DNA from: Lachnospiraceae bacterium
Lineage (GTDB): Bacteria > Bacillota > Clostridia > Lachnospirales > Lachnospiraceae
NCBI GenBank assembly: GCA_017448245.1
Contig: JAFSLV010000047.1
Location: 1-64,000 of the forward strand
Direction of reading: 5' to 3'
DNA: 64,000 nucleotides
Shown here: positions 1 through 64,000 of the stretch, one piece after another
How positions within the stretch are numbered: the first letter of the stretch is position 1
How the letters are laid out: every line of letters begins with the position of its first letter
Notes under the pieces: generated by a model
Told to the model about the DNA's origin: nothing
What the model saw: only the letters and a program-made list of their open reading frames with translations
Database searches by the model: none
Made by a program: the position numbers and the translations under genes

Positions 1-4
1 GTAT

Positions 5-460
5 GTGAACAAGGTCGGAAACAAAACCGCATTGGATGCTTATCGTAAGACCGGAACGACAGCGAACGCGAATGATATCGTAAGCACGAAAGATGCGGCT
101 GATAAAAACAAGAAGAAGGGATTTCTTGACAACCATCTGGCGAATATCGGGAAGACCTCGTCCTCGACAACGACCTCTTCTTCAAGCGCGTCGTCGGAGT
201 CCAAATCAAGTACATCAACGACAACTACGGGTACGACGACAAAGAAGACTGGCTTCCTTGACAATCATCTGGCTTCTATCGGGAAGAGACAGACTTCCAG
301 CACGACATCTTCGGGAAAATCCTATCTTGACGGCTATTTGAAGGATAAGGATACGACACAGATGAGCGGTGTGGAAAGGGCGAAGGCACAGGCGGAAGCC
401 GCGACAGGCAGGAGGCTGAATGATGACGGAACGACATCGGTGATCGACACCACGGTATAA
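5..460 (+). CDS. Ser/Thr-rich repeat protein, possibly 5'-truncated by window edge
   Basis: I do not recognise a family. The reading frame is open to the window edge, and the first in-frame start inside the window is GTG at 5, so the true start may lie outside. A 14-residue unit occurs twice almost identically (K-K-G-F-L-D-N-H-L-A-N-I-G-K, then K-T-G-F-L-D-N-H-L-A-S-I-G-K), with a third degenerate copy around S-Y-L-D-G-Y-L-K. The units are separated by Ser/Thr-only linkers of about 25-35 residues. There is no signal peptide, Cys or membrane segment in the visible part. It sits 42 bases upstream of the DUF6033-like gene on the same strand and could be co-transcribed. Function unknown. Confidence 0.6.
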   Translation: MNKVGNKTALDAYRKTGTTANANDIVSTKDAADKNKKKGFLDNHLANIGKTSSSTTTSSSSASSESKSSTSTTTTGTTTKKTGFLDNHLASIGKRQTSSTTSSGKSYLDGYLKDKDTTQMSGVERAKAQAEAATGRRLNDDGTTSVIDTTV

Positions 461-502
461 ACGTCGAAACCGATCTCGGCAGGTAACAAGGAGGGCGTAT
501 CT

Positions 503-1243
503 ATGTCAACAATGATCAACTCAAATTACAGCCAGATTTATAATACATCGGGACCTACAAATCGTCAGACATCAGCCAGCATAAAGAACACTGTCCGTAA
601 TGGTTCCGCCGGGTACGGTGACAGTGCATCCGTTGAGTTTTCCAAAGACGGGCTGGCTGCATTGGAAGCAAACAAGGGAACCGAATCAAAGCTTTCCGCG
701 AAAGCACAGGATTATATCGACACCTTGCGGAAACAATATGGAGACTATGATTTCTTTGTCGCCGGCAACAGTGAAGAAAGAGATCAGATGTTGAAGAAGG
801 GTGACAAGGACTTTTCGGTTGTGATTGATGTTGATGAGCTGGAACGCATGGCGAACGATGATGAGTATGCCGACGGAAAGATCAAGCAGATGGAATCCGC
901 GATCGAAACGGCCAAAAGAATCAGTAAGGAGTTTGGTTATACAGAGGACGGCGGCGAGAATGGAACATTGACCAATTTATCCATCGTGTTGAATAAAGAC
1001 GGTAGCACATCGTTTTTTGCGGAGCTGGAAAAATCCTCGGCAAAACAGCGCGAACAGATAGAAGCGGCGCGGGAGAAACGCGCGGAAGACAAAAAGGCGG
1101 CTGAAAGGAAGGCCGAAGAAAAGCGTACCGAGGAAAAGAAAGCAGAGTCTGAGGAGGAGCAGCTAAAACGTATTTCCATAGCCGCTTCCTCGGAGGAGGA
1201 TCTGATCAAGCAGCTTTCATCAATTGACTGGGAAAAGGCGTGA
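503..1243 (+). CDS. DUF6033-like protein with charged C-terminal coiled coil
   Basis: 246 residues, with ATG at 503 preceded by AAGGAGGG at a normal distance. The N-terminus is polar and Asn/Ser/Thr-rich. The middle is a mixed globular region (about residues 50-175) that contains a sequence like the DUF6033 family of Firmicutes; I recognise this only tentatively. Residues about 178-225 are almost entirely Lys/Glu/Arg/Ala with heptad character and are predicted to form a long helix or coiled coil. No signal peptide, membrane segment or catalytic motif is visible. A perfect 13-bp hairpin follows at 1269 and separates it from the convergent Xre gene. Function unknown; the DUF label is moderate at best. 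Confidence 0.75.
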   Translation: MSTMINSNYSQIYNTSGPTNRQTSASIKNTVRNGSAGYGDSASVEFSKDGLAALEANKGTESKLSAKAQDYIDTLRKQYGDYDFFVAGNSEERDQMLKKGDKDFSVVIDVDELERMANDDEYADGKIKQMESAIETAKRISKEFGYTEDGGENGTLTNLSIVLNKDGSTSFFAELEKSSAKQREQIEAAREKRAEDKKAAERKAEEKRTEEKKAESEEEQLKRISIAASSEEDLIKQLSSIDWEKA

Positions 1244-1268
1244 TGTACTACCATTATGGTAGATACCA

Positions 1269-1315
1269 GACAGGGCGGGAGATCCCCACTCCCGCCCTGT
1301 CAGATATCAGTTTTT
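1269..1315 (+). terminator. Rho-independent terminator between convergent genes
   Basis: A perfect 13-bp stem (1269-1281 with 1289-1301) closes a 7-nt loop. TTTTT follows at 1311-1315 on the plus strand. It lies between the convergent stops at 1243 and 1307, so the stem may also serve the minus-strand gene, although that side lacks a good T-tract. Confidence 0.75.
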
Positions 1316-1672
1316 AGCAGTAGCGTTTTTTCTGTCAGAATTCCTCTTCTTCACAAGAGAAATCAGGGGTTCAACGACAGGAAGGAGTTCGCGGGCTTCC
1401 TTGTCGGTGCAGTTATGGATCATTTGGGTGAGGCGGTCTTTCTCAAAAGAAGCTGACTTGGAATGCTTGTCGAATATCTGTTCATAGGGGATGTCCAGAC
1501 ATTCCATGATCGTGCAGAGCGTATGGAACTGAGGATTGCCCCGACCGTTTTCAATGTTGAGTATGGTACGGTCGTCGCATTCCGCAAGTTCGGCCAGTTT
1601 CTTTTGTGACATGGAAGCATTTTCCCTTGCGGCACGCACAGCGTCCGCAAGATTTTTCACATAGTCATGCAT
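1307..1672 (-). CDS. Xre-family (Cro/C1-type) transcriptional regulator
   Basis: 121 residues. The helix-turn-helix domain occupies about residues 8-65 (M-S-Q-K-K-L-A-E-L-A, then R-T-I-L-N-I-E-N-G-R-G-N-P), with the typical 'SQxxLA...xxxIxxxExGxxxP' pattern. The C-terminal half is Lys/Arg-rich and has no ligand domain I recognise. Start ATG (minus, 1672) has GGAGGTG seven bases upstream. Such small Xre proteins are common repressors or activators in integrative elements. Here it is transcribed away from the recombinase block, whose nearest genes begin at 1903, so the 230-bp gap could hold its operators. Target genes are not deducible. Confidence 0.85.
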   Translation of the reverse strand: MHDYVKNLADAVRAARENASMSQKKLAELAECDDRTILNIENGRGNPQFHTLCTIMECLDIPYEQIFDKHSKSASFEKDRLTQMIHNCTDKEARELLPVVEPLISLVKKRNSDRKNATAKN

Positions 1673-1838
1673 TAAATTACACCTCCCTATTAGTGTAAAG
1701 GATGTGTGGCCCGGAGAGAATTACAGTAAAATACAGTTATCGGTGAAATATAATTCAGCAACAGGAGTACGTATGGTTGATAAGCGAAAGCCAGGATTAA
1801 GGGACGGACAGCAACTTCATAGGGAATGGCTTACATCA

Positions 1839-1884
1839 GAGGGTGTATCAAAATTCAGCAGACAAGGGAATTTGATACACCCTC
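1839..1884. promoter_or_regulatory. Long imperfect hairpin/operator candidate
   Basis: A 14-bp perfect inverted repeat (1839-1852 with 1871-1884) extends inward by three more pairs across a single bulged A, leaving an 11-nt loop. No T-tract follows, so it is unlikely to be a terminator. It lies just 5' of the zinc-ribbon gene and could be an operator or a leader structure. Confidence 0.45.
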
Positions 1885-1902
1885 TTCATATGGTGCATTA
1901 TT

Positions 1903-2298
1903 ATGAGTCAAAGACAGAACAAGAGCCAAAAATCGCAAAACAGTGACATGAGGATAAGGACAGATAATCTGTTCAAAAAGGTGGCATCCTCATGGGGCCA
2001 GCAGGAACGGCGTAAAAAGCCGAGAGACTATAAGAGTTATACCTGCTGTCCACTTTGCGGGAAACAGATCGCGCAAAGCAGAAAGGCAGAAATTCTCTGG
2101 GAATGCGAAAAGTGCCATGCAAAGATCGTTGTGATGGTTGAGAATCACATTGTAGTGACATTTCCTTCACGCAGACGGCAGGATTATCAGACGGAAAAGC
2201 AGGTGCGGCAATACTTAAAAAAGCTTGCAGGTGTAATCAGCGAATGTAATCAAACGGCATTGATAAGCGGAGATTTTCCCGAGGACAGGCGGAAATAA
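1903..2298 (+). CDS. Small zinc-ribbon protein, unknown function
   Basis: 131 residues. One zinc-ribbon-like pair of knuckles is visible: C-P-L-C-G-K at about residues 49-54 and C-E-K-C-H-A-K about 19 residues later. The N-terminus is basic and Gln/Lys-rich (a possible nucleic-acid contact), and the C-terminal third is helical and charged. No clear Shine-Dalgarno precedes ATG 1903. An ATG at 1948 is an alternative start, which also lacks one. It sits between the Xre regulator and the sigma-like gene in the recombinase-bearing island, so a DNA- or RNA-binding accessory role is plausible. That is inference from context and the zinc ribbon only. Confidence 0.6.
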   Translation: MSQRQNKSQKSQNSDMRIRTDNLFKKVASSWGQQERRKKPRDYKSYTCCPLCGKQIAQSRKAEILWECEKCHAKIVVMVENHIVVTFPSRRRQDYQTEKQVRQYLKKLAGVISECNQTALISGDFPEDRRK

Positions 2299-2431
2299 GT
2301 GATCGGGTAACTGAACCGGAATTCAACAAAACTGAATATAGAATGAGACATCCGGATATGGCGCAGACGTAGCCACTAATACGCTACCAGGAAGCGCACC
2401 GGACGTTAAGAAGTTGTCAGCTGATTGTATT

Positions 2432-2448
2432 TGACCTGTCACAGGTCA
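2432..2448. promoter_or_regulatory. Perfect 17-nt palindrome, operator candidate
   Basis: TGACCTGT-C-ACAGGTCA is a perfect odd palindrome with 8-base arms. It lies about 220 bases upstream of the sigma-like gene and immediately before the inverted repeat at 2454. The geometry fits a dimeric regulator such as the neighbouring Xre protein. Confidence 0.4.
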
Positions 2449-2453
2449 TCAGG

Positions 2454-2529
2454 AACAGGGCAAAACGGGAACCGTAATCTTATGAATTGGATTTCATAGG
2501 TTTGCGGGGCGTTTTGCCCTGTTTTTTTG
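2454..2529 (+). terminator. Long-stem terminator or element-internal structure
   Basis: A perfect 14-bp inverted repeat (2454-2467 with 2510-2523) encloses 42 bases that themselves contain a 6-bp hairpin (2481-2486 with 2493-2498). A run of seven T follows at 2522-2528. It terminates transcription from the zinc-ribbon side or insulates the next gene. The rest of the 368-base gap 2299-2666 contains the palindrome at 2432 and no convincing gene. Confidence 0.6.
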
Positions 2530-2666
2530 TTTCTGAACCATATATGGCTCCCGTTTTCCCGCTCCTGCGGAGGAGCCATGAAACACAGGTGGGAGGCGTA
2601 TATCGCCAGGTATCCGTGAATCTGAGTTTTGAAACTGTTAATCATCTCAAAACTTTGGAGGATACC

Positions 2667-3116
2667 ATGGATAAAGAACGTTTTGAATACAGATATGAGT
2701 TTGCAAACGGAGATGTCATGATGTTTTCGATCTCGAACGAAAACGGATTGAGCAAAGAGGACATACGGAAATGGGTACCGCTTCTGCGTGGAATGGATCG
2801 AAGTGAGCGAAACAATAATCAGAAAGAGCGGCGCAGGCATTGCTCGTTGGATGCGTATAACCTGAACGGGGAGCTCTTCCAGGCAAAGGACGGGTTCGAT
2901 GGGTATCGCGAGGACGAACTGTGGAAAGAGCTGAGTCATAATCTGACCATGCGCGAAAAGCTTATCGGAGAGTTATATTTCCGGAATGGCTGTAAGGCTG
3001 CGGAGATCGGTGAATTACTCGGCATCACAGAGCGGTATGCACAGCATCTGATTCGACGTATCAGAAGAAAAATCTTAAAAAAGCATAAAGCTGTTCGTTT
3101 TTGGCCTCTCCCGTGA
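2667..3116 (+). CDS. Sigma-70 region 4-like protein of a mobile element
   Basis: 149 residues from ATG 2667, chosen because GGAGG lies at 2657-2661. The longer frame upstream has no ribosome site and crosses the hairpin at 2454. Residues about 90-140 contain a sigma region 4/LuxR-like helix-turn-helix: L-T-M-R-E-K-L-I-G-E, then C-K-A-A-E-I-G-E-L-L-G-I-T-E-R-Y-A-Q-H-L, and a basic tail R-R-I-R-R-K-I-L-K-K-H-K. Sigma region 2 is absent, so this is not a complete sigma factor. Proteins of this kind are frequent in conjugative and integrative elements of Firmicutes near excisionase and integrase genes, which is the arrangement here. A transcriptional role for the element is inferred. Confidence 0.75.
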   Translation: MDKERFEYRYEFANGDVMMFSISNENGLSKEDIRKWVPLLRGMDRSERNNNQKERRRHCSLDAYNLNGELFQAKDGFDGYREDELWKELSHNLTMREKLIGELYFRNGCKAAEIGELLGITERYAQHLIRRIRRKILKKHKAVRFWPLP

Positions 3117-3649
3117 GCTACTTATAGAGGATTGTTTTTCTTCCTCTTTATTACGACAACTGCATACGTCATTCATCAGGCACATTCCCGATGTCACATC
3201 CGATGAGGATGACAGCCACTCGGAGGATACGCCAAGACCCAAAAGCGTTGATGACAAAACAAGAAATGATCACGCGCAGAGGTGAGCGGACAAATATCCG
3301 ATCCGGAATGCCGGACAGCGACCGGCAGGGCGATGACAGACAGCGGGGACAATGATACTTCCGTCCAGTCACAGCAAGAGCGGTTTTCCATAACCGCCGC
3401 ACGCAATGAGGGCGGCTCGGGGAGACACCCGGAGAGGTTAGATGCCTATGGAGCCGGTCAGCTGCCGGTCGTCTGATGATTTCCCACCGTCCGGGATGTC
3501 GGGGACAAATAGGACGAACGATTGAAAACATGATGTCAAGGATACGGCGCACTTAGCCGTATCCGCGATATCATGGACGAGTACAACATGTGGCGCTATG
3601 GTGTAAATATGCCATGCGGTCACATTTTCCGTTGAGGAGAGTGATCAAA
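3117..3649. other. 533-base gap with no convincing gene; one hairpin
   Basis: Several short frames overlap here on both strands, but none has a ribosome site or recognisable product. A perfect 9-bp stem with a 7-nt loop lies at 3540-3564, without a T-tract. The stretch separates the sigma-like gene from the excisionase gene and may hold recombination or regulatory sites. Confidence 0.5.
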
Positions 3650-3847
3650 ATGGAAATGATACAGACAGATAAAAAGGTTTATGAGGTCGCGGAAATACAG
3701 ACACTTCTGGGAATCGGACGCAGCTGCGCGTACAGTTTCCTGCTGGATGTTTATGAAAAACGTGAACCTTTTCCGGTCATCAAAGTAGGACGGCTGTTTA
3801 AGATTCCCAAAAAACCGTTTGATAAATGGCTGGATGGATGCGATTGA
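3650..3847 (+). CDS. Excisionase-family HTH DNA-binding protein (Xis-like)
   Basis: 65 residues from ATG 3650, preceded by GAGGAG at 3634. The product has the winged-helix pattern of excisionase-family proteins (HTH_17): Y-E-V-A-E-I-Q-T-L-L-G-I-G-R-S-C-A-Y for the recognition helix, then P-F-P-V-I-K-V-G-R-L-F-K-I-P for the wing, ending in F-D-K-W-L-D. Family members bend attachment-site DNA and steer a tyrosine recombinase toward excision. Only 13 bases separate it from the first recombinase gene, which supports that pairing and co-transcription. Confidence 0.85.
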   Translation: MEMIQTDKKVYEVAEIQTLLGIGRSCAYSFLLDVYEKREPFPVIKVGRLFKIPKKPFDKWLDGCD

Positions 3848-3860
3848 TACAGGGGAAAAT

Positions 3861-5048
3861 ATGAAACAATCTGAAAAACAGAGGAACGTTGCTTTTTTCG
3901 AAAACAACGGGTGGTATCACCGGACAAAAACGCTGTGCCCGGACGGAAGCGTTAAGTACAGTAAGAAGGGCGGCTTTGCGAACGCAAGGGATGCGGAGCG
4001 CAGCTATCGGCAGCATGAAGCGGCATTCAGAGAAGATTATCGGCGTTTCCATCTGGCGAATTCCGTGGATGACAATATCAGTCTGAGAGACTATCTTACC
4101 TACTGGTTTGAGGAAGTCTATTCAGAACGGATCGAGAGCACCACAAGGATGGTTGGCGCATACGCTGTATACAATCTTCTTCTGCCGAATATGGAGTATG
4201 ACATCAAGACGAAGTACGTGAATGCGGACTACCTGAACAGTGTTTTGGACAATGCCGCAAAGATATCTCCTTCCGCAGGCAATACGGCGCGTACGATCCT
4301 GTATATTGCCATGAAAGACGCTGTTGTGGAGGGATTTGTAAAGAATAATCCGGTTATTTCCACGAAGCCATACAGACGACCGAAACCGAAGGTGTTGATA
4401 CTTGGCAAAGACAAGCTGAAAGTATTGCTGTGTGCCGCGAGGGAGACGGAATGGTATCTTGAGATACTGCTTGGTCTCTTTTGCGGGCTCCGTAAAGGTG
4501 AGATCATGGGACTCAAGTTTTCAGACTTTGATCTGGAGGAAGATACTGTCACCGTAAACCGGCAGGTGGGACCGGAAGTGAAGATTGCCAGGGGCTCAGG
4601 CTATAAGATAGAGAAGTATGAGCTGGTAGAGAAGGAACCCAAAACTTCAAACAGTTACAGAACCATCCGCATGCCGGGGATTATTTCGGAAGAACTGGTC
4701 AGACGCAAGGCGCTGATTGACTTTAACAGGCAGCGTTTCGGTGATGGGTACAGGGATGGAGGCTATATCAGCTGTCAGCCCAATGGCCTTTTACACAGTA
4801 TGACTGCATTGAATACTGCGCTGACAAAGATCTGTAGCAGAAACAGCCTGCCGCATATCACAGTCCACGGACTCCGGCATATGTATGCGACAATTCTGAT
4901 CGAACAGGGCGTTCCTTTGGTGAAGATTTCCGCTCTGCTCGGTCACAGCTCGATCCATACGACGTTTGAGTATTACTGTGACATGATGGATGAAAACGAG
5001 AATATTCTGGCATTCATGAACAATGCCTTTCCTGTGGAGGATGATTGA
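3861..5048 (+). CDS. Tyrosine recombinase/integrase, first of a tandem pair
   Basis: 395 residues from ATG 3861, with AGGGGA just upstream; an earlier in-frame ATG at 3819 lies inside the excisionase gene. It has an N-terminal arm-binding region, a SAM-like core-binding domain (about residues 70-170) and a catalytic domain with the full set of residues: Arg211 (G-L-R-K-G-E-I), His336 and Arg339 (H-G-L-R-H), His362 (L-L-G-H-S-S) and the nucleophile Tyr371 or Tyr372. It is therefore predicted active. It cuts and rejoins DNA through a 3'-phosphotyrosine at the element's attachment sites. It is followed by a second recombinase two bases after its stop. Confidence 0.93.
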   Translation: MKQSEKQRNVAFFENNGWYHRTKTLCPDGSVKYSKKGGFANARDAERSYRQHEAAFREDYRRFHLANSVDDNISLRDYLTYWFEEVYSERIESTTRMVGAYAVYNLLLPNMEYDIKTKYVNADYLNSVLDNAAKISPSAGNTARTILYIAMKDAVVEGFVKNNPVISTKPYRRPKPKVLILGKDKLKVLLCAARETEWYLEILLGLFCGLRKGEIMGLKFSDFDLEEDTVTVNRQVGPEVKIARGSGYKIEKYELVEKEPKTSNSYRTIRMPGIISEELVRRKALIDFNRQRFGDGYRDGGYISCQPNGLLHSMTALNTALTKICSRNSLPHITVHGLRHMYATILIEQGVPLVKISALLGHSSIHTTFEYYCDMMDENENILAFMNNAFPVEDD

Positions 5049-5050
5049 TA

Positions 5051-6334
5051 ATGCGTTTAGAACCGGGGTTGCAAAACTTTGTGGAATGGAACGTGGAACC
5101 TGTTATGCGTATACGTGGTAAATATGGATACCGCGTGGTACTGCACTATATGGACGGAACAACGAGGGAACAGCAAAAGTCTGGTTTTTTGACTGAACGG
5201 GAAGCGGTCAGCGCACGCGATATCACGGTGGGTGAGCTGTCTTCGGGTAAGTATGTGGTGTATTCGAATCTCAGCGTAGAGGTTTTTTTTACCATATGGG
5301 TGGAGGAGGATATACAGAGCCGTGTGGGCAGCAGTGAGACCTACGCGACATACCGGAGTGTCGTGAAAAACCATATCATTCCTGTTCTGGGAAAAAAGAA
5401 GATGGTCGCCATCCGCCGGAGTGATGTGCAGAAACTGTATAACATGAAGACTGCATATTCCGTTTCAGTGGCACGTCTGATCAAAACAGTCATGAATACG
5501 GCAATGCAGTATGCCGTTGACAAAAAGGTCATATCAGAGAATCCCGCGAAAGATGTCGGACTTCCGAAGAAGGTTCTGAAAAAACCGTTTCATACAAGAG
5601 ATATCGATTCTCAAAAGACGATGACGATGGAACAGGTGCTGGTCCTGATTACGGCAAGCAGGGATACGCCGATTCATATGCAGGTACTCTTGAATGTGCT
5701 GATGGGACTGCGAAGAAGCGAGATCAACGGCGTGAAATACAGTGATGTGGATTATATCAATCGTACACTGACCGTCAGGAGACAGCTTGGCAAGAAGATT
5801 CGTTCAAAAAAAGAGGATTTCGCTCCAAAGACATTTACTAAACAGGAAGTTGGTTTGAAGACACCCTCCAGCTACCGGGTATTGCCGATTCCCGATATGG
5901 TGTTTGAAGCGATTCTGAAAGAGCGAAAGCTTTATGAAAAGCGCAGAAGTCGCAGAAAACGGGAGTTTCAGGATCTGGATTACATCTGCTGCTCTACATA
6001 CGGACGTCCGCGCTCCAAGGATTTTCACTGGAAGCATTATAAAAAGCTTCTTGAGGAGAACAATCTGCCGAATGTCAGCTGGCACCACCTCAGAAGCACC
6101 TTTTGTACGCTTCTGTTGAAGAATGATTTTAACCCGAAAGCGGTATCTAAGCTTATGGGGCACGCAAAGGAGATCATCACGATTGATGTTTACGGGGATA
6201 AGCGTAATATCATCGCGGATTGTATTGATGAACTGCAACCGTTTATTGATGAGCTGATGGATGATGAGGATGTGGGGCCGTCAGATACGGATGACGATGA
6301 TCCGGTTGCAAACACAGAGGTGTTCTTTACATAA
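5051..6334 (+). CDS. Tyrosine recombinase/integrase, second of a tandem pair
   Basis: 427 residues from ATG 5051, with GGAGG in the end of the previous gene; a TTG at 5045 is a less likely start. Catalytic residues are complete: Arg221 (G-L-R-R-S-E-I), His345/Arg348 (H-H-L-R), His371 (L-M-G-H-A) and Tyr381 (V-Y-G-D). The protein is clearly different from its neighbour and ends in an acidic tail (D-D-E-D, D-D-D-D). Two unlike recombinases in one unit suggest a dual-recombinase system, or that one is the integrase and the other handles another site. The gene ends 325 bases before uvrB, beside the candidate attachment region. Confidence 0.92.
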   Translation: MRLEPGLQNFVEWNVEPVMRIRGKYGYRVVLHYMDGTTREQQKSGFLTEREAVSARDITVGELSSGKYVVYSNLSVEVFFTIWVEEDIQSRVGSSETYATYRSVVKNHIIPVLGKKKMVAIRRSDVQKLYNMKTAYSVSVARLIKTVMNTAMQYAVDKKVISENPAKDVGLPKKVLKKPFHTRDIDSQKTMTMEQVLVLITASRDTPIHMQVLLNVLMGLRRSEINGVKYSDVDYINRTLTVRRQLGKKIRSKKEDFAPKTFTKQEVGLKTPSSYRVLPIPDMVFEAILKERKLYEKRRSRRKREFQDLDYICCSTYGRPRSKDFHWKHYKKLLEENNLPNVSWHHLRSTFCTLLLKNDFNPKAVSKLMGHAKEIITIDVYGDKRNIIADCIDELQPFIDELMDDEDVGPSDTDDDDPVANTEVFFT

Positions 6335-6387
6335 CGAAACACATCGATGAAAAGTCATCGCTTCGCTCGATGATGCACTTAAAAAAG

Positions 6388-6437
6388 AAAGGAAAAAGCG
6401 CAGTTTCGGCACTATGCCGCCTGTACTTTTCCTTTTT
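6388..6437 (+). terminator. Terminator after the recombinase pair
   Basis: AAAGGAAAA(A)G (from 6388) pairs with CTTTTCCTTT (6426-6435) around an inner CGGC/GCCG hairpin. The right arm runs into seven T residues. It lies 54 bases after the second recombinase stop. Confidence 0.6.
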
Positions 6438-6458
6438 TTGTTGGTAAAATGGATTTAC

Positions 6459-6541
6459 GCAAAAAGAGGTGACTTTTGCAAATCCCGTGATGCCTTGTGT
6501 TATCTGGTGTTGCGGCGTTTTTGAGATAGCAAAAAGGTGAC
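6459..6541. repeat. Spaced direct repeats, possible recombinase arm sites
   Basis: GCAAAAAGAGGTGAC at 6459-6473 recurs as GCAAAAAGGTGAC at 6529-6541 in the same orientation, 70 bases apart and differing by a two-base insertion. Short directly repeated sites beside an integrase are typical of arm-type binding sites; that function is inferred. Confidence 0.4.
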
Positions 6542-6545
6542 ATGC

Positions 6546-6618
6546 ATTCGTAAAACGGAAAAAGTTCGTCTATTCACCACCCTGTTTTTGTCCTGTTTTA
6601 CGAATTTTTGGTGAATAG
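6546..6618. repeat. Two interleaved inverted repeats (A-B-A'-B') upstream of uvrB
   Basis: Arm A ATTCGTAAAAC (6546-6556) matches A' at 6595-6605. Arm B CTATTCACCA (6570-6579) matches B' at 6609-6618. Both repeats are perfect and overlap in the order A-B-A'-B', so only one hairpin can form at a time, or a pseudoknot. It could be a recombination site at the island edge or a switchable leader of uvrB. Confidence 0.5.
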
Positions 6619-6658
6619 GCGTTTTATTAAAACAGCATTTTAGAGGAAAAACCACCCC

Positions 6659-8716
6659 ATGGACTTCAAACTTCGTTCCGATTACAAACCGACCGGCGAC
6701 CAGCCGCAGGCGATCGCGGCACTCGTTGACGGCTTCAAGAAAGGCAACCAGTTCCAGACGCTGCTTGGCGTTACGGGCTCCGGCAAGACCTTTACGATGG
6801 CGAACGTCATCCAGGCGCTGAACAAGCCGACGCTTGTCATCGCGCATAACAAGACACTGGCAAGCCAGCTATATTCCGAATTTAAGGAGTTCTTCCCGGA
6901 GAACGCGGTGGAGTATTTTGTGTCGTATTACGACTACTACCAGCCGGAAGCCTACGTGCCTTCGACCGACACCTACATCGCCAAGGACTCCGCGGTCAAT
7001 GAAGAGATCGACAAGCTGCGCCTCTCTGCGACGGCGTCCCTTGCGGAGCGCAGGGATGTGGTCGTGGTGGCCTCCGTTTCCTGCATCTATGGTCTGGGCT
7101 CCCCCGATGAGTTTAAGGGCATGTCGATTTCGTTGCGGCCAGGACAGCGGATTTCCAGGGAACAGCTCATCCGCGACCTCGTTGCAATCCAGTACGCACG
7201 CAACGACATGGCGCTCGAGCGCTGCAATTTCCGCGTGAACGGTGATACGGTCGAGATCTTTCCCGCACAGGGATCAGACTTTCTCCTGCGCGTTGAGTTT
7301 TTCGGAGACGAGATCGACCGCATCTGCGAAACGGAGATCCTCACCGGAAAAATCCACAGTGAGCTGAGCCATGTCATGATCTGGCCGGCCTCCCACTATG
7401 TTGTCGCGCAGGACAAGATCAACCTCGCCTGTGACAATATCGAAAAAGAGCTCGAGGAGCGTGTCCGCTATTTTAAGAGCGAAGACAAGCTGATCGAGGC
7501 ACAGCGTATCGCAGAGCGCACCAATTTCGATGTGGAGATGATGCGCGAGACCGGCTTCTGCTCCGGCATCGAAAATTATTCCAGACATCTCGAGTTTCGT
7601 GCCGAGGGGGATCCTCCGCTCACCCTCCTCAATTTCTTTCCGGATGATTTTCTGATGATCATCGACGAATCGCACATGACGATCCCGCAGGTCGGCGGGA
7701 TGTTTAACGGCGACCGCTCCAGAAAGCTGCAGCTCGTCAATTACGGCTTCCGGCTGCCGAGCGCCCTCGACAACCGTCCGCTCAATTTTGAGGAGTTTGA
7801 GACACATATCGACCAGATGCTCTTTTGTTCCGCAACGCCCGGCAAATATGAAGAAGAACATGAACTGCTGCGTACGGAACAGGTGATCCGTCCGACCGGC
7901 CTCCTTGACCCGGAGGTCGACGTGCGCCCGGTCAAGGGGCAGATCGACGATCTCATCGGAGAAATCAACAAAACGACCAAAGCCAAAAACAAGGTCCTCG
8001 TCACGACACTCACCAAGCGCATGGCGGAGGATCTCACGGAGTATCTGCACGAGGCCGGTATCCGCGTCAAGTACCTTCACTCCGATATTGATACCTTAGA
8101 GCGCGCGGAGATCATCCGTGACATGCGGCTCGATGTCTTTGACGTACTCGTCGGCATCAACCTGCTGCGCGAAGGTCTCGATATCCCGGAGGTTGCGCTG
8201 GTCGCGATCATCGACGCCGACAAGGAAGGTTTTTTACGCTCGGAGACCTCCCTCATCCAGACGATCGGGCGTGCCGCGCGTAACAGCGAGGGACATGTCG
8301 TCATGTATGCCGATCAGATGACGGACTCCATGCAAAAAGCGATCGACGAAACCAACCGCCGTCGCGCGATCCAGCAAAAGTACAACGAGGAACACGGCAT
8401 CACGCCAAAGACCATCAAAAAGGCCGTGCGCGACCTCATCTCCATCACCAAAAAGGTCACAAAGGAACAGGTGAAGTTTGAAAAGGATCCGGAGTCCATG
8501 GACTTACCGGAGCTCGAAAAGCTCATCGCGGAGGTTGAGAAAAAGATGCGCCGCGCCGCCACCGATCTCGACTTTGAATCGGCGGCCATGCTGCGTGATC
8601 AGATGATTGAGCTTAGGCAGGAATACAACCGGATGACCGAAGGAAAGGCCCGCCCTGCTGCCTCTCCGCGCAGGAAGGCCGCCCAAAAGGCCGTGCGCTC
8701 CGCGAAAAAAAAATAA
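6659..8716 (+). CDS. uvrB: Excinuclease ABC subunit B
   Basis: 685 residues, the usual size for UvrB. It has Walker A G-V-T-G-S-G-K-T (Lys43), the damage-probing beta-hairpin [15 protein letters not shown] (from about residue 88), the Walker B D-E-S-H motif near residue 338, the helicase motif Q-T-I-G-R-A-A-R-N and a C-terminal UVR domain (about residues 620-655) that recruits UvrC. UvrB loads at lesions with UvrA and positions UvrC for dual incision in nucleotide excision repair. The tail is Ala/Lys/Arg-rich. uvrA is not adjacent, unlike many genomes. I see no complete SOS (LexA) box upstream. The integrative element ends directly in front of the gene. Confidence 0.98.
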
Positions 8717-8722
8717 GGGGCC

Positions 8723-10138
8723 TCATCCGTCCGCGACGGCGGAGGCGTATCCCTTCAGCGTTACCGTTTTCTCCGTCTGCGGTATCGTCAATTTCACTTC
8801 TTTCCCGGAAAAATTGTGAAGGATATACACCTCCTCTCCTGCGCCCTCTCCCGTCACATGCAGGCAAAAGACGGCACTGTCGCCGACGTCCACCGCTTCC
8901 GCACGGAGACCGCCTTCACCCAGCCACGGATACTTTGCTCTCTCCGCAAGAAGCGCTCTGTAGGTATGAAGGAGCGAGGTCTCATCCGCCTCCATTGACA
9001 GGACAGTATCCGTTACCTGGGATGTGTAATCACAGTCCGCTGGCGACAGGCATTCGTCTCCCTCTCCCCACTGCATTGCCATGCGCTTGTTTTCATCGCG
9101 GCCGGAGCCCCGCATGCCGATCTCCTCCCCGTAATAGACAAAGGGTTTTCCCGGCGCAAGCAGGAGGACGGCCGCGGCAAGGCGCCGGTGCTCGTCCCTG
9201 ATAAAGTATCCGCCGCTCCTGCCCTGGTCATGATTGGACAAAAAGACGGCGTCGACACCGTCCGCACCGACAGCCCCGATCGCGTTGACGTGATCCGCCA
9301 TGCGCTGTGCGAGCAATGCGCCCTTTTCTGTTTTGACAGCGCTTGCGATATCTCCCGTCGCGTCCGAGAGACCGAAATCAAAAAAGCTGTCGATCCCGCT
9401 TGCGTAATAGTCCTTCACATACGAAAAGTCCGCCCAGACCTCGGCGACAATGTAGGCTTCGGGGTTGATTGCCTTCACCGTCCCGTTCAGCCAGGATAAA
9501 AAGGCGATGTTTCTTTCGTGATTGGCTTCGTAATAATGCAGGGACGCGTCAAGGCGAAAGCCGTCGATACCGAGCTCCAGATAGCGCCTGACGATCTTTT
9601 CGATCTCCGTGCGTACCTCCCCGTTGTCGAGGTCCAGCTCCGGCATGTGCTCCCCGAAAAAGTTTTTCTCCGCGTACCAGTCGGGATGTTCCTTCACCCA
9701 CGGATGCTCTGAGGAGGTATGATTGATCACGAGATCGAGATAGAGCTTCATGCCGCGCGCATGCATCGCGCCGGTCAGGGAGGACAAGTCCTCCATCGTA
9801 CCGAAGGCGGGGTCGATCGCGCCGTAATTGGTGACATCGTAATGATGATAGGACGGCGACGGATGGATCGGAGTGAGCCATATATCGCTTACGCCAAGCG
9901 ATACCAGATAATCGAGCTTTCCCTCGATGCCCTTTAAGTCGCCGATCCCGTCTCCGTCGGAGTCCGCAAACGAACCGACAAAGATCTCATATACGACGCC
10001 CGTGGGCAGCGCCTGCTTGATTTGTCCCGCAGACATACCTTCCCTGTTCCCGGAGCAACCTGTCATCATCCCCATGATTGACATACAGATTATCACCTCG
10101 ACGATCTTTCCTCTGAATCTTCTCATCCTTTTCACCAT
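8723..10138 (-). CDS. GH13 alpha-amylase-family lipoprotein
   Basis: 471 residues. The N-terminal signal ends in a lipobox with Cys28 (M-M-T-G-C), so the protein is predicted to be anchored outside the membrane. The (beta/alpha)8 domain has a Ca-binding-type loop (D-S-D-G-D-G-I-G-D), region I D-L-V-I-N-H, the nucleophile Asp197 (G-F-R-L-D-A), the acid/base Glu233 (V-A-E-V-W) and the stabiliser in S-N-H-D (His303-Asp304). It is predicted to hydrolyse alpha-glucans to oligosaccharides outside the cell. It lies just downstream of the binding-protein/permease genes on the same strand, which fits feeding that importer. Exact substrate specificity is not deducible. Confidence 0.93.
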   Translation of the reverse strand: MVKRMRRFRGKIVEVIICMSIMGMMTGCSGNREGMSAGQIKQALPTGVVYEIFVGSFADSDGDGIGDLKGIEGKLDYLVSLGVSDIWLTPIHPSPSYHHYDVTNYGAIDPAFGTMEDLSSLTGAMHARGMKLYLDLVINHTSSEHPWVKEHPDWYAEKNFFGEHMPELDLDNGEVRTEIEKIVRRYLELGIDGFRLDASLHYYEANHERNIAFLSWLNGTVKAINPEAYIVAEVWADFSYVKDYYASGIDSFFDFGLSDATGDIASAVKTEKGALLAQRMADHVNAIGAVGADGVDAVFLSNHDQGRSGGYFIRDEHRRLAAAVLLLAPGKPFVYYGEEIGMRGSGRDENKRMAMQWGEGDECLSPADCDYTSQVTDTVLSMEADETSLLHTYRALLAERAKYPWLGEGGLRAEAVDVGDSAVFCLHVTGEGAGEEVYILHNFSGKEVKLTIPQTEKTVTLKGYASAVADG

Positions 10139-10330
10139 GGTACACTTTCAATTGTCGCACGTAAGGCCTCAGTGCACAGTTCAGCCAATACGTATATGCA
10201 CCGCGTGCAAGCATTTGACGTATACACAAGATGCGCCTTATGCGCAACGGAGGCGAGACTACAGGCTCGCCGGAGTGTTCTGCGCATCGAAGCATCGGTG
10301 TATGCGTCAAAGCGCAGCAGCGGTGCTATA

Positions 10331-10353
10331 TGAGAGCTCCCCCGGAGCTCTCA
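10331..10353 (-). promoter_or_regulatory. Intercistronic stem-loop at the permease stop codon
   Basis: A 10-bp perfect stem with a 3-nt loop includes the TGA stop of the upstream permease. No T-tract follows on the minus strand, so it is more likely an mRNA 3'-end stabiliser or partial terminator. The remaining gap to 10139 has further short hairpins (for example GGCGAG/CTCGCC near 10250) and no gene. Confidence 0.5.
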
Positions 10354-11196
10354 CCCCTTGGCTCCCCCCGCGGTGACGCCTCCGACATAGTATTTCTGCA
10401 TCACGATAAACAGCACCGTGATCGGGATCGCGATCAACACGGCCCCCGCGCAAAACTGCGTAAAGTACTTTGTGATGTTCTCCCTCGTCAGCATCTGGTA
10501 GAGCCCGAGCGCAATCGTGTAATTGTTGTAATTGTCCTTCATGATGACGCTCACCACGATAAAGTCGACCCACGGCGCGATAAAGCTCTCGAGAATCGTA
10601 TAGATGATGATCGGTTTGGAGAGCGGGAGCGAGATCTTCCAGAAGACCTCGTTTTTGGTGGCGCCGTCGATTAAGGCCGCCTCGTCGATCGAGCGCGGAA
10701 TCGTATCAAAAAATCCCTTGGCGATGTAGTACTTGGTAATCGCACCGCCCGAGTAGATCAGCACCAGGGAAAAGAGGCTCTGGATGAGTCCGATCGCCTT
10801 GAGGATGTGGTAGATCGCGATCATCGACATAAAGCCGGGAAACATCCCGAGGATCAGGATCACATTCATCATCGGCCGTCTTGCCGCAAACCTGAGCCTC
10901 GAAAACGCATAGGCCGTAAGCAACACCAGCACCGTCGTGATGATGCAGGAAGCGACCGCGACAACGAGCGTATTGAGAAACCATCGCGGATAATTAAACA
11001 GCGTCGTATCCGTAAAGAGCTTTGTATAGTTTTGCGTCGTATAGGTCAGCGGAAGAAAGTTTTTCGTAAACGCGCCCTGCGGCGTCTCCCGGAAGGACTG
11101 CAGGATAAGCCACACGATCGGAAAGAGCCAGATAAGCGACATCACGCATAAAATCACATAAATCCCCGCGTTGGAGATGCTCTCTTTTTTCTTCAT
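10351..11196 (-). CDS. Maltose/oligosaccharide ABC transporter permease, MalG type
   Basis: 281 residues with six predicted membrane helices and the permease EAA loop (D-E-A-A-L-I-D-G-A-T then I-S-L-P-L-S-K-P), which docks the ATPase. The first helix follows a short Lys-rich cytoplasmic start. It overlaps the upstream MalF-type gene by four bases (10351-11196 against 11193-12557), a sign of translational coupling. With the binding protein and MalF-type permease it forms a carbohydrate uptake transporter of the CUT1 class. No ATPase gene is linked, so a shared MsmX/MalK-type ATPase elsewhere must energise it. Confidence 0.93.
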   Translation of the reverse strand: MKKKESISNAGIYVILCVMSLIWLFPIVWLILQSFRETPQGAFTKNFLPLTYTTQNYTKLFTDTTLFNYPRWFLNTLVVAVASCIITTVLVLLTAYAFSRLRFAARRPMMNVILILGMFPGFMSMIAIYHILKAIGLIQSLFSLVLIYSGGAITKYYIAKGFFDTIPRSIDEAALIDGATKNEVFWKISLPLSKPIIIYTILESFIAPWVDFIVVSVIMKDNYNNYTIALGLYQMLTRENITKYFTQFCAGAVLIAIPITVLFIVMQKYYVGGVTAGGAKG

Positions 11197-12557
11197 TGAA
11201 ACTGATCCTCCTCCTGCACGGCACGGCTCCTGTTATAAGTCAGAAGCGACACGGCGGCACAGATCACAAAGATGATGATGCCGATCGTGGAAGCGAGCGA
11301 GTAGTTTTGTTCGTTGACGGTCAGCTTGTACAGCCAGGTGACGAGCAGATCCGTCTCGCCTGCCTGATAGAGATTGAGCGACTTGGGATCCCCCTGCGTC
11401 AGCAGGTAGATGACATTAAAGTTATTGATGTTGGCGACAAACTGCGTGATCAGATACGGGGTCGTCACCTGCAGCATGTAAGGCATCGTGATGTTGAAAA
11501 ACTGCGCCACGGTTCCCGCACCGTCGATGCGGCTCGCCTCATAGAGGTCTTCCGGGATATTCATCAGCACGCCCGAAGAGATCAGCATCGTATACGGGAT
11601 GCCGACCCAGAGATTGACGACGATGACCGTGATTTTGGCGATCATGCCGTTGGACAAAAACGGTATAAACTGTCTGATCACCCCGAGGTTCATGAGCAGC
11701 GTATTGAGCGCGCCCTGGTCGTGCAGAAACTTCGAGATCAGCATGAGCGACACAAACTGCGGCACCGCAACGGTCGTGATGAAGACCGTGCGCCAGAACT
11801 TTTTGATGCGGATCCCTTTTTTATTGATCATCAGCGCCAGGATGATCCCGAAAATGTAATTGAGAAACGTCGCAAAAAACGCCCAGACGATCGTCCACAA
11901 AAAGAGCCTGATGAGTGTGTTCGACCACAACGGATTGCCGTAGAGCACCTGCGTAAAGTTCTGCAGGCCGATCCAGGTAAAGAGATTGCCCGGCGGCTGG
12001 TGGTCGCGGTTGTAATTGGTAAACGCCATCAGAATCATAAAGATGAGCGGCGTCACCGTAAAGGCCGCAGCCAGCACCACGGGAAGCGTCAGCACCGTCA
12101 CATGAAAGCGGCTGTCCAAAAGATCCTTCAGATCATCCCGAAAGCTCTTTAGGCGCCCGCCCGCGCGAAGCGTCACCTGATTGACATACGCCGTTTTGAT
12201 ATTCATCAGATAAAAAACGATCACGACGATCCCGAGAAGAAGACTCATCACACCGTAGAGCAAAATCAGCATGGAGTTGTCGCCGGGCTTGATCACGGAA
12301 AATCCGAGAGCAGGGTCAAATTCCTTTGTCTGCGTCACGGTGCCGAGCGTCGGGAGCTTTATGACATAAAAGGCACCGAAGGTGATCATGTAATAGATAT
12401 ATCCCGCCTGGATTGCCAGGTACAGGAGCCCCTTTACGATCTGTCCGCGAAAGAGACTCCCCGCCCCCATGAGAAAAAAGGAGAGTCTCGTTAACAGATC
12501 TCCCTTTACAAAATACCGGAGGAACCCGATCCCCTCCGTATGCGCCCGTTTCTGCAT
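11193..12557 (-). CDS. Maltose/oligosaccharide ABC transporter permease, MalF type
   Basis: 454 residues, longer than many CUT1 permeases because of an N-terminal extension with extra membrane helices (about residues 25-60 and 95-120), as in MalF. The EAA loop is E-A-S-R-I-D-G-A-G-T-V-A-Q-F-F-N-I-T-M-P. It forms a heterodimer with the MalG-type permease to pass sugar across the membrane. The start ATG has a GGAGG site, and an intercistronic hairpin lies between this gene and the binding-protein gene. Substrate is inferred as maltodextrin from the neighbouring GH13 enzyme. Confidence 0.93.
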   Translation of the reverse strand: MQKRAHTEGIGFLRYFVKGDLLTRLSFFLMGAGSLFRGQIVKGLLYLAIQAGYIYYMITFGAFYVIKLPTLGTVTQTKEFDPALGFSVIKPGDNSMLILLYGVMSLLLGIVVIVFYLMNIKTAYVNQVTLRAGGRLKSFRDDLKDLLDSRFHVTVLTLPVVLAAAFTVTPLIFMILMAFTNYNRDHQPPGNLFTWIGLQNFTQVLYGNPLWSNTLIRLFLWTIVWAFFATFLNYIFGIILALMINKKGIRIKKFWRTVFITTVAVPQFVSLMLISKFLHDQGALNTLLMNLGVIRQFIPFLSNGMIAKITVIVVNLWVGIPYTMLISSGVLMNIPEDLYEASRIDGAGTVAQFFNITMPYMLQVTTPYLITQFVANINNFNVIYLLTQGDPKSLNLYQAGETDLLVTWLYKLTVNEQNYSLASTIGIIIFVICAAVSLLTYNRSRAVQEEDQFQ

Positions 12558-12631
12558 ATCGTAACCTCCTCCGTCGCATTCCGCGCACCGGAATGCTCAT
12601 GGACACACATCCTGTGCGGCTGCGGTATGAA

Positions 12632-12659
12632 GAAAGGGGCGGACACCTCCGCCCCTTTC
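12632..12659 (-). promoter_or_regulatory. Intercistronic hairpin between binding protein and permease genes
   Basis: A perfect 12-bp GC-rich stem (12632-12643 with 12648-12659) with a 4-nt loop, and no T-tract on the minus strand. Hairpins here commonly let the binding protein be made in excess over the permeases by stabilising the upstream mRNA; that role is inferred from position. Confidence 0.65.
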
Positions 12660-12672
12660 CCGTATGCGCTTT

Positions 12673-13971
12673 TTACTGGCCGCTTGTAATCTGTGCGACC
12701 ATCTCATCCAGTAGCGTCTGCAGATCCTTGCTCGTGTCATGCGCTTCCAGCGTCGTGCCGAAGGCCTCCGCCGGCGTCCAGTAAGCGCCGCCGACATCCT
12801 TTTGCGAAACCGCGTGCTGCGACTGCAGCGCAAGCGCAGCCAGCGCGATATTGGCTCTCACCGCATCGGAATCCGCCGCCTTGATGTTGGCGGGTCCGAT
12901 CTGTCTGGCTTCAAAACGGCGGATCTGATTTTCCTCGTTGGTCAGCCACATCGCCAGATCCATTGCCTCCGCGGGATGCGCGGACTGGGAGTTGACACCG
13001 ATGAGCTTGGTGCCGCCAAAGGAAGCCATCTGCGCCTGTGTGCCGTCGCCCGTCGTATAGGTCGGGAGCTTGGTCGCCGCATAGTTGTCTCCGAGTGCTC
13101 CCTGCACCGCCTCCGCATTCCACGTGCCGGAAACGCCTGCCGCGATCGAGCCGTCCTGTAAGCCCGCAGTAAAGACGGAGTCATCGCCCGTCACAAAGAC
13201 GCTGCTGTCGACAAAGGCCTGGATGCCCTGTGCGGCCGCTAACCCCGCCGCATTATTGAAATCGCACTGCTGCGTGCCGTCCTCCGCGAGGGAGAGCGTG
13301 CAGCCGTTGCCGATAAAGAAGGACGCGATGTACCAGCCGTTACTCACGTCCATAAAGATCTTTTTGCCCGCCGCATCCGCCGCGGCGATCATCGCATCCA
13401 GCGACTCCATATCCGCCTCCGTAAAGACGGAGCTGTCATAGTACATGAAATAGCCGTTGTCCGCGGTCTCCGGATAGGCCCAGATCGCTCCGTCCAGCGT
13501 CGCGGAATCGATCGCGAGCGCGTTGATCTCGGAGTTGATATAGGCAAGGTCCGCCTCGCGCTCGACCTCATAGAGCGCACCCGCGTTGACCAGGTCTCTG
13601 AGCTGGTCATTGGCAAAGGCAAAAACATCCGCCGCTGCTGCGGGGTCTTCCGAATAGCGGGATACCGCGTCCGCCTCGCTCACGACACCCAGCTCGATCT
13701 CAAAGGTCTTGTCGGGATACTGCGCCTTGAAGGACTCGGTCATCTCCTGTAAGAGAGCCTGCTCCTCCTGCGGTCCCCAGACCTTGAGCGTGATCACGTC
13801 ACCGCCTGCTTCCGCGCCGCCTGCCTCTGCGCCGCCGCTTTCCTGCGAAGAAGCGCCTCCCGCCGCCTGCGAGGCCGCACCGCCGGCGTTTCCCCCGGCG
13901 CCCCCTCCGCACGCAACAAGAGAGACGACCATGGTGGCCGCCGTCAACAACATCACCAGTTTTCTTTTCAT
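12673..13971 (-). CDS. Sugar ABC transporter substrate-binding lipoprotein, MalE-like
   Basis: 432 residues. The signal peptide ends in a lipobox with Cys21 (S-L-V-A-C-G-G-G), followed by a Gly/Ala/Ser/Glu-rich linker to about residue 58. The solute-binding fold begins at I-T-L-K-V-W-G-P and has the family's pattern of Trp and Asp/Glu residues in both lobes. The protein captures an oligosaccharide outside the membrane and delivers it to the MalF/MalG-type permeases. Start ATG 13971 is preceded by AAAGGAGG. A TATAAT element with an upstream TG lies about 40 bases ahead, inside the end of nagA, so this is the first gene of the importer operon. Confidence 0.93.
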   Translation of the reverse strand: MKRKLVMLLTAATMVVSLVACGGGAGGNAGGAASQAAGGASSQESGGAEAGGAEAGGDVITLKVWGPQEEQALLQEMTESFKAQYPDKTFEIELGVVSEADAVSRYSEDPAAAADVFAFANDQLRDLVNAGALYEVEREADLAYINSEINALAIDSATLDGAIWAYPETADNGYFMYYDSSVFTEADMESLDAMIAAADAAGKKIFMDVSNGWYIASFFIGNGCTLSLAEDGTQQCDFNNAAGLAAAQGIQAFVDSSVFVTGDDSVFTAGLQDGSIAAGVSGTWNAEAVQGALGDNYAATKLPTYTTGDGTQAQMASFGGTKLIGVNSQSAHPAEAMDLAMWLTNEENQIRRFEARQIGPANIKAADSDAVRANIALAALALQSQHAVSQKDVGGAYWTPAEAFGTTLEAHDTSKDLQTLLDEMVAQITSGQ

Positions 13972-14009
13972 AATACGCCTCCTTTGTTTATGGTAATAAC
14001 TACCTTCTC

Positions 14010-14018
14010 ATTATACCA
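14010..14018 (-). promoter_or_regulatory. Extended -10 promoter of the importer operon
   Basis: Read on the minus strand, TGG-TATAAT is an extended -10 element. No good -35 lies 17 bases upstream. It overlaps the nagA stop codon and sits about 38 bases before the binding-protein start. Confidence 0.55.
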
Positions 14019-15168
14019 CATTCTCCTGCCGGATGCCCTTGCACCAGACATCCTGCACAGAGTCATCCTCCCCCAATATGCACAGATCCGCATCATACCC
14101 GTTTCGTATCGCACCGATCCGGTCTCCCATGCCGATGAGTGCTGCGGGATTGGCGGTTGCGGACATCAACGCATCCGCAAAGGGGATCTTTGCCGTCTTC
14201 GTGAGATTACGCAGTCCCTCGTCCATCCGGAGCGTGGAACCCGCCAGCGTATCCGTCCCTTCGATCCGTGCGCAGCCGTCCGCATCCACCGCGATTCTGT
14301 GCGGGCCGAACTCAAAGACCTCTCCGGGCGCGCTTCCTTTGCATAACAACGCATCCGTCACCATCACGGTGCGGTCCCGGTCCTTGCATTTGAAAAAGAT
14401 ACGGAGCGCTTCCTTTGACACATGACGCAGATCGCAGATGATCTCACTGTAAAGATCGCCCATCGCAAGCGCCGCACCCGCAACGCCGGCCTCCCGGTGA
14501 TGAAACGGCGACTGCGCGTTAAAGGTATGCGTGATGCTCTTTGCGCCGGCCTGTACGGCCTGCTCCACCTGTGCACAGGTCGCCGCACTGTGTCCGACGG
14601 AGACGACGATGCCTTTTTCCGCCAGATACCTTGTCAGCGACAGCCCTTCATCGCACTCCGGTGCCAGTGTCACGATGCGGATGAGACCCTCCGAAGCCAT
14701 AAAAAGCCTTTCAAACATCCCGATGTCAGGCGCCACAATGGCGTCTTCGGGCTGTGCGCCTTTATATGCGGCATTGAGAAAAGGACCCTCCAGATGAATC
14801 CCCGCAATGTCCGCACCGTCCGCCCCCGGCCGGTGCTTCTTTTTTGCCGCGGCAACCGCACGCAGCGCCGCTGTCAACACGTCTTCCTTTGCGGTCAGTG
14901 TTGTCGCAAGAAAGGTCGTGACGCCTTCCGGGACGATCTTTTTGGCCCAGGTCCTTATCTCTTCTTCTTTTCCGTGACCCGCATCGCACGAAAAAGCACC
15001 GTGACAATGCACATCGACAAAACCGGGCACGATCCTCGCGTCCCTGTAATCGACATCCGCCTCGTCCTTTCCGCGGGCTTCGACCGCCGTGATCCTGCCG
15101 TGTTCCGTTTTCAGCTGCGCGGGGACAAATGCCCCGTCGATAAATACCCTTCTGCCGCTGATGATCAT
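14011..15168 (-). CDS. nagA: N-acetylglucosamine-6-phosphate deacetylase
   Basis: 385 residues from ATG 15168, chosen for its AAGGAGAG site and because it gives the normal NagA length; the open frame continues upstream without support. The amidohydrolase metal-site residues are present: His54 and His56 (V-D-V-H-C-H-G), Glu127 (H-L-E-G-P-F), His193 (V-G-H-S-A), His214 (I-T-H-T-F-N-A) and the catalytic Asp272 (T-D-A-L). It removes acetate from GlcNAc-6-phosphate in amino-sugar recycling. nagB is not adjacent. A ROK-family gene is divergent 72 bases away, which suggests shared control. Confidence 0.96.
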   Translation of the reverse strand: MIISGRRVFIDGAFVPAQLKTEHGRITAVEARGKDEADVDYRDARIVPGFVDVHCHGAFSCDAGHGKEEEIRTWAKKIVPEGVTTFLATTLTAKEDVLTAALRAVAAAKKKHRPGADGADIAGIHLEGPFLNAAYKGAQPEDAIVAPDIGMFERLFMASEGLIRIVTLAPECDEGLSLTRYLAEKGIVVSVGHSAATCAQVEQAVQAGAKSITHTFNAQSPFHHREAGVAGAALAMGDLYSEIICDLRHVSKEALRIFFKCKDRDRTVMVTDALLCKGSAPGEVFEFGPHRIAVDADGCARIEGTDTLAGSTLRMDEGLRNLTKTAKIPFADALMSATANPAALIGMGDRIGAIRNGYDADLCILGEDDSVQDVWCKGIRQENVV

Positions 15169-15228
15169 CCGTCTCTCTCCTTTTTTGTTCGCGGGCGTCC
15201 TGCCTGCATTTCCATGATAGCACACTTT

Positions 15229-15234
15229 TATGAT
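15229..15234 (+). promoter_or_regulatory. -10 element six bases before the ROK start codon
   Basis: TATGAT is followed by six bases and then ATG 15241, so the transcript would begin at or next to the start codon. There is no Shine-Dalgarno. The -35 region (near 15206) is poor, so confidence is limited. Confidence 0.4.
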
Positions 15235-15240
15235 AAAATA

Positions 15241-16128
15241 ATGCATATGAAAGAATACATCGCCTTTGATATCGATGATACGGTCATCCGGTACGGCATC
15301 ATCGGAGAGCATGCCGATATTTTTTTTCAGGACAGGACGCCGACACCCGCGGAGGGCGGTCCCGGTATCGTGGATACGGTTTTGTCCCTGATCGAGGAAA
15401 TGAAGGCACGCTGCCGTCCGGAGGGTGTGTGTATCTCTACCGCCGGCTTTGTCGATGCGCTGCACGGCTATGTCTACTACGCTCCGGAGTCGATGCCGGG
15501 CTATACCGGCACGGACTGGAAAAAGCTCGTCGAAAGCGGATGCGGCCTCCCCTGCGAAGCGGAAAACAATGTCAACTGTATCGGTCTTGCGGAATACACG
15601 TCGGGTGCGGCGATCAACGCCTCCTCCTGTCTGTGCCTCTCTGCGGGAGACGTCGTCGGCGGATGCTTTCTGATCGACGGCAAGGTCTGGCACGGCTATG
15701 CGATGAGCGCCTGTCAGATCGGCTATCTTCCGATGTACGGCTCCACCTTTTCAACGCTCGCCTCCTCCGGTGCACTCGTGCGCAAGGTCGCGGCGATCAA
15801 GGGGACGCTCGGGCTCAACTGGAATGAGGAGAAGATCTTTGACGAAGCCATGAAGGGCGACCGCGACTGTATCGAGGCGATCGATGCGATGTGCGACGTC
15901 CTCGGACGCGGCATATCCACGATCTGTTATGTGATCAATCCGGAGATCGTCGTGCTGTGCGGCGGCCTCGTCGCTTCCCACCACAGCCTGCTCCCCAAAA
16001 TCCGTGCGTCCATGGAAAAATACCTGATCGATCCGATCACAAGCAGCTCCTTTATCGCGACCGGCGCGCATACCCGTCAGGCCGGCCTGCTCGGCGCTTT
16101 TTACCATTATAAAAACAGCCGCGACTGA
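15241..16128 (+). CDS. ROK-family protein with degenerate kinase motifs
   Basis: 295 residues from ATG 15241 (ATG 15247 is an alternative; neither has a Shine-Dalgarno). The fold is that of ROK sugar kinases, but the key motifs are altered: phosphate-1 D-x-G-G-T reads D10-I-D-D-T14; the second glycine loop G-T-G-x-G-G reads G136-D-V-V-G-G; and the catalytic Asp of E-N-D-x-N is Asn110 (E-N-N-V-N). The Cys-rich zinc motif of classical ROK proteins is also missing. Kinase activity is therefore doubtful and a sugar-sensing or structural role is possible. It has no N-terminal DNA-binding domain. It is divergent from nagA. Confidence 0.85.
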   Translation: MHMKEYIAFDIDDTVIRYGIIGEHADIFFQDRTPTPAEGGPGIVDTVLSLIEEMKARCRPEGVCISTAGFVDALHGYVYYAPESMPGYTGTDWKKLVESGCGLPCEAENNVNCIGLAEYTSGAAINASSCLCLSAGDVVGGCFLIDGKVWHGYAMSACQIGYLPMYGSTFSTLASSGALVRKVAAIKGTLGLNWNEEKIFDEAMKGDRDCIEAIDAMCDVLGRGISTICYVINPEIVVLCGGLVASHHSLLPKIRASMEKYLIDPITSSSFIATGAHTRQAGLLGAFYHYKNSRD

Positions 16129-16149
16129 TGCCGCGGCAATTTCTTTTTT
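16118..16149 (+). terminator. Terminator overlapping the ROK stop codon
   Basis: GCCGCG (16118-16123) pairs with CGCGGC (16132-16137) around an 8-nt loop containing the TGA stop. AATTTCTTTTTT follows. It separates the ROK gene from the convergent DUF1846 gene. Confidence 0.65.
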
Positions 16150-16179
16150 CCTGGATTGTCCGAGCGCCTTCCGGACTTC

Positions 16180-17664
16180 CTATCCGTGGAAAAGTTTCGA
16201 TGTCTGGTATCTCGGCTCGCAGGTCAGATGAACCTTGAGCTTGTGAAAGGTATTTTCGTCGGTCTGCGAGAGGATGACGGAGGAGTGCACCTCGCAGCCC
16301 TCGAGCCTGTCGAGCTGTTGCAGGGCCTTGTCCGCATCGGGATTGGTCGTCGCACAGATCGTAAGCGCGATCAGCACCTCGCCGATGTGCATATGCGGAT
16401 TGTGATTGCCCAGATGCTCCACCTTGAGCTTGTGAATCGGTTCGATGATCGAGGCGTCCATGAGTTCCAGGTCTTCATCGAGCCCCGCAAGGGCCTTTAA
16501 GGCATTTAATACCATCGCGCTCGATGCCCCCATGAGGGACGAGGTCTTGCCGGTGATGATCCGTCCGTCCGGCAGCTCGATCGCGGCAGCCGGGCCTCCC
16601 GTGGTTTCATCCTTGAGATTGGCGGCGGCGACCACCGGACGGTCCTGCACGCTGATCTCCGCCTTTTTCATCAGGAGATCCAGCTTGTCGATGCCGCTTT
16701 GCACATCCGATCCCCTTCTTTGCTCGCAGCGTTCCTTATAATACCTGCGAATGATCTCCTGTCGGGCCGAGCGCTGCACCGCCTCGTCATCCGTGATGCA
16801 GGCCCGGATCATATTGACGCCCATATCGGTCGGCGACTGGTAGGGCGACTCTCCGTAGATCTTTTTGAACATCTCGTTGAGCACCGGAAAAACGGCGACG
16901 TCCCGGTTGTAATTGACCGCTTTTTCCCCGTAGGCCTCGAGATGAAAGGGGTCGATCATGTTGACATCGTCGAGATCGGCGGTCGCCGCCTCATACGCGA
17001 GATTGACGGGATGCGAAAGAGGCAGATTCCAGACCGGGAAGGTCTCAAACTTGGCATAGCCCGCTTTTATTCCGTGCTTATGCTCGTGGTAGAGCTGGGA
17101 AATACAGGTCGCCATCTTGCCGCTCCCCGGTCCCGGCGCCGTCACGACGACGAGCGGACGCCTGGTTTCGATATAATCGTTTTTGCCGTATCCTTCTTCG
17201 GAAATGATGAGCGGCACATCGAGCGGATATCCCGGGATCGTGTAATGCCGGTAGACCTTGATACCGAGCGACTCCAGTTTTTTCTGGTACGCCGACACGA
17301 TGTCGGAGGCATCGTACCTTGTGAGCACGACACTCCCCACGTAGAGCCCGTAGCCGTGAAACGCATCGATCAGGCGCAGCACGTCCATGTCGTAGGTGAT
17401 GCCGAGGTCGCCGCGGATCTTATTCTTTTCGATATCGGAGGTGTTGATGACGACGACGATCTCCACGTCGTCCTTGAGCTGGGCCAGCATCCGGATTTTG
17501 GAGTCTGGCTGAAAACCGGGCAGCACCCTCGACGCGTGATAATCATCGAAAAGCTTGCCCCCGAACTCCATATAGAGCTTGCCGCCGAACTGTGCGATCC
17601 TTTCCCTGATCCGCTCCGACTGGAGCTTCAGGTATTGCTCGTTGTCAAATCCAAGCTGTGCCAT
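16180..17664 (-). CDS. DUF1846 domain-containing protein
   Basis: 494 residues from ATG 17664, where the family normally starts (M-A-Q-L-G-F-D-N-E-Q-Y). It belongs to the DUF1846 family of Firmicutes, whose members run close to this length. A P-loop-like stretch T-A-P-G-P-G-S-G-K-M-A-T lies near residue 195 and is followed by a conserved K-F-E-T-F-P-V-W-N-L-P segment. The C-terminal part has M-G-A-S-S-A and H-N-P-H-M-H-I-G-E-V. No signal peptide or membrane helix is seen, so it is cytoplasmic. The biochemical function of the family is not established to my knowledge. It is monocistronic here. Confidence 0.92.
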   Translation of the reverse strand: MAQLGFDNEQYLKLQSERIRERIAQFGGKLYMEFGGKLFDDYHASRVLPGFQPDSKIRMLAQLKDDVEIVVVINTSDIEKNKIRGDLGITYDMDVLRLIDAFHGYGLYVGSVVLTRYDASDIVSAYQKKLESLGIKVYRHYTIPGYPLDVPLIISEEGYGKNDYIETRRPLVVVTAPGPGSGKMATCISQLYHEHKHGIKAGYAKFETFPVWNLPLSHPVNLAYEAATADLDDVNMIDPFHLEAYGEKAVNYNRDVAVFPVLNEMFKKIYGESPYQSPTDMGVNMIRACITDDEAVQRSARQEIIRRYYKERCEQRRGSDVQSGIDKLDLLMKKAEISVQDRPVVAAANLKDETTGGPAAAIELPDGRIITGKTSSLMGASSAMVLNALKALAGLDEDLELMDASIIEPIHKLKVEHLGNHNPHMHIGEVLIALTICATTNPDADKALQQLDRLEGCEVHSSVILSQTDENTFHKLKVHLTCEPRYQTSKLFHG

Positions 17665-17773
17665 GTACTTTATTTTACCACATCCGCGCGCTTTTTGCAC
17701 AGGATGCCCGCAGGGCACAGAGGAGACATTATCATTTTAACTTATACAAAAACCTAAATTTTTGGTGAAGTGG

Positions 17774-17802
17774 TTGACAAAATCCCATACGGGGAGTATG
17801 AT
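17774..17802 (+). promoter_or_regulatory. Sigma-70-type promoter of dps
   Basis: TTGACA (17774-17779), a 17-base spacer and TATGAT (17797-17802) give a near-consensus housekeeping promoter. Transcription should start near 17809, about 40 bases before the dps start codon. Confidence 0.85.
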
Positions 17803-17808
17803 TAGCGT

Positions 17809-17827
17809 GATACTGATAATCATTACT
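17809..17827. promoter_or_regulatory. Fur/PerR-like box overlapping the dps transcription start
   Basis: GATACTGATAATCATTACT matches 16 of 19 positions of the classical Fur consensus (GATAATGATAATCATTATC). It sits at the predicted +1, so binding would block initiation. Whether Fur or PerR binds cannot be told from sequence. Confidence 0.7.
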
Positions 17828-17848
17828 GATTTTGTAGGAGGTAGACTC

Positions 17849-18274
17849 ATGGAAAAACAACTCAATAAATTACTGGCGGATTTTGTCGTGGAGTATCATA
17901 AACTGCAGCATTTTCACTGGTATGTCAAGGGCAGCGACTTCTTTACCGTACATGCCAAGCTCGAGGAGTACTACGACGAGATCAATGAGGCGATCGACGA
18001 GGTTGCGGAGATCATGCTGATGAACAAGATGAAGCCCGCATCGACCATGAAGGAGTTCTTAAAGCTCTCCTCTATCGCGGAACCCAAGGGGGCGTTCACC
18101 TCGTCCGCAACCGTTTTTAAGGCGGTGCTTGCGGATTACAAGCATCTGCTCGACGAGGTCAAGGCCGTAAAGGCTGCTGCCGACAAGGCCAATAACTACC
18201 TTGTCTCCGCCAAGATGGACGACTACATCGGGATGTTCTCGAAGGCCATCTGGATGCTCGGCCAGACTGCATAA
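17849..18274 (+). CDS. dps: Dps family DNA-protecting/ferritin-like protein
   Basis: 141 residues from ATG 17849 behind TAGGAGG. The ferroxidase-site signature of Dps is present: H-K-L-Q-H-F-H-W-Y-V-K-G (His residues near 17-23), then F-T-V-H-A-K-L-E-E-Y-Y-D-E at about 33-45. Dps forms a 12-subunit shell that oxidises and stores iron and protects DNA from peroxide. The promoter, Fur/PerR-like box and downstream terminator make this a clean single-gene unit controlled by iron or peroxide. Confidence 0.95.
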   Translation: MEKQLNKLLADFVVEYHKLQHFHWYVKGSDFFTVHAKLEEYYDEINEAIDEVAEIMLMNKMKPASTMKEFLKLSSIAEPKGAFTSSATVFKAVLADYKHLLDEVKAVKAAADKANNYLVSAKMDDYIGMFSKAIWMLGQTA

Positions 18275-18298
18275 CCAAAAAAAACGCCAACAGTCTGA

Positions 18299-18325
18299 GG
18301 GGACGGCCGCGGCCGTCCCCTTTTT
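18299..18325 (+). terminator. Rho-independent terminator of dps
   Basis: A perfect palindrome GGGGACGGCC-GC-GGCCGTCCCC (18299-18320) is followed immediately by TTTTT. Confidence 0.9.
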
Positions 18326-18334
18326 GACCGGAAA

Positions 18335-18364
18335 TTGTCACCCTTTTCAGGTATGTGCTATACT
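18335..18364 (+). promoter_or_regulatory. Probable murC promoter
   Basis: TTGTCA (18335-18340), an 18-base spacer and TATACT (18359-18364). The predicted start lies about 25 bases ahead of the GAGGAG ribosome site and TTG start of murC. Confidence 0.6.
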
Positions 18365-18395
18365 ATAGAGACGCAAATTGTGAGGAGGCTTTGTT

Positions 18396-19808
18396 TTGGA
18401 AGAAACGGCTTATCAAATCGATTTTTCTAACCCCCTGCACGTCTACTTCATCGGCATCGGCGGCGTGTCCATGTCGGGGCTTGCACATATCTTAAGGGAC
18501 AAGGGCTTTACCGTGTCGGGTTCGGATCGTGCGGAGAGCGAGATGACGGACCTGTTACAGGGGCTCGGCATCACGATCCATATCGGACATGAGGCTTCGC
18601 AGATCCTCGACGCCTCCCCGAAGGTGGACCTCGTGGTCTTTACGGCCGCCGTCCATGACGACAATCCGGAATACGCGGCGGCAAAGGAAGCGCGGATCCC
18701 CATGATGTCGAGAGCCGAGCTCCTCGGACAGCTTATGAAGACGTACGAGATGCCGGTGGCGATCGCCGGTACCCACGGAAAGACAACAACGACCTCCATG
18801 GTGTCGGAGATCCTCTTGCAGGCGGACACTGACCCGACCCTCATGATCGGAGGCGTCTATCACTCCCTGGGCTCCAACATCCGCATCGGCCACTCCGCGC
18901 AGCTCGTCACCGAGGCCTGCGAATATACCAACAGTTTTCTGCATTTCCATCCGAAGCTCGCCTGTATTCTAAATGTCGAGGCCGACCACATGGACTTTTT
19001 CAAGGACCTCGACGAGATTTATGACTCGTTTCATAATTTTGCCAAGCTCCTTCCCGCGGACGGCGCCCTCGTCATCGGCGGGGAGATCGATGTCCTAAAA
19101 CGCATCACGCGGGACGTGAAGGCGCGGATCCTCACCTTCGGCGCGGCGGATACGGACGATTATCAGGCAACGGACATCACCTACAACGAAAACGGCAACG
19201 CTTCCTTTACCCTCGTAAGAAACGGGCACGATGCGGAAAAGAAGCCGTCTCTTGCCGTCACGCTCCGTGTTCCCGGAAGACACAATGTCTTAAACGCGCT
19301 CGCCGCCTTTGCGCTATCGGAACAGATGGGAATCGACGATGAGACGATCCTGAAAGGACTCTCCGCTTTTTCGGGTGCACACCGCCGCTTTGAAAAAAAG
19401 GGGATGTGGAGGGGCGTCACCGTCGTCGACGACTACGCGCATCATCCGACGGAGATCAAGGCGACGCTCGTTGCGGCCTCGCGTTTTCCGCACCGTGAGA
19501 TCTGGTGCGTCTTCCAGCCGCACACCTACACCAGGACCAAGGTCTTTCTGCACGCCTTTGCGACGGCGCTTGCGCACGCCGACCACGTCGTGCTGTTGCC
19601 GATCTATGCCGCAAGGGAGCAGGACATCTACGGCGTTTCGAGCGCGGACCTGCGCGACGAGATCCGCAGGCTCCACGGAGACTGCGTGCTACTCGAAAAC
19701 TTTGAAAAAGTCAAGAATTTTCTTTCTGAAAAATGCACGAAAGATGACCTGTTGATAACCATGGGGGCGGGGGATGTCTATAAAATCGGCGAAGAACTGC
19801 TTGCGTGA
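18396..19808 (+). CDS. murC: UDP-N-acetylmuramate--L-alanine ligase
   Basis: 470 residues with a TTG start at 18396, chosen for GAGGAG eight bases upstream and because it gives the usual N-terminus before the dinucleotide-like loop F-I-G-I-G-G-V-S-M-S-G-L-A. The ATP-binding Mur-ligase loop is A-G-T-H-G-K-T-T-T-T (near residue 125), and the C-terminal domain has D-D-Y-A-H-H-P-T-E (about residue 350). It adds L-alanine to UDP-MurNAc, the first step of peptide-stem synthesis in the cytoplasm. Other mur genes are not adjacent; the next gene is dnaD-like. Confidence 0.97.
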   Translation: MEETAYQIDFSNPLHVYFIGIGGVSMSGLAHILRDKGFTVSGSDRAESEMTDLLQGLGITIHIGHEASQILDASPKVDLVVFTAAVHDDNPEYAAAKEARIPMMSRAELLGQLMKTYEMPVAIAGTHGKTTTTSMVSEILLQADTDPTLMIGGVYHSLGSNIRIGHSAQLVTEACEYTNSFLHFHPKLACILNVEADHMDFFKDLDEIYDSFHNFAKLLPADGALVIGGEIDVLKRITRDVKARILTFGAADTDDYQATDITYNENGNASFTLVRNGHDAEKKPSLAVTLRVPGRHNVLNALAAFALSEQMGIDDETILKGLSAFSGAHRRFEKKGMWRGVTVVDDYAHHPTEIKATLVAASRFPHREIWCVFQPHTYTRTKVFLHAFATALAHADHVVLLPIYAAREQDIYGVSSADLRDEIRRLHGDCVLLENFEKVKNFLSEKCTKDDLLITMGAGDVYKIGEELLA

Positions 19809-19822
19809 TCGTGTTGTCCCCT

Positions 19823-19959
19823 TTTTCCACCGTCCGGGGGACGCCGCTTCGCACTTTGGCGGTGGATAAGACGGGGAAAGACGTGCCGCGTGAAACATGC
19901 CAAAACAATGGTTTTGCAAAAAAGGTCGCGAACTATCCACCGTATCCACACTGTCCACA
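19823..19959. promoter_or_regulatory. Cluster of DnaA-box-like 9-mers
   Basis: Three 9-mers lie end to end on the plus strand: CTATCCACC (19933), GTATCCACA (19942) and CTGTCCACA (19951). TTATCCACC lies on the minus strand at 19861-19869 and TTTTCCACC at 19823. Two of these differ from the TTATCCACA consensus by one base. The region precedes a DnaD/DnaI-type primosome operon. Confidence 0.5.
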
Positions 19960-20084
19960 TCCATTTTGCAAAATGCACTTTCGTAAAACCGTCCCCGTAA
20001 ATTTGTCGTTTTGCACCATTTTTTTTTGCTTCCCGCTGTGATAGAATGATCCCACATCAATGACCGGAGGGGTATTGGCAGTAT

Positions 20085-21197
20085 ATGTTGGGGAAGGTAA
20101 GAATCGCAAGCGGTAACGAGTCGGGAATAACGGCCGTCTCGAATGTGTTCATAGATACATTTATGACAGACGCCAACGACGCGCAGATCAAGATCTATCT
20201 GTATCTCTTACGCGCACTTCAGTCCGGGCGCGCCACCACGGTGCCGGAAATCGCGGATCATTTTAATCATACGGAAAGAGACGTCAAGCGTGCACTGCAG
20301 TTCTGGGAAAAGCGGGGACTCGTGCGTCTCGAATATGACGCCAAAAAGAGACTCTCCCAGATCTGTCTCGAGGATCTTTCGGAAAAGGAAGAGTCCTCTG
20401 CGGAAGCGGACGGCTTTGCGCAGGATCCGCCGGACGATGCGGCCTCCTTTGAGGAAGAGGCCGCCATCCCCAGGATCCCCGAAAAGCGTAAGTATTCCCC
20501 GATGGAAATGGCCAGGCTCTCCGAAGACAAGGCACTCTCCATGACGCTCTTTGCCGCGGAGCAGTATTTCAAACGTACCCTCTCCTCCACCGAAACGCAG
20601 ACCGTATTATATATCTATGAAGAGCTTGCGTTTCCCGTGGACCTGATCGATTATCTCTTACAATATACGGCGGAGAATGCCAGGGGACGCCTCGGTTCCT
20701 ATCTCGAAAAGACGGCGATCGCCTGGCACGGCGAAGGCATCCGGACACTTGCGGACGCCAAAAAAAGAGCGTCGCGTTATGACAGGCGCTTCTATGAGAT
20801 CATGCGCGCCCTCGGTCTGACCAATGCGCCGACCTCCTTTGAAGCAGAGTATTTTTCAAAATGGCTTTCGGTCTGGAATTTTCCGATGGACGTCGTGGAG
20901 GAGGCCTGCAAAAAGACGGTCTCCAACACGCAGTCGCACCGTGTGGAATATGCCGACGGGATTCTGCGCAAATGGTATGAGAAGGGCGTACACTCCAAAC
21001 CGGATATCGCAAGACTCGACGACGCACATCGTCAGTCCGGACAGGCAAAGCGTGCCAAAAAGAGCACGCAGGGCGAATCCGGGCAAAAGGCGTCCAAATC
21101 CGATGCACAGATCGATGCGCGCAACCGCTTCAACCGCTTTCAGCAGCATGACTATGATTTTGAAGATCTCAAGCAAAAGCTTGTCAGCAACAGGTAG
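20085..21197 (+). CDS. DnaD domain-containing primosomal protein
   Basis: 370 residues from ATG 20085, with CGGAGGGG upstream. The N-terminal winged helix (about residues 25-95, with T-V-P-E-I-A-D-H-F-N-H-T-E-R-D-V-K) is the DnaD/DnaB-type oligomerisation and DNA-binding domain. A Glu/Ser/Ala-rich linker follows, then DnaB/DnaD C-terminal repeats (about 155-225 and 255-310, including F-P-M-D-V-V-E-E-A). The tail is Lys/Gln-rich. Such proteins help load the replicative helicase with a DnaI/DnaC-type loader, which is the next gene, six bases downstream. Confidence 0.9.
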   Translation: MLGKVRIASGNESGITAVSNVFIDTFMTDANDAQIKIYLYLLRALQSGRATTVPEIADHFNHTERDVKRALQFWEKRGLVRLEYDAKKRLSQICLEDLSEKEESSAEADGFAQDPPDDAASFEEEAAIPRIPEKRKYSPMEMARLSEDKALSMTLFAAEQYFKRTLSSTETQTVLYIYEELAFPVDLIDYLLQYTAENARGRLGSYLEKTAIAWHGEGIRTLADAKKRASRYDRRFYEIMRALGLTNAPTSFEAEYFSKWLSVWNFPMDVVEEACKKTVSNTQSHRVEYADGILRKWYEKGVHSKPDIARLDDAHRQSGQAKRAKKSTQGESGQKASKSDAQIDARNRFNRFQQHDYDFEDLKQKLVSNR

Positions 21198-21203
21198 ACG
21201 CCG

Positions 21204-22166
21204 ATGGCACTGACGAACGCACAACACGATACCATCATGCAGGAATATGACCGTCTGCGCCGCACGCGCGCGCGGATGATCGCGCAGCGCACGGAAGAGG
21301 TCTACGCAAAGATTCCCCGCTTTCGGGAAATCGATCTGCTCATCCCGGAGGAAGGGGCGCGCGCCGGCATCGCCATGGTCGAGGGGCAAAAGGACGCACT
21401 GACACGCTTAAAAAGCATCTATACCGGCGCGTCGGATGAGAAAAGGAGACTTTTGGAAGAAAACGGTTTTCCCGCCTCCTATCTCGACGTTCCTTTTCAT
21501 TGCCCCGACTGTCAGGATACGGGCTACGTCGGGCAGACGCGCTGCCGTTGCTTTGAACAGAAAAAACATGATCTTCTGTATGCCTCCTCCGATCTGAAGA
21601 CCTTGCTTTCCACCAATAATTTCGATATCATGAGTGACAGTTACTTTGAAGGGGAGGATCTTGGCCGTTTCAAAAAAGCGCTCGCCCGGTGCATGCGCTT
21701 CATCGACGGCTTTCAGACGGAAGAAGGATACGGTAACCTCCTGTTCTTCGGTCCCGTCGGCAGCGGCAAGTCCTTTTTGTCGATCGCGACCGCGGGTAAA
21801 CTCATGGAACGCGGCGCCCTTGTGCGCTACTACAGTGCGGTGCAGCTGTTTGAAGAGCTCTCCGCCGCCACCTTTGACAGGGAAGCGGACCGCCCGAGGG
21901 GCGCCCTGACGCGCGAGCTGATCGATTGCGATCTTCTGATCATCGATGATCTCGGCACGGAGCTGACCAACGCCTTTGTATCGACGCAGCTCTTCCATCT
22001 GATCAACGAACGCGATCTGAAAAAGCACGCGACGATCATCTCCACCAACTTTGATCTCGACGAACTCAGGGCCCGTTACAGTGACCGCGTCTTTTCGCGG
22101 CTGGCCAAAAACTATACGATCTGCGAACTGAGCGGCAGGGACATCCGGCTGCTTCAGACGATTTGA
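21204..22166 (+). CDS. DnaC/DnaI-like helicase-loader ATPase
   Basis: 320 residues. The N-terminal half has a Cys cluster (F-H-C-P-D-C-Q-D-T-G then C-R-C-F), the zinc-binding part seen in DnaI-type loaders. The AAA+ domain has Walker A F-G-P-V-G-S-G-K-S-F (near residue 185), Walker B L-L-I-I-D-D-L-G-T-E, sensor I S-T-N-F and an arginine-finger region S-R-L-A-K-N-Y. It loads the DnaB-type helicase onto origin or forked DNA. The direct linkage to a DnaD-domain gene supports this over an IstB transposition role. No transposase is nearby. Confidence 0.92.
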   Translation: MALTNAQHDTIMQEYDRLRRTRARMIAQRTEEVYAKIPRFREIDLLIPEEGARAGIAMVEGQKDALTRLKSIYTGASDEKRRLLEENGFPASYLDVPFHCPDCQDTGYVGQTRCRCFEQKKHDLLYASSDLKTLLSTNNFDIMSDSYFEGEDLGRFKKALARCMRFIDGFQTEEGYGNLLFFGPVGSGKSFLSIATAGKLMERGALVRYYSAVQLFEELSAATFDREADRPRGALTRELIDCDLLIIDDLGTELTNAFVSTQLFHLINERDLKKHATIISTNFDLDELRARYSDRVFSRLAKNYTICELSGRDIRLLQTI

Positions 22167-22179
22167 AAGGACCGATCCC

Positions 22180-23382
22180 ATGCCACGTCGTCAGGAAAAA
22201 AGAGACCTCAATACCATCCCCGTCGGAACGCTCGGTATCATCCCTTTACGCGGATGCACGGAGCTGGCCAAACGTGTCGATTTCTATCTGGTACGCTGGC
22301 GCAAGGAACGCGAAAACGAGCATAAGGGCTCTCTTGCCTTTACCGGCTACGAAAGAGCTTCCTACCTGCTGAGCGCGGATGTTCCTCGGTTTGGCTCCGG
22401 CGAAGGCAAGGGCGTCATCAACGAATCGGTACGCGGCGATGACATCTATCTGCTGGTGGACGTGACCAATTATTCGGAGATCTATCAGCTCTTTGGCAAA
22501 GACAACCACATGTCTCCCGACGACCACTACCAGGATCTCAAGCGGATCATCGCGGCGGTCGGCGGCAAAGCCAGGCGCATCACGGTGATCATGCCGTATC
22601 TGTATGAGTCGAGACAGCACAAGCGCAGCGGCAGGGAATCGCTCGACTGTGCGATTGCGCTGCAGGAGCTTGCGCGGATGGGCGTTGACAATATCATCAC
22701 CTTTGAAGCGCACGATCCCAGGGTGCAAAACGCCATTCCTCTTCACGGCTTTGAAACGGTACGCACCACCTATCAGTTTATCAAGGGACTTCTTCTCAAT
22801 GTGGAGGGTCTTACCATCGACGCCGGTCACATGATGGTGATTTCTCCCGACGAGGGCGGTATGGGGCGCGCCGTCTATCTGGCCAGTGTTCTTTCCCTTG
22901 ATGTGGGCATGTTCTACAAGCGCCGTGATTATACGACGGTCGTGGACGGGCGCAATCCGATTCTTTCGCATGAGTTCCTCGGCACCAGCGTCGAAAGGAA
23001 GACCATGATCATCATCGATGACATGATTTCTTCCGGTGAGAGCATCATCGAGGTCGCGGTACAGCTCAAACAAAGAAAGGCCGGAAAGATCTTTGTCTTT
23101 GCGACCTTCGGTCTCTTTACGCATGGTCTGGAACAGTTTGACGAAGCCTTTGAAAAAGGTCTGATCGACCGGATCCTGACGACCAATCTGATCTATCAGT
23201 CACCGGAGCTGTTGTCGAGAGAATGGTATATCAGCTGTGACATGAGCAAATACATCGCCTATATCATCGACACGCTCAATCACGACGCGTCACTTTCCGA
23301 TCTTCTCAATCCGGTGGAACGCATCAACACACTGGTTGACCGGTACCGCAGGGGAATGCCGGACGAGGATCCGATCGACTAA
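22180..23382 (+). CDS. prs: Ribose-phosphate pyrophosphokinase
   Basis: 400 residues, about 80 longer than most bacterial enzymes because of an N-terminal extension and internal insertions. It has the family's R-R-I-T-V-I-M-P-Y-L-Y-E-S-R-Q-H-K-R loop and the PRPP-binding motif M-I-I-I-D-D-M-I-S-S-G-E-S near residue 285. The enzyme makes PRPP from ribose 5-phosphate and ATP for nucleotide, His and Trp synthesis. Start ATG 22180 follows AAAGGA. It is 13 bases after the helicase-loader gene and probably co-transcribed. It ends 16 bases from the convergent 853-residue gene. Confidence 0.93.
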   Translation: MPRRQEKRDLNTIPVGTLGIIPLRGCTELAKRVDFYLVRWRKERENEHKGSLAFTGYERASYLLSADVPRFGSGEGKGVINESVRGDDIYLLVDVTNYSEIYQLFGKDNHMSPDDHYQDLKRIIAAVGGKARRITVIMPYLYESRQHKRSGRESLDCAIALQELARMGVDNIITFEAHDPRVQNAIPLHGFETVRTTYQFIKGLLLNVEGLTIDAGHMMVISPDEGGMGRAVYLASVLSLDVGMFYKRRDYTTVVDGRNPILSHEFLGTSVERKTMIIIDDMISSGESIIEVAVQLKQRKAGKIFVFATFGLFTHGLEQFDEAFEKGLIDRILTTNLIYQSPELLSREWYISCDMSKYIAYIIDTLNHDASLSDLLNPVERINTLVDRYRRGMPDEDPID

Positions 23383-23398
23383 GGTCTTTGATCCTACC

Positions 23399-25960
23399 TC
23401 ATTTGACATATGTCAGGAAGTGATTGCCGTATTCTTCAAAGAGTTCCTGCGCCTGTGTTGCGGGTACCTTGTACACGGACTCCGTCCCGCGTGCCGGATT
23501 GAAGAATACGAGCTCTGTACTGTTAAATCCGATGACCAGCACGTACTGGTCCGGTCCCGTCTGCGCCATCACCGGATAGTCACACATCAGATCCACATAA
23601 AAGAGAATCGTCCGCATCGGACAGCCGTTGAGATTGAGAACGCACGCCTCCGGCATCGCCTCTTTCAGAATCTCCTCTGGCGATTTTCCTCCCGCAAGCT
23701 GCGCGCGCACATTGGTGCCCAGCCCCTCTCCCGTCAGCATCACCTCGAGACACGCCTCCATCGACGGTCGGTCACTGTAATCCGTTCCCTCCACCATCTG
23801 CGTCAGCGTCATGATCTGATTGCGTTCGGTCTCGTTGCCGCGGTAATACACGTAGCGGTTCCGGCCGTCAATCACCTGACCGTAGAGACGGTATGCCGCA
23901 CTGACCGCCTCCGACGCCCGCATGTAGATGCCCTCGATCCGTGCATGATCGATACACAGAAACCTGTCCGCATGCCCGGGCGCAATCCCGACATCCGGCG
24001 TGTGGGGTTCCAAAAGCGTATAGGGCGCAAAGAACCGTTTGCATTTTTCGCTGTCGATCGTTTTCCTCAGCGTGATCTGTGCGGTCTGTCCGTTTGCGCT
24101 GTCCGTAAAGGCAAGCACGCTCTGTCCCTGTTCCGGCGCATCGGTGCGCATGATCTGGTCGTCTGGTGCCTCTGTATACACACCGTCCTCTCCCCTTCGG
24201 ATGCGGTGCAGGATCATGCGGCTCTCCTCCGTCATCACGCTGACGACGGGCGCATCGCCGCTGAGATACTCATTCATCACCGTCAGATCCGGCTGTACAA
24301 TCAGCAGCCTGTACATCGGATACTGTATACTGCCGATTCCGTCGGGTCCGATGTCCGACTCTCTGACATCGCCGTAGATCAGATCATCTCCGATAAATCC
24401 GATAAGATGTACGCTCTCTCCTTCCTTTGCCGTGATTTCACGGCGGATCTCGGTATCAAAATCCATCACACGGATATGTGCGGGCAGCGATTCCCTCATT
24501 TCCTGCCAGGCAAAGACGCTGCCGCCGTAAGAGACGCTGTAATTACCTTCCCCCGCGCCTTCCGCAAGCATCCGCACAATCCCCTCATAGAGATTGATCG
24601 CATAGAGATCGCCGTCCATAACGGTATAAAAAATCCCGCGGTTACTGACATAGCCGACCGCATCCGTTGCCCGGGCCATCAGAAAATCCTCCGACTGCGA
24701 GGAACGGATAAAGACCAGTTCTTCGACACTGCCCTGCACCGCGTCAAAGGACAGCACCAGCATTCCGACCTCTCCCTCGTGCCGCCCGCGGTTCATGTAG
24801 CCCGTCACGGAAAACATCACATTGCCCGACTCATCGATCCGGAGCACATTGATCTTTGCTCCCTGCCGGATCAGACGCACATCCTCCTCCCCGTCTCCCT
24901 CGTAAAAGCCGAAGGCGGTCGTCAGCCTGTTTTCCGCAAACTGATACACAAAGAGTCTTCCTTCGTTGACAAAGGCAATCGCGCCGCCGCCTTCACTTTC
25001 GACATATTCCGGCACTTCGGACTGATACGACAATTCCACGCGCTCCGCGCCAAAATCATCTTCGTCTCCCGCAAATACATAAGAAATCGTTCTTGAAAAA
25101 TCAATCAGAAACATCTTGTCCCTGCCGCGGTAGGTAAAATAGTCCTCCGTGACACGAAAAACCTTTTCCTCTTCCTCCTCCAGGAGCGTGATCGTGTAAT
25201 CGAGCGTGAGGGACGCATACCGGTGATGAAGATCCGTAATCATGACCTCCGGCGTGGTATGTGAGACGATCCGTGCCCCCTCCCATGTGACGGCCTCGAT
25301 GCCGGAACGGATCGTCACTTGCGGAAACGTGTCACGCCTCCCCGCGCTGTCGGTTTCCAGATAAGGCTGTACAAAGGAAGGGTTGTCAAATGTATTCTGA
25401 TGGAACTGACGGACAAACGCCAGATGCTCGTCCACATACGTCTCTTCCTCGTCCGTATAGCAGATCATGCGCGTATAGTACCGGATGGTCTCTTCCTCCG
25501 GCGTCACGAGCAGAAGCACCAGCATCTGCTCCTCCTCGTAGTCGATCAGATCCTTGACACTCAGGGATGCCCGCACCCGGCCCGAGCCGTCATCCGTCAG
25601 CGATTCGACCTCGGACTGCTCGATCAGGTTTTCCCCGTCCATCGTACGCACCTCAAAGAGACACCGGATGACCTGCAGGCCGTTTAAGTCGATCACAAAA
25701 TCCACCCTGCGGTCTTCTCCCGCAATATACAAAGGACCCCGCACCGCCGATACGTCCCTCTCCGACGCGTATCCGTGCAAAAGACTGGTGACCTCCGCAC
25801 CCTGCACCATATGGATAACGGGAAAGCGCGCCGCGGGCATCGGCATCGATTCCTCCGCCTCCACGCGGTTGCGCACCTGAAATGCGATCAGAAGCGTCAT
25901 GACAAAAATGACAATCGCAACTATGATTCGTATGATCCAGATCGTGATTTTATGATTCAT
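23399..25960 (-). CDS. Large membrane-anchored protein of unknown function
   Basis: 853 residues. One N-terminal membrane helix (about residues 6-27) follows a short positive start, so nearly all of the protein is predicted to be outside. The long middle part is beta-rich and acidic, with many strands alternating with D-G-D and E-E-E turns, like a beta-propeller or beta-sandwich surface protein; I recognise no family. The last about 130 residues contain N-L-N-G-C-P-M-R-T, then Y-V-L-V-I-G-F, then F-N-P-A-R-G-T, reminiscent of C39-like cysteine peptidase folds but without the usual His. It is monocistronic and divergent from the DUF402 gene. Confidence 0.8.
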   Translation of the reverse strand: MNHKITIWIIRIIVAIVIFVMTLLIAFQVRNRVEAEESMPMPAARFPVIHMVQGAEVTSLLHGYASERDVSAVRGPLYIAGEDRRVDFVIDLNGLQVIRCLFEVRTMDGENLIEQSEVESLTDDGSGRVRASLSVKDLIDYEEEQMLVLLLVTPEEETIRYYTRMICYTDEEETYVDEHLAFVRQFHQNTFDNPSFVQPYLETDSAGRRDTFPQVTIRSGIEAVTWEGARIVSHTTPEVMITDLHHRYASLTLDYTITLLEEEEEKVFRVTEDYFTYRGRDKMFLIDFSRTISYVFAGDEDDFGAERVELSYQSEVPEYVESEGGGAIAFVNEGRLFVYQFAENRLTTAFGFYEGDGEEDVRLIRQGAKINVLRIDESGNVMFSVTGYMNRGRHEGEVGMLVLSFDAVQGSVEELVFIRSSQSEDFLMARATDAVGYVSNRGIFYTVMDGDLYAINLYEGIVRMLAEGAGEGNYSVSYGGSVFAWQEMRESLPAHIRVMDFDTEIRREITAKEGESVHLIGFIGDDLIYGDVRESDIGPDGIGSIQYPMYRLLIVQPDLTVMNEYLSGDAPVVSVMTEESRMILHRIRRGEDGVYTEAPDDQIMRTDAPEQGQSVLAFTDSANGQTAQITLRKTIDSEKCKRFFAPYTLLEPHTPDVGIAPGHADRFLCIDHARIEGIYMRASEAVSAAYRLYGQVIDGRNRYVYYRGNETERNQIMTLTQMVEGTDYSDRPSMEACLEVMLTGEGLGTNVRAQLAGGKSPEEILKEAMPEACVLNLNGCPMRTILFYVDLMCDYPVMAQTGPDQYVLVIGFNSTELVFFNPARGTESVYKVPATQAQELFEEYGNHFLTYVK

Positions 25961-26014
25961 AAACGGTGTTCTGTTCCGTACGTTTCCGTCTGCCGCGGCA
26001 GGACATTTCCTGCT

Positions 26015-26043
26015 TTGACTTTTCCGCGCGTTTTGGGTAAGAT
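26015..26043 (+). promoter_or_regulatory. Promoter giving a predicted leaderless DUF402 mRNA
   Basis: TTGACT (26015-26020), a 17-base spacer and TAAGAT (26038-26043). ATG 26050 lies exactly six bases after the -10 element, at the expected transcription start, and no Shine-Dalgarno is present. Confidence 0.65.
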
Positions 26044-26049
26044 GGATAA

Positions 26050-26523
26050 ATGAGTGACCTGATCATCCTGCGCAAACGTCTGATACCCTCCGAAGTGATT
26101 CATTTAAAGGATGACGTGATTCTTTCGCGCACCGACGAAAGAATCGTCACATCATGGAACGCACTGCGTCCGCGTCCCGATCTCACACACGGTTATTCCT
26201 GTTACTATCTCGCAGAGAACCTCAAGCTCTCGCGCATGTTCCATTCCGACGGCAGCTGTCACTGGTACTTTGACATTGCCGACTATGCTTTTTCCGAGGA
26301 CCTGACAACGCTGACCATGACGGATCTTTTGACCGATGTCGACGTTCTTGCCGACGGCCGCATCGAGGTGCTCGATCTCGATGAGCTGGCACATGCCTAT
26401 ACTACAGGTCTTCTCGATGAGACGCTTCTAAAAAAAAGTCTGTGCACAACGGACAGACTTCTCAGGGAGCTCTACAAGGACGGCATAGAGCGTCTTGCGG
26501 CGCCGCTCATGCATCTTACCTGA
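26050..26523 (+). CDS. DUF402 domain-containing protein
   Basis: 157 residues. It has the DUF402 pattern W-Y-F-D-I-A-D-Y near residue 75, followed by T-D-V-D-V-L-A-D-G-R-I-E-V-L-D-L-D-E-L. Characterised relatives hydrolyse nucleoside tri- or diphosphates or related phosphoanhydrides using an Asp/Glu metal site; the exact substrate here is unknown. No signal peptide or membrane segment is seen. It is alone on its strand, starts directly at a predicted transcription start, and ends six bases from the convergent SleB-type gene. Confidence 0.85.
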   Translation: MSDLIILRKRLIPSEVIHLKDDVILSRTDERIVTSWNALRPRPDLTHGYSCYYLAENLKLSRMFHSDGSCHWYFDIADYAFSEDLTTLTMTDLLTDVDVLADGRIEVLDLDELAHAYTTGLLDETLLKKSLCTTDRLLRELYKDGIERLAAPLMHLT

Positions 26524-26529
26524 TATTTC

Positions 26530-27759
26530 TCAATAAAAGACATGTCCGCCGATGACGATTCCCTCGAGTCCCGGTACCGGCGTCCGGAAAAAGACGCAGT
26601 TGCCGACCGGGGAATAGCCGCCCATTGCATCGCGTGCCGCGCGGTAACAGGCGTCCGTTGCATCGTTTCTGGCAAGCGCCAGATCAAATCTCCCGGAAGA
26701 TACCGGTGAAAACTGGTACGGCGCCCGGATGACATCCTCGATCGTGTTTTGTGAAAACCTGGAGGAACGCAGCCGGTTGATGACGACCGCACCGACCGCC
26801 ACCTGTCCCTCATAGGGCTGGTTGCCCGCCTCGCAATAGATGATATTGGCCAGCAGATAGACGTCATAATCCGAAAAAGACAGGTCGCCGTAATCTCTCC
26901 ACACGCCTCTGCGCGCTTCGTCACTGATCCCCTGCTCCTCGCGGATCTTTGCCTCCAGCTCCGCGATCTCCGCCTGCTGGATGGCCAGTTCCTGACGCTT
27001 CATCTCGGCCTCGGCCTCGGCCAGGGCGATTTCGTCACCGTACATTGCGATATTCTCGCTCGTGATGACCACCATGTCAAAGAAACGGTCCTGCTGTGCC
27101 GACTGCTCCTCCTGCATCGCCTGGAGCTCCTGCATCTCCGCCTCAAGCTGTGCCTTCTGAAACGCAATCTGCTCTTCTGCCTGCCTATACTGCGTCAGCA
27201 TCTCCCGGTCATAGGCGCTCATCGCCTCAATGTAGGAGCTCTGGTTGAGAAAGTCCGTGATGGAGCCGCTCTGCATGAGCATGTCCGTCATGACATACTG
27301 CTGTTTTTCATAGATAAACTGCACGCGCAGCTTCATCATCTCATACTGTGCGTCCTTGACGGCGGTCGCCTCATCCAGCGCCGCCTGGGTCTCTTCGATC
27401 ACACGCTGCTTTTCTGTGATCTGCTCGCTCAGAGAGGCGATGTTTTCGCTGACCACATGCAGCTGGTTGTTCAGATCGTCGAGGTCCTCCTCCAGGGCAT
27501 CGCGGTTGGAATTGAGATTGTCGATATCCTGCTGGATCTCATTGAGCTGTCCCTGGGTCTCCTGTCTGCGGCTTCTGGCCTCTTCGAGCTTTTGCAGGGT
27601 CGATTCCGTGGCATGCGACAGCCGCGTACTCCCGGAAAGGAGTACAAAAACAAGCGCTATCGAAGCCATACATCTGACGAAGCGCAGAAGAAACGGATGA
27701 AGTTGTTGCTTCCAATTGTTACGCATCATAAAACGTCCGGAGGCTGTCATCTGTGTCAT
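26530..27759 (-). CDS. Secreted SleB-type cell wall hydrolase with N-terminal coiled coil
   Basis: 409 residues. A signal peptide covers about residues 1-50 (hydrophobic core I-A-L-V-F-V-L-L-S-G, cleavage probably after S-H-A). Residues about 52-275 form a long coiled coil rich in Gln/Glu/Leu, as in PcsB/CwlO/EnvC-like hydrolases. The C-terminal Hydrolase_2 domain (about 295-409) begins L-A-N-I-I-Y-C-E-A-G-N-Q-P-Y-E-G-Q-V-A-V-G-A-V-V and has Q-F-S-P-V. It is predicted to cut glycan strands of peptidoglycan, as SleB does. Start ATG 27759 has GGAG six bases upstream; internal ATGs at 27729 and 27726 are weaker. Confidence 0.92.
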   Translation of the reverse strand: MTQMTASGRFMMRNNWKQQLHPFLLRFVRCMASIALVFVLLSGSTRLSHATESTLQKLEEARSRRQETQGQLNEIQQDIDNLNSNRDALEEDLDDLNNQLHVVSENIASLSEQITEKQRVIEETQAALDEATAVKDAQYEMMKLRVQFIYEKQQYVMTDMLMQSGSITDFLNQSSYIEAMSAYDREMLTQYRQAEEQIAFQKAQLEAEMQELQAMQEEQSAQQDRFFDMVVITSENIAMYGDEIALAEAEAEMKRQELAIQQAEIAELEAKIREEQGISDEARRGVWRDYGDLSFSDYDVYLLANIIYCEAGNQPYEGQVAVGAVVINRLRSSRFSQNTIEDVIRAPYQFSPVSSGRFDLALARNDATDACYRAARDAMGGYSPVGNCVFFRTPVPGLEGIVIGGHVFY

Positions 27760-27803
27760 TTTTCACTCCGGGACACCTATTTTAGCACGGACAATAAAAA
27801 AAA

Positions 27804-28292
27804 TCAAATATCCAGTTCTATTTTTCTCCCCGACCGCGAATAGCTGTAGTAACGCACGCCCGCCGCGTCAAACATACGGCGGGAAGCCTGCATCTGGGGC
27901 GTATCGTGGTATTTGTCCGAATCATAGATCACGGTACGGATGCCGGCCTGGATGATCGCCTTGGCGCATTCGTTGCACGGAAAGAGCGATACGTAGATCT
28001 TGGCGCCGTCGAGCCCCATATGACCGCCGCGGTAATTGAGGATGGCGTTGAGCTCGCTGTGCACGACGTACGGATACTTGGTCATCAGCGGATTCTCATG
28101 CTCCCTCTCCCAGGGAAACTCCTCATCGGAGCAGCCTGTCGGCAGGCCGTTATATCCCATGGAGAGGATTTTGTTGTCCTCACTGACGATGCAGGCGCCG
28201 ACCTGGGTGCTCGGATCCTTGGACCGGAGGCCCGTGAGCATCGCCACGCCCATAAAGTATTCGTCCCAGCTGATAAAGTCGTTCTTCTTCAT
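27804..28292 (-). CDS. comEB: dCMP deaminase (ComEB type)
   Basis: 162 residues with the cytidine/deoxycytidylate deaminase zinc site: H-S-E-L-N-A-I (His and catalytic Glu, near residues 79-80) and P-C-N-E-C-A-K (near 106-112). The first segment D-P-S-T-Q-V-G-A and the substrate motif G-Y-N-G-L-P-T-G are also typical. It converts dCMP to dUMP for thymidylate synthesis. It is 12 bases after upp on the same strand, so pyrimidine salvage functions are grouped: ywlC-upp-comEB. Confidence 0.95.
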   Translation of the reverse strand: MKKNDFISWDEYFMGVAMLTGLRSKDPSTQVGACIVSEDNKILSMGYNGLPTGCSDEEFPWEREHENPLMTKYPYVVHSELNAILNYRGGHMGLDGAKIYVSLFPCNECAKAIIQAGIRTVIYDSDKYHDTPQMQASRRMFDAAGVRYYSYSRSGRKIELDI

Positions 28293-28304
28293 GAATAACT
28301 CCCG

Positions 28305-28946
28305 TTATTTTGTCCCGAAAATACGGTCTCCCGCATCCCCCAGTCCCGGTACGATGTAGCCGTGGTCGTTGAGGCGCTCGTCCACCTCCCCGATATACAG
28401 GTCCACATCCGGGTGCGTCTTCTGCAGATACTCGATGCCCTCGGGCGCCGCAAGGATACATAACAGATGGATGTGTTTACAGCCCCGTTCTTTGAGCATC
28501 TGAACGGCAGCCGCGATGGAGCCGCCGGTCGCCAGCATCGGATCGACAATAAAGATCTCGCGGTTTCCGGAATCCGGCGGGATCTTGCAATAGTACTCCA
28601 CGGGCTGTAAGGTCCCGGGATCCCGGTACAGACCGATGTGTCCGACCTTGGCCGCGGGGATCATGGCGAGCATCCCGTCGACCATGCCGAGACCCGCCCT
28701 CAGGATCGGCACGATACACAGCTTCCGCCCTTTGAGCTCCCGGACCGTGGTCTTGCAGATCGGCGTTTCGATCTCGACCTCCTGCAATTCCAGATCCCTG
28801 GTGGCTTCATAGCAGATCAGCATGGCAATCTCGCTGATCGTATCCCGAAAGTCCTTGGTTCCTGTCGTGGTGCGCCGGATGTAGCCGATCTTGTGCCGGA
28901 TCAGGGGATGATCCATGACCACAACCTTTCCTGTCTGTTCACTCAT
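28305..28946 (-). CDS. upp: Uracil phosphoribosyltransferase
   Basis: 213 residues, normal length. Motifs of the family are clear: [10 protein letters not shown] near the N-terminus, R-A-G-L-G-M-V-D-G, the PRPP loop [11 protein letters not shown] (about 132-142), and C-terminal [13 protein letters not shown]. It makes UMP from uracil and PRPP. Its start codon overlaps the stop of ywlC by four bases, which indicates translational coupling. Confidence 0.97.
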
Positions 28947-30016
28947 TGATTGCTCTGACCTCCGTTTTGTCCGGCAGCGCGCAGCAAACGATCCATGAGC
29001 GCCGGATGGTCGATGGCCTCCGCGCGGACAGCCTCTACCTGCTGTGCGTCCATCTCGCGCAGCGCACCGTACAAACGACGGGCCGCGGCGGGATAGTCTT
29101 TTTCGCTACCGTATGTTATGATAACATCTGCTTTGTATAATGCGACGCGTTCGTCCGCGCATAAAACGCCGGTCTTTTTGCCGGCCCTGCGGTCTTTTTC
29201 GAGTGCCTCGCACAGTTCCCGTGTGATCTGCTCCCTTGTACCGGTATAGACGGTCATCTCTCCCCTGGGCGCATAATGCCGGTATTTCATACCGGGGGCT
29301 CTCGGCGGATCCTCCCTGCCCGTTTGTGGATACGTGATACTGCGCAGCGGGACGGACAATGCCTTTGCGATCTGTGCGGCGCCGATCATGCCCTGCCGGA
29401 GAATGGAGAGTTTTTCTCCCGTCAGATCGACAATCGTCGATTCGATCCCGACGCTGCAGCGTCCCGCATCGATGATCAGATCGACCCTGCCGTCCATATC
29501 CTCGATACAATGGGAGACCTCGGTGGGCGAAGGCCTTCCCGAACGGTTTGCGGACGGAGCGGCAACCGGGCAGTGCGCGCACCGGATCAGTTCCCTCGCA
29601 ATCTCCTGATCGGGGCAGCGCACGGCGATCGTATCGAGTCCCCCGCTGGTTTCCTTAGGGACCTCCTTTCGTTTCGGAAGCACCATGGTCAGCGGCCCCG
29701 GCCAAAACTGTGCGGCCAGCGTCTCCGCTTTGTCCCGGATCTCCCCGCCGGACAGACAGGCCACCCGGGAAATCTCCGAAAAGTCCGCCACATGTGCGAT
29801 CAGCGGATTGTCGGAAGGGCGTCCCTTGGCTTCGTAGATCCGGCGCACCGCCTGCGCATCGAGCGCATTGGCGCCGAGTCCGTAGACGGTCTCCGTCGGA
29901 AAGATCACAAGGCCGCCCGCAGCAAGGACACTGCCCGCACGGGCAAGCGCCAAGGATCTTTCTTCGGAAGAAAGTGTATCATCGATCCTGAGGATCTGCG
30001 TATCCACACGGTTCAT
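28943..30016 (-). CDS. ywlC: L-threonylcarbamoyladenylate synthase (Sua5/YwlC type)
   Basis: 357 residues, the two-domain form. The YrdC-like catalytic domain has [28 protein letters not shown] and the S-A-N-R-S-G motif. The C-terminal Sua5 domain (about 235-350) begins with the linker [12 protein letters not shown]. It makes threonylcarbamoyl-AMP for t6A37 of tRNAs. It is the first gene of the ywlC-upp-comEB unit. The GH18 gene lies only six bases upstream on the same strand and may be co-transcribed with it. Confidence 0.95.
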
Positions 30017-30022
30017 GCAGGG

Positions 30023-31828
30023 CTACTCCCTGCAATACGGCGCAATCACATCCCAGACTTCCGCGGAATCGAGTCCCAGCCTCCATCCGGCAATGCCTGC
30101 GATATTGTTGGCGCGCATCACGGCGATCTTGGCCTCGATCGATTCCTTGTCCTCGACCCATATCTGCACACGGTTGCCGGCAGCCGTTGTGACCTCTCCG
30201 TAATACTGGGCGCAGCCATCGTCCCAGACCAGATCAAATCCGTACTCCCTGATCGTCTCCGGCGCCTGTGCCATGCCGATTGCGATGCTCGATACGCTGC
30301 CGCCCGACGTCGTCCAGACACGCATATAGAAGGGCACGCCGTTGATGACCTTTTCCGCGGGAACCTGCGCGATGGTCGCCTCGATTCCGTAGCGTACATA
30401 CTCGATCGACGCAACGGAGCCCGCTTCCTGTGAGCCTCCGTAATGCTCGTCATATCCCATGATGATCACATAATCCGCAACGATTCCCTGCTCGCGTCTG
30501 TCATAGTAATCGTTAAAGCCGTAGGGTACATAATTGTCGATCGAAAGAACGAGCTGTTCCCTGCGGCACGCGATCGAGAGCTCCCTGATAAACTGGATAT
30601 AATCCCTTCCCGCCTCCGCCGGCACCTCCTCAAAGTCGACATTGATGCCGTCAATGGAGAGCCTCCTTGCCTCATTGATCAGATTGTCGACGAGGCGCGC
30701 CCGATAGGCCGCGTGCGAAAGCACCTCCTGCACGTCGATCCCTTCGTTGGCAAAATTGGATACCAGCGCCCAGACCTCGATGCCCATATTGTGGGCGCGC
30801 TCCACATAATCCGTCGATCCAAAGCTCGAGATATTGCCCGCGTTGTCGGAGAGCGCAAACCACGTCGGTGAAATCGTATTGACACCCTGTGCGTTCTGCA
30901 ACACCTCCTCGAGCGTGTCATTGCCGGCGGGACCTCCGATCTGGTGCCAGCCGAGACAGATCTTGTACGGTTTGGAGATCGACGGATAGACCGTCTCCGG
31001 GATGGCGTCGCTCCCGTACGTATGGGGCTCTTTGGCGGAGAGTCTTTTGCTCTCGACATAGCCGGTAAAGGCATCCTCCGTGCGCACCTTGATCCAGTCG
31101 CCGAGCGATTCGTCGAGGATGATCACCCGGGTCCCCTCTTCGAGATCCTTTAAGATCTCCGACTTGATCCCGCCGCGCACACGCAGCGCTGTATCTTTGG
31201 TGATCAGCGCCGTTTCCTGCGTCACGAGTCCCGTATAGAGGTTGATATGGTTGGGTTCCGTATATACCTGACAGGTCACATTATAAAAGGAAGCCACGTA
31301 ATCGACTGCAACATAGAGAGTGCCGTCCTCGATCCGGGAGATGACATAAGGAAACGTTCTCGTTTCACCGCCTGAGGATACCTGCGTATTGCTGCCGACG
31401 GTACTCGTGAGGATTTCCGTCGGTGTCGTAAAGACAAAGATCCCGTCCGCTTCACCGTAGTAGAAGCGGTTACTGACATACGCGTGCACGTCATCGATGG
31501 TCAGATACGCGACACCGTCAAAGCGTCTCGCCTCCGTTTCCGTAGGCTCTCCGCCGTAGAAGACCGGATATGCGTCCGGTGAAGATGCGGGAAAATACGC
31601 ACCGAGGTCCGCCCGTTCCGTACCGTAGGAATACCGCTGATACAGAAAATAGCCTGCCAGGGCGACGCCGATCAACAAAATAAAGACGATCGTCAAAAGA
31701 ACCGGTAGCAGGCGGCTTTTCTTTTTGCGACGTCTCCTCTTATTTCTCTGCCGAGTTGTATTTCTCTGTTGTGTGGCAGACACCCGTTTCCGTGGCCGGG
31801 TATCTTTTCGACGGATATCTTTCTGCAT
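30023..31828 (-). CDS. Membrane-anchored GH18-family protein with SH3-like domain
   Basis: 601 residues from ATG 31828. A strongly basic N-terminus (R/K runs to about residue 38) precedes one membrane helix (about 40-60), so the rest is outside. A stress- or stalk-type segment with copper-amine-oxidase-like strands leads to an SH3b-like domain (about 200-265, A-L-R-V-R-G-G). The GH18 domain (about 285-600) has the catalytic signature D-G-I-N-V-D-F-E-E. Relatives such as YdhD/YaaH-like proteins act on peptidoglycan or related GlcNAc polymers. The start sits six bases after an extended -10, suggesting a leaderless transcript. Confidence 0.9.
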   Translation of the reverse strand: MQKDIRRKDTRPRKRVSATQQRNTTRQRNKRRRRKKKSRLLPVLLTIVFILLIGVALAGYFLYQRYSYGTERADLGAYFPASSPDAYPVFYGGEPTETEARRFDGVAYLTIDDVHAYVSNRFYYGEADGIFVFTTPTEILTSTVGSNTQVSSGGETRTFPYVISRIEDGTLYVAVDYVASFYNVTCQVYTEPNHINLYTGLVTQETALITKDTALRVRGGIKSEILKDLEEGTRVIILDESLGDWIKVRTEDAFTGYVESKRLSAKEPHTYGSDAIPETVYPSISKPYKICLGWHQIGGPAGNDTLEEVLQNAQGVNTISPTWFALSDNAGNISSFGSTDYVERAHNMGIEVWALVSNFANEGIDVQEVLSHAAYRARLVDNLINEARRLSIDGINVDFEEVPAEAGRDYIQFIRELSIACRREQLVLSIDNYVPYGFNDYYDRREQGIVADYVIIMGYDEHYGGSQEAGSVASIEYVRYGIEATIAQVPAEKVINGVPFYMRVWTTSGGSVSSIAIGMAQAPETIREYGFDLVWDDGCAQYYGEVTTAAGNRVQIWVEDKESIEAKIAVMRANNIAGIAGWRLGLDSAEVWDVIAPYCRE

Positions 31829-31834
31829 AGAAAC

Positions 31835-31843
31835 AGTATACCA
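31835..31843 (-). promoter_or_regulatory. Extended -10 directly before the GH18 start codon
   Basis: On the minus strand TGG-TATACT, then six bases, then ATG 31828. No ribosome site separates them, so this promoter would give a leaderless mRNA. Confidence 0.5.
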
Positions 31844-31860
31844 TAAACCAGACAATTCCG

Positions 31861-31935
31861 CTGTCGTCCGGAGCTAAATCCCGGGCGGGAACCTTTTTCT
31901 TTTCCGTGATATTGATGTCCTGCCACGGACGACAG
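31861..31935 (-). promoter_or_regulatory. Structured leader region with 10-bp inverted repeat
   Basis: CTGTCGTCCG (31861-31870) and its complement at 31926-31935 form a perfect 10-bp stem around an inner CCGTG/CACGG hairpin. It lies in the roughly 300-nt leader that the promoter at 32141 would produce. I tested it by eye against the ydaO and c-di-GMP riboswitch consensus sequences and saw no match. Confidence 0.35.
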
Positions 31936-32140
31936 GCGGAAGGACGGACGGGCGGTCATCGCCGAAAGAATGCAAATCAACGGTTACAACGGGAAAATTG
32001 CAATCAGGCTTTTTACGTTACAATCAGGTGATCTGTGCGCGATTCCGCGCGGACGGGCTTGATCTGCCCTTCAGATGTGTCTTCCGGCGCCCTTTACCTC
32101 CTCCTTTCCTGACCTGCGCGACCGTTTTGTCTGTAAAATG

Positions 32141-32169
32141 AGTATACACCATCATTTATTATTTTGCAA
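32141..32169 (-). promoter_or_regulatory. Upstream promoter reading toward the GH18 gene
   Basis: On the minus strand TTGCAA (32164-32169), a 17-base spacer and TATACT (32141-32146). It would yield a leader of about 300 nt. On the other strand a TTGACA at 32219 precedes mecA but lacks a well-spaced -10. The rest of the 425-base gap holds no gene. Confidence 0.55.
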
Positions 32170-32253
32170 GTATTTTTTTATAATTGTTTTATAGTTCATT
32201 TATGAACGGCTGACGGTATTGACATTATTCCTGTAATCATATAGAGTGAAACC

Positions 32254-33015
32254 ATGAAGATTGAAAAGATCAATGATTACCAGATCCGTTGCACGCTGAC
32301 AAGGGAAGATCTGATCCGCCGGGACATGAAGGTGTCCGAGCTCGCTTACGGCACCGACAAGGCCAGAGCCCTGTTTCAGGATATGATGGAGCAGGCATAT
32401 GACAGCTTCGGCTTTGAGGCGGAGGATATGCCCCTGATGATCGAGGCGATCCCGTGGGCGTCGGATTGTCTGGTGCTCATTATTACCAAATGCGACGATC
32501 CGGAAGAGCTGGATACGCGCTTTGCCAACTTTGCCCCCAGTGTCTACATCGAAGACCCTGACACCTACGACGAGGAAGAGGATGATTTTTCGTCGCTGTT
32601 TTCGCGCATCCAGGAAGGCGGCATGTCCGGTCTCTTCCAGAACGAGCAGCCCGGTGCCAAAAAGGTCAAAAAAAAGGTCGGCGGCGGCAAGTCTCCCTCC
32701 TATTCGGACGATGCGGCCTACCGGATCTTTTCCTTTGACCTGCTGATGGACGTGATTGCCGTGGCTGCCCGCGTCGATTCTTCGTACGGCGGCAAAAACA
32801 CGCTCTACCGCCATAAGGACACGGGACGTTACATGCTGGTGCTGCACCGGCAGAATCATAAAAAGGACAATATCTTTGCGCAGACCTGTCTCACGGTTTC
32901 CGAATACGGCACCGAGGAGCCTGCCAAAACGGCAAGCGAGCAGTATCTCGGCGAGCACGGAGAGATCGTGATCCGGGATCATGCGCTGCAGGTATTAAAA
33001 CAGCACAGACAATGA
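32254..33015 (+). CDS. mecA: Adaptor protein MecA
   Basis: 253 residues. The N-terminal substrate-binding domain starts M-K-I-E-K-I-N-D-Y-Q-I-R-C-T-L-T-R-E-D-L, the standard MecA opening. An acidic linker (D-E-E-E-D-D-F) and a Lys-rich segment lead to the C-terminal ClpC-binding domain (about 155-250). MecA delivers substrates to ClpCP for degradation. It overlaps the next gene by four bases, so the two are probably coupled, which is an unusual partner. Confidence 0.93.
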   Translation: MKIEKINDYQIRCTLTREDLIRRDMKVSELAYGTDKARALFQDMMEQAYDSFGFEAEDMPLMIEAIPWASDCLVLIITKCDDPEELDTRFANFAPSVYIEDPDTYDEEEDDFSSLFSRIQEGGMSGLFQNEQPGAKKVKKKVGGGKSPSYSDDAAYRIFSFDLLMDVIAVAARVDSSYGGKNTLYRHKDTGRYMLVLHRQNHKKDNIFAQTCLTVSEYGTEEPAKTASEQYLGEHGEIVIRDHALQVLKQHRQ

Positions 33016-34616
33016 ACCGTAAAAAAATTCTTGCCGGGGTTGCGCTTTGCTCCTTTCTGGCCGTACTTGCGCTCGGCATTCTCGTATGGCACAACCGGCA
33101 GATGGATCTTGCTGTGAAGGAGATCTCCTTTGCCTTCTCGGACGGCCTTTTTGCAAAAGACGAGCTGCGCGCCAATACCTTGTGCGGGACGGGTGCTCTC
33201 CTTACGCGTGCAATACGTCCCGCGGACGATGCGGCGGCCGCCCTTTTGTATGATGCCTATTACGATACGCTCTCCATCCGGGCATCCTCTGCGGCAATCC
33301 GCCGCGGAAACGATGCCCTCCAGTCTTTTTCCTGCGCCTCCCCCTCCTTTGATGCACTGCTGCCCATGCTGAAAGAACGCATGCAGGAGATGCTTGCCGG
33401 ACTCGTGGAATCGTCTTCGCGCTCGGATGAGATCTATGACGACACGCTTTCCTTTCGCAAAGAGATCGTGGAGGAAGTATTTCTTGCTTCTCTGAAGGAG
33501 GTACTCGGTCACGGCGTGACGGCGATTGAGACCACGGAGACTTCCGTGACCTATGCGCGCACGGCGGACGGATGGAAGGTTTCTTCCGCTCCGGGGATTG
33601 CGCTCGCTTTTGCGGGAGAGGATTTTTTGCTCGTTGCGGATACGCTCCTGGAGGAGGCCTCCGCTTCGCTCACCTATGTGCGTAAGCACTATTCGCTGCC
33701 ACCCGATACGCATCTCGGACCCGCGCCCGACGAAAACGCCTATATGGAAACGGAGGACCCGAAAGAGATCACGCGGCTTCTTGCAACGCCGCTTGCCGTA
33801 CAGCTCATCGACGGAAGGGATATGTATTACCGGGAGGACATCGATTTTATTCCGGGAGAACCGATCCGGGCCTATCTGGATGAAACGATCCTGGTGATTG
33901 TCTGGAAGGAGGCACGCTACGGATGTGCGGAGACGGTCTCCGAGATCTTTCTTTCGGATCCCTCGCAGCTGTGCCGCAAAATCGTGAATGACACCTATGA
34001 CTGCAATCAGTATCTGTTCGCGACGCAGCTTGCGCGGGAAGCGCAGGCGGTGCTTGCGATCGGCGGAGACCTCTACGACCATCCCGGCCGCAATAACGGC
34101 ATCCATGTCTATGACGGAGAGGTGCGTCATTTTGAACCCTATACCACCGACAGCTGCTTTTTTACCGCGGACGGCGAGATGCTCTTTGCCTACCGGGGAC
34201 AGTTTGCGACGCAGGAGGAAGCACAGGCCTACGTGGATGCACACAATGTGCGCTTCTCTGTCTGCTTCGGACCCGCGCTCATCGAAAACGGTGTTGACGT
34301 GTCTCCCGAAAACTATATCTTTGGCGAAATCCACGAACGCTACGCACGGGGTGCCATCGGCAAAAAGGACGACGGCGCACATTATCTCACGCTCAATATG
34401 AACCAGCAGGGACCGTCCTACTGGGCACTTTCCCTGCTGTCGGAACAGACGGAGACGATGCTCTCCTACGGCTGCACCACGGCCTATGCCCTCGACGGCG
34501 GACAGACCTGCTGCACGATCCTCGGCGGAGAACTCATCAACCGCGTCCAGCACGGTGAGGAGCGGGAGGTCTCCGATATCATTTTCTTTGCCACGGCCCT
34601 TCCCCCCGAAAAATAA
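33012..34616 (+). CDS. Anchored protein with phosphodiester glycosidase (NAGPA) domain
   Basis: 534 residues. An N-terminal signal anchor (about 5-27) is followed by a long helical region with no family I recognise (30-330). The C-terminal about 200 residues match the phosphodiester glycosidase/NAGPA domain: A-I-G-G-D-L-Y, N-G-I-H-V-Y-D-G-E-V, and the family's closing motif L-D-G-G-Q-T-C-C-T-I-L then E-R-E-V-S-D-I-I-F-F. Relatives cleave sugar-phosphodiester bonds in glycopolymers or spore cortex-related substrates. It starts inside the end of mecA. Confidence 0.87.
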   Translation: MNRKKILAGVALCSFLAVLALGILVWHNRQMDLAVKEISFAFSDGLFAKDELRANTLCGTGALLTRAIRPADDAAAALLYDAYYDTLSIRASSAAIRRGNDALQSFSCASPSFDALLPMLKERMQEMLAGLVESSSRSDEIYDDTLSFRKEIVEEVFLASLKEVLGHGVTAIETTETSVTYARTADGWKVSSAPGIALAFAGEDFLLVADTLLEEASASLTYVRKHYSLPPDTHLGPAPDENAYMETEDPKEITRLLATPLAVQLIDGRDMYYREDIDFIPGEPIRAYLDETILVIVWKEARYGCAETVSEIFLSDPSQLCRKIVNDTYDCNQYLFATQLAREAQAVLAIGGDLYDHPGRNNGIHVYDGEVRHFEPYTTDSCFFTADGEMLFAYRGQFATQEEAQAYVDAHNVRFSVCFGPALIENGVDVSPENYIFGEIHERYARGAIGKKDDGAHYLTLNMNQQGPSYWALSLLSEQTETMLSYGCTTAYALDGGQTCCTILGGELINRVQHGEEREVSDIIFFATALPPEK

Positions 34617-34653
34617 ATAAAACGACAGACGGACGGCTTGCGCCGCCCGCCTG
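34606..34653 (-). terminator. Rho-independent terminator closing the 15-gene operon
   Basis: On the minus-strand RNA a 12-bp stem (with two G-U pairs) closes a GCAA tetraloop at 34626-34653 and is followed by UCGUUUUAUUUAUUUUU. It lies just after the carbonic anhydrase stop codon. Confidence 0.75.
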
Positions 34654-34694
34654 TACCAAGGAGGGACTTTCTATGCGTGGTCTGCCGGTTAATC

Positions 34695-35264
34695 TTATAA
34701 CCAGCTTACTTCGCCCGTGCCGATATCGTAAATCGCCGCCATTACCTTCGTGCCGAGATGCTTGATGATCTCGTCCGCGCTGATCTGGGCCGCCATCGCC
34801 CTGGCATTCTTTTTGGCCACTTCGTTGACGGCTTCGCCGCCGACAGACGGTTTGATCTTGGCGGCAATGGCTTCGATGTTAGGAGGCAGCTCCCCGCCCT
34901 CGCATGCAGCCGTAACGGCGCCGCAGCTGGTGTGTCCGACAACGACGACCAGCGGACTTCCGAGGTGTTCCGCACCGTATTCGATCGAGCCGAGCACCAC
35001 TTCGTCCACGACGTTGCCGGCATTACGGATGACAAAGATATCGCCGAGTTTCTGATCAAAATAGATCTCGGGTGCCACACGGGAATCCGCGCAGCACAGG
35101 ATGATCGCAAACGGTTTCTGGCCGCCTGTCAGCGCGCCGCGGATCTCCTCATAGTTGTCCTTTGCGGACAGTTCGCCCTTCATAAAACGGGCATTGCCCT
35201 CTTTCAGAAACTGGAGCGCCTGCTCCGCATCCGTAATTTTTACACTGGGATCATGTAAATTCAT
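34695..35264 (-). CDS. Beta-class carbonic anhydrase
   Basis: 189 residues with all zinc-site residues of the beta class: Cys58, Asp60 and Arg62 (C-A-D-S-R), His111 and Cys114 (H-T-S-C-G-A-V). It interconverts CO2 and bicarbonate in the cytoplasm; no signal peptide is present. Start ATG 35264 follows AAGGAG. It is the last gene of the antiporter-like operon, 102 bases after DUF1576, with a terminator just after it. The association with ion-translocating membrane subunits suggests bicarbonate supply or pH control. Confidence 0.95.
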   Translation of the reverse strand: MNLHDPSVKITDAEQALQFLKEGNARFMKGELSAKDNYEEIRGALTGGQKPFAIILCCADSRVAPEIYFDQKLGDIFVIRNAGNVVDEVVLGSIEYGAEHLGSPLVVVVGHTSCGAVTAACEGGELPPNIEAIAAKIKPSVGGEAVNEVAKKNARAMAAQISADEIIKHLGTKVMAAIYDIGTGEVSWL

Positions 35265-35366
35265 AGCCTTCTCCTTTTCTCTTCTTGTTTTGAAAAACCT
35301 CCGGTTACATTGACGGTTCCGACAATACTCTCTTCTTCTTTTTTCCGGTTTACCCCCTTTCTTTCT

Positions 35367-36755
35367 CTATTGTTTCTCCTGATTGTTCCGTCGCAGCAAG
35401 GCCACTACCATCGGAACGAAGAATGTCACTACGAGGCCGAGACAGAATCCGTTGTTATACAGATTCATCCAGCCGTGCAGCCCGCCGGTATTGGGTACCA
35501 GCACGCTGTGTATCATGCCCGCAAAGAATCCGATCAGCGCCCCGTGCCGGTAAACGACGGGCGCCATGCCGCAACCGAAGATCGCGGCGATCAGCATGTT
35601 CTTGGAGCCGACATAGGCAAAAGCGGTCTCGAGCACCGGCACGCCGGTCAGAAGCGCCTTAATGGCGGTCAGTCCAAAGCTCATCGCATAGACGCCGGCA
35701 AAGATCGGTGCCATTGTGCGGACAGAAATGCCGTTTGCGGCAAAGCCCGTCACCGTAAACAGGCAGGCAAAGAGCGGGCCGTGTGCGTTGGCGGTGATCG
35801 TCAGTGCCCAGTACAGCAGGCAGAAGAAGCCGCAGACGGACATATTGACGAGCGTTGCGCCAAAGCCAAACTGCTCGACCGCTGAGCCGGCGTACTTGTG
35901 CGCGACGATCGTATCGATTTTGCCGCGTTCCTTGACCGCGATCAGCAGACCGCAGAGCATCAGATAGATCAGAAGCACCGCGATACCGATGGCGAGCGCT
36001 TTGTTGTTGATGTTCGGGAAATCATGATAGGGGCCGGGGCCGGTATGTCCGAGGCCGATCACCTTCATGATCGAAAAGATGAGGAAGCCGGCAAGGCCTG
36101 CGGCAAAGCCCGCATTGTACAAGGTCAGTCCCGTGTGCTTGTCGGGAAGGAAGCCCGCAAATACCGCCACCAGATAGCCCGCAATCAGACCGATCACGAT
36201 GGCGAGGACAAATCCGAGCCCCGAGAAGCGCGCCGTCTCTCCGATTGTCTCGTTAGACGAGCCGTTATGCACGATATAGAAGGTCATGATGCTGACCATC
36301 GGGGAGAGTGCCGCCGAAAACCAGCCGAGTCCCGTAACGGTATTGATCGCCTTCTTGTTGAGCTTGGCGTGCAGCAGCACGCCGAAGAACAGCGGCCATA
36401 CATTCCATAAGGTCTTGCCGCAGAAACCAAAGCCGAAGACCATGAACGCCGCGGCGATCGAGCCGCCGTTGACCGTCGTTTTGGTGATCAGGTAGCTCAG
36501 CATGACGACGATGACGAGGATGCCGGCATTGATAAACGGTACCCCCAGACGTCCGTCACCGACGACCAGAAACGTGTTCAGGTCGAGCAGTCCGGATGCC
36601 GTCTGCTGCAGTCTGAAGCCTTCCGCGATCTGTGCCATGGACGGCGTCAGAATCAGACCGATGATGATGGATACCAGTCCCAGTCCCATAAATACAATCG
36701 CACGCAGCGTATTGCCGACCGGCATAACCTCCACCTTGTTTTCGTTATTACTCAT
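35367..36755 (-). CDS. DUF1576 polytopic membrane protein
   Basis: 462 residues with about eleven or twelve predicted membrane helices. Two halves show similar glycine-rich re-entrant-like stretches (F-M-V-F-G-F-G-F-C-G-K-T, and L-Y-N-A-G-F-A-A-G-L-A-G-F against L-Y-N-N-G-F-C-L-G-L-V), so an internal duplication as in secondary transporters is possible. The family has no established function that I know of. It lies 26 bases after the NuoL-like gene and before carbonic anhydrase; a bicarbonate or anion channel or transporter is a reasonable but unproven guess. Confidence 0.85.
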   Translation of the reverse strand: MSNNENKVEVMPVGNTLRAIVFMGLGLVSIIIGLILTPSMAQIAEGFRLQQTASGLLDLNTFLVVGDGRLGVPFINAGILVIVVMLSYLITKTTVNGGSIAAAFMVFGFGFCGKTLWNVWPLFFGVLLHAKLNKKAINTVTGLGWFSAALSPMVSIMTFYIVHNGSSNETIGETARFSGLGFVLAIVIGLIAGYLVAVFAGFLPDKHTGLTLYNAGFAAGLAGFLIFSIMKVIGLGHTGPGPYHDFPNINNKALAIGIAVLLIYLMLCGLLIAVKERGKIDTIVAHKYAGSAVEQFGFGATLVNMSVCGFFCLLYWALTITANAHGPLFACLFTVTGFAANGISVRTMAPIFAGVYAMSFGLTAIKALLTGVPVLETAFAYVGSKNMLIAAIFGCGMAPVVYRHGALIGFFAGMIHSVLVPNTGGLHGWMNLYNNGFCLGLVVTFFVPMVVALLRRNNQEKQ

Positions 36756-36781
36756 TTCAATTTCCTCCGTTTCTTAAGACC

Positions 36782-39088
36782 CTACAGCGTCACAATCATC
36801 ACGTAAGCCGCCACCGCAAGCAGACCGAGCGCAAAGATGATCAGACCGTAGGCCAACGTCTGACGGACCAGCGTTGCCGCACCGGTATGCTCCGGACCGT
36901 CGCCGAAATCTCCGACGCTGCGGTCGAACAGCCTGTGGAAGAACGGAATGTGATATCCGGTATCTCTCATCTTCCTGACCCATGCGATGAGACGCTCGAC
37001 CATGGAAGGCTGATCCGCGCGTGCCTTTAACGCGTCCTCGATATCATCGAGTACCGGAATCCGCTCAAGCGGCGTGACGGTGCGGTTATCCTCTTCCTTG
37101 TCCCAGGTGTCGAGACCGCTGGCATCGTATTCCGCCTGGATCTTTGCCATGTTCTTTCGGCCGTCCACCTTATGCAGGGGATACCACTCTTTGGACTTCG
37201 CGATAAATTCATGCGCATTGGGCTTGCGCGGCATGTAAAAGTCTCTGACCTTCCAGAACACGTTGTAACCGATCCGGCCGATCACTTCGACCACGGAGCC
37301 GATCGTACGTGTCACAAACGCGCCGATGAACGGAAGGATCCCGATCATGACAGGACGGTAGATTTTGTCTTCCAGATCCAGCCACTTCGGCCACGCATTG
37401 ATGTAGACCTTCTTGCCGTTTTCGTCTCTTCCCATCAGGCATACGCGCACGACAAAGATGTAGATGATCGCGCCGATGGCAAGGGATGCGACCGCGCCGC
37501 GGACATTCTGCCAGACAAAGAAATCCACGCCGTGATCCGGCTCATGCCCGTAGAAGAAGCCTCTGGCATAATCGGCAAGCGGGATCATGGTCTTATAGAC
37601 CGTCATCCCCAGGAAGGGCAGGATCAGCGAGCAGAGCGTCAGCGTGATCGCACTGGCCTTGTTCATGTACTTTTTGTTGAGGCTGTCCATGTATTCCTGG
37701 TCGTAAGGATTCTTTTCCCAGAAGACCGCGATATAGATCTTGGTCATGTAGGCCGTCGTCAGACCGCCGGTCAGGGTAAAGATCGATTCCACAATCCGGA
37801 ATACATGAGCCGCAAACTCAAAGTCGTGATACGTCCAGATACGCTCCACGATCGACTCATGGATGAGGGTCTTGCTGATATAACCGCTCCAGAACGGCAT
37901 ACCGATGATGGCCAGCACGCCCATGCCGAAGATAAATTTGAGCAGCGGCTTGCGATAGCCGAATCCGCGCACCTCGTTGAGATTGAGCTTGTGCAGGTTC
38001 ATGTAGACGACACCCGCCGACATGAAGAGCACCAGCTTGATCAGCGAGTGGTTCATCATGTGGAGGATGGCACCCTGCTGTGCCATAAAGTGATAATGCT
38101 CCGTCGCCTCCTGGCTCATCAGGATACACTGCATCGATACAGCCGTCAGGATGAAGCCGATCTGTGACATCGATGAGCAGGCCAGCGTGCGTTTGAGGTC
38201 GACCGAAAACAGTGCGAGGAACGCGCCGCCGAACATCGTAATCACCGCGATGCCCAACAGAATGCATCCCCATACCCAGTCACCAAACAGCATATGCGCC
38301 GAGATGATGATGATACCGTAGACACCGGTCTTGGTCAGAACGCCCGACAACAGGGCCGATGCGGGCGCCGGCGCCACGGGGTGTGCCTTGGGCAGCCATA
38401 CGTGCAACGGGAACATGCCGCTCTTTCCGCCAAAGCCCACGATCATGAGGCCTGCCGCCCAGTAGAGCGGTGCCTTGCTCGGCAGTGCCGCGCAGGCGTC
38501 CTTGATCTCGTCGATGCGCAGCGTTCCGATCGTGTTGTACAACAGGAAGATTCCCATCAGGGTCACGAGACCGCCGAACACATTGAGGTAGGTATAGGTC
38601 TCGGACGCTCTCTGGGCGCCGGGCTTTTCGTCATGGATGACCATGACATAGGACGTGAATGCCATCACCTCAAAGAAGGTAAACAGCGTCAGCACGTCGC
38701 CCGAGATGAACACGGCGACCGTCGCGCCTTCCGTCAACAGCATAAAGAAGTAATAACGGTTGCGGTTGCGGTAGTGCGCAAAGTATTCCTTGGAAAAGAT
38801 CGTCGTGCACATCCACATCAGTGTGGTGATCACCGCGTAGATACTGCGGAAGCCGTCCATCTCAAAGAGAAGACCCTCTCCGTGTCCCCACCAGTAGATC
38901 GGGAAATACTGCGTTCCCTGACCCATGACAACGGTGACCATATAGATCGCCACAAGAAATTCCACCGCGGTAATCGCATCCGCGAAGTAATCCCTCATGT
39001 CCTTGTTTCTTCTGCCGATCAGGTAACTGCACAGCGCTCCGATCATCGGCCAGAAGACCAAAAAAGGTAGTAATACATGCGTGTTCAA
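36782..39088 (-). CDS. NuoL/MrpA-type proton- or cation-translocating subunit, extended
   Basis: 768 residues. The first about 500 are an antiporter-like (PF00361) domain with the conserved membrane Glu (T-F-F-E-V-M-A-F) and the Lys-bearing broken helix (G-F-G-G-K-S-G-M-F-P-L-H-V-W-L-P-K-A-H-P). Extra helices follow, then a soluble charged stretch of about 150 residues (from I-G-Y-N-V-F-W-K-V-R-D) and a final membrane helix at the C-terminus, like the lateral-helix anchor of NuoL but with a long insert. It is the last of five such subunits in the operon and the one most like NuoL/MrpA. Confidence 0.9.
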   Translation of the reverse strand: MNTHVLLPFLVFWPMIGALCSYLIGRRNKDMRDYFADAITAVEFLVAIYMVTVVMGQGTQYFPIYWWGHGEGLLFEMDGFRSIYAVITTLMWMCTTIFSKEYFAHYRNRNRYYFFMLLTEGATVAVFISGDVLTLFTFFEVMAFTSYVMVIHDEKPGAQRASETYTYLNVFGGLVTLMGIFLLYNTIGTLRIDEIKDACAALPSKAPLYWAAGLMIVGFGGKSGMFPLHVWLPKAHPVAPAPASALLSGVLTKTGVYGIIIISAHMLFGDWVWGCILLGIAVITMFGGAFLALFSVDLKRTLACSSMSQIGFILTAVSMQCILMSQEATEHYHFMAQQGAILHMMNHSLIKLVLFMSAGVVYMNLHKLNLNEVRGFGYRKPLLKFIFGMGVLAIIGMPFWSGYISKTLIHESIVERIWTYHDFEFAAHVFRIVESIFTLTGGLTTAYMTKIYIAVFWEKNPYDQEYMDSLNKKYMNKASAITLTLCSLILPFLGMTVYKTMIPLADYARGFFYGHEPDHGVDFFVWQNVRGAVASLAIGAIIYIFVVRVCLMGRDENGKKVYINAWPKWLDLEDKIYRPVMIGILPFIGAFVTRTIGSVVEVIGRIGYNVFWKVRDFYMPRKPNAHEFIAKSKEWYPLHKVDGRKNMAKIQAEYDASGLDTWDKEEDNRTVTPLERIPVLDDIEDALKARADQPSMVERLIAWVRKMRDTGYHIPFFHRLFDRSVGDFGDGPEHTGAATLVRQTLAYGLIIFALGLLAVAAYVMIVTL

Positions 39089-39120
39089 GGATCATTCCCC
39101 CTTTCTGTCACTCGCTATGA

Positions 39121-40572
39121 TTACAGCGCCATCAGTTGCGTGATCGGTTCCACCAGAACGCCGAATACGACGATTGCGACCGCGAGAATCGTGAGCGGCA
39201 CCGTCATATAGCGGTTGGGATCTTTGACGTCCTTGTTGACGGAAGCATCAAATCCCTGTCCCGGAATGAACGCATTGACACAGATACTAAACAGGTAAAT
39301 GGCCGTCAGCAGCGCGGAGATGGCAAGGACCACCGTGCCGGCAAAGCCGAGCGCGGAAGACCCCGAGCCGAAGGCTGCCACCGTCAAAAACCACTTGCTG
39401 AAAAATCCCGGCAGCGGCGGAATCCCGACCAGCGCCAGCGAAGCGATGGTAAAGACCACCATCGTCACGGGCATCTTTTTGCCGATCCCTCTCAGCTCCC
39501 ACACATATTCCCTGTGGGTCTTGTAGATAATGGCACCCGCGCACAAAAACAGCGTGATCTTGACGATCGCGTGTCCGACCAGATGCATCATGCCTCCCAG
39601 ATATCCTTCCGGACTCATCAGCGCCAGACCGAAGAGGATATAGGACAGCTGCGATACGGTCGAGTACGCAAGCCTTCTCTTTAAGTGCTTTTGCATCAGC
39701 GCCATGGCGGAGCCGTACAGGATCGTGATCAGGCTCGCCGCAAGAACAATCCCCTGTGCGGTGGTACCGCGCAATGTATCCGCGCCGATCGAGAAGTAGG
39801 TAACTCTCGCCACCGCAAAGACGCCCGCCTTGACGACCGCGACCGCGTGCAGCAATGCACTCACCGGCGTCGGTGCAACGGACGCCTGCGGCAGCCATGC
39901 GTGGAACGGCATGATCGCGCTCTTTACGCCAAATCCGAAGAAGCAGCAGACATAGGCGATCTGCAGTGCGCTCGCGCCGGCCGTGACCGAAGCCATCACG
40001 CCGCCCGGCACGAAAGCGGTGCTTCCTCCGGTGAAGGCGATGATCGCAATACCCATCATGGCTACCGTCGCACCCGAGATCGAGAAGATCAGATAGATGC
40101 GCGCGGCGGTTGTCGAGGCCTTGCTCTCATTGTGAATCACGAGTGGAACCGTGATCAGTGTCAGAAACTCGTAAAACAGATACAGTGTGATCAGATTACC
40201 GGCAAAGCTGATTCCCATCATTATGCCGAACGCCATCGTATAGAAGGCAAAGAAACGGTTTTCTCCCCCCTCATGGGTCATGTACTCAAAGGCATAGAAG
40301 ATGCAAAGGATCCACAGCACCGCGACGAGCGAGGCAAACATCCCGCCCATGCCGTCGACCGCAAACATCACCGCGTGCCCCTCCACGAGCGGTGCCAGCA
40401 CGAGCTGCGCACCCTGCAGCGTAAAGGAAATCATCAGCACAAAGACCGCATTGACGATGACCGTGGCTGCAACGTACCGCTCTCTTGCGCCGCGCTCTTT
40501 AAAATCGCGCTTCAGCATATAGAGACCTGCAATGATGGGAAGTACGATCGGTATTAATATTAAAACACTCAT
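39121..40572 (-). CDS. Antiporter-like (MnhD/NuoN-type) subunit, fourth MnhD-type copy
   Basis: 483 residues with about 14 predicted membrane helices and the PF00361 signature: membrane Glu in Y-L-F-Y-E-F-L-T-L-I, Lys in G-F-G-V-K-S-A-I-M-P-F-H-A-W-L-P-Q-A, and a further Lys in A-V-V-K-A-G-V. These residues form the proton or cation half-channels in complex I, Mrp and MBH. The gene is 18 bases after the neighbouring copy at 40591, which it resembles most (same Y-L-F-Y-E motif), suggesting that the two arose by duplication. Confidence 0.92.
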   Translation of the reverse strand: MSVLILIPIVLPIIAGLYMLKRDFKERGARERYVAATVIVNAVFVLMISFTLQGAQLVLAPLVEGHAVMFAVDGMGGMFASLVAVLWILCIFYAFEYMTHEGGENRFFAFYTMAFGIMMGISFAGNLITLYLFYEFLTLITVPLVIHNESKASTTAARIYLIFSISGATVAMMGIAIIAFTGGSTAFVPGGVMASVTAGASALQIAYVCCFFGFGVKSAIMPFHAWLPQASVAPTPVSALLHAVAVVKAGVFAVARVTYFSIGADTLRGTTAQGIVLAASLITILYGSAMALMQKHLKRRLAYSTVSQLSYILFGLALMSPEGYLGGMMHLVGHAIVKITLFLCAGAIIYKTHREYVWELRGIGKKMPVTMVVFTIASLALVGIPPLPGFFSKWFLTVAAFGSGSSALGFAGTVVLAISALLTAIYLFSICVNAFIPGQGFDASVNKDVKDPNRYMTVPLTILAVAIVVFGVLVEPITQLMAL

Positions 40573-40590
40573 ATGCTCTCCCCTCTCATC

Positions 40591-42072
40591 CTAAAAGATC
40601 GTTGCAGCTATCGTACTGAAAAAGTTACCCAGCGGATTGGTGAAAATACCGGAGCACACGGCAATAACCGTCAAAATGATGAGCGGTACCGTCATGTACA
40701 TGTTGACCTCGGTCTTCTGGAACTTGTCATACGGATAATCCTCTCCCGGGAAGAAGCCCTTGGCCATAATCGGAAGCAGGTATCCGGCGGTCAGAAACGC
40801 CGATGTCAGCAGCACGGCAGGTCCTAAGTACGAGAAGAACCCGATATTGGCCTGCAGCGCGCCCGTCGCCAAAAACCACTTGCTTTCAAATCCGCCCGTC
40901 GGCGGGATACCGATCAGGGCGATCGATGCCAGCGAGTAGCACCACAGCGTGATCGGCATTTCCTTCCCGATGCCCTTTAACTCCGTCACATAGGTCTTAT
41001 GTCTGCGGTAGATGATCGCACCGGCGCTCAAAAACAGGATGTTCTTGACCGTCGCGTGCGCCACGATGTGCAGGCACGCACCGACAAATCCGACCGGATG
41101 CATCGTCATCACACCGAACAGAACGTAGGACACCTGCGACACGGAGGAGTACGCGAGGCGCTTCTTAAAGAGCTTTTCCTTGAACGCCAGCATCGAACCC
41201 ATGAACACCGTATACAGGGTCAGGCTCAGGAGCACGTACTGTACCCATGTGCCTCTTAAGAATTCCACGCCTACCATATAGTAGATCACGCGGATGATCG
41301 CCAGCACGCCCATCTTGGTGATGACACCGGACAGCACCGCCGAAGCGGGCGCGGGCGCCACCGGGTGCGCATTGGGAAGCCACGCGTGTAAGGGGAACAT
41401 GCCGCCCTTACAACCGAAGCCGATAATTGTGAGCAAAACCATCACCTGGAACAGGAGCAGATGCCCCGAACCCGTGACCTTATCCAGCATCAGCGTTCCG
41501 CCCGCGACAAAATTGGTCGTCTCGCAAAACTCCGCAAGGAAGAAGAATCCCGCGAGCGCAATGGTCGCGCCGACGAAGGAATAGATCAGATATTTTTTTC
41601 CGGCCTTGACCGACTGTTCCGTCATGGAGTGCATGACCAGCGGGAACGTGATCAGTGTCATCATCTCATAAAAGAGATAGAGTGTCTGCAGGTTGGCCGA
41701 GTAGCTGATACCGATCAGCACGCCCACCGTCGCCGTGAAAAAGGTGAAGTAACGCTCGTCCCTGCCCTCGTGCTTGATATACTCGAAGGAGTAGAACGCT
41801 GCCGTGCACCATAAAAAACCGGCGATGATCGAGATCAGGCGGCTCATGCCGTCGATCTGGAGCGATATGTCCACGACGCGGTTTAAGTGCAGCAGGGTCA
41901 TCGATGCCCCGTCCGGCTGTGTGATCGCATTGGCGAGCACCACCAGGAAGTTGATGATGACCGTCGTCGCCACATAGATCTGCCGCGTCTTCCTGTCATG
42001 CAGCCTCAATGGCTGCACCAGCACACCCATGATAATCGGGAATACGACCGGAAAGAGTAAAGCGATATTCAT
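40591..42072 (-). CDS. Antiporter-like (MnhD/NuoN-type) subunit, third MnhD-type copy
   Basis: 493 residues, about 14 membrane helices. Key residues are kept: Glu in Y-L-F-Y-E-M-M-T-L-I, Lys in G-F-G-C-K-G-G-M-F-P-L-H-A-W-L-P-N-A-H-P and Lys in G-V-I-T-K-M-G. Note P-V-A-P-A-P-A-S-A, shared with the NuoL-like subunit at 36782. It lies between two other antiporter-like genes with 18- and 35-base gaps. It is predicted to move protons or Na+ across the membrane as one channel of a larger complex. Confidence 0.92.
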   Translation of the reverse strand: MNIALLFPVVFPIIMGVLVQPLRLHDRKTRQIYVATTVIINFLVVLANAITQPDGASMTLLHLNRVVDISLQIDGMSRLISIIAGFLWCTAAFYSFEYIKHEGRDERYFTFFTATVGVLIGISYSANLQTLYLFYEMMTLITFPLVMHSMTEQSVKAGKKYLIYSFVGATIALAGFFFLAEFCETTNFVAGGTLMLDKVTGSGHLLLFQVMVLLTIIGFGCKGGMFPLHAWLPNAHPVAPAPASAVLSGVITKMGVLAIIRVIYYMVGVEFLRGTWVQYVLLSLTLYTVFMGSMLAFKEKLFKKRLAYSSVSQVSYVLFGVMTMHPVGFVGACLHIVAHATVKNILFLSAGAIIYRRHKTYVTELKGIGKEMPITLWCYSLASIALIGIPPTGGFESKWFLATGALQANIGFFSYLGPAVLLTSAFLTAGYLLPIMAKGFFPGEDYPYDKFQKTEVNMYMTVPLIILTVIAVCSGIFTNPLGNFFSTIAATIF

Positions 42073-42107
42073 AATATCCTCTCCTTTGTCCGTGAAAACA
42101 CCTCGTA

Positions 42108-43595
42108 TTACAGCCCGATGTTCGACAACACTTCAATACCGCTGTGCAGGAAATCGGAAACCGGTCCCGCAGCCACACCAAAGATCACAACGCCTACCGC
42201 CAGCAGGATCAGCGGGAGCAGATCCTTGACCGGGCGCTCCTTCGAAGCGAAGGGCTCGGTGATTTCCTGGGCTTCCTTGCCGAAGAACGCACGGATGACC
42301 ACCGGCAGATAGTACAGCGCGTTCAGCAGAGCAGAGATCGAAAGCGGGATCAGCAGCCAGTAGTTGGAGCTTCCCACGATACCCGTCGCAAAGTTCCATT
42401 TGCTGTTAAAGCCTACAAAGAGCGGGATACCGATCATGGAGAGGCCGCCGATCGTGAAGAGCGCCATCGTGATCGGCATGAGCTTGCCTAAGCCTCCCAT
42501 CTTGTTGAGGTCGCGGTTGTGCGTCTGCTCGATGATGGAACCCGCTACCAGGAAGAGACCGGACTTGGTGACCGCGTGTGCCAGGATGTGGAACAGTGCC
42601 GCAAAGAGACCAAACTCGGTGCCGAGACCGATGCCCATGAAGATGTAGCCCATCTGTGCGACAGAGGAATAAGCGATCATGCGCTTGATATCCGTCTGCA
42701 TAATGGCGAGAACCGAGCCGCAGATCATGGCGACGACACCGACCACCATCACGACATTGAGCAGGATCCGCATGCCGGAGCCGGCGATGATGTCAAAGCC
42801 GACCGCACCGAATACCATCTTCATATAGAATACGATATACGCCTTCAGAACGAGCGAGGACAGGATGGCGGACGAAGGGGACGGCGCCGTGCCGTGTGCG
42901 TCCGGCAGCCAGATGTGGCAGGGGAACAGGGCAGCCTTGAACGCCACACCGGAGGTGATCAGCGCAAATGCCCAGATCACGTAAGCGGATTTTTCTCCCA
43001 TAAAGCCCGCGGCCTTGATGGCGGTGCCGATCGTCGTGATGTCCAGACCCTTGGTCGCCACATAGAGGATGACCACGCCCATCAGCACGAGCGAGGAACC
43101 GAGGATCGAAAGCGACAGGTATTTCAGACCGGCATGTACGTTTTCCGTCTGGTTCTTGACAATAACAATACCCGCGGCGGCAAAGCTGGAGAGTTCGATC
43201 GATACAAAGACGCCGATCAGACTTTCAAAGAAGACCACCGCATTGAGCGTGCCGAGCAGTGCCAGGACCAGGAAATAATAGAACGGGATCAGATCCTTTT
43301 CCACGTCGTGCGAGATCATGCTCATGGATGCCCACACGATCAGGAAGCCGATGATACCGAAGATGCAGGCCATGAAGCACTCGATTTTGCCGATGCGGAT
43401 GGACTGTGCGATAAAGCCCGATCCGAAACGGATCACCTGCTCTCCGCCGGACGATACATTCATCGTCATGACCACGGCGATCACGGCGTCAATGGCCGTC
43501 ACCACCAGAGCGATCATTCTTGCCGTCTTGTCGTTTTTGCAGACCCAGGCGGCGACTGCACCGACCAGAAGTAACACAATAATCGCGATTCCCAT
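42108..43595 (-). CDS. Antiporter-like (MnhD/NuoN-type) subunit, second MnhD-type copy
   Basis: 495 residues from ATG 43595; the open frame upstream overlaps the previous gene and was not used. About 14 helices. The channel Glu is in V-F-V-S-I-E-L-S-S-F-A, and the Lys helices are A-F-K-A-A-L-F-P-C-H-I-W-L-P-D-A-H-G and L-V-L-K-A-Y. The E-L-S-S-F-A-A-A-G and L-K-Y-L-S-L-S-I-L-G-S motifs relate it more to the copy at 43646 than to those at 39121 and 40591, so two sub-types are interleaved in this operon. Confidence 0.92.
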   Translation of the reverse strand: MGIAIIVLLLVGAVAAWVCKNDKTARMIALVVTAIDAVIAVVMTMNVSSGGEQVIRFGSGFIAQSIRIGKIECFMACIFGIIGFLIVWASMSMISHDVEKDLIPFYYFLVLALLGTLNAVVFFESLIGVFVSIELSSFAAAGIVIVKNQTENVHAGLKYLSLSILGSSLVLMGVVILYVATKGLDITTIGTAIKAAGFMGEKSAYVIWAFALITSGVAFKAALFPCHIWLPDAHGTAPSPSSAILSSLVLKAYIVFYMKMVFGAVGFDIIAGSGMRILLNVVMVVGVVAMICGSVLAIMQTDIKRMIAYSSVAQMGYIFMGIGLGTEFGLFAALFHILAHAVTKSGLFLVAGSIIEQTHNRDLNKMGGLGKLMPITMALFTIGGLSMIGIPLFVGFNSKWNFATGIVGSSNYWLLIPLSISALLNALYYLPVVIRAFFGKEAQEITEPFASKERPVKDLLPLILLAVGVVIFGVAAGPVSDFLHSGIEVLSNIGL

Positions 43596-43645
43596 AACTA
43601 ACTCCTCTCTTTTTCTTTTTTTACTACTACAGTTACAGTCGTCTA

Positions 43646-45127
43646 TTACAGTATCTGAACGCCCTGTGTCAGCATGTATACCAGCAGAAATCCGCCGACA
43701 CCGAGCGCGATGTTGATTGCGGAGAAGCAACCGATGGAGACCGCATAATCCGCGGGCGCCACATCGCCTTCCGCCGCTGCAGTGCTTTCCTCCGTGCGCT
43801 TCGTCCAGATCTTGAGCGCCACGGGGAGATAATATATCGCGTTCAGGCAGGAGCTCAGGGCCAGTGCCAGAATAAAGATGATACTCTTGTCCTGTCCGGA
43901 CATTGCAAGATACACCTTGGAGGTGAATCCGCCGAAAAGCGGCACGCCGACCATGGAACAGGCGCCGATCACAAATCCGATTCCCGCCCATCTGTTGCGG
44001 CGGGCAGCGCCCTGCATATCCTCGATCATCTTACTGTGTCCGGATACCTCGATCAGTCCGCCCGCCGAGCTGAACAGCAACGGCTTGGTAAAGGCATGGA
44101 TGATCATATGGAAGAGCGCTGCGGACAGCCCCGCCCAGGTGCCCACGCCGATACCGGCGTAGATGTATCCGATCTGTGCGACCGACGAATAAGCGATCAT
44201 GCGCTTGAGGTTCTTTTCGCGGATGGCGAAGATACTGCCCATGATCATGCCGATGATGCCGAGTGCGAAGACCACATGCAAAAGGCCCATGCCGCGGATT
44301 GTCTCGATGCCGAAGACCCTGTAGTAGATCTTGATCAGCAGGATGATGTAACCCTTCACGACCACGCCCGAAAGGATCGAGGAAGACGTCGTCGTCGCCG
44401 TCGAGTGCGCGTCGGGCAGCCAGGTGTGGAAGGGGAACATCGCGCTCTTGACTCCGAGCGATACGGTGATCATGATCGCCGCCGCCATCAGCGGCCAGAT
44501 ATATGTGCCGCTCGCGGTCAGATGCGCAATCGCCTCCGACATCTGCGGAATCAGCAGATGTCCGGTGACCGAGTACAGCAGCGCGATGGAGATCAGGAAC
44601 AGTCCCGATGCCATCAGGCTCATGAACAGATACTTGATCGTCGCTTTTAAGGTCTCTCCGCTCTCCTTGACCATGACGATACCGCAGGACGCGATCGTAT
44701 TGATTTCGATAAAGACGTAGGCGGTAAAGATGTCATTGGTATAGATGAGCGCCAGAAGCGACAGCATCAGTAACAACAGTAACGAGCAGTAGCAGTTTTG
44801 CTTCGCGCTCTGGATATCCTCTTTGATCCCGTTCTTTCCTCCGATGATGGCAAGGAATACAACCGCCGCAAAGACACAGGCGAGGATCGCCTCCAGAAGA
44901 CCGAATCTCAGCTCGTTGCCCCAGGGGGCCGGGAAGTGACCTAACGTGTAGGTAATGGTCCCGCCGTTCTGCAGAAAATACGGAATCATCATGCCGGACA
45001 TCGCGGCGATCGCAACGAGGATGATCTGCGTCATCGCCAGCGCTGTCTTTGGCTTCTTCCCGAGGAGCAGAGCGACAATCGAACCGATCATCGCCAATAT
45101 AATTGAGATGAATGGTATATTGTTCAT
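43646..45127 (-). CDS. Antiporter-like (MnhD-type) subunit, first MnhD-type copy
   Basis: 493 residues, about 14 helices. The Glu of helix 5 is in Y-V-F-I-E-I-N-T-I-A, and the Lys helices are G-V-K-S-A-M-F-P-F-H-T-W-L-P-D-A-H-S and V-V-V-K-G-Y. It follows the MnhC-type gene with a four-base ATGA overlap, the position MnhD/MbhH occupies in Mrp and MBH clusters, so it is the canonical MnhD here. The three further MnhD-type copies and the NuoL-like gene follow it. Confidence 0.93.
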   Translation of the reverse strand: MNNIPFISIILAMIGSIVALLLGKKPKTALAMTQIILVAIAAMSGMMIPYFLQNGGTITYTLGHFPAPWGNELRFGLLEAILACVFAAVVFLAIIGGKNGIKEDIQSAKQNCYCSLLLLLMLSLLALIYTNDIFTAYVFIEINTIASCGIVMVKESGETLKATIKYLFMSLMASGLFLISIALLYSVTGHLLIPQMSEAIAHLTASGTYIWPLMAAAIMITVSLGVKSAMFPFHTWLPDAHSTATTTSSSILSGVVVKGYIILLIKIYYRVFGIETIRGMGLLHVVFALGIIGMIMGSIFAIREKNLKRMIAYSSVAQIGYIYAGIGVGTWAGLSAALFHMIIHAFTKPLLFSSAGGLIEVSGHSKMIEDMQGAARRNRWAGIGFVIGACSMVGVPLFGGFTSKVYLAMSGQDKSIIFILALALSSCLNAIYYLPVALKIWTKRTEESTAAAEGDVAPADYAVSIGCFSAINIALGVGGFLLVYMLTQGVQIL

Positions 45128-45495
45128 TTCTCTCCTTTCAGGACGTTTTTCAGGACGACTCCGTCAATGTCCAGTGTGTGATACTGCTGATACCACCGAA
45201 GCGCAAGCGCCAGGGCAAAGGCCGTTGTGGATACCGCGACGACGATGCCCGTCAGCACCAGGCCGCTCGGCAGCGGGTTGATGTACAGTGAGGCGTCCGT
45301 CTGACCGTCGCGGATGATCGGTGACATGGCTCCCGCGATATAGCCCTTTGCCGCGAGGAACAAAAACACCGAGGTATCCATGATGTTCAGACCGATGATC
45401 TTCTTGATCAGATTGCGCTGCAGAAGAAGCAGCAACAGACCGATCGCAAACAGGATCACCGCAGCCAGTTCGTAGTAATTGTTAAACAGATTCAT
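45124..45495 (-). CDS. mnhC: MnhC/NuoK-type small membrane subunit
   Basis: 123 residues from ATG 45495; the frame continues upstream without a good start. It has three membrane helices with the NuoK/MnhC pattern: G-L-L-L-L-L-L-Q-R-N-L-I-K-K-I-I-G-L-N-I-M, then V-L-T-G-I-V-V-A-V-S-T-T-A-F-A. The loop after helix two (G-Q-T-D-A-S-L-Y-I-N-P-L-P) is typical of MnhC/MbhG. In Mrp and MBH it sits beside MnhD in the membrane. It overlaps the next gene by four bases. Confidence 0.92.
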   Translation of the reverse strand: MNLFNNYYELAAVILFAIGLLLLLLQRNLIKKIIGLNIMDTSVFLFLAAKGYIAGAMSPIIRDGQTDASLYINPLPSGLVLTGIVVAVSTTAFALALALRWYQQYHTLDIDGVVLKNVLKGEK

Positions 45496-45514
45496 AGCCG
45501 CCCGTACCTCCCCT

Positions 45515-46624
45515 CTAAGACCGCCAGCTGGTGAACAGGTTATACAGTGCGTACATCGTGCATGCGACCACGAGGCCGACACAGATATTGAGCGGCAGAA
45601 TCAGTCCGGCCGAAAAGATCGAGCCGGGCGTTCCCAGAGGAATCGCGGATGCCGCACCGTTGGCGCCGGTGAGAATCGAGTAGGTCTTTAAGCCGATGTA
45701 GACGAAGAGCCCGGCCGCCATGATCTGCGTGCAGCGTTTGACGGTGATAAAACGCTCCGTGAAACGCTCGCCGTTGACCATATGGCACAGGATCAGGCCG
45801 CCGCCTAAGATCGTGCCGCCGGAGAATCCGCCGCCGGGCGACAGATGACCGTTCAGAACCACGTAGATCCCGTACAGAAGAATAAAGGGAAACGTGATGC
45901 CGATGATGACCTTGGCGGGAAGAGAGCGTACGCCCGTATTGACGTCGACCTCGTCCTCCGTCTTTTCCTCCCCGTTTTTGCGCTTGGACTGCTGTAACAA
46001 AAAGATCACGGTAACGGTCGCCGTAAAGAGCACAACCGACTCACCGAGTGTGTCAAAGGCGCGGTAGTCCAGGATGATGCCTGCCACCGCATTGACCGCT
46101 CCCGTGTCCGTCAGTCCCTGTTCCAGATAACGTCTGCTGACTTCATTGACGGCCGGCGCATCCGCCGAACCGAACCGGGGCAGTGTCGCAACCGTCACCA
46201 GCAGAACCAGCGCCAGCAGGATGCCGCTGATCACGGCGAATACGCGGTAGGAATGCTCCACGCCCGTAAGTTGTACTTTTTCGCGTTTGACCTTCGGTTT
46301 CTTTTCGCGTTTGGGCATCACGATCTCGTGCGGCTCAAAATGTGCGTGCTCGTGACCGTGTTCTCCGTGCGCGTCGTGACCGTGTGCATCGTCGTGGCCG
46401 TGCCCGTCATGGCCGTGCGCCTCTTCGTGCCCGTGGTCGTCATGACCGTGATCCTCATGACCGTGATCCTCATGACCGTGGTCATCGTGGCCGTGTGCGC
46501 CTGGCCCTTTGGGATCGCCGCCTTTGGCGTAATCGATCTCCGGCGGAATCTCCGGCGAATTGGCGTTGACCCAGTCACCGAAGGACAGTACGGTTTTCTT
46601 TCCGTCTTCAGATAGTAGACTCAT
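45515..46624 (-). CDS. MbhE-MnhB fusion protein with N-terminal His-rich tract
   Basis: 369 residues. Residues 44-99 contain 22 histidines in H-G-H-D/E repeats, a likely Zn/Ni/Co-binding tract. A Lys-rich stretch leads to a membrane helix (about 127-147) and the MbhE-like element (I-I-L-D-Y-R-A-F-D-T-L-G-E-S-V-V-L-F, about 190-207). The last 150 residues form the four-helix MnhB domain (L-N-G-H-L-S-P-G-G-G-F-S-G-G). In MBH these are two proteins, MbhE and MbhF; here they are joined. The start overlaps the MbhD-like gene by 17 bases. Confidence 0.9.
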   Translation of the reverse strand: MSLLSEDGKKTVLSFGDWVNANSPEIPPEIDYAKGGDPKGPGAHGHDDHGHEDHGHEDHGHDDHGHEEAHGHDGHGHDDAHGHDAHGEHGHEHAHFEPHEIVMPKREKKPKVKREKVQLTGVEHSYRVFAVISGILLALVLLVTVATLPRFGSADAPAVNEVSRRYLEQGLTDTGAVNAVAGIILDYRAFDTLGESVVLFTATVTVIFLLQQSKRKNGEEKTEDEVDVNTGVRSLPAKVIIGITFPFILLYGIYVVLNGHLSPGGGFSGGTILGGGLILCHMVNGERFTERFITVKRCTQIMAAGLFVYIGLKTYSILTGANGAASAIPLGTPGSIFSAGLILPLNICVGLVVACTMYALYNLFTSWRS

Positions 46625-46877
46625 CCTGATCCGTACCCTCCTCTCTTAAAGCATTGATCTTCTTCAGTGTCAGAATAAACAGCATCGTGGTGACACCGCA
46701 TCCGACCGCGGCTTCCGTGATCGCAAGATCCGGAGACTCGAGCGAAATCCACAGCACCGCCATGATCGAGCTGTAGGACATAAACACGATCACCGCGTTG
46801 AGCAGCCGCTTGATGAAGAAGACGCTGACCGCACATGCGACCAGAAATACCAACAGCAATACTTCGATTAGCGTCAT
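46608..46877 (-). CDS. MbhD-like (DUF4040/MnhA C-terminal) membrane subunit
   Basis: 89 residues from ATG 46877, with GGAGG upstream. It has three membrane helices with the MbhD pattern: L-L-N-A-V-I-V-F-M-S-Y-S, then L-E-S-P-D-L-A-I-T-E-A-A-V-G. This corresponds to part of the C-terminal extension of MrpA, split off as in archaeal MBH and Mbs. It overlaps MnhG by four bases and the fusion gene by 17 bases. Confidence 0.88.
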   Translation of the reverse strand: MTLIEVLLLVFLVACAVSVFFIKRLLNAVIVFMSYSSIMAVLWISLESPDLAITEAAVGCGVTTMLFILTLKKINALREEGTDQDESTI

Positions 46878-47197
46878 GGCAATTCCTCCACCTCGCACTC
46901 GTCTTCTAAATGATCGTTGGTTTCCACTTCAATCTTGCAGATCAGGTGGCTGGCCACCGGATTGGCGAGCCACACAAAGGCGGTGATCAGCAAAAGCTTC
47001 AGGATGCTTCCGGGATCTCCCGCGTAAAACATCAGGCCGATGCAGACGAGCATGATCGCGAGCGAATCGCACTTTGCCGCGACGTGCACGCGGTTCAACA
47101 CATATCTCAGTCTGAACAGCCCCATGACGGCAACGCCGAAAATGAACAGTCCCGCCACGATAAACACCGTTCCGGCGATCAGTCTAAACTGTCCCAT
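46874..47197 (-). CDS. mnhG: MnhG/MrpG-type subunit
   Basis: 107 residues from ATG 47197, chosen because the Shine-Dalgarno GGAGGG lies just before it and the upstream reading frame is a shadow. It has three helices with G-L-F-R-L-R-Y-V-L-N-R-V-H-V-A-A-K-C-D-S-L, the MnhG signature (L-R-l-P-D-x-x-x-R-x-H-A-x-t-k). The C-terminus is an acidic tail (E-D-E-C-E-V-E-E-L-P). It overlaps mnhF by 14 bases and the MbhD-like gene by four. Confidence 0.9.
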   Translation of the reverse strand: MGQFRLIAGTVFIVAGLFIFGVAVMGLFRLRYVLNRVHVAAKCDSLAIMLVCIGLMFYAGDPGSILKLLLITAFVWLANPVASHLICKIEVETNDHLEDECEVEELP

Positions 47198-47480
47198 GCG
47201 TTCCCTCCTTTTCTTTCTTTGCCGCACGCGCAAGCATGTTTCTCGCAAGACATACGACGGCAAGGAAGCTCAGGAGCGTATATACCAGCGCAATATCCAT
47301 GAACTGGTTGTCGTGAAGATACGCCCCGAAAAGCAGAATCAGTACCACGCCCTCGATGCTGATGATGTTGACGGCCACGAGCCGGTCCGTCATTCTCGGA
47401 CCTAAGATCGCCCTGACCAGACAGAAAAAGATCGTGACGGATAAAAAGCCCATGGCGACCAGTAAAATCGTATTTTCCAT
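47184..47480 (-). CDS. mnhF: MnhF/MrpF-type subunit
   Basis: 98 residues from ATG 47480, two bases after mnhE. It has three membrane helices and the family motif R-A-I-L-G-P-R-M-T-D-R-L-V-A-V-N, followed by Y-T-L-L-S-F. The C-terminus is basic (R-A-A-K-K-E-K-E-G). It is a small core subunit of the Mrp/MBH membrane domain. Confidence 0.93.
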   Translation of the reverse strand: MENTILLVAMGFLSVTIFFCLVRAILGPRMTDRLVAVNIISIEGVVLILLFGAYLHDNQFMDIALVYTLLSFLAVVCLARNMLARAAKKEKEGTHGTV

Positions 47481-47482
47481 GC

Positions 47483-47953
47483 TCACAGACCCCTTTCCAT
47501 GTTTTCCAGCTGCTTCTCCAGCGGATTGTTGTCCAGCCCCTCGCATGAGCGCACGTCCAGCGCGTGCACATACACGCAGTCATCCCCCACGTCGACCGTG
47601 ACCGTGCCGGGGGTCAGGGTGATGGAATTGGCCAGCGCCACGCGTCCGATGGATGTGCGCAGCCCCGTCTTGTGTCTGACGATCACGGGATTGATCTTCC
47701 TTTCCGGTTCGTCCGAAAGCACGATACCGATCACGTTGATATTGGCTTTCAGCACCTCCCAGATCAGCCGGATCACAAACAAAAGAAACGCGAGCGCGCG
47801 TGAAGCGAACTGCATGTCTCTTTGCACGCTCCATCCCGCAAAGGCGCGCAGAAACAATGTGACCAGCGCGACCGCAATCACGCCGGTGATGATCACATCG
47901 ATCGTCAGGCGTTCGTGAAACAGCAGCCATAGCGCAAACAGCAGTATCGGCAT
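47483..47953 (-). CDS. mnhE: MnhE/MrpE-type subunit
   Basis: 156 residues with two membrane helices at the N-terminus and a soluble C-terminal domain. Motifs are L-I-W-E-V-L-K-A-N-I-N-V, then L-A-N-S-I-T-L-T-P-G-T-V-T-V-D, the signature of MnhE. MnhE is essential for assembly of Mrp antiporters. It is 20 bases after the His-rich peptide gene and opens the block of antiporter subunits. Confidence 0.94.
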   Translation of the reverse strand: MPILLFALWLLFHERLTIDVIITGVIAVALVTLFLRAFAGWSVQRDMQFASRALAFLLFVIRLIWEVLKANINVIGIVLSDEPERKINPVIVRHKTGLRTSIGRVALANSITLTPGTVTVDVGDDCVYVHALDVRSCEGLDNNPLEKQLENMERGL

Positions 47954-47973
47954 TCCTTCAACCTCCTTTCCGG

Positions 47974-48252
47974 TTAATGATGTTCCTCTTCCTCGTGTTC
48001 CTCTTCTCCATGGCCTTCTTCTTCATGACCTTCTTCTCCATGGCTCTCGCCGTGCTCGTCGCCATGCTCTTCACCGTGTTCGTCCCCGTGGCCTTCTTCA
48101 CCGTGTTCGTCGCCGTGACCTTCACCGTGCTCCTCACCGTGCTCGTCACCGTGATGACCCGGTCCGTGTCCGTGGTTGACGTTGGCGACGACCGCCACAA
48201 GGATCGATAAAACCATGCACATTGCCAACACAAAACTCGCAAATCGTTTCAT
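47974..48252 (-). CDS. Short His/Glu-rich secreted or membrane-tethered peptide
   Basis: 92 residues from ATG 48252, with GAGGAGGA upstream. An N-terminal signal or anchor (about 1-24: F-V-L-A-M-C-M-V-L-S-I-L-V-A-V-V-A) is followed by a mature part made almost only of H, G, D and E, with about 18 histidines in G-D-E-H-G-E-E repeats. No family is known to me. It is a likely divalent-metal buffer outside the membrane. The start codon lies one base after the stop of the Crp-type gene, so the two are translationally coupled and belong to the antiporter operon. Confidence 0.8.
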   Translation of the reverse strand: MKRFASFVLAMCMVLSILVAVVANVNHGHGPGHHGDEHGEEHGEGHGDEHGEEGHGDEHGEEHGDEHGESHGEEGHEEEGHGEEEHEEEEHH

Positions 48253-48253
48253 C

Positions 48254-48937
48254 TCATTCCTCCTCGTCGAACTTTGACTCCGTGTTCGCATATGCCTGCA
48301 ATGCGTCAGGATCGATGATTCTGATCTTGCCCCGCCCGGTCTGGACGAGTCCCGCATCTTTCAGGATGTTTACGTTGCGCGTCACCGCTTCGCGCGTGGT
48401 GCCGACCTGCTCCGCCAGCTCCTCATGACTGATATGCAGTGTATCGCCGTTGTGTGCCCTGCTTCTTTCATAGAACCGGTGCAGGAACAGCGCAAGGCGT
48501 TTGCTGATATTTTTCTCCATCCGCGCCGATACCCCGAAGATCAGGGAACTCATCTGTGAGGACATCAGCTCCACGGTATAATCGCGGATCTCGGGAAGCC
48601 ACTCTTCGGCCTCCTGCCACTCTTCATACGGAATAAACCATATTTCACTTACTTCTCTTGCGAATAATTCCAGTGATAACGTACTGCTGTCAGCCAGAAA
48701 TGCCGGTGTCAGCAACAGGCATTCCATCCAGTGTGCGGAAAACACCACACGGCGCCGTCCGCTTTCATGACTGCTGTATAACGCAATGCTGCCGTCCCCG
48801 ACGATGTAGAGTCCGGCACGTTTTTTCAGAGATTCCCCGGGCGCGCAATGCCTGATAATGGTATAGTCGAGCATCGCGGCCTGCTGCAGTTCGGTAAGAG
48901 CGTTCCAAAAAGGAAAAGCCTGGTGGATTGCGGCCAT
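48254..48937 (-). CDS. Crp/Fnr-family transcriptional regulator
   Basis: 227 residues from ATG 48937; a GTG at 48949 is too close to the ribosome site. It has a cyclic-nucleotide-binding-like sensor domain (about 1-120), a dimerisation helix and a C-terminal winged helix (L-H-I-S-H-E-E-L-A-E-Q-V-G-T-T-R-E-A-V-T-R-N). Only two cysteines lie in the sensor part, so the four-Cys cluster of FNR is missing. It is the first gene of the 15-gene operon and one base before the His-rich peptide gene, so it likely controls its own operon and possibly nifJ. Confidence 0.92.
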   Translation of the reverse strand: MAAIHQAFPFWNALTELQQAAMLDYTIIRHCAPGESLKKRAGLYIVGDGSIALYSSHESGRRRVVFSAHWMECLLLTPAFLADSSTLSLELFAREVSEIWFIPYEEWQEAEEWLPEIRDYTVELMSSQMSSLIFGVSARMEKNISKRLALFLHRFYERSRAHNGDTLHISHEELAEQVGTTREAVTRNVNILKDAGLVQTGRGKIRIIDPDALQAYANTESKFDEEE

Positions 48938-48971
48938 GGAAACGAGCACCCCCTCCCCATAAACATACTTT

Positions 48972-48991
48972 ACAGTTCCATAATAAACTGT
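48972..48991. promoter_or_regulatory. Inverted repeat upstream of the Crp-type regulator, operator candidate
   Basis: ACAGTT-N8-AACTGT lies 35 bases ahead of the Crp-type start in an AT-rich gap. The spacing fits a Crp-family dimer site, so autoregulation is plausible. The rest of 48938-49098 contains A/T runs and no gene. Confidence 0.45.
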
Positions 48992-49098
48992 TCAGTAATT
49001 TAGGTCACACAACACATTTTTTTCACATAAGAATTACTTTTTACATAATAAGTCAATTTTTTTCTTCTGTCGATTTATTTTTTCTACAATATTCTAAA

Positions 49099-49168
49099 GG
49101 AAAAGGCTCCGGCCGAAGCCGGAGCCTTTGTGCATTCCCGTGCGGCGCGGGATGTGCGCATCCCGCGC
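49099..49168 (-). terminator. Tandem hairpin terminator of nifJ
   Basis: On the minus strand a 10-bp GC-rich stem-loop (49145-49168) is followed by a 12-bp stem with a UUCG tetraloop (49102-49129). A short U-rich tail follows (UUUUCCUUUAG). The first stem is 17 bases from the nifJ stop. Confidence 0.75.
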
Positions 49169-49185
49169 AATGTGCTTTACTGTGC

Positions 49186-52100
49186 TTAATCGCCGTAGAG
49201 CGTTTCGAGTTTCTTCAGGTAGGCATAGCGCTCCTTCGCGTTTTGCTCGGACTGTGCAAAGAGTTTTTCCGCACGCTCCCTGTTCTTGAGCTTGAGCGAC
49301 TGGTAGCGGACCTCGCCGTCGAGGAAGGCCTGGTAGTCACCGGTCGGTTCTTTCGAATCGAGCGTGAACTTCTTGCCCTCCGCCTGCGGATTGAACCGGA
49401 ACAGATGCCAGTAGCCCGCTTCGACCGCACGCTTTTCTTCCTGCTGCACGGCGCCCATGCCGGCCTTGAGTCCCTGGTTGATGCACGGCGCGTAGGCGAT
49501 GATGATGGAAGGACCCGGATACGCTTCCGCCTCCGCAATCGCCTTCATCGTCTGCATCATGTTGGCGCCCATTGCGATCTGCGCGACATAGACATAGCCG
49601 TAGCTCATCGCGATCGAGGCAAGGTCTTTCTGCTTGATGTCCTTGCCGCCCGCGGCAAACTGCGCGACCGCGCCCAGGGGCGTCGCCTTCGAGGACTGTC
49701 CGCCCGTATTGGAATACACCTCGGTGTTTACGACCAGAACGTTGATGTCCTTGCCGCTTGCCAGCGCGTGGTCGAGTCCGCCAAAGCCGATATCATAGGC
49801 CCAGCCGTCACCGCCGATGATCCATTGCGACTTCTTTGCGAGGAAGTCTTTGTTGTCTTTGATGTATTTTGCTTCCGCGGACGAATCACCTTCGATCGAC
49901 GCCAGCAGCGCTTCCGATGCCGCCTTGTTTTTGCTGCCGTCCCTGAAGGTATCGATCCATTCCTTTGCCTGCGCATTGCCTTTGTCGGCGAGGATCTCCG
50001 CCTTTTCCTTTAACGCGTCGCGCAGTGCGTTTTGCGCAAGCACCATGCCCAGACCAAACTCCGCGTTGTCCTCGAAGAGGGAATTGTCCCAGGCGGGGCC
50101 GTGTCCCTGCTTGTTGACCGTGTACGGTGTCGAGGGCGAGGAATTGCCCCAGATTGAGGTGCAGCCGGTGGCATTGGCGATATACATACGGTCACCGAAG
50201 AGCTGGGTGGCGAGCTTGATGTAGGGCGTCTCACCGCAGCCCGCGCAGGCACCCGAGAACTCGAGGAGCGGCTGCTTGAACTGGCTGCCCTTGATCGTGT
50301 TTTCACCAAACTTGGCGACGACGTCCGGCTTATCCGGCAGCGTCACCGCGTAGTCAAAGAACTCCTGCTCGAAGGCGTTGTCGCCGATCGGTCCCATGGT
50401 CAGCGTGTCACCCTGCTTGTTGCCCGGGCACTCCGCGACGCAGCTGCCGCAGCCCGTGCAGTCGAGGGCGGAAATCACGATGCCGAACTGATAGCCGTCC
50501 ATGCCCTTGAGCGGCACAAACTTCATGCCCTCCGGCACGTTCTTTGCTTCCTCCTCCGTCATCGCAACGGGGCGTACCGCCGCGTGAGGGCAGATGTAGG
50601 AGCAGATCGAGCACTGGATACATTTTTCCGGATTCCAGGTCGGGGTGTTGACCGCGATGCCGCGCTTTTCAAAGGCGGAGGAACCCGACGGCGTCGAGCC
50701 GTCCGTATACGGCATGACCTCGGACACCTTGAGCTTGTTGCCCTGCTGCGAATTGACCTTGGCCTGCACGACGTTGACAAAGTCGACGACGTCCTTGCGG
50801 TCTCCCTGTGCGGTCTTGAAATCGAGACCTTCGTCCGGCGCGGACCCCCAGCTGTCGGGCACCGTGACCTCAATCAGGTTCTTGGGGTCGGCACCGGCAT
50901 CGATCGCCGCCCAGTTTCTCTTGACGATCTCTTCGCCCTTGTTGCCGTACGTCTTTTGTGCGGCGTCCTTCATAAACTGCATCGCGTCCTTTTCCGGAAT
51001 GATCTTTGCGAGTTCAAAGAAGGCGGACTGCAGGATCGTATTGATCCTCGTCGGTCCCATGCCGACCTCGACACCGATCTTACTACCGTTCATGATGTAG
51101 AATTTGATCTTGTGATCGTGGATGTACTTTTTGACCTGTCCGGGAATTTCCTTTTCGAGATCCTCGACGGACCACGGGCAGTTGAGCAGGAACGTGCCGC
51201 CGTCGGCGATCTCCTGCACCATGTTAAACTTGCGGATGTAGGCCGGCGTATGGCAGGCGACAAAGTTGGCCTTGTGAATGAGATAGGTCGACTTGATCGG
51301 CTGCTTACCGAAGCGCAGGTGGCTCATCGTGACGCCGCCCGACTTTTTGGAATCGTAGTCGAAATACGCCTGCGCGTACATGTCGGTATTGTCGCCGATG
51401 ATCTTGATGGAGTTTTTGTTGGCGCCGACCGTGCCGTCCGCACCAAGACCCCAGAACTTGCAGTTGATCGTACCCTCGGGCGTTGTGATGAGGTCCTCCC
51501 CGCGGTCGAGCGAGAGGTTGGTCACGTCGTCGTAAATCGAGAGCGTAAACTCTTTCTTGTCGGTATTGTGGAAGCAGGCAACGATGTCCGCGGGGATCGT
51601 GTCCTTGGAGCCCAGGCCGTATCTGCCGCAGAACACCTCCGCCTTTTCGAGATCCGTTCCCTTGAGAGCCGCGATCACGTCGAGCGCGAGCGGCTCGTGC
51701 AGCGATCCGGGCTCCTTGGTGCGGTCAAGCACCTGGATGCGTTTGACGCTCTTCGGAATCACGTCAATGAGTGCTTTGGCGGAGAACGGACGATAGAGAC
51801 GTACCTTGACAAGGCCGACCTTTTCGCCCTGCTTCATCAGATGATCGATGGTCTCTTCGATCGTCTCGTTGACGGAACCCATCGCGATGATGATCACCTC
51901 CGCGTCGGGTGCGCCGTAGTAATTGAAGAGCTTGTAGTCCGAACCGATCTTTTTGTTGACCTTGTCCATGTATTTCTGGACGATCGCGGGCAACTCCGTA
52001 TAGGCGGTGTTGCAGGTCTCTCTCGACTGGAAGAAGATGTCGGGGTTCTGCGCAGAGCCCATCTGTCGCGGATGATTGGGATTGAGGCAGTTGTCCTTGA

Positions 52101-52707
52101 ATGCCCGGATCGCGTCGTGATTGACCATCTCGTTGAGGTCTTCATAGTCCCACGCCTCGATCTTCTGGATCTCGTGTGAGGTGCGGAAGCCGTCAAAGAA
52201 ATTGATGAACGGAATCCGGCCCTCGATGGCGGACATATGCGAGACGGGTGTCAAATCCATGACTTCCTGCACGGAGGAGGCACACAAAAGCGCCGCACCG
52301 GTCTGACGGCATGCGTACACATCCGAATGGTCACCGAAAATATTGAGCGCATGGGTCGCCACGCATCTGGCGGAGACGTTAAAGACGCCCGGCAGACGTT
52401 CACCCGCGCACTTGTAGATGTCGGGGATCATGAGCAGCAGTCCCTGCGACGCCGTATAGGTAGCGGTCAAAGCACCTGCGACGAGCGAGCCGTGCACCGC
52501 ACCCGCGGCACCCGCCTCCGACTGCATTTCCGTGATCTGCACCGTGCGGCCGAAGATATTTTTCTTGCCGGCGGTGGCCCATTCGTCGACATGCTCCGGC
52601 ATGACGGACGAGGGCGTGATCGGGTACATGGCGGCGACTTCGGTAAACGCATACGACGCGTACGCGGCTGCCTCGTTGCCATCCATGGTTTTCATGATTC
52701 TGGCCAT
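49186..52707 (-). CDS. nifJ: Pyruvate:ferredoxin (flavodoxin) oxidoreductase
   Basis: 1173 residues from ATG 52707, behind AAGGAGGG, the normal length for single-chain clostridial PFOR. The N-terminal domain starts K-T-M-D-G-N-E-A-A-A-Y-A-S-Y-A-F-T-E-V. Two [4Fe-4S] motifs are present (C-I-Q-C-S-I-C-S-Y-I-C-P and C-T-G-C-G-S-C-V-A-E-C-P), plus Cys in A-C-A-G-C-G-E-T for the proximal cluster. The thiamine-diphosphate site has G-G-D-G-W-A-Y-D-I-G and N-T-E-V-Y-S-N-T-G-G-Q-S. It oxidises pyruvate to acetyl-CoA and CO2 and reduces ferredoxin in the cytoplasm. It is monocistronic with its own promoter, divergent from a ferredoxin gene. Confidence 0.98.
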   Translation of the reverse strand: MARIMKTMDGNEAAAYASYAFTEVAAMYPITPSSVMPEHVDEWATAGKKNIFGRTVQITEMQSEAGAAGAVHGSLVAGALTATYTASQGLLLMIPDIYKCAGERLPGVFNVSARCVATHALNIFGDHSDVYACRQTGAALLCASSVQEVMDLTPVSHMSAIEGRIPFINFFDGFRTSHEIQKIEAWDYEDLNEMVNHDAIRAFKDNCLNPNHPRQMGSAQNPDIFFQSRETCNTAYTELPAIVQKYMDKVNKKIGSDYKLFNYYGAPDAEVIIIAMGSVNETIEETIDHLMKQGEKVGLVKVRLYRPFSAKALIDVIPKSVKRIQVLDRTKEPGSLHEPLALDVIAALKGTDLEKAEVFCGRYGLGSKDTIPADIVACFHNTDKKEFTLSIYDDVTNLSLDRGEDLITTPEGTINCKFWGLGADGTVGANKNSIKIIGDNTDMYAQAYFDYDSKKSGGVTMSHLRFGKQPIKSTYLIHKANFVACHTPAYIRKFNMVQEIADGGTFLLNCPWSVEDLEKEIPGQVKKYIHDHKIKFYIMNGSKIGVEVGMGPTRINTILQSAFFELAKIIPEKDAMQFMKDAAQKTYGNKGEEIVKRNWAAIDAGADPKNLIEVTVPDSWGSAPDEGLDFKTAQGDRKDVVDFVNVVQAKVNSQQGNKLKVSEVMPYTDGSTPSGSSAFEKRGIAVNTPTWNPEKCIQCSICSYICPHAAVRPVAMTEEEAKNVPEGMKFVPLKGMDGYQFGIVISALDCTGCGSCVAECPGNKQGDTLTMGPIGDNAFEQEFFDYAVTLPDKPDVVAKFGENTIKGSQFKQPLLEFSGACAGCGETPYIKLATQLFGDRMYIANATGCTSIWGNSSPSTPYTVNKQGHGPAWDNSLFEDNAEFGLGMVLAQNALRDALKEKAEILADKGNAQAKEWIDTFRDGSKNKAASEALLASIEGDSSAEAKYIKDNKDFLAKKSQWIIGGDGWAYDIGFGGLDHALASGKDINVLVVNTEVYSNTGGQSSKATPLGAVAQFAAGGKDIKQKDLASIAMSYGYVYVAQIAMGANMMQTMKAIAEAEAYPGPSIIIAYAPCINQGLKAGMGAVQQEEKRAVEAGYWHLFRFNPQAEGKKFTLDSKEPTGDYQAFLDGEVRYQSLKLKNRERAEKLFAQSEQNAKERYAYLKKLETLYGD

Positions 52708-52789
52708 AAAATTCCCTCCTTCGTATCGTGAATCATTGGATATATAGAAGATACCTATTTTTATGCGCGTACAGAGCGTGCGCATTTTC

Positions 52790-52818
52790 ATAGTAACAAA
52801 AGGAAAAAACGATGTCAA
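52790..52818 (-). promoter_or_regulatory. nifJ promoter
   Basis: On the minus strand TTGACA (52813-52818), a 17-base spacer and TACTAT (52790-52795). The predicted start lies about 75 bases ahead of nifJ. A palindrome GTTAG-N6-CTAAC (52822-52837) overlaps the region just upstream and could be an activator or Rex/Crp-like site. Confidence 0.75.
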
Positions 52819-52968
52819 TGTGTTAGAAGCCACTAACCACGCCTCTTTCAACCGTTTTCCGGACCATCGGGCAGCGGCGGTTCTCCCCGTCAAATTTTTC
52901 TTCGAAGCCATTAACTTCAGTTAGAACTATCAAACTTTTCTGACTTCAAAAAAAATTTTGTATGAAAC

Positions 52969-52997
52969 TTGATTTTTTTGGAATTTTGTCCGATAAT
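52969..52997 (+). promoter_or_regulatory. Ferredoxin gene promoter
   Basis: TTGATT (52969-52974), a 17-base spacer and GATAAT (52992-52997). The predicted start lies about 60 bases before the ferredoxin start codon. With the nifJ promoter this fills the 356-base divergent gap, and no other gene is seen. Confidence 0.65.
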
Positions 52998-53063
52998 AGA
53001 TATCGGAAGCAACGGACGTAGTGTCCGGCCACATATATGCTTCGTAAGAAAGGAGGAGCGACC

Positions 53064-53234
53064 ATGACCTATGTAATCAGCGACGCTTGCATCAACTGCG
53101 GCACGTGCCTGCCGGCATGCCCGGTTTCCGCGATTTCCCAGGGAGACACGCAGCATGTGATCGACGAAAACGCCTGCATCGACTGCGGAACGTGCGCACA
53201 GGACTGCCCGGTTTCTGCGATTTCCCAGGCATAA
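53064..53234 (+). CDS. 2[4Fe-4S] ferredoxin
   Basis: 56 residues from ATG 53064 behind AAAGGAGGAG. Two complete cluster motifs are present: C-I-N-C-G-T-C-L-P-A-C-P and C-I-D-C-G-T-C-A-Q-D-C-P, each followed by V-S-A-I-S-Q. This is the clostridial-type ferredoxin that accepts electrons from PFOR. The two halves are also close at the DNA level (53085-53141 and 53172-53228). It is divergent from nifJ and has its own promoter and terminator. Confidence 0.96.
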   Translation: MTYVISDACINCGTCLPACPVSAISQGDTQHVIDENACIDCGTCAQDCPVSAISQA

Positions 53235-53250
53235 CACAAAGACAATGAAG

Positions 53251-53286
53251 AAGACGCGAAGGCTGTACGCCGTCGCGTCTTTTTTG
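53251..53286 (+). terminator. Rho-independent terminator of the ferredoxin gene
   Basis: AAGACGCGA (53251-53259) pairs with TCGCGTCTT (53273-53281) around a 13-nt loop and is followed by a T-run ending at 53285. Confidence 0.85.
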
Positions 53287-53327
53287 ATGTCCGCTTTTTT
53301 GTCATGCCCGGGATATTCGGCGCACGC

Positions 53328-54686
53328 TCAGTCCGTACCTTCCCTGAATTTGCGCTCGATATTGACGAAGCGCGCATTCTCCGGCAGAAACAAAAGCTCC
53401 TGCATGCCCAGAGGACCGTTACGCTGTTTGGCAAGCGTCACTTCCGTGATGCCGCGTTTTTCGGTGTCCTTATTATAATACTCGTCCCTGTACAAAAACA
53501 TGACGACGTCCGCGTCCTGCTCGATGGCTCCGGACTCCCTTAAGTCCGACAGCATCGGCCGGTGATCGGTGCGTGATTCCACCGCACGCGACAGCTGCGA
53601 CAGTGCAACGACAGGAATATTCAGCTCGCGCGCGAGTGCCTTGAGCGAGCGGGAGATCTCGGAGATCTCCTGCTGCCTCGACTCCGACGATCTGCCGCGG
53701 CCGGGACTCATCAGCTGCAGATAGTCGACAAACGCGATGTCCAGCCCGTGTTCCGCCTTGTATTTGCGGCACTTGGAACGCATCTCCGACACGCTCAGGC
53801 CCGGCGTATCATCGATGATCAGATGTGATGCGCCGATCGTATCCGCGCCGGCCACGAGCCTCTCCCACTCCGCATCGGACAGATTGCCCGTGCGCAGCTG
53901 CTGCATGCCCACGCGCGACTCCATGGAAAAGAGACGGTTGAGCAGCTGTTCCTTGGACATTTCGAGAGAAAAGATCGCGACGGAACGCTTGTCGTGAAAC
54001 GCCATATAATCGGTGATGGAGAGCGCAAGCGCCGTCTTTCCCATTGAGGGACGTGCGGCGATCAGGATCAGATCGGAGGGCTGGAATCCGGCCGTTGCGT
54101 AATCCAGTTCCGAAAAGCCGGTGGCCAGTCCCGTGATGTTTCCCTTGATTTTGCCCGCTTCCGAAATGCGCTGCAGGCCTTCCATGACGATCCGGGAGAT
54201 CGGCTTGTATTCACCGCGGTTGAACTGCTGCGTCACGTCAAAGATATTTTTCTCCGCCGTATCGAGCAGCACGTCGATTTCCTTGCCGCCCGCATAACAA
54301 TCCGTCGCGAGTTCCTCCGCTACGCGGATGAGTCTGCGCCTGACGGCATTGTCCTGTACCGCCTGTGCATAGGAGCGGATATGCGCACTGGTCACGACAT
54401 CCGTGACCAGATCCCTGATAAACTCCGCCCTCGTATACTCCGGCGGAAGGTTTTTCTCTTTCAGTTTTTCCTGCAGGGTAACAGGATCGGCCTCGCGTCC
54501 CGCACGGTGCAGCTCCGCAATGGCATCAAAATAAACGCCCAGCTGGCGGTTGTAAAAATCCTCTCCCGTGAGATATTCGCACGCTACCTCGATCGCTTCC
54601 CGGTCGATGAGCATCGCGCCGATACAGGATCGCTCTGCCTCCGGCGCATGCGGCGCGGTTCTTTTTACGATGGTTTCTTCCGCCAT
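53328..54686 (-). CDS. dnaB: Replicative DNA helicase DnaB
   Basis: 452 residues, normal length. The N-terminal collar domain starts A-P-H-A-P-E-A-E-R-S-C-I-G-A-M. The RecA-like domain has Walker A A-A-R-P-S-M-G-K-T-A, Walker B D-I-A-F-V-D-Y-L-Q-L and the family motif S-Q-L-S-R-A-V-E. It unwinds DNA at the replication fork. It follows rplI by 19 bases, the common Firmicutes order rplI-dnaB. No intein or insertion is seen. Confidence 0.98.
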   Translation of the reverse strand: MAEETIVKRTAPHAPEAERSCIGAMLIDREAIEVACEYLTGEDFYNRQLGVYFDAIAELHRAGREADPVTLQEKLKEKNLPPEYTRAEFIRDLVTDVVTSAHIRSYAQAVQDNAVRRRLIRVAEELATDCYAGGKEIDVLLDTAEKNIFDVTQQFNRGEYKPISRIVMEGLQRISEAGKIKGNITGLATGFSELDYATAGFQPSDLILIAARPSMGKTALALSITDYMAFHDKRSVAIFSLEMSKEQLLNRLFSMESRVGMQQLRTGNLSDAEWERLVAGADTIGASHLIIDDTPGLSVSEMRSKCRKYKAEHGLDIAFVDYLQLMSPGRGRSSESRQQEISEISRSLKALARELNIPVVALSQLSRAVESRTDHRPMLSDLRESGAIEQDADVVMFLYRDEYYNKDTEKRGITEVTLAKQRNGPLGMQELLFLPENARFVNIERKFREGTD

Positions 54687-54705
54687 ACCCTGCGCGCTTC
54701 CCCTT

Positions 54706-55152
54706 TTATTCCCCGATGACCTGCACCCTGACGGTCGCGGTGACCTCCGGATGCAGCTTGCATGACACCTCGTGGATACCGAACGATTTGATCGGTTCGC
54801 TTAAGGTAATTTTCTTTTTGTCCACCTCAAATCCGTGCTGGGAAAGAAGCGCCTGTGCGATTTCTTTGGAAGATACGCTTCCGAAGACCTTGCCGTTTTC
54901 TCCCGCCTTCATGGATACGTCCGTGGTGACCCGCTCGATTTTTTCTTTCAGGGCCTTTGCGGCATCGAGCCTCTCCGCCGCGTTTTCCGCTTCCTTCTTT
55001 TTTTCATGTGCGAGGTTTTTGAGATTGCCCTCCGAGGCAGGTACGCCTTTCTTTTTCTTGATCAGAAAATTATCGGCATATCCGTCGCTGACATCGACAA
55101 TGTCGCCCTTTTTTCCGAGACTCTTTACGTCTTCAAGTAATATCACTTTCAT
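54706..55152 (-). CDS. rplI: 50S ribosomal protein L9
   Basis: 148 residues. It begins M-K-V-I-L-L-E-D-V-K-S-L-G-K-K-G-D-I-V-D-V-S-D-G-Y-A-D-N-F-L, the L9 N-terminal domain, followed by a long helix and the C-terminal rRNA-binding domain with L-H-P-E-V-T-A-T-V. It binds domain V of 23S rRNA. It lies 107 bases after gdpP and just before dnaB. Confidence 0.98.
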   Translation of the reverse strand: MKVILLEDVKSLGKKGDIVDVSDGYADNFLIKKKKGVPASEGNLKNLAHEKKKEAENAAERLDAAKALKEKIERVTTDVSMKAGENGKVFGSVSSKEIAQALLSQHGFEVDKKKITLSEPIKSFGIHEVSCKLHPEVTATVRVQVIGE

Positions 55153-55259
55153 AATACACTCTTTCTCACGGGCTCAACAGCAAGTGCTTCGCCCTGTTTA
55201 CGGCCTTTATGACTGCTCTTTTTTGCTCCTTACGTCGCAACCCCGTAAACCTGAATCAC

Positions 55260-57302
55260 TTACTCCAGTTCTCCCGCCTCGATCATGGCGTCCAGCGTGC
55301 GCTTGATCACCGCGATCGCTTCCTCGACGGAGGTCTCTTCCATCTGGCAGCCGGCGATATTCAGGTGACCGCCGCCGCCGAGACGTTCCATGATGATCTG
55401 CACGTTGACCTCATCGATGGAACGCGCGCTGACAAAGATCATGTTCTGATACTCCGTACAGATAAAGGAGGCCTTGACGCCCTTGATATTGAGCAGCTCG
55501 TTGGCGGCCTGTGCGCCGATGATCGTGGGTGAGGTGATCCCCTCTCCCTGACAGGTCGAGATTGCATAGGCGCCCTTATAGATCTCCGCCTGCGACACGG
55601 CATCGGCCTTGGCCTTGTACTCGTCGACATTTTCGCGGAAGAGCTTGCGCACGACCGTGACATCCGCACCGCTCCTGCGCAGATAGGCCGCCGCTTCAAA
55701 TGTCCTGACGCCCGTCTTCTGCACAAAGTTATTGGTGTCGATCATGATGCCGGAGTAGAGGCAGTTGGCCTCGGAAGGCGTCACCCTGATATTGTCGCCG
55801 ATATACTGCATGATCTCGGACACCATCTCGGAGGTGGAGGAGGCATAGGGTTCGACATACGACAGCGTCGCGTTTTCGATGACCTCGGTGCCCGCCCTGT
55901 GATGGTCAAACACAACGATTGTTTTGGACATGTGCAGCAGATCCGGACAGTCCGTGATCGACGGGCGGTTCACATCCACCACCACGACGGCCGTGGAATC
56001 TCCGACTTTCGTCAGCGCTTCCTGCGAGCCGATGATCATGTCGCTTTCATAATCCGGATTGTCCTTAAAGAGATCCACGAGCGGCTGTGTCGAGGTCGTC
56101 ACGTCATTCAGCACAATATGGCATTTGCGTTCGAGTGCCTTTGCGATCCGGTAGATACCGACGCAGGCACCGAAGGAATCGACATCGCCGATCCGGTGTC
56201 CCATGACGATCACGGACTCCGCCGCGGTGATGATCTCGCGCAGCGCATGTGCCTTGACGCGCGCCTTGACGCGGGTATTCTTTTCCGCCTTCTGCGACTT
56301 GCCGCCGAAATAGGCAATATCCTGCGGGGTCTTCACGACCGCCTGGTCACCGCCGCGGCCGAGTGCGAGGTCGATCGCATTGCGGGCAAATTCGTAATTC
56401 TGCGCATAGGACAGACCGCCGTAACCGATGCCGATCGACAGCGTCATCGACATCTCGTTGCCGATCGAAACGGTCTTGACATCCTCGAGGATCTCAAAAC
56501 GGCTCTCCATCAGTGCCTGGCAGGCCTTCTTGGTCATGACAACAAAATACTTGTCCTTTTCGATCTTGCGGCAGATCCCGTCTCCGGTCGCAACGTAGCG
56601 GTTGACCTTTCGGTCGATCAGCGCGGACAGAAGGGAACGGCGTACCTCCTCGACCGTTTCCATCGCCTCGTCGTAATTGTCCATGTAGATGAGACCGGCA
56701 ACCAGAGACTGGTCGTCGACCTCCCGGATCGCCAGCTGCAGTGCCGTCTCGTCATAGAGATACATGGCAAACAGGGCACTGTCTTCCCTTGCGCCATCGA
56801 AGAGCTCGCTCGGTCCCGTCATGTGCTCCAGGGAGATTCTGCGCAGAAGGATCTTGTAATTCATCCCGTTAAAATCGGAAGCAACCTCGACATCCTCTCC
56901 CTCCTCGGCAGGGAACATCTCCGGTTTGATATCCGCAAACAGCTCCGAAATCCTGAACTGCGTATCCTTCTCCGCACGGGTCGCTCTCTCAAATGCGGTA
57001 TTGCACCACAGCATCAGCCCCGTATCATCCAGAACGGCATAAGGCAGATCCAGCTCGCGCAAAAGCACGCGCTGAATCTGCCCGTATTCCGTTGCAAAAT
57101 TGACCATTTCACCCAAAAAGGCCTGGCGCAGCGAAAAATACAAAACGCCCAGAACAAGAAAGTAAAAGAGTGTAAAGACTGCCACCACAAAGCCCGGTGC
57201 CACCCCGTATCTGACCAGAATCAGGATGTCCAGCGCGATGAGCAGCAGTCCCAACAGCAGGAAAACACCGGGAATAATCCGTGCCCTGCCCTTAAATTTC
57301 AT
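55260..57302 (-). CDS. gdpP: Cyclic-di-AMP phosphodiesterase GdpP
   Basis: 680 residues. Two membrane helices (about 8-50) precede a PAS-like domain (about 75-150), a degenerate GGDEF domain (about 165-300) and the DHH/DHHA1 phosphodiesterase (about 345-660). The catalytic DHH core has I-G-D-V-D-S-F-G-A and V-F-D-H-H-R-A-G, and DHHA1 ends in G-G-G-G-H-L-N-I-A-G. It cleaves c-di-AMP to pApA and so sets potassium, wall and osmotic balance. The start is one base after rpsR stops. Confidence 0.95.
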   Translation of the reverse strand: MKFKGRARIIPGVFLLLGLLLIALDILILVRYGVAPGFVVAVFTLFYFLVLGVLYFSLRQAFLGEMVNFATEYGQIQRVLLRELDLPYAVLDDTGLMLWCNTAFERATRAEKDTQFRISELFADIKPEMFPAEEGEDVEVASDFNGMNYKILLRRISLEHMTGPSELFDGAREDSALFAMYLYDETALQLAIREVDDQSLVAGLIYMDNYDEAMETVEEVRRSLLSALIDRKVNRYVATGDGICRKIEKDKYFVVMTKKACQALMESRFEILEDVKTVSIGNEMSMTLSIGIGYGGLSYAQNYEFARNAIDLALGRGGDQAVVKTPQDIAYFGGKSQKAEKNTRVKARVKAHALREIITAAESVIVMGHRIGDVDSFGACVGIYRIAKALERKCHIVLNDVTTSTQPLVDLFKDNPDYESDMIIGSQEALTKVGDSTAVVVVDVNRPSITDCPDLLHMSKTIVVFDHHRAGTEVIENATLSYVEPYASSTSEMVSEIMQYIGDNIRVTPSEANCLYSGIMIDTNNFVQKTGVRTFEAAAYLRRSGADVTVVRKLFRENVDEYKAKADAVSQAEIYKGAYAISTCQGEGITSPTIIGAQAANELLNIKGVKASFICTEYQNMIFVSARSIDEVNVQIIMERLGGGGHLNIAGCQMEETSVEEAIAVIKRTLDAMIEAGELE

Positions 57303-57566
57303 TTAGATGATCTCGTACGGCATGATCGCCAGATGTCTTGCGCGCTTTACGGCGCTCGTCAACTCGCGCTGATGCCTTGCACAGTTGCCGGTGATGCGTC
57401 TGGGCAGGATCTTCCCGCTTTCCGAGACGTATTTCTTTAACAGATTGGCATCCTTATAGTCGATATAATGCTCCTGGCCGCAAAAGACACATACCTTTTT
57501 GCGTCTGCGCACACCGCCCTTACGTCTGACGGCACTTCCTTCTCTTTCGGTTTTATTAAAAGCCAT
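57303..57566 (-). CDS. rpsR: 30S ribosomal protein S18
   Basis: 87 residues. It carries the S18 core [21 protein letters not shown] and R-R-I-T-G. The Cys pair in C-V-F-C-G-Q plus Cys and His in N-C-A-R-H fits the zinc-containing form of S18. It pairs with S6 on 16S rRNA. It follows ssb by 32 bases. Confidence 0.97.
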
Positions 57567-57598
57567 GATTGCAATCCTCCGTTTAAACTGCGATACCG

Positions 57599-58057
57599 TT
57601 ATGAGAACGGTAACTCTTCCTCGATGCCGTCCGGAATATTCATAAATCCTTCATCCGCGGGCATCGGTGTCTCGGCACCCTGCGGCGCGCTGTAGGAGCT
57701 TGCGCCCCCCTGTGCACCGCCCTGTGCGTTTTTGGACTCCGCAAACTCCTGATCCTCCACGACCACGTCCGTCGTATAGACCTTGACGCCGTCCTTGTTG
57801 GTATAGGAGCCTGTCTGAATCCTGCCGGACACGCAGATCTTCGTGCCCTTCTTGAGGTAACGCTCGGCAAATTCGCCGGCTCTTCCAAACGCCACGCAAC
57901 CGATAAAATCAGCGGTCTGTGCGTCCGGATTGTCGCGCTTTGCAAATCTCCTGTCTACGGCGAGCGTGTACCTGGCGATTGCCATCGGGTTTTCACCCTG
58001 TGAGTATCTGACGTCGGGGTCTCTTGTGAGACGCCCCATAAGAATTACTTTATTCAT
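57599..58057 (-). CDS. ssb: Single-stranded DNA-binding protein
   Basis: 152 residues from ATG 58057, which gives the canonical start [13 protein letters not shown] 58069 four codons upstream is possible. The OB fold runs to about residue 108 ([10 protein letters not shown], then K-V-Y-T-T-D-V-V-V). A Gly/Ala/Gln/Ser linker follows, then the C-terminal interaction tip E-E-E-L-P-F-S, slightly different from the usual D-D-D-L-P-F because of the extra Ser. It overlaps the end of rpsF by eight bases. Confidence 0.95.
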
Positions 58058-58370
58058 CTTGTGTGTCATCCCTTTCCGGTTTGTCCTCGTCGTCTTTCAC
58101 CAGAAGGTATCGGATGACGTTGTCCATGATACGGATGCGTGACTCGATTTCCGCGGGTGCCGTGGCTTCTGCTTCAAATCGGATGAAGTAGTAGAAACCC
58201 TCCGACATCTTGTCGATCTCGTAGGCAAGCTTCTTCTTGCCCCAGTCGTCGATCTTGCCGATCTGCCCGCCGAATCTCTCAATCAGCGCTTTTGCCTTTT
58301 CGAGCGTATCGGACCTCACGTCCTCCTCGACCTTCGCGCTAATCACGACGGCTAACTCATACTTGTTCAT
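58050..58370 (-). CDS. rpsF: 30S ribosomal protein S6
   Basis: 106 residues from ATG 58370, behind AAAGGAGGG. It has the S6 fold with Y-E-L-A-V-V-I-S at the start, D-D-W-G-K-K-K-L-A-Y-E-I-D-K near residue 50 and R-I-M-D-N-V-I-R-Y-L-L-V-K at the end. The C-terminal tail is acidic. It is the first gene of the rpsF-ssb-rpsR-gdpP-rplI-dnaB cluster, with a promoter at 58440 and a leader hairpin at 58387. Confidence 0.97.
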   Translation of the reverse strand: MNKYELAVVISAKVEEDVRSDTLEKAKALIERFGGQIGKIDDWGKKKLAYEIDKMSEGFYYFIRFEAEATAPAEIESRIRIMDNVIRYLLVKDDEDKPERDDTQDE

Positions 58371-58386
58371 GCAGTTCCCTCCTTTT

Positions 58387-58408
58387 GGTCTGCGGCCCGG
58401 GTCAGACC
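58387..58408 (-). ncRNA. Candidate S6:S18-binding leader hairpin
   Basis: On the minus strand GGUCUG and CAGACC form a 6-bp stem around a 10-nt loop with CCGGGCCG. It lies just ahead of the AAAGGAGGG site of rpsF. The CCG-bearing loop next to rpsF fits the known S6:S18 autoregulatory motif; the match is by eye. Confidence 0.55.
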
Positions 58409-58439
58409 CCGAGCAAGGAATCAATAATCACGGACTTAT

Positions 58440-58468
58440 AAAATAGCACACATTTACCCGCGATGCAA
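58440..58468 (-). promoter_or_regulatory. rpsF operon promoter
   Basis: On the minus strand TTGCAT (58463-58468), a 17-base spacer and TATTTT (58440-58445). The predicted start gives a leader of about 60 nt that contains the hairpin at 58387. Confidence 0.6.
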
Positions 58469-58540
58469 GTACTTTCCGAAAAAAAAGTTTATATTTTTTT
58501 TATATTTACGGAAACCCGGTTGCTTTGCCCGCCACAGGCC

Positions 58541-58630
58541 TTAAAAAAGCAGCTGCAGAATGATCGCCGTCACAAATGCCGCAACAAACCCCCTCAGCAC
58601 ATCGGATGTTGCCTCGATCTGAAACGAGTG
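58541..58630 (-). pseudogene. C-terminal scrap of a membrane protein
   Basis: A minus-strand frame ends at 58541 and reads back as S-F-Q-I-E-A-T-S-D-V-L-R-G-F-V-A-A-F-V-T-A-I-I-L, a typical last membrane helix. It has no start codon or upstream part and runs into the glycerate-kinase remnant on the other strand. It is probably what is left of a lost gene. Family not recognised. Confidence 0.35.
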
Positions 58631-58631
58631 A

Positions 58632-58994
58632 AAGATCGCACACGGAGAAACGGTTGTATATCTTTCGGGCGAAGGAAGGGGCGGACGCAATCAGGAACTG
58701 GCACTTGCCGCATCCGTTGCGATCGACGGTTTACAGAATGTCGCGGTTTTCTCTGTCGGATCCGACGGTACCGACGGACCGACAGACGCCGCGGGCGGCT
58801 ATGTCGACGGCAGCACCGCGTCCAAACTGCTCGAACAGAATATTCACATCGATGATGTATTAAACAATAACGACTCCTACCACGCCCTTGACCTCGTGAA
58901 CGGCCTGATCAAAACGGGCCCCACCGGTACCAATGTCAATGACGTGTCCGTCGTTCTGATCGACTCTCCCGCCGTGCTGCACTCCGCATCATAA
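58632..58994 (+). pseudogene. 5'-truncated glycerate 2-kinase (MOFRL domain) remnant
   Basis: About 120 codons remain, in frame from just after a stop at 58629 to the TAA at 58992. The translation contains G-E-G-R-G-G-R-N-Q-E-L-A-L-A-A, then G-S-D-G-T-D-G-P-T-D-A-A-G-G, the C-terminal MOFRL signature of glycerate 2-kinases. The roughly 300 N-terminal residues are missing, and no ribosome site or start codon is visible. The remnant is convergent with the 2-hydroxyacid dehydrogenase gene, whose product could act on the same glyoxylate/hydroxypyruvate pathway. Confidence 0.8.
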
Positions 58995-58998
58995 GCGT

Positions 58999-59970
58999 TC
59001 AGTATCCGGTTTCGCGGTCCACCACGTTTTCCGGTTTTTCTCCGTTTGCATAACGCCTCAGATTGTCCGCGCTGATCCTGACAAAACGTTCAAAGGTCTC
59101 CGCGAGCAGATAGTTGCTCGCGACATGCGGCGTGATGATGATGTTTTCGGCGTCCCACAAAGGATCGTCCGCAGGCAGCGGCTCCGGTACGGTGACGTCA
59201 AGTCCGGCTCCCGCGAGATGCCCTTCGTCAAGCACTTTTTTCAGCGCCTCCTGATCGACGGATGTGCCTCTTCCCACGTTGATGAGGAAGGAGCCCTTCT
59301 TCATCAGGCGCAGTCTTCTCTCGTCCATCAGGTTGGCTGTTGCCGCACCGCCGGGTAAGTTCATCGCAACGATATCGGCCTTCGGCAGGACCTCGTCGAG
59401 ATGCTCAATCGTCAACTGTTCATCGACCCCCTCCGGCCTCACGCCGTTTGTGCGGCGCACGCCGATCACATGCGCCCCGAGCGCCTTGACCTTTCTCGCA
59501 TAATCGCCGCCGATATTGCCGATGCCGAGCACGGCGATCGTCGCTCCTTCGATCGAAATCGTATTGCCGCCCATCTTCCATTCGTGTTTTTCCGATTGCG
59601 GGATATATTCCTGAAACCTGCGCACCAGCGCCATCGTCAGGGCCAGCATGTGCTCCGATACGGCAAGACCGTGCGCCCCCCTGGCATTGCAGACGATGAC
59701 GTTCTCTCCGAGAACACCGGGCTTGATAAAAGCGTCGACGCCCGACCACGTCAGGTGGATCCACTCGAGATCCTTTGCCGCATGCAAAAGATCCGCCGGC
59801 ACATATCCGATGATACCGTGGACACCTGCCAGATCCTGTTCCGTTACATCCTCTGTTTTTTTATAAAAAAGACTGCACGGGACACGCCCGCCCTTTGCGG
59901 CCTCCTCGTATTGCGCCCGGTGGCTCTCTTCCATTTTCGATAACGCAATCAGGATCTTTTTTTCGGACAT
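58999..59970 (-). CDS. NAD-dependent D-2-hydroxyacid dehydrogenase
   Basis: 323 residues. The nucleotide-binding loop is V-L-G-I-G-N-I-G-G (near residue 147). The catalytic residues are Arg in N-V-G-R-G-T (about 232), Glu in V-P-E-P-L-P (about 261) and His in I-T-P-H-V-A-S (about 280). This is the family of glyoxylate/hydroxypyruvate reductases and phosphoglycerate dehydrogenases; the exact acid is unknown. The N-terminal part is short and lacks any ACT domain, so it is not a regulated SerA. The next gene on the strand is the sirtuin, with 63 bases between. Confidence 0.92.
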   Translation of the reverse strand: MSEKKILIALSKMEESHRAQYEEAAKGGRVPCSLFYKKTEDVTEQDLAGVHGIIGYVPADLLHAAKDLEWIHLTWSGVDAFIKPGVLGENVIVCNARGAHGLAVSEHMLALTMALVRRFQEYIPQSEKHEWKMGGNTISIEGATIAVLGIGNIGGDYARKVKALGAHVIGVRRTNGVRPEGVDEQLTIEHLDEVLPKADIVAMNLPGGAATANLMDERRLRLMKKGSFLINVGRGTSVDQEALKKVLDEGHLAGAGLDVTVPEPLPADDPLWDAENIIITPHVASNYLLAETFERFVRISADNLRRYANGEKPENVVDRETGY

Positions 59971-60033
59971 GTGCTCCCCCTTTTCGTGAAAAAGAAACCG
60001 GCCATCCGTCCGGTTTCAAACAGTGTGCCTGTT

Positions 60034-60750
60034 TTATAACTGGGAAAAGATCTCGCCGATCGGCCCCTGTACCAGGAGATCCGCCTGTTTGTCCCTGGGC
60101 GTCGGTGATTTGTTGATGACGACGAGCTTATGCCCCCGGTAATAGTCGATGAGTCCCGCAGCGGGATATACAACAAGCGAGGTTCCGCCGATGATCAGCA
60201 CATCGGCATTGCGGATATACTCGATCGATTCGGAGATGATGTTGCTGTCGAGACCTTCCTCATACAGCACGACATCGGGCTTGACCCTGCCTTTGCAATC
60301 ATCACAGCAGGGCACGCCGTCATAATCGATGATGTATTGCACATCAAATGACTTGCCGCACTTTTCGCAGGTATTGCGCAGTACCGACCCGTGCAGCTCG
60401 AGCACCTTTTTCGAACCGGCCTTCTGGTGCAGCCCGTCGATGTTTTGCGTAATTACCGCACGGCACTTGCCTAAAGCCTCCCATTCCGCAAGCTTTCTGT
60501 GTGCGGCATTGGGCTCGGCGTCCGGTGCGAGCATTTTGTCTTTATAAAACGCAAAAAACTCCTCCGGGCGCTGCGTATAAAAGGTATGCGACACGATCTG
60601 CTCCGGCGGATATTTGTATTTTTGTGCGTACAGGCCGTCCTGTGAACGGAAATCCGGAATGCCGCTTTCGGTTGACACGCCGGCACCGCCGAAAAACACG
60701 ATATTATCGGTCCCGTTGATAAGATTGCGGAGTTCGTTTATTTGATCCAA
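60034..60750 (-). CDS. cobB: Sir2-family NAD-dependent protein deacylase
   Basis: 238 residues. NAD-binding motifs are G-A-G-V-S-T-E-S-G-I-P-D-F-R-S and I-T-Q-N-I-D-G-L-H, and the catalytic His is in L-H-G-S. The zinc ribbon is C-E-K-C then C-C-D-D-C. It removes acetyl or other acyl groups from lysines and uses NAD. The start is 20 bases after the S1-domain gene. The Tyr/Arg pair of desuccinylases is not obvious, so acyl preference cannot be told. Confidence 0.95.
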   Translation of the reverse strand: MDQINELRNLINGTDNIVFFGGAGVSTESGIPDFRSQDGLYAQKYKYPPEQIVSHTFYTQRPEEFFAFYKDKMLAPDAEPNAAHRKLAEWEALGKCRAVITQNIDGLHQKAGSKKVLELHGSVLRNTCEKCGKSFDVQYIIDYDGVPCCDDCKGRVKPDVVLYEEGLDSNIISESIEYIRNADVLIIGGTSLVVYPAAGLIDYYRGHKLVVINKSPTPRDKQADLLVQGPIGEIFSQL

Positions 60751-60770
60751 GTGTCAACCTCCCCGTCCGC

Positions 60771-61796
60771 TCAGAAACCCGCCTTTTTGATCAGATCCGC
60801 CAGAGACGTCGTCGCCTCTCCTTCGCTCTTATACTTAAACTTCTCGTCCGGCTCATCCTTTGCCGGCGCTTCTTCCAGGTCCTTCATGGACAGCGACACC
60901 TTGCCGTCCTTGACCTGGACGACCTTGACCCTGACGGTCTCCCCTTCTTTCAGGACATCCTTCGGATGCTTGATATGGTTGTGGGAAATACGCGAGATGT
61001 GCACGAGGCCCGTCACACCTTCACCGAGATCGACAAAGGCGCCAAAATCGGTCAGGCTCTCGACCTTGCCTTCCATGATGCTGCCGGCCCTGACCTGTGC
61101 GATCCTCTCGGCGCGCTCCTTGTCCTGCGCGGCACGCAGCACGTCACGGACGGACAGCACGAGCTTATTCTCTTCCGCATCACAGGTAATGACATGCGTC
61201 TTGACGGTCTTGCCGACATAGGACGGCAGGTCCTTGTCGTCCACAAAGGAGAGCGAGAGCTTCGACGCCGGGATAAAGGCGCGCAGTCCTTCCGGATGAC
61301 ACAAAACGCCGGCCTTGACGACCTCCGTGATCTGCGCTTCGACAACCTCATGCGCGTCCATCGCCGCCTTCATTTTGTCCCACGCGATCTGCTTCGTATC
61401 GTCCTTGACCGGACGTTTTTTATCGATGACGTCCATGTAATCCTTCATGGACTCTTCCTTTGAGTCGGGGATGCGGGGTTCCCTCTTTTTCATGGAGGAT
61501 TTGTTTTCCCCGGCTACCGCCGTGGCACCGGCATTTTTTCTGGCCGACTCCTCGACAGCCTCGGCCGCGTTGCGCACGGCGCCCTGGTTTTCCGCTGCCG
61601 TTTCCACCGCGTCCGTCACGTTCTTTGCCGTCTCCTGCACCGCATCCGCCGCGGCCTGTACGGCATCCTTATTTTCCGCCGCGGTTTCCACCGCCCCGGT
61701 AACGGCCTTTGCGGTTTCCTCCACCGCCTGCGCGGCCTGCTCCTTTACTTCCTCATTTTCCTGCGCAACCGCTGTGGCCGCTTCGTTTGTATCCAT
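60771..61796 (-). CDS. Two-S1-domain RNA-binding protein with Ala-rich N-terminal repeats
   Basis: 341 residues from ATG 61796. Residues about 10-85 are an Ala/Glu/Val-rich helical repeat (A-V-E-T-A-A-E-N occurs twice, each about 30 residues apart), with no known fold. Two S1 domains follow (about 140-215 and 232-303; the second is classical with F-G-A-F-V-D-L-G-E-G-V-T-G-L-V-H-I-S). The C-terminal tail is acidic/basic. This is the S1-like 'RpsA/YugI' group of RNA-binding proteins, with a role in translation or RNA turnover inferred. The start has GGGGAGG ahead of it. Confidence 0.88.
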   Translation of the reverse strand: MDTNEAATAVAQENEEVKEQAAQAVEETAKAVTGAVETAAENKDAVQAAADAVQETAKNVTDAVETAAENQGAVRNAAEAVEESARKNAGATAVAGENKSSMKKREPRIPDSKEESMKDYMDVIDKKRPVKDDTKQIAWDKMKAAMDAHEVVEAQITEVVKAGVLCHPEGLRAFIPASKLSLSFVDDKDLPSYVGKTVKTHVITCDAEENKLVLSVRDVLRAAQDKERAERIAQVRAGSIMEGKVESLTDFGAFVDLGEGVTGLVHISRISHNHIKHPKDVLKEGETVRVKVVQVKDGKVSLSMKDLEEAPAKDEPDEKFKYKSEGEATTSLADLIKKAGF

Positions 61797-61878
61797 AAAA
61801 ACCTCCCCGTGTGGATGATAATTGTACATCTAAATATAGCATACAGAAGGGAGGCAATTCAACTGCGGATTTTTGAAA

Positions 61879-62604
61879 TCACCGTTTTCCCGGGCCCTGC
61901 ACCTGTCCGGCCGTGAGAGAACGGATCATCGACGCCATGGTCAGCGTCTCCTGATTGTTTAATGCCTTCCGGAACGCGCTCTCGCTGTTGGAAAAATGCG
62001 TCCGAAGCGCACGGGTGGCGCCCCGGAGATCCTTCTTCAGAATGGCCCGTATGATTTCTTCGTGTTCTTTGCAGGTCTCTTCCTGCCTTACGGGGTTCGT
62101 GGCATTGAGAAAGCGGGCACGCTGCATCTGCAGACGCATCCGCTCAAGCGTTTCGATGATCCTCGGAGATTCCGCAAAGGATACAAAGGCATGATGAAAG
62201 GCATCATCATACGCATAACAGTCGCGCACCTCTCCATTCTTTGCGGCAGCAAGCATCCTCCGGTGGATGTCCTTCAGCTTTTTTTCTTCTTCCTCTTTCA
62301 GCCAGCCTTTTTCCGAAAGGATGGAGAGCGCCTCCGATTCCAGCGCACCCCTGACATGCAGAATATCCGTAACGTCAAACAGCGTGATCTGTGCAACGGC
62401 TTTTTTCCCTTTTTCATCGAGTGCCACCAGACCGTCGCGCTCGAGAAGAAGAATCGCTTCCCTGACGGGTGCGCGGCTCATGGAAAGCGCCTGTGCAATC
62501 TTATAATCGGACAGCCTCTCCCCCGGCAAAAGCGCATAGGTGACGATGCGGTCACGGATGTACTCATAGGCGCCCGTCACCTGGGAATCGCCGTTTTTCT
62601 TCAT
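61879..62604 (-). CDS. GntR-family regulator, FadR subfamily (FCD domain)
   Basis: 241 residues. The winged helix (about 8-75) has Y-K-I-A-Q-A-L-S-M-S-R-A-P-V-R-E-A-I, and the C-terminal FCD domain (about 95-220) has the metal/ligand residues D-D-A-F-H and H-E-E-I. Such proteins repress or activate sugar-acid or organic-acid genes and release on binding the acid. It lies 21 bases after the LarA-like gene on the same strand and probably controls this unit. The ligand is unknown. Confidence 0.93.
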   Translation of the reverse strand: MKKNGDSQVTGAYEYIRDRIVTYALLPGERLSDYKIAQALSMSRAPVREAILLLERDGLVALDEKGKKAVAQITLFDVTDILHVRGALESEALSILSEKGWLKEEEEKKLKDIHRRMLAAAKNGEVRDCYAYDDAFHHAFVSFAESPRIIETLERMRLQMQRARFLNATNPVRQEETCKEHEEIIRAILKKDLRGATRALRTHFSNSESAFRKALNNQETLTMASMIRSLTAGQVQGPGKR

Positions 62605-62625
62605 CGCTGTTTCCCTCCGACACGG

Positions 62626-63900
62626 TCAGAACCGCTCCCTGTTAATCCACAGCCCGAGTGCGGGATTGGGGATAAAATAGATCTCCTCGCCGTTCACGAT
62701 ATTATATCCGTAGGAAAGCTTTGCGGGATCGTAGATTGCTGCCGTCTTGTCATAATCCGCGCTTGCAAAGCCGGCTTCTTCAATCTCGCTTCGTGGTATC
62801 TGTTGTACGGCATAGGTGATGCGGAAACGGTCGTCGCTTGATCCGTGGATCAGATGTGCGGCCGCTCCCATGTTTTCCCTTAAGTCATCGTTTTCCTCTT
62901 TTTCAAATGCTTCGAGAATCCGCAGCCTTCCGCGGTATCCGTATTTGCGGATCAGACGGTCGACCCCGTCGTCCTCTCCGAATCTGGTCACGCCGGGTGC
63001 GAGTATCACGAGTTCGCCCCGGTCCGCCATGGCCATGCGCGTGCGGTAGATTGCTTTATTGCCGAGCCAGGTCGAATGAAACTCCTTCGGATCCAGATAT
63101 ACCACGCACTTCTTCAGGCCGTGCTCCACAAAATCGATGTTTTTTTTCTGTGACAGCTTTACCGCTTCCGTCAGACATTCCCTTCCTTCGCCGATGAAGA
63201 GTCCGTGCGTCCGGATCCTGCCGCCCGGCGCTGTTGTCACGGTCAGTACGAAGAGCACGGGACGCTCCCTCATGTAGTGTTCCATCCCGTAATCAAAGAG
63301 TCTGCGCACCGGCGTGTGATCCTTGCCCATCATGCGCTCCATCCCGTAGACGGCGCCGACCATGTGCGAGCGGTTGATGATGCCAAAACCGCCGCAGCCC
63401 ACAAAGATATTCTTGGCATGATTGGACATTCCGATGACCTCGTGCGGCACCACCTGTCCCGGGGAGATGATCAGATCATAGTTTTCGTCCGTCAGACGAT
63501 GATTGACCTCCAGGTCGATCTCCGTATGCCACAATCCCTCCGTGATCTCCGCAACATACGAGGAGGGGACGGTTCCGATTTTGACGACATCGTTGCGCCA
63601 GTTGTGCACGATAAACCGCGAAAACGGAATGTCACCGAACATCTTCGCCGCCTCTTCCCGTGTCACCGGCACATGCGTGCCGAGCGCGGGCATGATATCC
63701 ACCTCCGCACCCGCCTTTGTCAGCAGGTGATAATAGCGGTTGGTAATGAAGCCGGCATTGGAATGAAACCTTGTGAAATCCGGCGGGATGATCAGCACTT
63801 TTTTGAGGCTTCTCCCCGCAAGGCTTTCCCTTAATGCCGCCTCGATTTCTCTCTCGCCCAGTCCTTTTTCCGATTCGGCGATTCTGTATATATCCGTCAT
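62626..63900 (-). CDS. LarA-family (lactate racemase domain, DUF2088) protein
   Basis: 424 residues. LarA-family motifs are seen: I-P-P-D-F-T-R (for D-x-T-R), A-L-G-T-H (for the G-T-H loop), and the lysine-bearing N-H-A-K-N-I-F-V-G-C-G-G-F, which in LarA holds the nickel-pincer cofactor. The family includes racemases and epimerases of 2-hydroxy acids and sugar acids; substrate unknown. No larB/larC/larE is present in the window. It is co-directed with the GntR gene and with the partial gene upstream, which suggests a sugar-acid operon. Confidence 0.88.
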   Translation of the reverse strand: MTDIYRIAESEKGLGEREIEAALRESLAGRSLKKVLIIPPDFTRFHSNAGFITNRYYHLLTKAGAEVDIMPALGTHVPVTREEAAKMFGDIPFSRFIVHNWRNDVVKIGTVPSSYVAEITEGLWHTEIDLEVNHRLTDENYDLIISPGQVVPHEVIGMSNHAKNIFVGCGGFGIINRSHMVGAVYGMERMMGKDHTPVRRLFDYGMEHYMRERPVLFVLTVTTAPGGRIRTHGLFIGEGRECLTEAVKLSQKKNIDFVEHGLKKCVVYLDPKEFHSTWLGNKAIYRTRMAMADRGELVILAPGVTRFGEDDGVDRLIRKYGYRGRLRILEAFEKEENDDLRENMGAAAHLIHGSSDDRFRITYAVQQIPRSEIEEAGFASADYDKTAAIYDPAKLSYGYNIVNGEEIYFIPNPALGLWINRERF

Positions 63901-63933
63901 GGTATTTTTCCCCGCTTTACCCTCTGTCTTTGG

Positions 63934-64000
63934 TCATGCCGTATAGGTGCTTGCGGATGTCGCGCCGCCGTGCCCCGTCCAGTTGGTGTGAAAAAACTCG
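63934..64000 (-). CDS. Last 21 codons of a gene cut by the window edge
   Basis: A minus-strand frame is open from the window edge to TGA at 63934. The visible residues are E-F-F-H-T-N-W-T-G-H-G-G-A-T-S-A-S-T-Y-T, then A. The family cannot be named from 21 residues. It lies 33 bases upstream of the LarA-like gene and is probably in the same operon. Confidence 0.6.
   Translation of the reverse strand, partial: EFFHTNWTGHGGATSASTYTA

Follow-up and report, generated by a model that had tools for sequence, protein, structure and literature searches.

A probable stand-alone Mrp-type cation/proton antiporter operon with five antiporter-like subunits in a Lachnospiraceae bacterium

The window analyzed here (a stretch of 64,000 nucleotides, positions 1 to 64,000 of contig JAFSLV010000047.1 of a Lachnospiraceae bacterium) carries an operon that probably encodes a stand-alone Mrp-type (CPA3, group 3) cation/proton antiporter with multiple antiporter-like subunits (APLS, PF00361 family); judging from its sequence, this machine most likely exchanges sodium ions for protons. 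The MrpB, C, D, E, F and G families are all present, a canonical mrpA is missing, the MbhD and MbhE parts are encoded apart from every APLS, and proton-channel residues occur in the five APLS. Group 3 mrp operons, as described in the available parts of the sources, lack a canonical mrpA and allow an irregular order and multiple mrpD genes (PMC8415708, PMC5703873), “sometimes with multiple copies” of the latter (PMC8415708), whereas the one-piece MrpA and two APLS of canonical groups 1 and 2 are replaced here by a split MrpA and five APLS. The initial annotation had suggested a multi-channel, stand-alone antiporter, which is supported by the five APLS with channel residues, the cation-path subunits, a genome devoid of PF01058 and PF00346 matches, and 118 complete loci without NuoB-like genes.

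The fifteen genes lie in the order originally described, all on the minus strand (34606..48937), and either overlap (F/G, G/MbhD, MbhD/E-B and C/D1) or are separated by up to 102 bases. A Crp/Fnr-type regulator (48254..48937), so named with PF13545 over its cut-off (63.8 bits) and PF00027 below it, is followed by a small His/Glu/Asp-rich protein (47974..48252; 18 His and 28 Asp plus Glu in 92 aa) with one N-terminal transmembrane (TM) segment and no match in the Pfam search. The cation-module homologues are MrpE/MnhE (47483..47953; PF01899, 112.4 bits), MrpF (47184..47480; PF04066, 51.3 bits), MrpG (46874..47197; PF03334, 78.2 bits), an MbhD-like protein corresponding to the start of the MrpA C-terminal domain (46608..46877; PF13244, 68 bits), a fusion of a His-rich N-terminal stretch, MbhE (another MrpA C-terminal part) and MnhB (45515..46624; PF20501, 39.7 bits, and PF04039, 82.1 bits), and an MrpC/NuoK-like protein (45124..45495; PF00420, 80.2 bits). 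Five PF00361 proteins come next: D1 (43646..45127; 195.8 bits), the extra copy D2 (42108..43595; 211 bits), D3 (40591..42072; 179.6 bits), D4 (39121..40572; 191.1 bits) and L, of 768 aa with a C-terminal extension and a TTG start as listed (36782..39088; 184 bits). Two clade-specific accessory genes complete the series, for a DUF1576 membrane protein (35367..36755; PF07613, 175.3 bits in 2 stretches) and a beta-carbonic anhydrase (34695..35264; PF00484, 113.3 bits), the latter with CxDxR and HxxC motifs that we take to be characteristic of this enzyme. All of these families from PF01899 to PF00484 exceeded their cut-offs. The terminator placed after the anhydrase gene was also recovered, as an intrinsic-terminator-like hairpin (34625..34654, minus strand) of 13 pairs, 9 of them G-C, with a T tail.

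The count of five antiporter subunits stands, and each of them retains the NuoM residues E144, K234, K265 and H348, with Lys at the E407 position. Between two close relatives dN/dS is ~0.05–0.10 for all five APLS, which points to purifying selection on every one. A tree groups D1 with D2 and D3 with D4 as sister groups, and each paralogue type holds its own position in the gene order across operons. When D1, D4 and L were compared with PDB sequences, the best matches were MbhH and MbsH, and the strongest NuoL/MrpA matches among the three belonged to D4. The label NuoL-type given to the last antiporter gene did not survive: L is NuoL-like only by its extension and nearer in sequence to MbhH, MrpD and HyfB, and PDB and NCBIfam ranks together with the tree rule it out as a NuoL orthologue. 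From the sequence, this extension would consist of a TM segment, ~190 aa and a final TM segment. Measured as the W566–L749 spacing over 108 operons (first-anchor Trp in 97/108), it spans 163–185 residues in the five-APLS operons of the window clade and 106–109 in the other five-APLS type, 80–177 in D1-D3-D4-L operons, 89 and 186 in D1-D2-D3-L operons, and 75 and 89 in three-APLS operons. A longer lateral helix with more APLS was ruled out by this lack of consistent scaling; since the extension does not track APLS number, the lateral-helix argument of expanded complex I does not hold in general. Five APLS genes need not equal five subunits per particle.

Similarity to L or D2 served to gather the related operons, and the counts are therefore no census. 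The 108 distinct complete operons (107 from loci, plus the window itself) comprise 96 with D1-D3-D4-L (four APLS), eight with five APLS, two with another set of four and two with three. The fifteen genes are found together in only 6/108, some loci ending at contig ends, which answers the question of whether they stay together and rules them out as a single conserved system. The wider conserved unit is E-F-G-MbhD-MbhE/B-C plus three to five APLS; among the operons collected, the Crp regulator, the His-rich peptide and the anhydrase are confined to a small clade.

In the putative cation path of this family, MbhD Glu55 aligns with MbhD E69 and is kept in 108/110 sequences, the fusion retains the DTLGE motif, with the MbhE Asp and Glu in 105/105 rows having residues there (7/112 are gapped), and MrpC Asp40, at the position of MbhG D37, occurs in 109/111; Phe at the position of MrpC H40, by contrast, weighs against the antiporter reading. 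The Asp of MrpF (D35f), called invariably conserved in canonical Mrp and MBH, is Asn in 108/108 family sequences (Asn38 in the window), and MrpG carries an Asp in 108/109 (Asp44, G-acid class). Exactly one acid per F/G pair was found in 62/62 distinct control loci, so the acid appears to have moved to MrpG rather than been lost. The exchange maps to a single deep split, that is, one change, and the 62 loci are therefore not 62 independent events. Thirty control loci were the best Pfam matches among 398 genomes, and a second set the best matches of an F-acid MrpG among 299 genomes; 59 of the 60 loci in these two sets had both F and G (the exception being L250), giving 54 distinct pairs, and a further eight were hand-picked from 40 listed records of the same F-acid query and so lean F-acid. 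Relative to the “invariant” MrpF Asp the exchange appears new here, and no report of it was recognised in the open-access literature. Asn at MrpF D35 is described as mild in B. subtilis and detrimental in E. coli in the available part of PMC7419157; given the mild effect in the former, conservation may overstate how much the exchange matters.

The absence of a redox module, noted for the operon, extends to the genome for PF01058 (NuoB type) and PF00346 (large subunit), the families expected of MBH, MBS and energy-converting hydrogenases, with 0 matches each in 48 contigs that are 99.47% complete; genome profiles and E. coli queries on window positions 30001–55000 revealed no NuoB or NuoC/D of complex I, and a genome-wide profile search found no PF00361 genes beyond the operon's five. 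It is quite unlikely, then, that the operon supplies only the membrane part of a redox-driven pump, for instance an MBH/Ehr-like or Rnf-docked complex, with the genes for electron transfer located elsewhere, even though the MBH gene order, the MbhH and MbsH matches and an Ensifer APLS homologue adjoining NuoA-F invite that reading. The check for co-occurring redox subunits gave no NuoB-like match in 118 complete loci of the same architecture, with a model that does detect Ensifer NuoB. Only one of 133 loci answered to E. coli redox queries, through a NuoG-like ORF in L172, and NuoG-like ORFs also lie upstream in the G-acid locus L265, both of which speak for the redox reading. Eight genome-screened relatives carry the operon, PF01058 occurring only in G008 and there on another contig; of the other seven, three are 66–76% complete. 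In deeper relatives, rnfCDGEAB upstream and apbE downstream flank mrp in 9/20 loci, yet NuoB, NuoCD, HyfG and HyfI were unmatched in all 20 (Ensifer serving as positive control), and Rnf is a complete pump by itself. Such rnf-mrp-apbE arrays suggest that some anaerobes use Rnf and Mrp as a single energy-conserving unit; no rnf-mrp superoperon report was recognised in the open-access literature, and the available part of PMC10213532 held no match for Mrp.

The extra APLS could also be redundant paralogues used in alternative complexes, with two or three per particle. The sister relationships of D1/D2 and D3/D4, and the finding of every APLS number from two to five among operons of collected and deeper-relative loci, are compatible with this, but the fixed place of every paralogue type, the low dN/dS of all five and the single copy in the window of L, the sole APLS with a long extension, make it unlikely. 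Very unlikely is a carbon machine comparable to DabAB or NDH-1MS, in which proton or sodium flow, DUF1576 and the anhydrase would drive CO2 hydration or bicarbonate movement. Anhydrase, DUF1576 and the His-rich gene do co-occur in 7/7 operons that have an anhydrase, one of them a Treponema locus with the three genes as an upstream block; the anhydrase, however, resembles an ordinary soluble beta enzyme and was seen in only 7/108 distinct operons (some of the remaining 101 being cut at contig ends), and DabA (PF10070) has 0 matches in the genome, with positive controls in B. subtilis and H. volcanii. The Pfam matches of the fifteen proteins include no CupA/CupB partner of the NDH-1MS kind. DUF1576, for which no paper was found in the open-access literature, is widespread (92/295 genomes of the order) and mostly unlinked, with an APLS within ~1.5 kb in one of 20 loci examined. 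The “ion-driven bicarbonate system” raised by the initial annotation is consequently unsupported. A general DUF1576-anhydrase pair was likewise ruled out, no anhydrase lying within ~1.5 kb in the 20 other DUF1576 loci; orthologues of the His-rich protein occur in 6/80 named loci.

For the stand-alone antiporter, we propose that the APLS line up outward from MrpC as D1, D2, D3, D4 and L, that every one of them conducts protons, and that this flow is coupled to Na+ (or K+) movement through E/F/G-MbhD-C, with the cation-entry carboxylate on MrpG instead of MrpF. The genome encodes RnfC (474.7 bits, on a contig other than the operon's) and a V-type ATPase proteolipid with what we take to be a Na+-ligand motif, and the machine might be a gear linking proton and sodium gradients in such a fermenter. 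With more proton paths for each cation, a weak proton gradient would suffice to expel sodium; the opposite mode, in which entering sodium drives protons out (a proposal made for P. furiosus at low pH), could occur if more than one cation is moved. As the weakest step, a small clade may have gained carbonic anhydrase, DUF1576 and His-rich segments, probably for CO2/pH handling. More tentatively, there could be two deep Mrp classes, with the cation-entry carboxylate on F or on G. The G-acid class of anaerobes would be a gearbox between ion gradients with genetic links to Rnf, and tandem channel duplication, from two to five, would have tuned its proton-to-cation ratio; among the family members seen, five channels would have been reached twice, independently, the window holding one of the two versions. 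Natural machines with anywhere from two to five proton channels would make stoichiometry against channel number measurable without a redox arm, and the carboxylate exchange singles out one testable residue pair in the sodium path.

The “MBH order without hydrogenase” was correctly read but is no novelty, this kind being already described in group 3 mrp and the stand-alone P. furiosus Mrp, whose coupling ion is Na+ (PMC8415708, available part). That mrpEFGBB'CD cluster shares E-F-G at the start, a split MrpA, MbhD/MbhE/MnhB parts and the lack of a redox module, but has one APLS and no MrpA, against five in the window, one with a long C-terminal extension (PMC8415708). In candidate phylum NPL-UPA2, MrpEFGBBBCD plus MrpDD follows the same listed order with three D-type genes, in a genome with Rnf and a V/A-type ATPase, predicted as a Na+-dependent A-type enzyme; it differs in having three APLS and is known from annotation only, accessory genes not being mentioned in the available part of the source (PMC6305446). 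Five APLS (ion-pumping subunits) per gene cluster also occur in Complex_I_3 of Ca. Manganitrophaceae, a redox-driven complex I (PMC9040806, available part), whereas the window genome is without NuoB or NuoD family. The canonical Anoxybacillus and Bacillus Mrp (6Z16, 7QRU) share subunit families and key Glu/Lys/Asp residues, and differ by two APLS, a one-piece MrpA and Asp on MrpF (PMC7419157, PMC9568556, available parts). The membrane subunits of P. furiosus MBH and MBS (6CFW, 6U8Y) are homologous and in the same order, but both complexes have redox subunits and the MrpF-type Asp, with Ala in the MBS G subunit, unlike the window with its F Asn, G Asp and no redox part. A plasmid-borne Mrp of Peptoclostridium acidaminophilum (L139) is likewise a redox-free E-F-G-MbhD-MbhE-B-C plus APLS with MrpF Asn and MrpG Asp, differing in its three APLS and in having MbhE and MnhB unfused.

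The 15 genes of the operon occupy 48,937 to 34,695 on the minus strand, with neighbours overlapping or separated by short gaps, and a terminator-like hairpin closes the 3' end. The gene names put forward in the initial annotation, from the Crp-type regulator to the carbonic anhydrase, were borne out by Pfam; for the five PF00361 antiporter-like subunits (APLS; D1, D2, D3, D4 and the last one, L), no NCBIfam model shown (best 25 of 72-76 per APLS) reached its curated cut-off. The genome, assembled in 48 contigs (2.54 Mb; 99.47% complete), contains five PF00361 matches, every one inside this operon, and profile searches gave 0 matches for PF01058 (NuoB/MbhJ), PF00346 (NuoD/MbhL) and DabA. RnfC is encoded on another contig (474.7 bits), and the V-type proteolipid is a duplicated protein of 161 aa. 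Group 3 Mrp carrying several mrpD are already known (excerpts of PMC8415708 and PMC5703873), and one to three APLS per complex, lately four, are quoted in an excerpt of PMC7419157. A complex I with five APLS has also been reported (excerpt of PMC9040806), matching the window Mrp in APLS number, whereas the latter is redox-free. Neither a redox-free five-APLS Mrp, nor the F/G acid exchange or the rnf-mrp-apbE array described below, was recognised in the open-access literature searched.

Of 116 related genomes, the own genome counted, 13 carry an L orthologue (identity 45% or more). A scan of named genomes for L yielded at least 598 matched stretches, the best 80 of which were kept; by their titles, these 80 are mostly Lachnospiraceae and other Clostridia, many gut-derived, together with assemblies labelled Erysipelotrichaceae and Treponema. 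After addition of 40 loci from the order and de-duplication, 108 distinct complete operons remained, the window among them: 96 D1-D3-D4-L, six D1-D2-D3-D4-L (the window clade), two D1-D2-D2-D3-L, two D1-D2-D3-L and two with three APLS. The full 15-gene set was seen in 6/108, and only 4/392 genomes sampled from the order have a D2-type subunit (50% identity or more). No NuoB-like gene was found in 118 complete loci with a model able to find Ensifer NuoB, and E. coli redox queries matched one of 133 loci (L172), where a NuoG-like ORF (13533-14684; 104 bits) lies 3' of a four-APLS operon also carrying DUF1576. The L of the 15-gene cassette (L056-L061 and L062) shares 71-84% identity with window L in assemblies whose labels read Lachnospiraceae, Oscillospiraceae, Erysipelotrichaceae or Solobacterium; in Treponema the figure is 49%. 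Such cross-label identity suggests either transfer among gut bacteria or mislabelled assemblies.

In the APLS tree, D1 is sister of D2 and D3 of D4, with L apart, and the stand-alone Mrp of Peptoclostridium acidaminophilum holds one APLS of each type (D1/D2, D3/D4, L); a three-APLS set was therefore probably expanded by tandem duplication. Five APLS were probably reached via two different routes within the family. The five window subunits look like working genes: in all of them, the positions aligned with E. coli NuoM E144, K234, K265, H348 and E407 are filled by Glu, Lys, Lys, His and Lys, respectively, and dN/dS between two close relatives was 0.050/0.51 (D1), 0.016/0.33 (D2), 0.014/0.26 (D3), 0.033/0.37 (D4) and 0.042/0.49 (L). 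Elsewhere, one locus (L185) has L broken into two ORFs (462 and 199 aa) and another (L125) an additional 158-aa fragment of D4, which may reflect assembly error or decay.

Along the cation path, MbhD Glu55 (aligned with MbhD E69) is conserved in 108/110 sequences, MrpC Asp40 (the MbhG D37 position) in 109/111, and the MbhE DTLGE motif in all 105 rows having residues there (7/112 are gapped). MrpF D35 is described as invariably conserved, and D35L as inactive, in the excerpt of PMC7419157; this position is Asn in 108/108 family members. MrpG carries Asp44 in 108 of 109 (Glu in the remaining one), at a position occupied by Ala or Thr in the three matching MrpG chains of solved complexes. Across the phylum, 26 of 54 distinct Mrp loci have Asp on G, the F residue then being Asn (24), Thr (1) or Gly (1), and the other 28 have Asp on F and G without acid, as do 8/8 loci from Alpha-, Beta- and Gammaproteobacteria, Actinomycetota, Deinococcota, Thermomicrobiota and Halobacteria. 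When both acid columns were masked, the 65 F+G pairs separated in a tree at a single deep split (support 99 and 88), with one change. In these alignments the acid has moved rather than disappeared, a shift that speaks for a functional cation path. The exchange should not be over-weighted, since Asn at MrpF D35 is given as mild in B. subtilis, and as detrimental in E. coli, in the same excerpt (PMC7419157).

Twenty deeper relatives with the acid on G were examined in stretches of up to 19.5 kb. Among the 19 that no contig end shortens, three APLS are found in 13, two in two and four in three; the remaining one (L265) has five within its stretch, one directly before mrpE and four following mrpC, of which the stretch edge truncates one. 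L265 also has three NuoG-like ORFs upstream and is possibly a further five-APLS system with a redox link. NuoB, NuoCD, HyfG and HyfI matched none of the 20 loci; the Ensifer positive control was matched. In nine of them, all from genomes of the phylum (L266, L267, L269, L271, L273, L275, L279, L280 and L284), a complete rnfCDGEAB, co-oriented with mrpE, lies 5' of it and apbE follows 3' of the APLS genes, an arrangement verified gene by gene in one locus (NCBIfam). L273 and L284 additionally carry a moaC/moaB-type gene. Within the family, the four-APLS L131 has apbE downstream and no rnf within its stretch.

The operon probably encodes a cation/proton antiporter whose five proton channels would be lined up in a row, acting as a gear between the gradients of protons and of sodium that Rnf and the V-type ATPase would maintain. 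Gene content, residues, conservation and the absence of PF01058 and PF00346 are observed; we infer a single particle, its subunit order, ion, direction and ratio. On thermodynamic grounds, more protons per sodium would favour sodium export driven by protons when the proton-motive force is low.

Regarding the accessories, the anhydrase was seen in 7/108 distinct operons, and DUF1576 and the His-rich gene accompany it in all seven; in one (Treponema) the three genes sit upstream. Three other loci (L113, L115, L172) have DUF1576 after L without anhydrase. PF07613 matches DUF1576 twice (window 35367-36755), likewise in most genomes listed with it, and the product is a predicted internally duplicated membrane protein, on which no paper was found in the open-access literature searched. 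Two separate His/Asp/Glu-rich stretches, in the small membrane protein (47974-48252) and at the N-terminus of the MbhE-MnhB fusion (45515-46624), are a possible proton buffer or metal store; fusions with 15 or more His number 5/112, all from anhydrase-bearing operons. As a guess, the accessories might serve locally in CO2, pH or metal handling.

Elsewhere in the window, two adjoining genes judged tyrosine-recombinase-like from their sequence (3819-6334) neighbour a UvrB-like gene that sits at 6659. G+C is lower in this stretch (about 47% vs 55%), which resembles one terminus of an integrated element. The window's only Rfam match, a pemK RNA motif (RF02913, 63.4 bits), is located at 3349-3451, just 5' of the recombinase-like genes.
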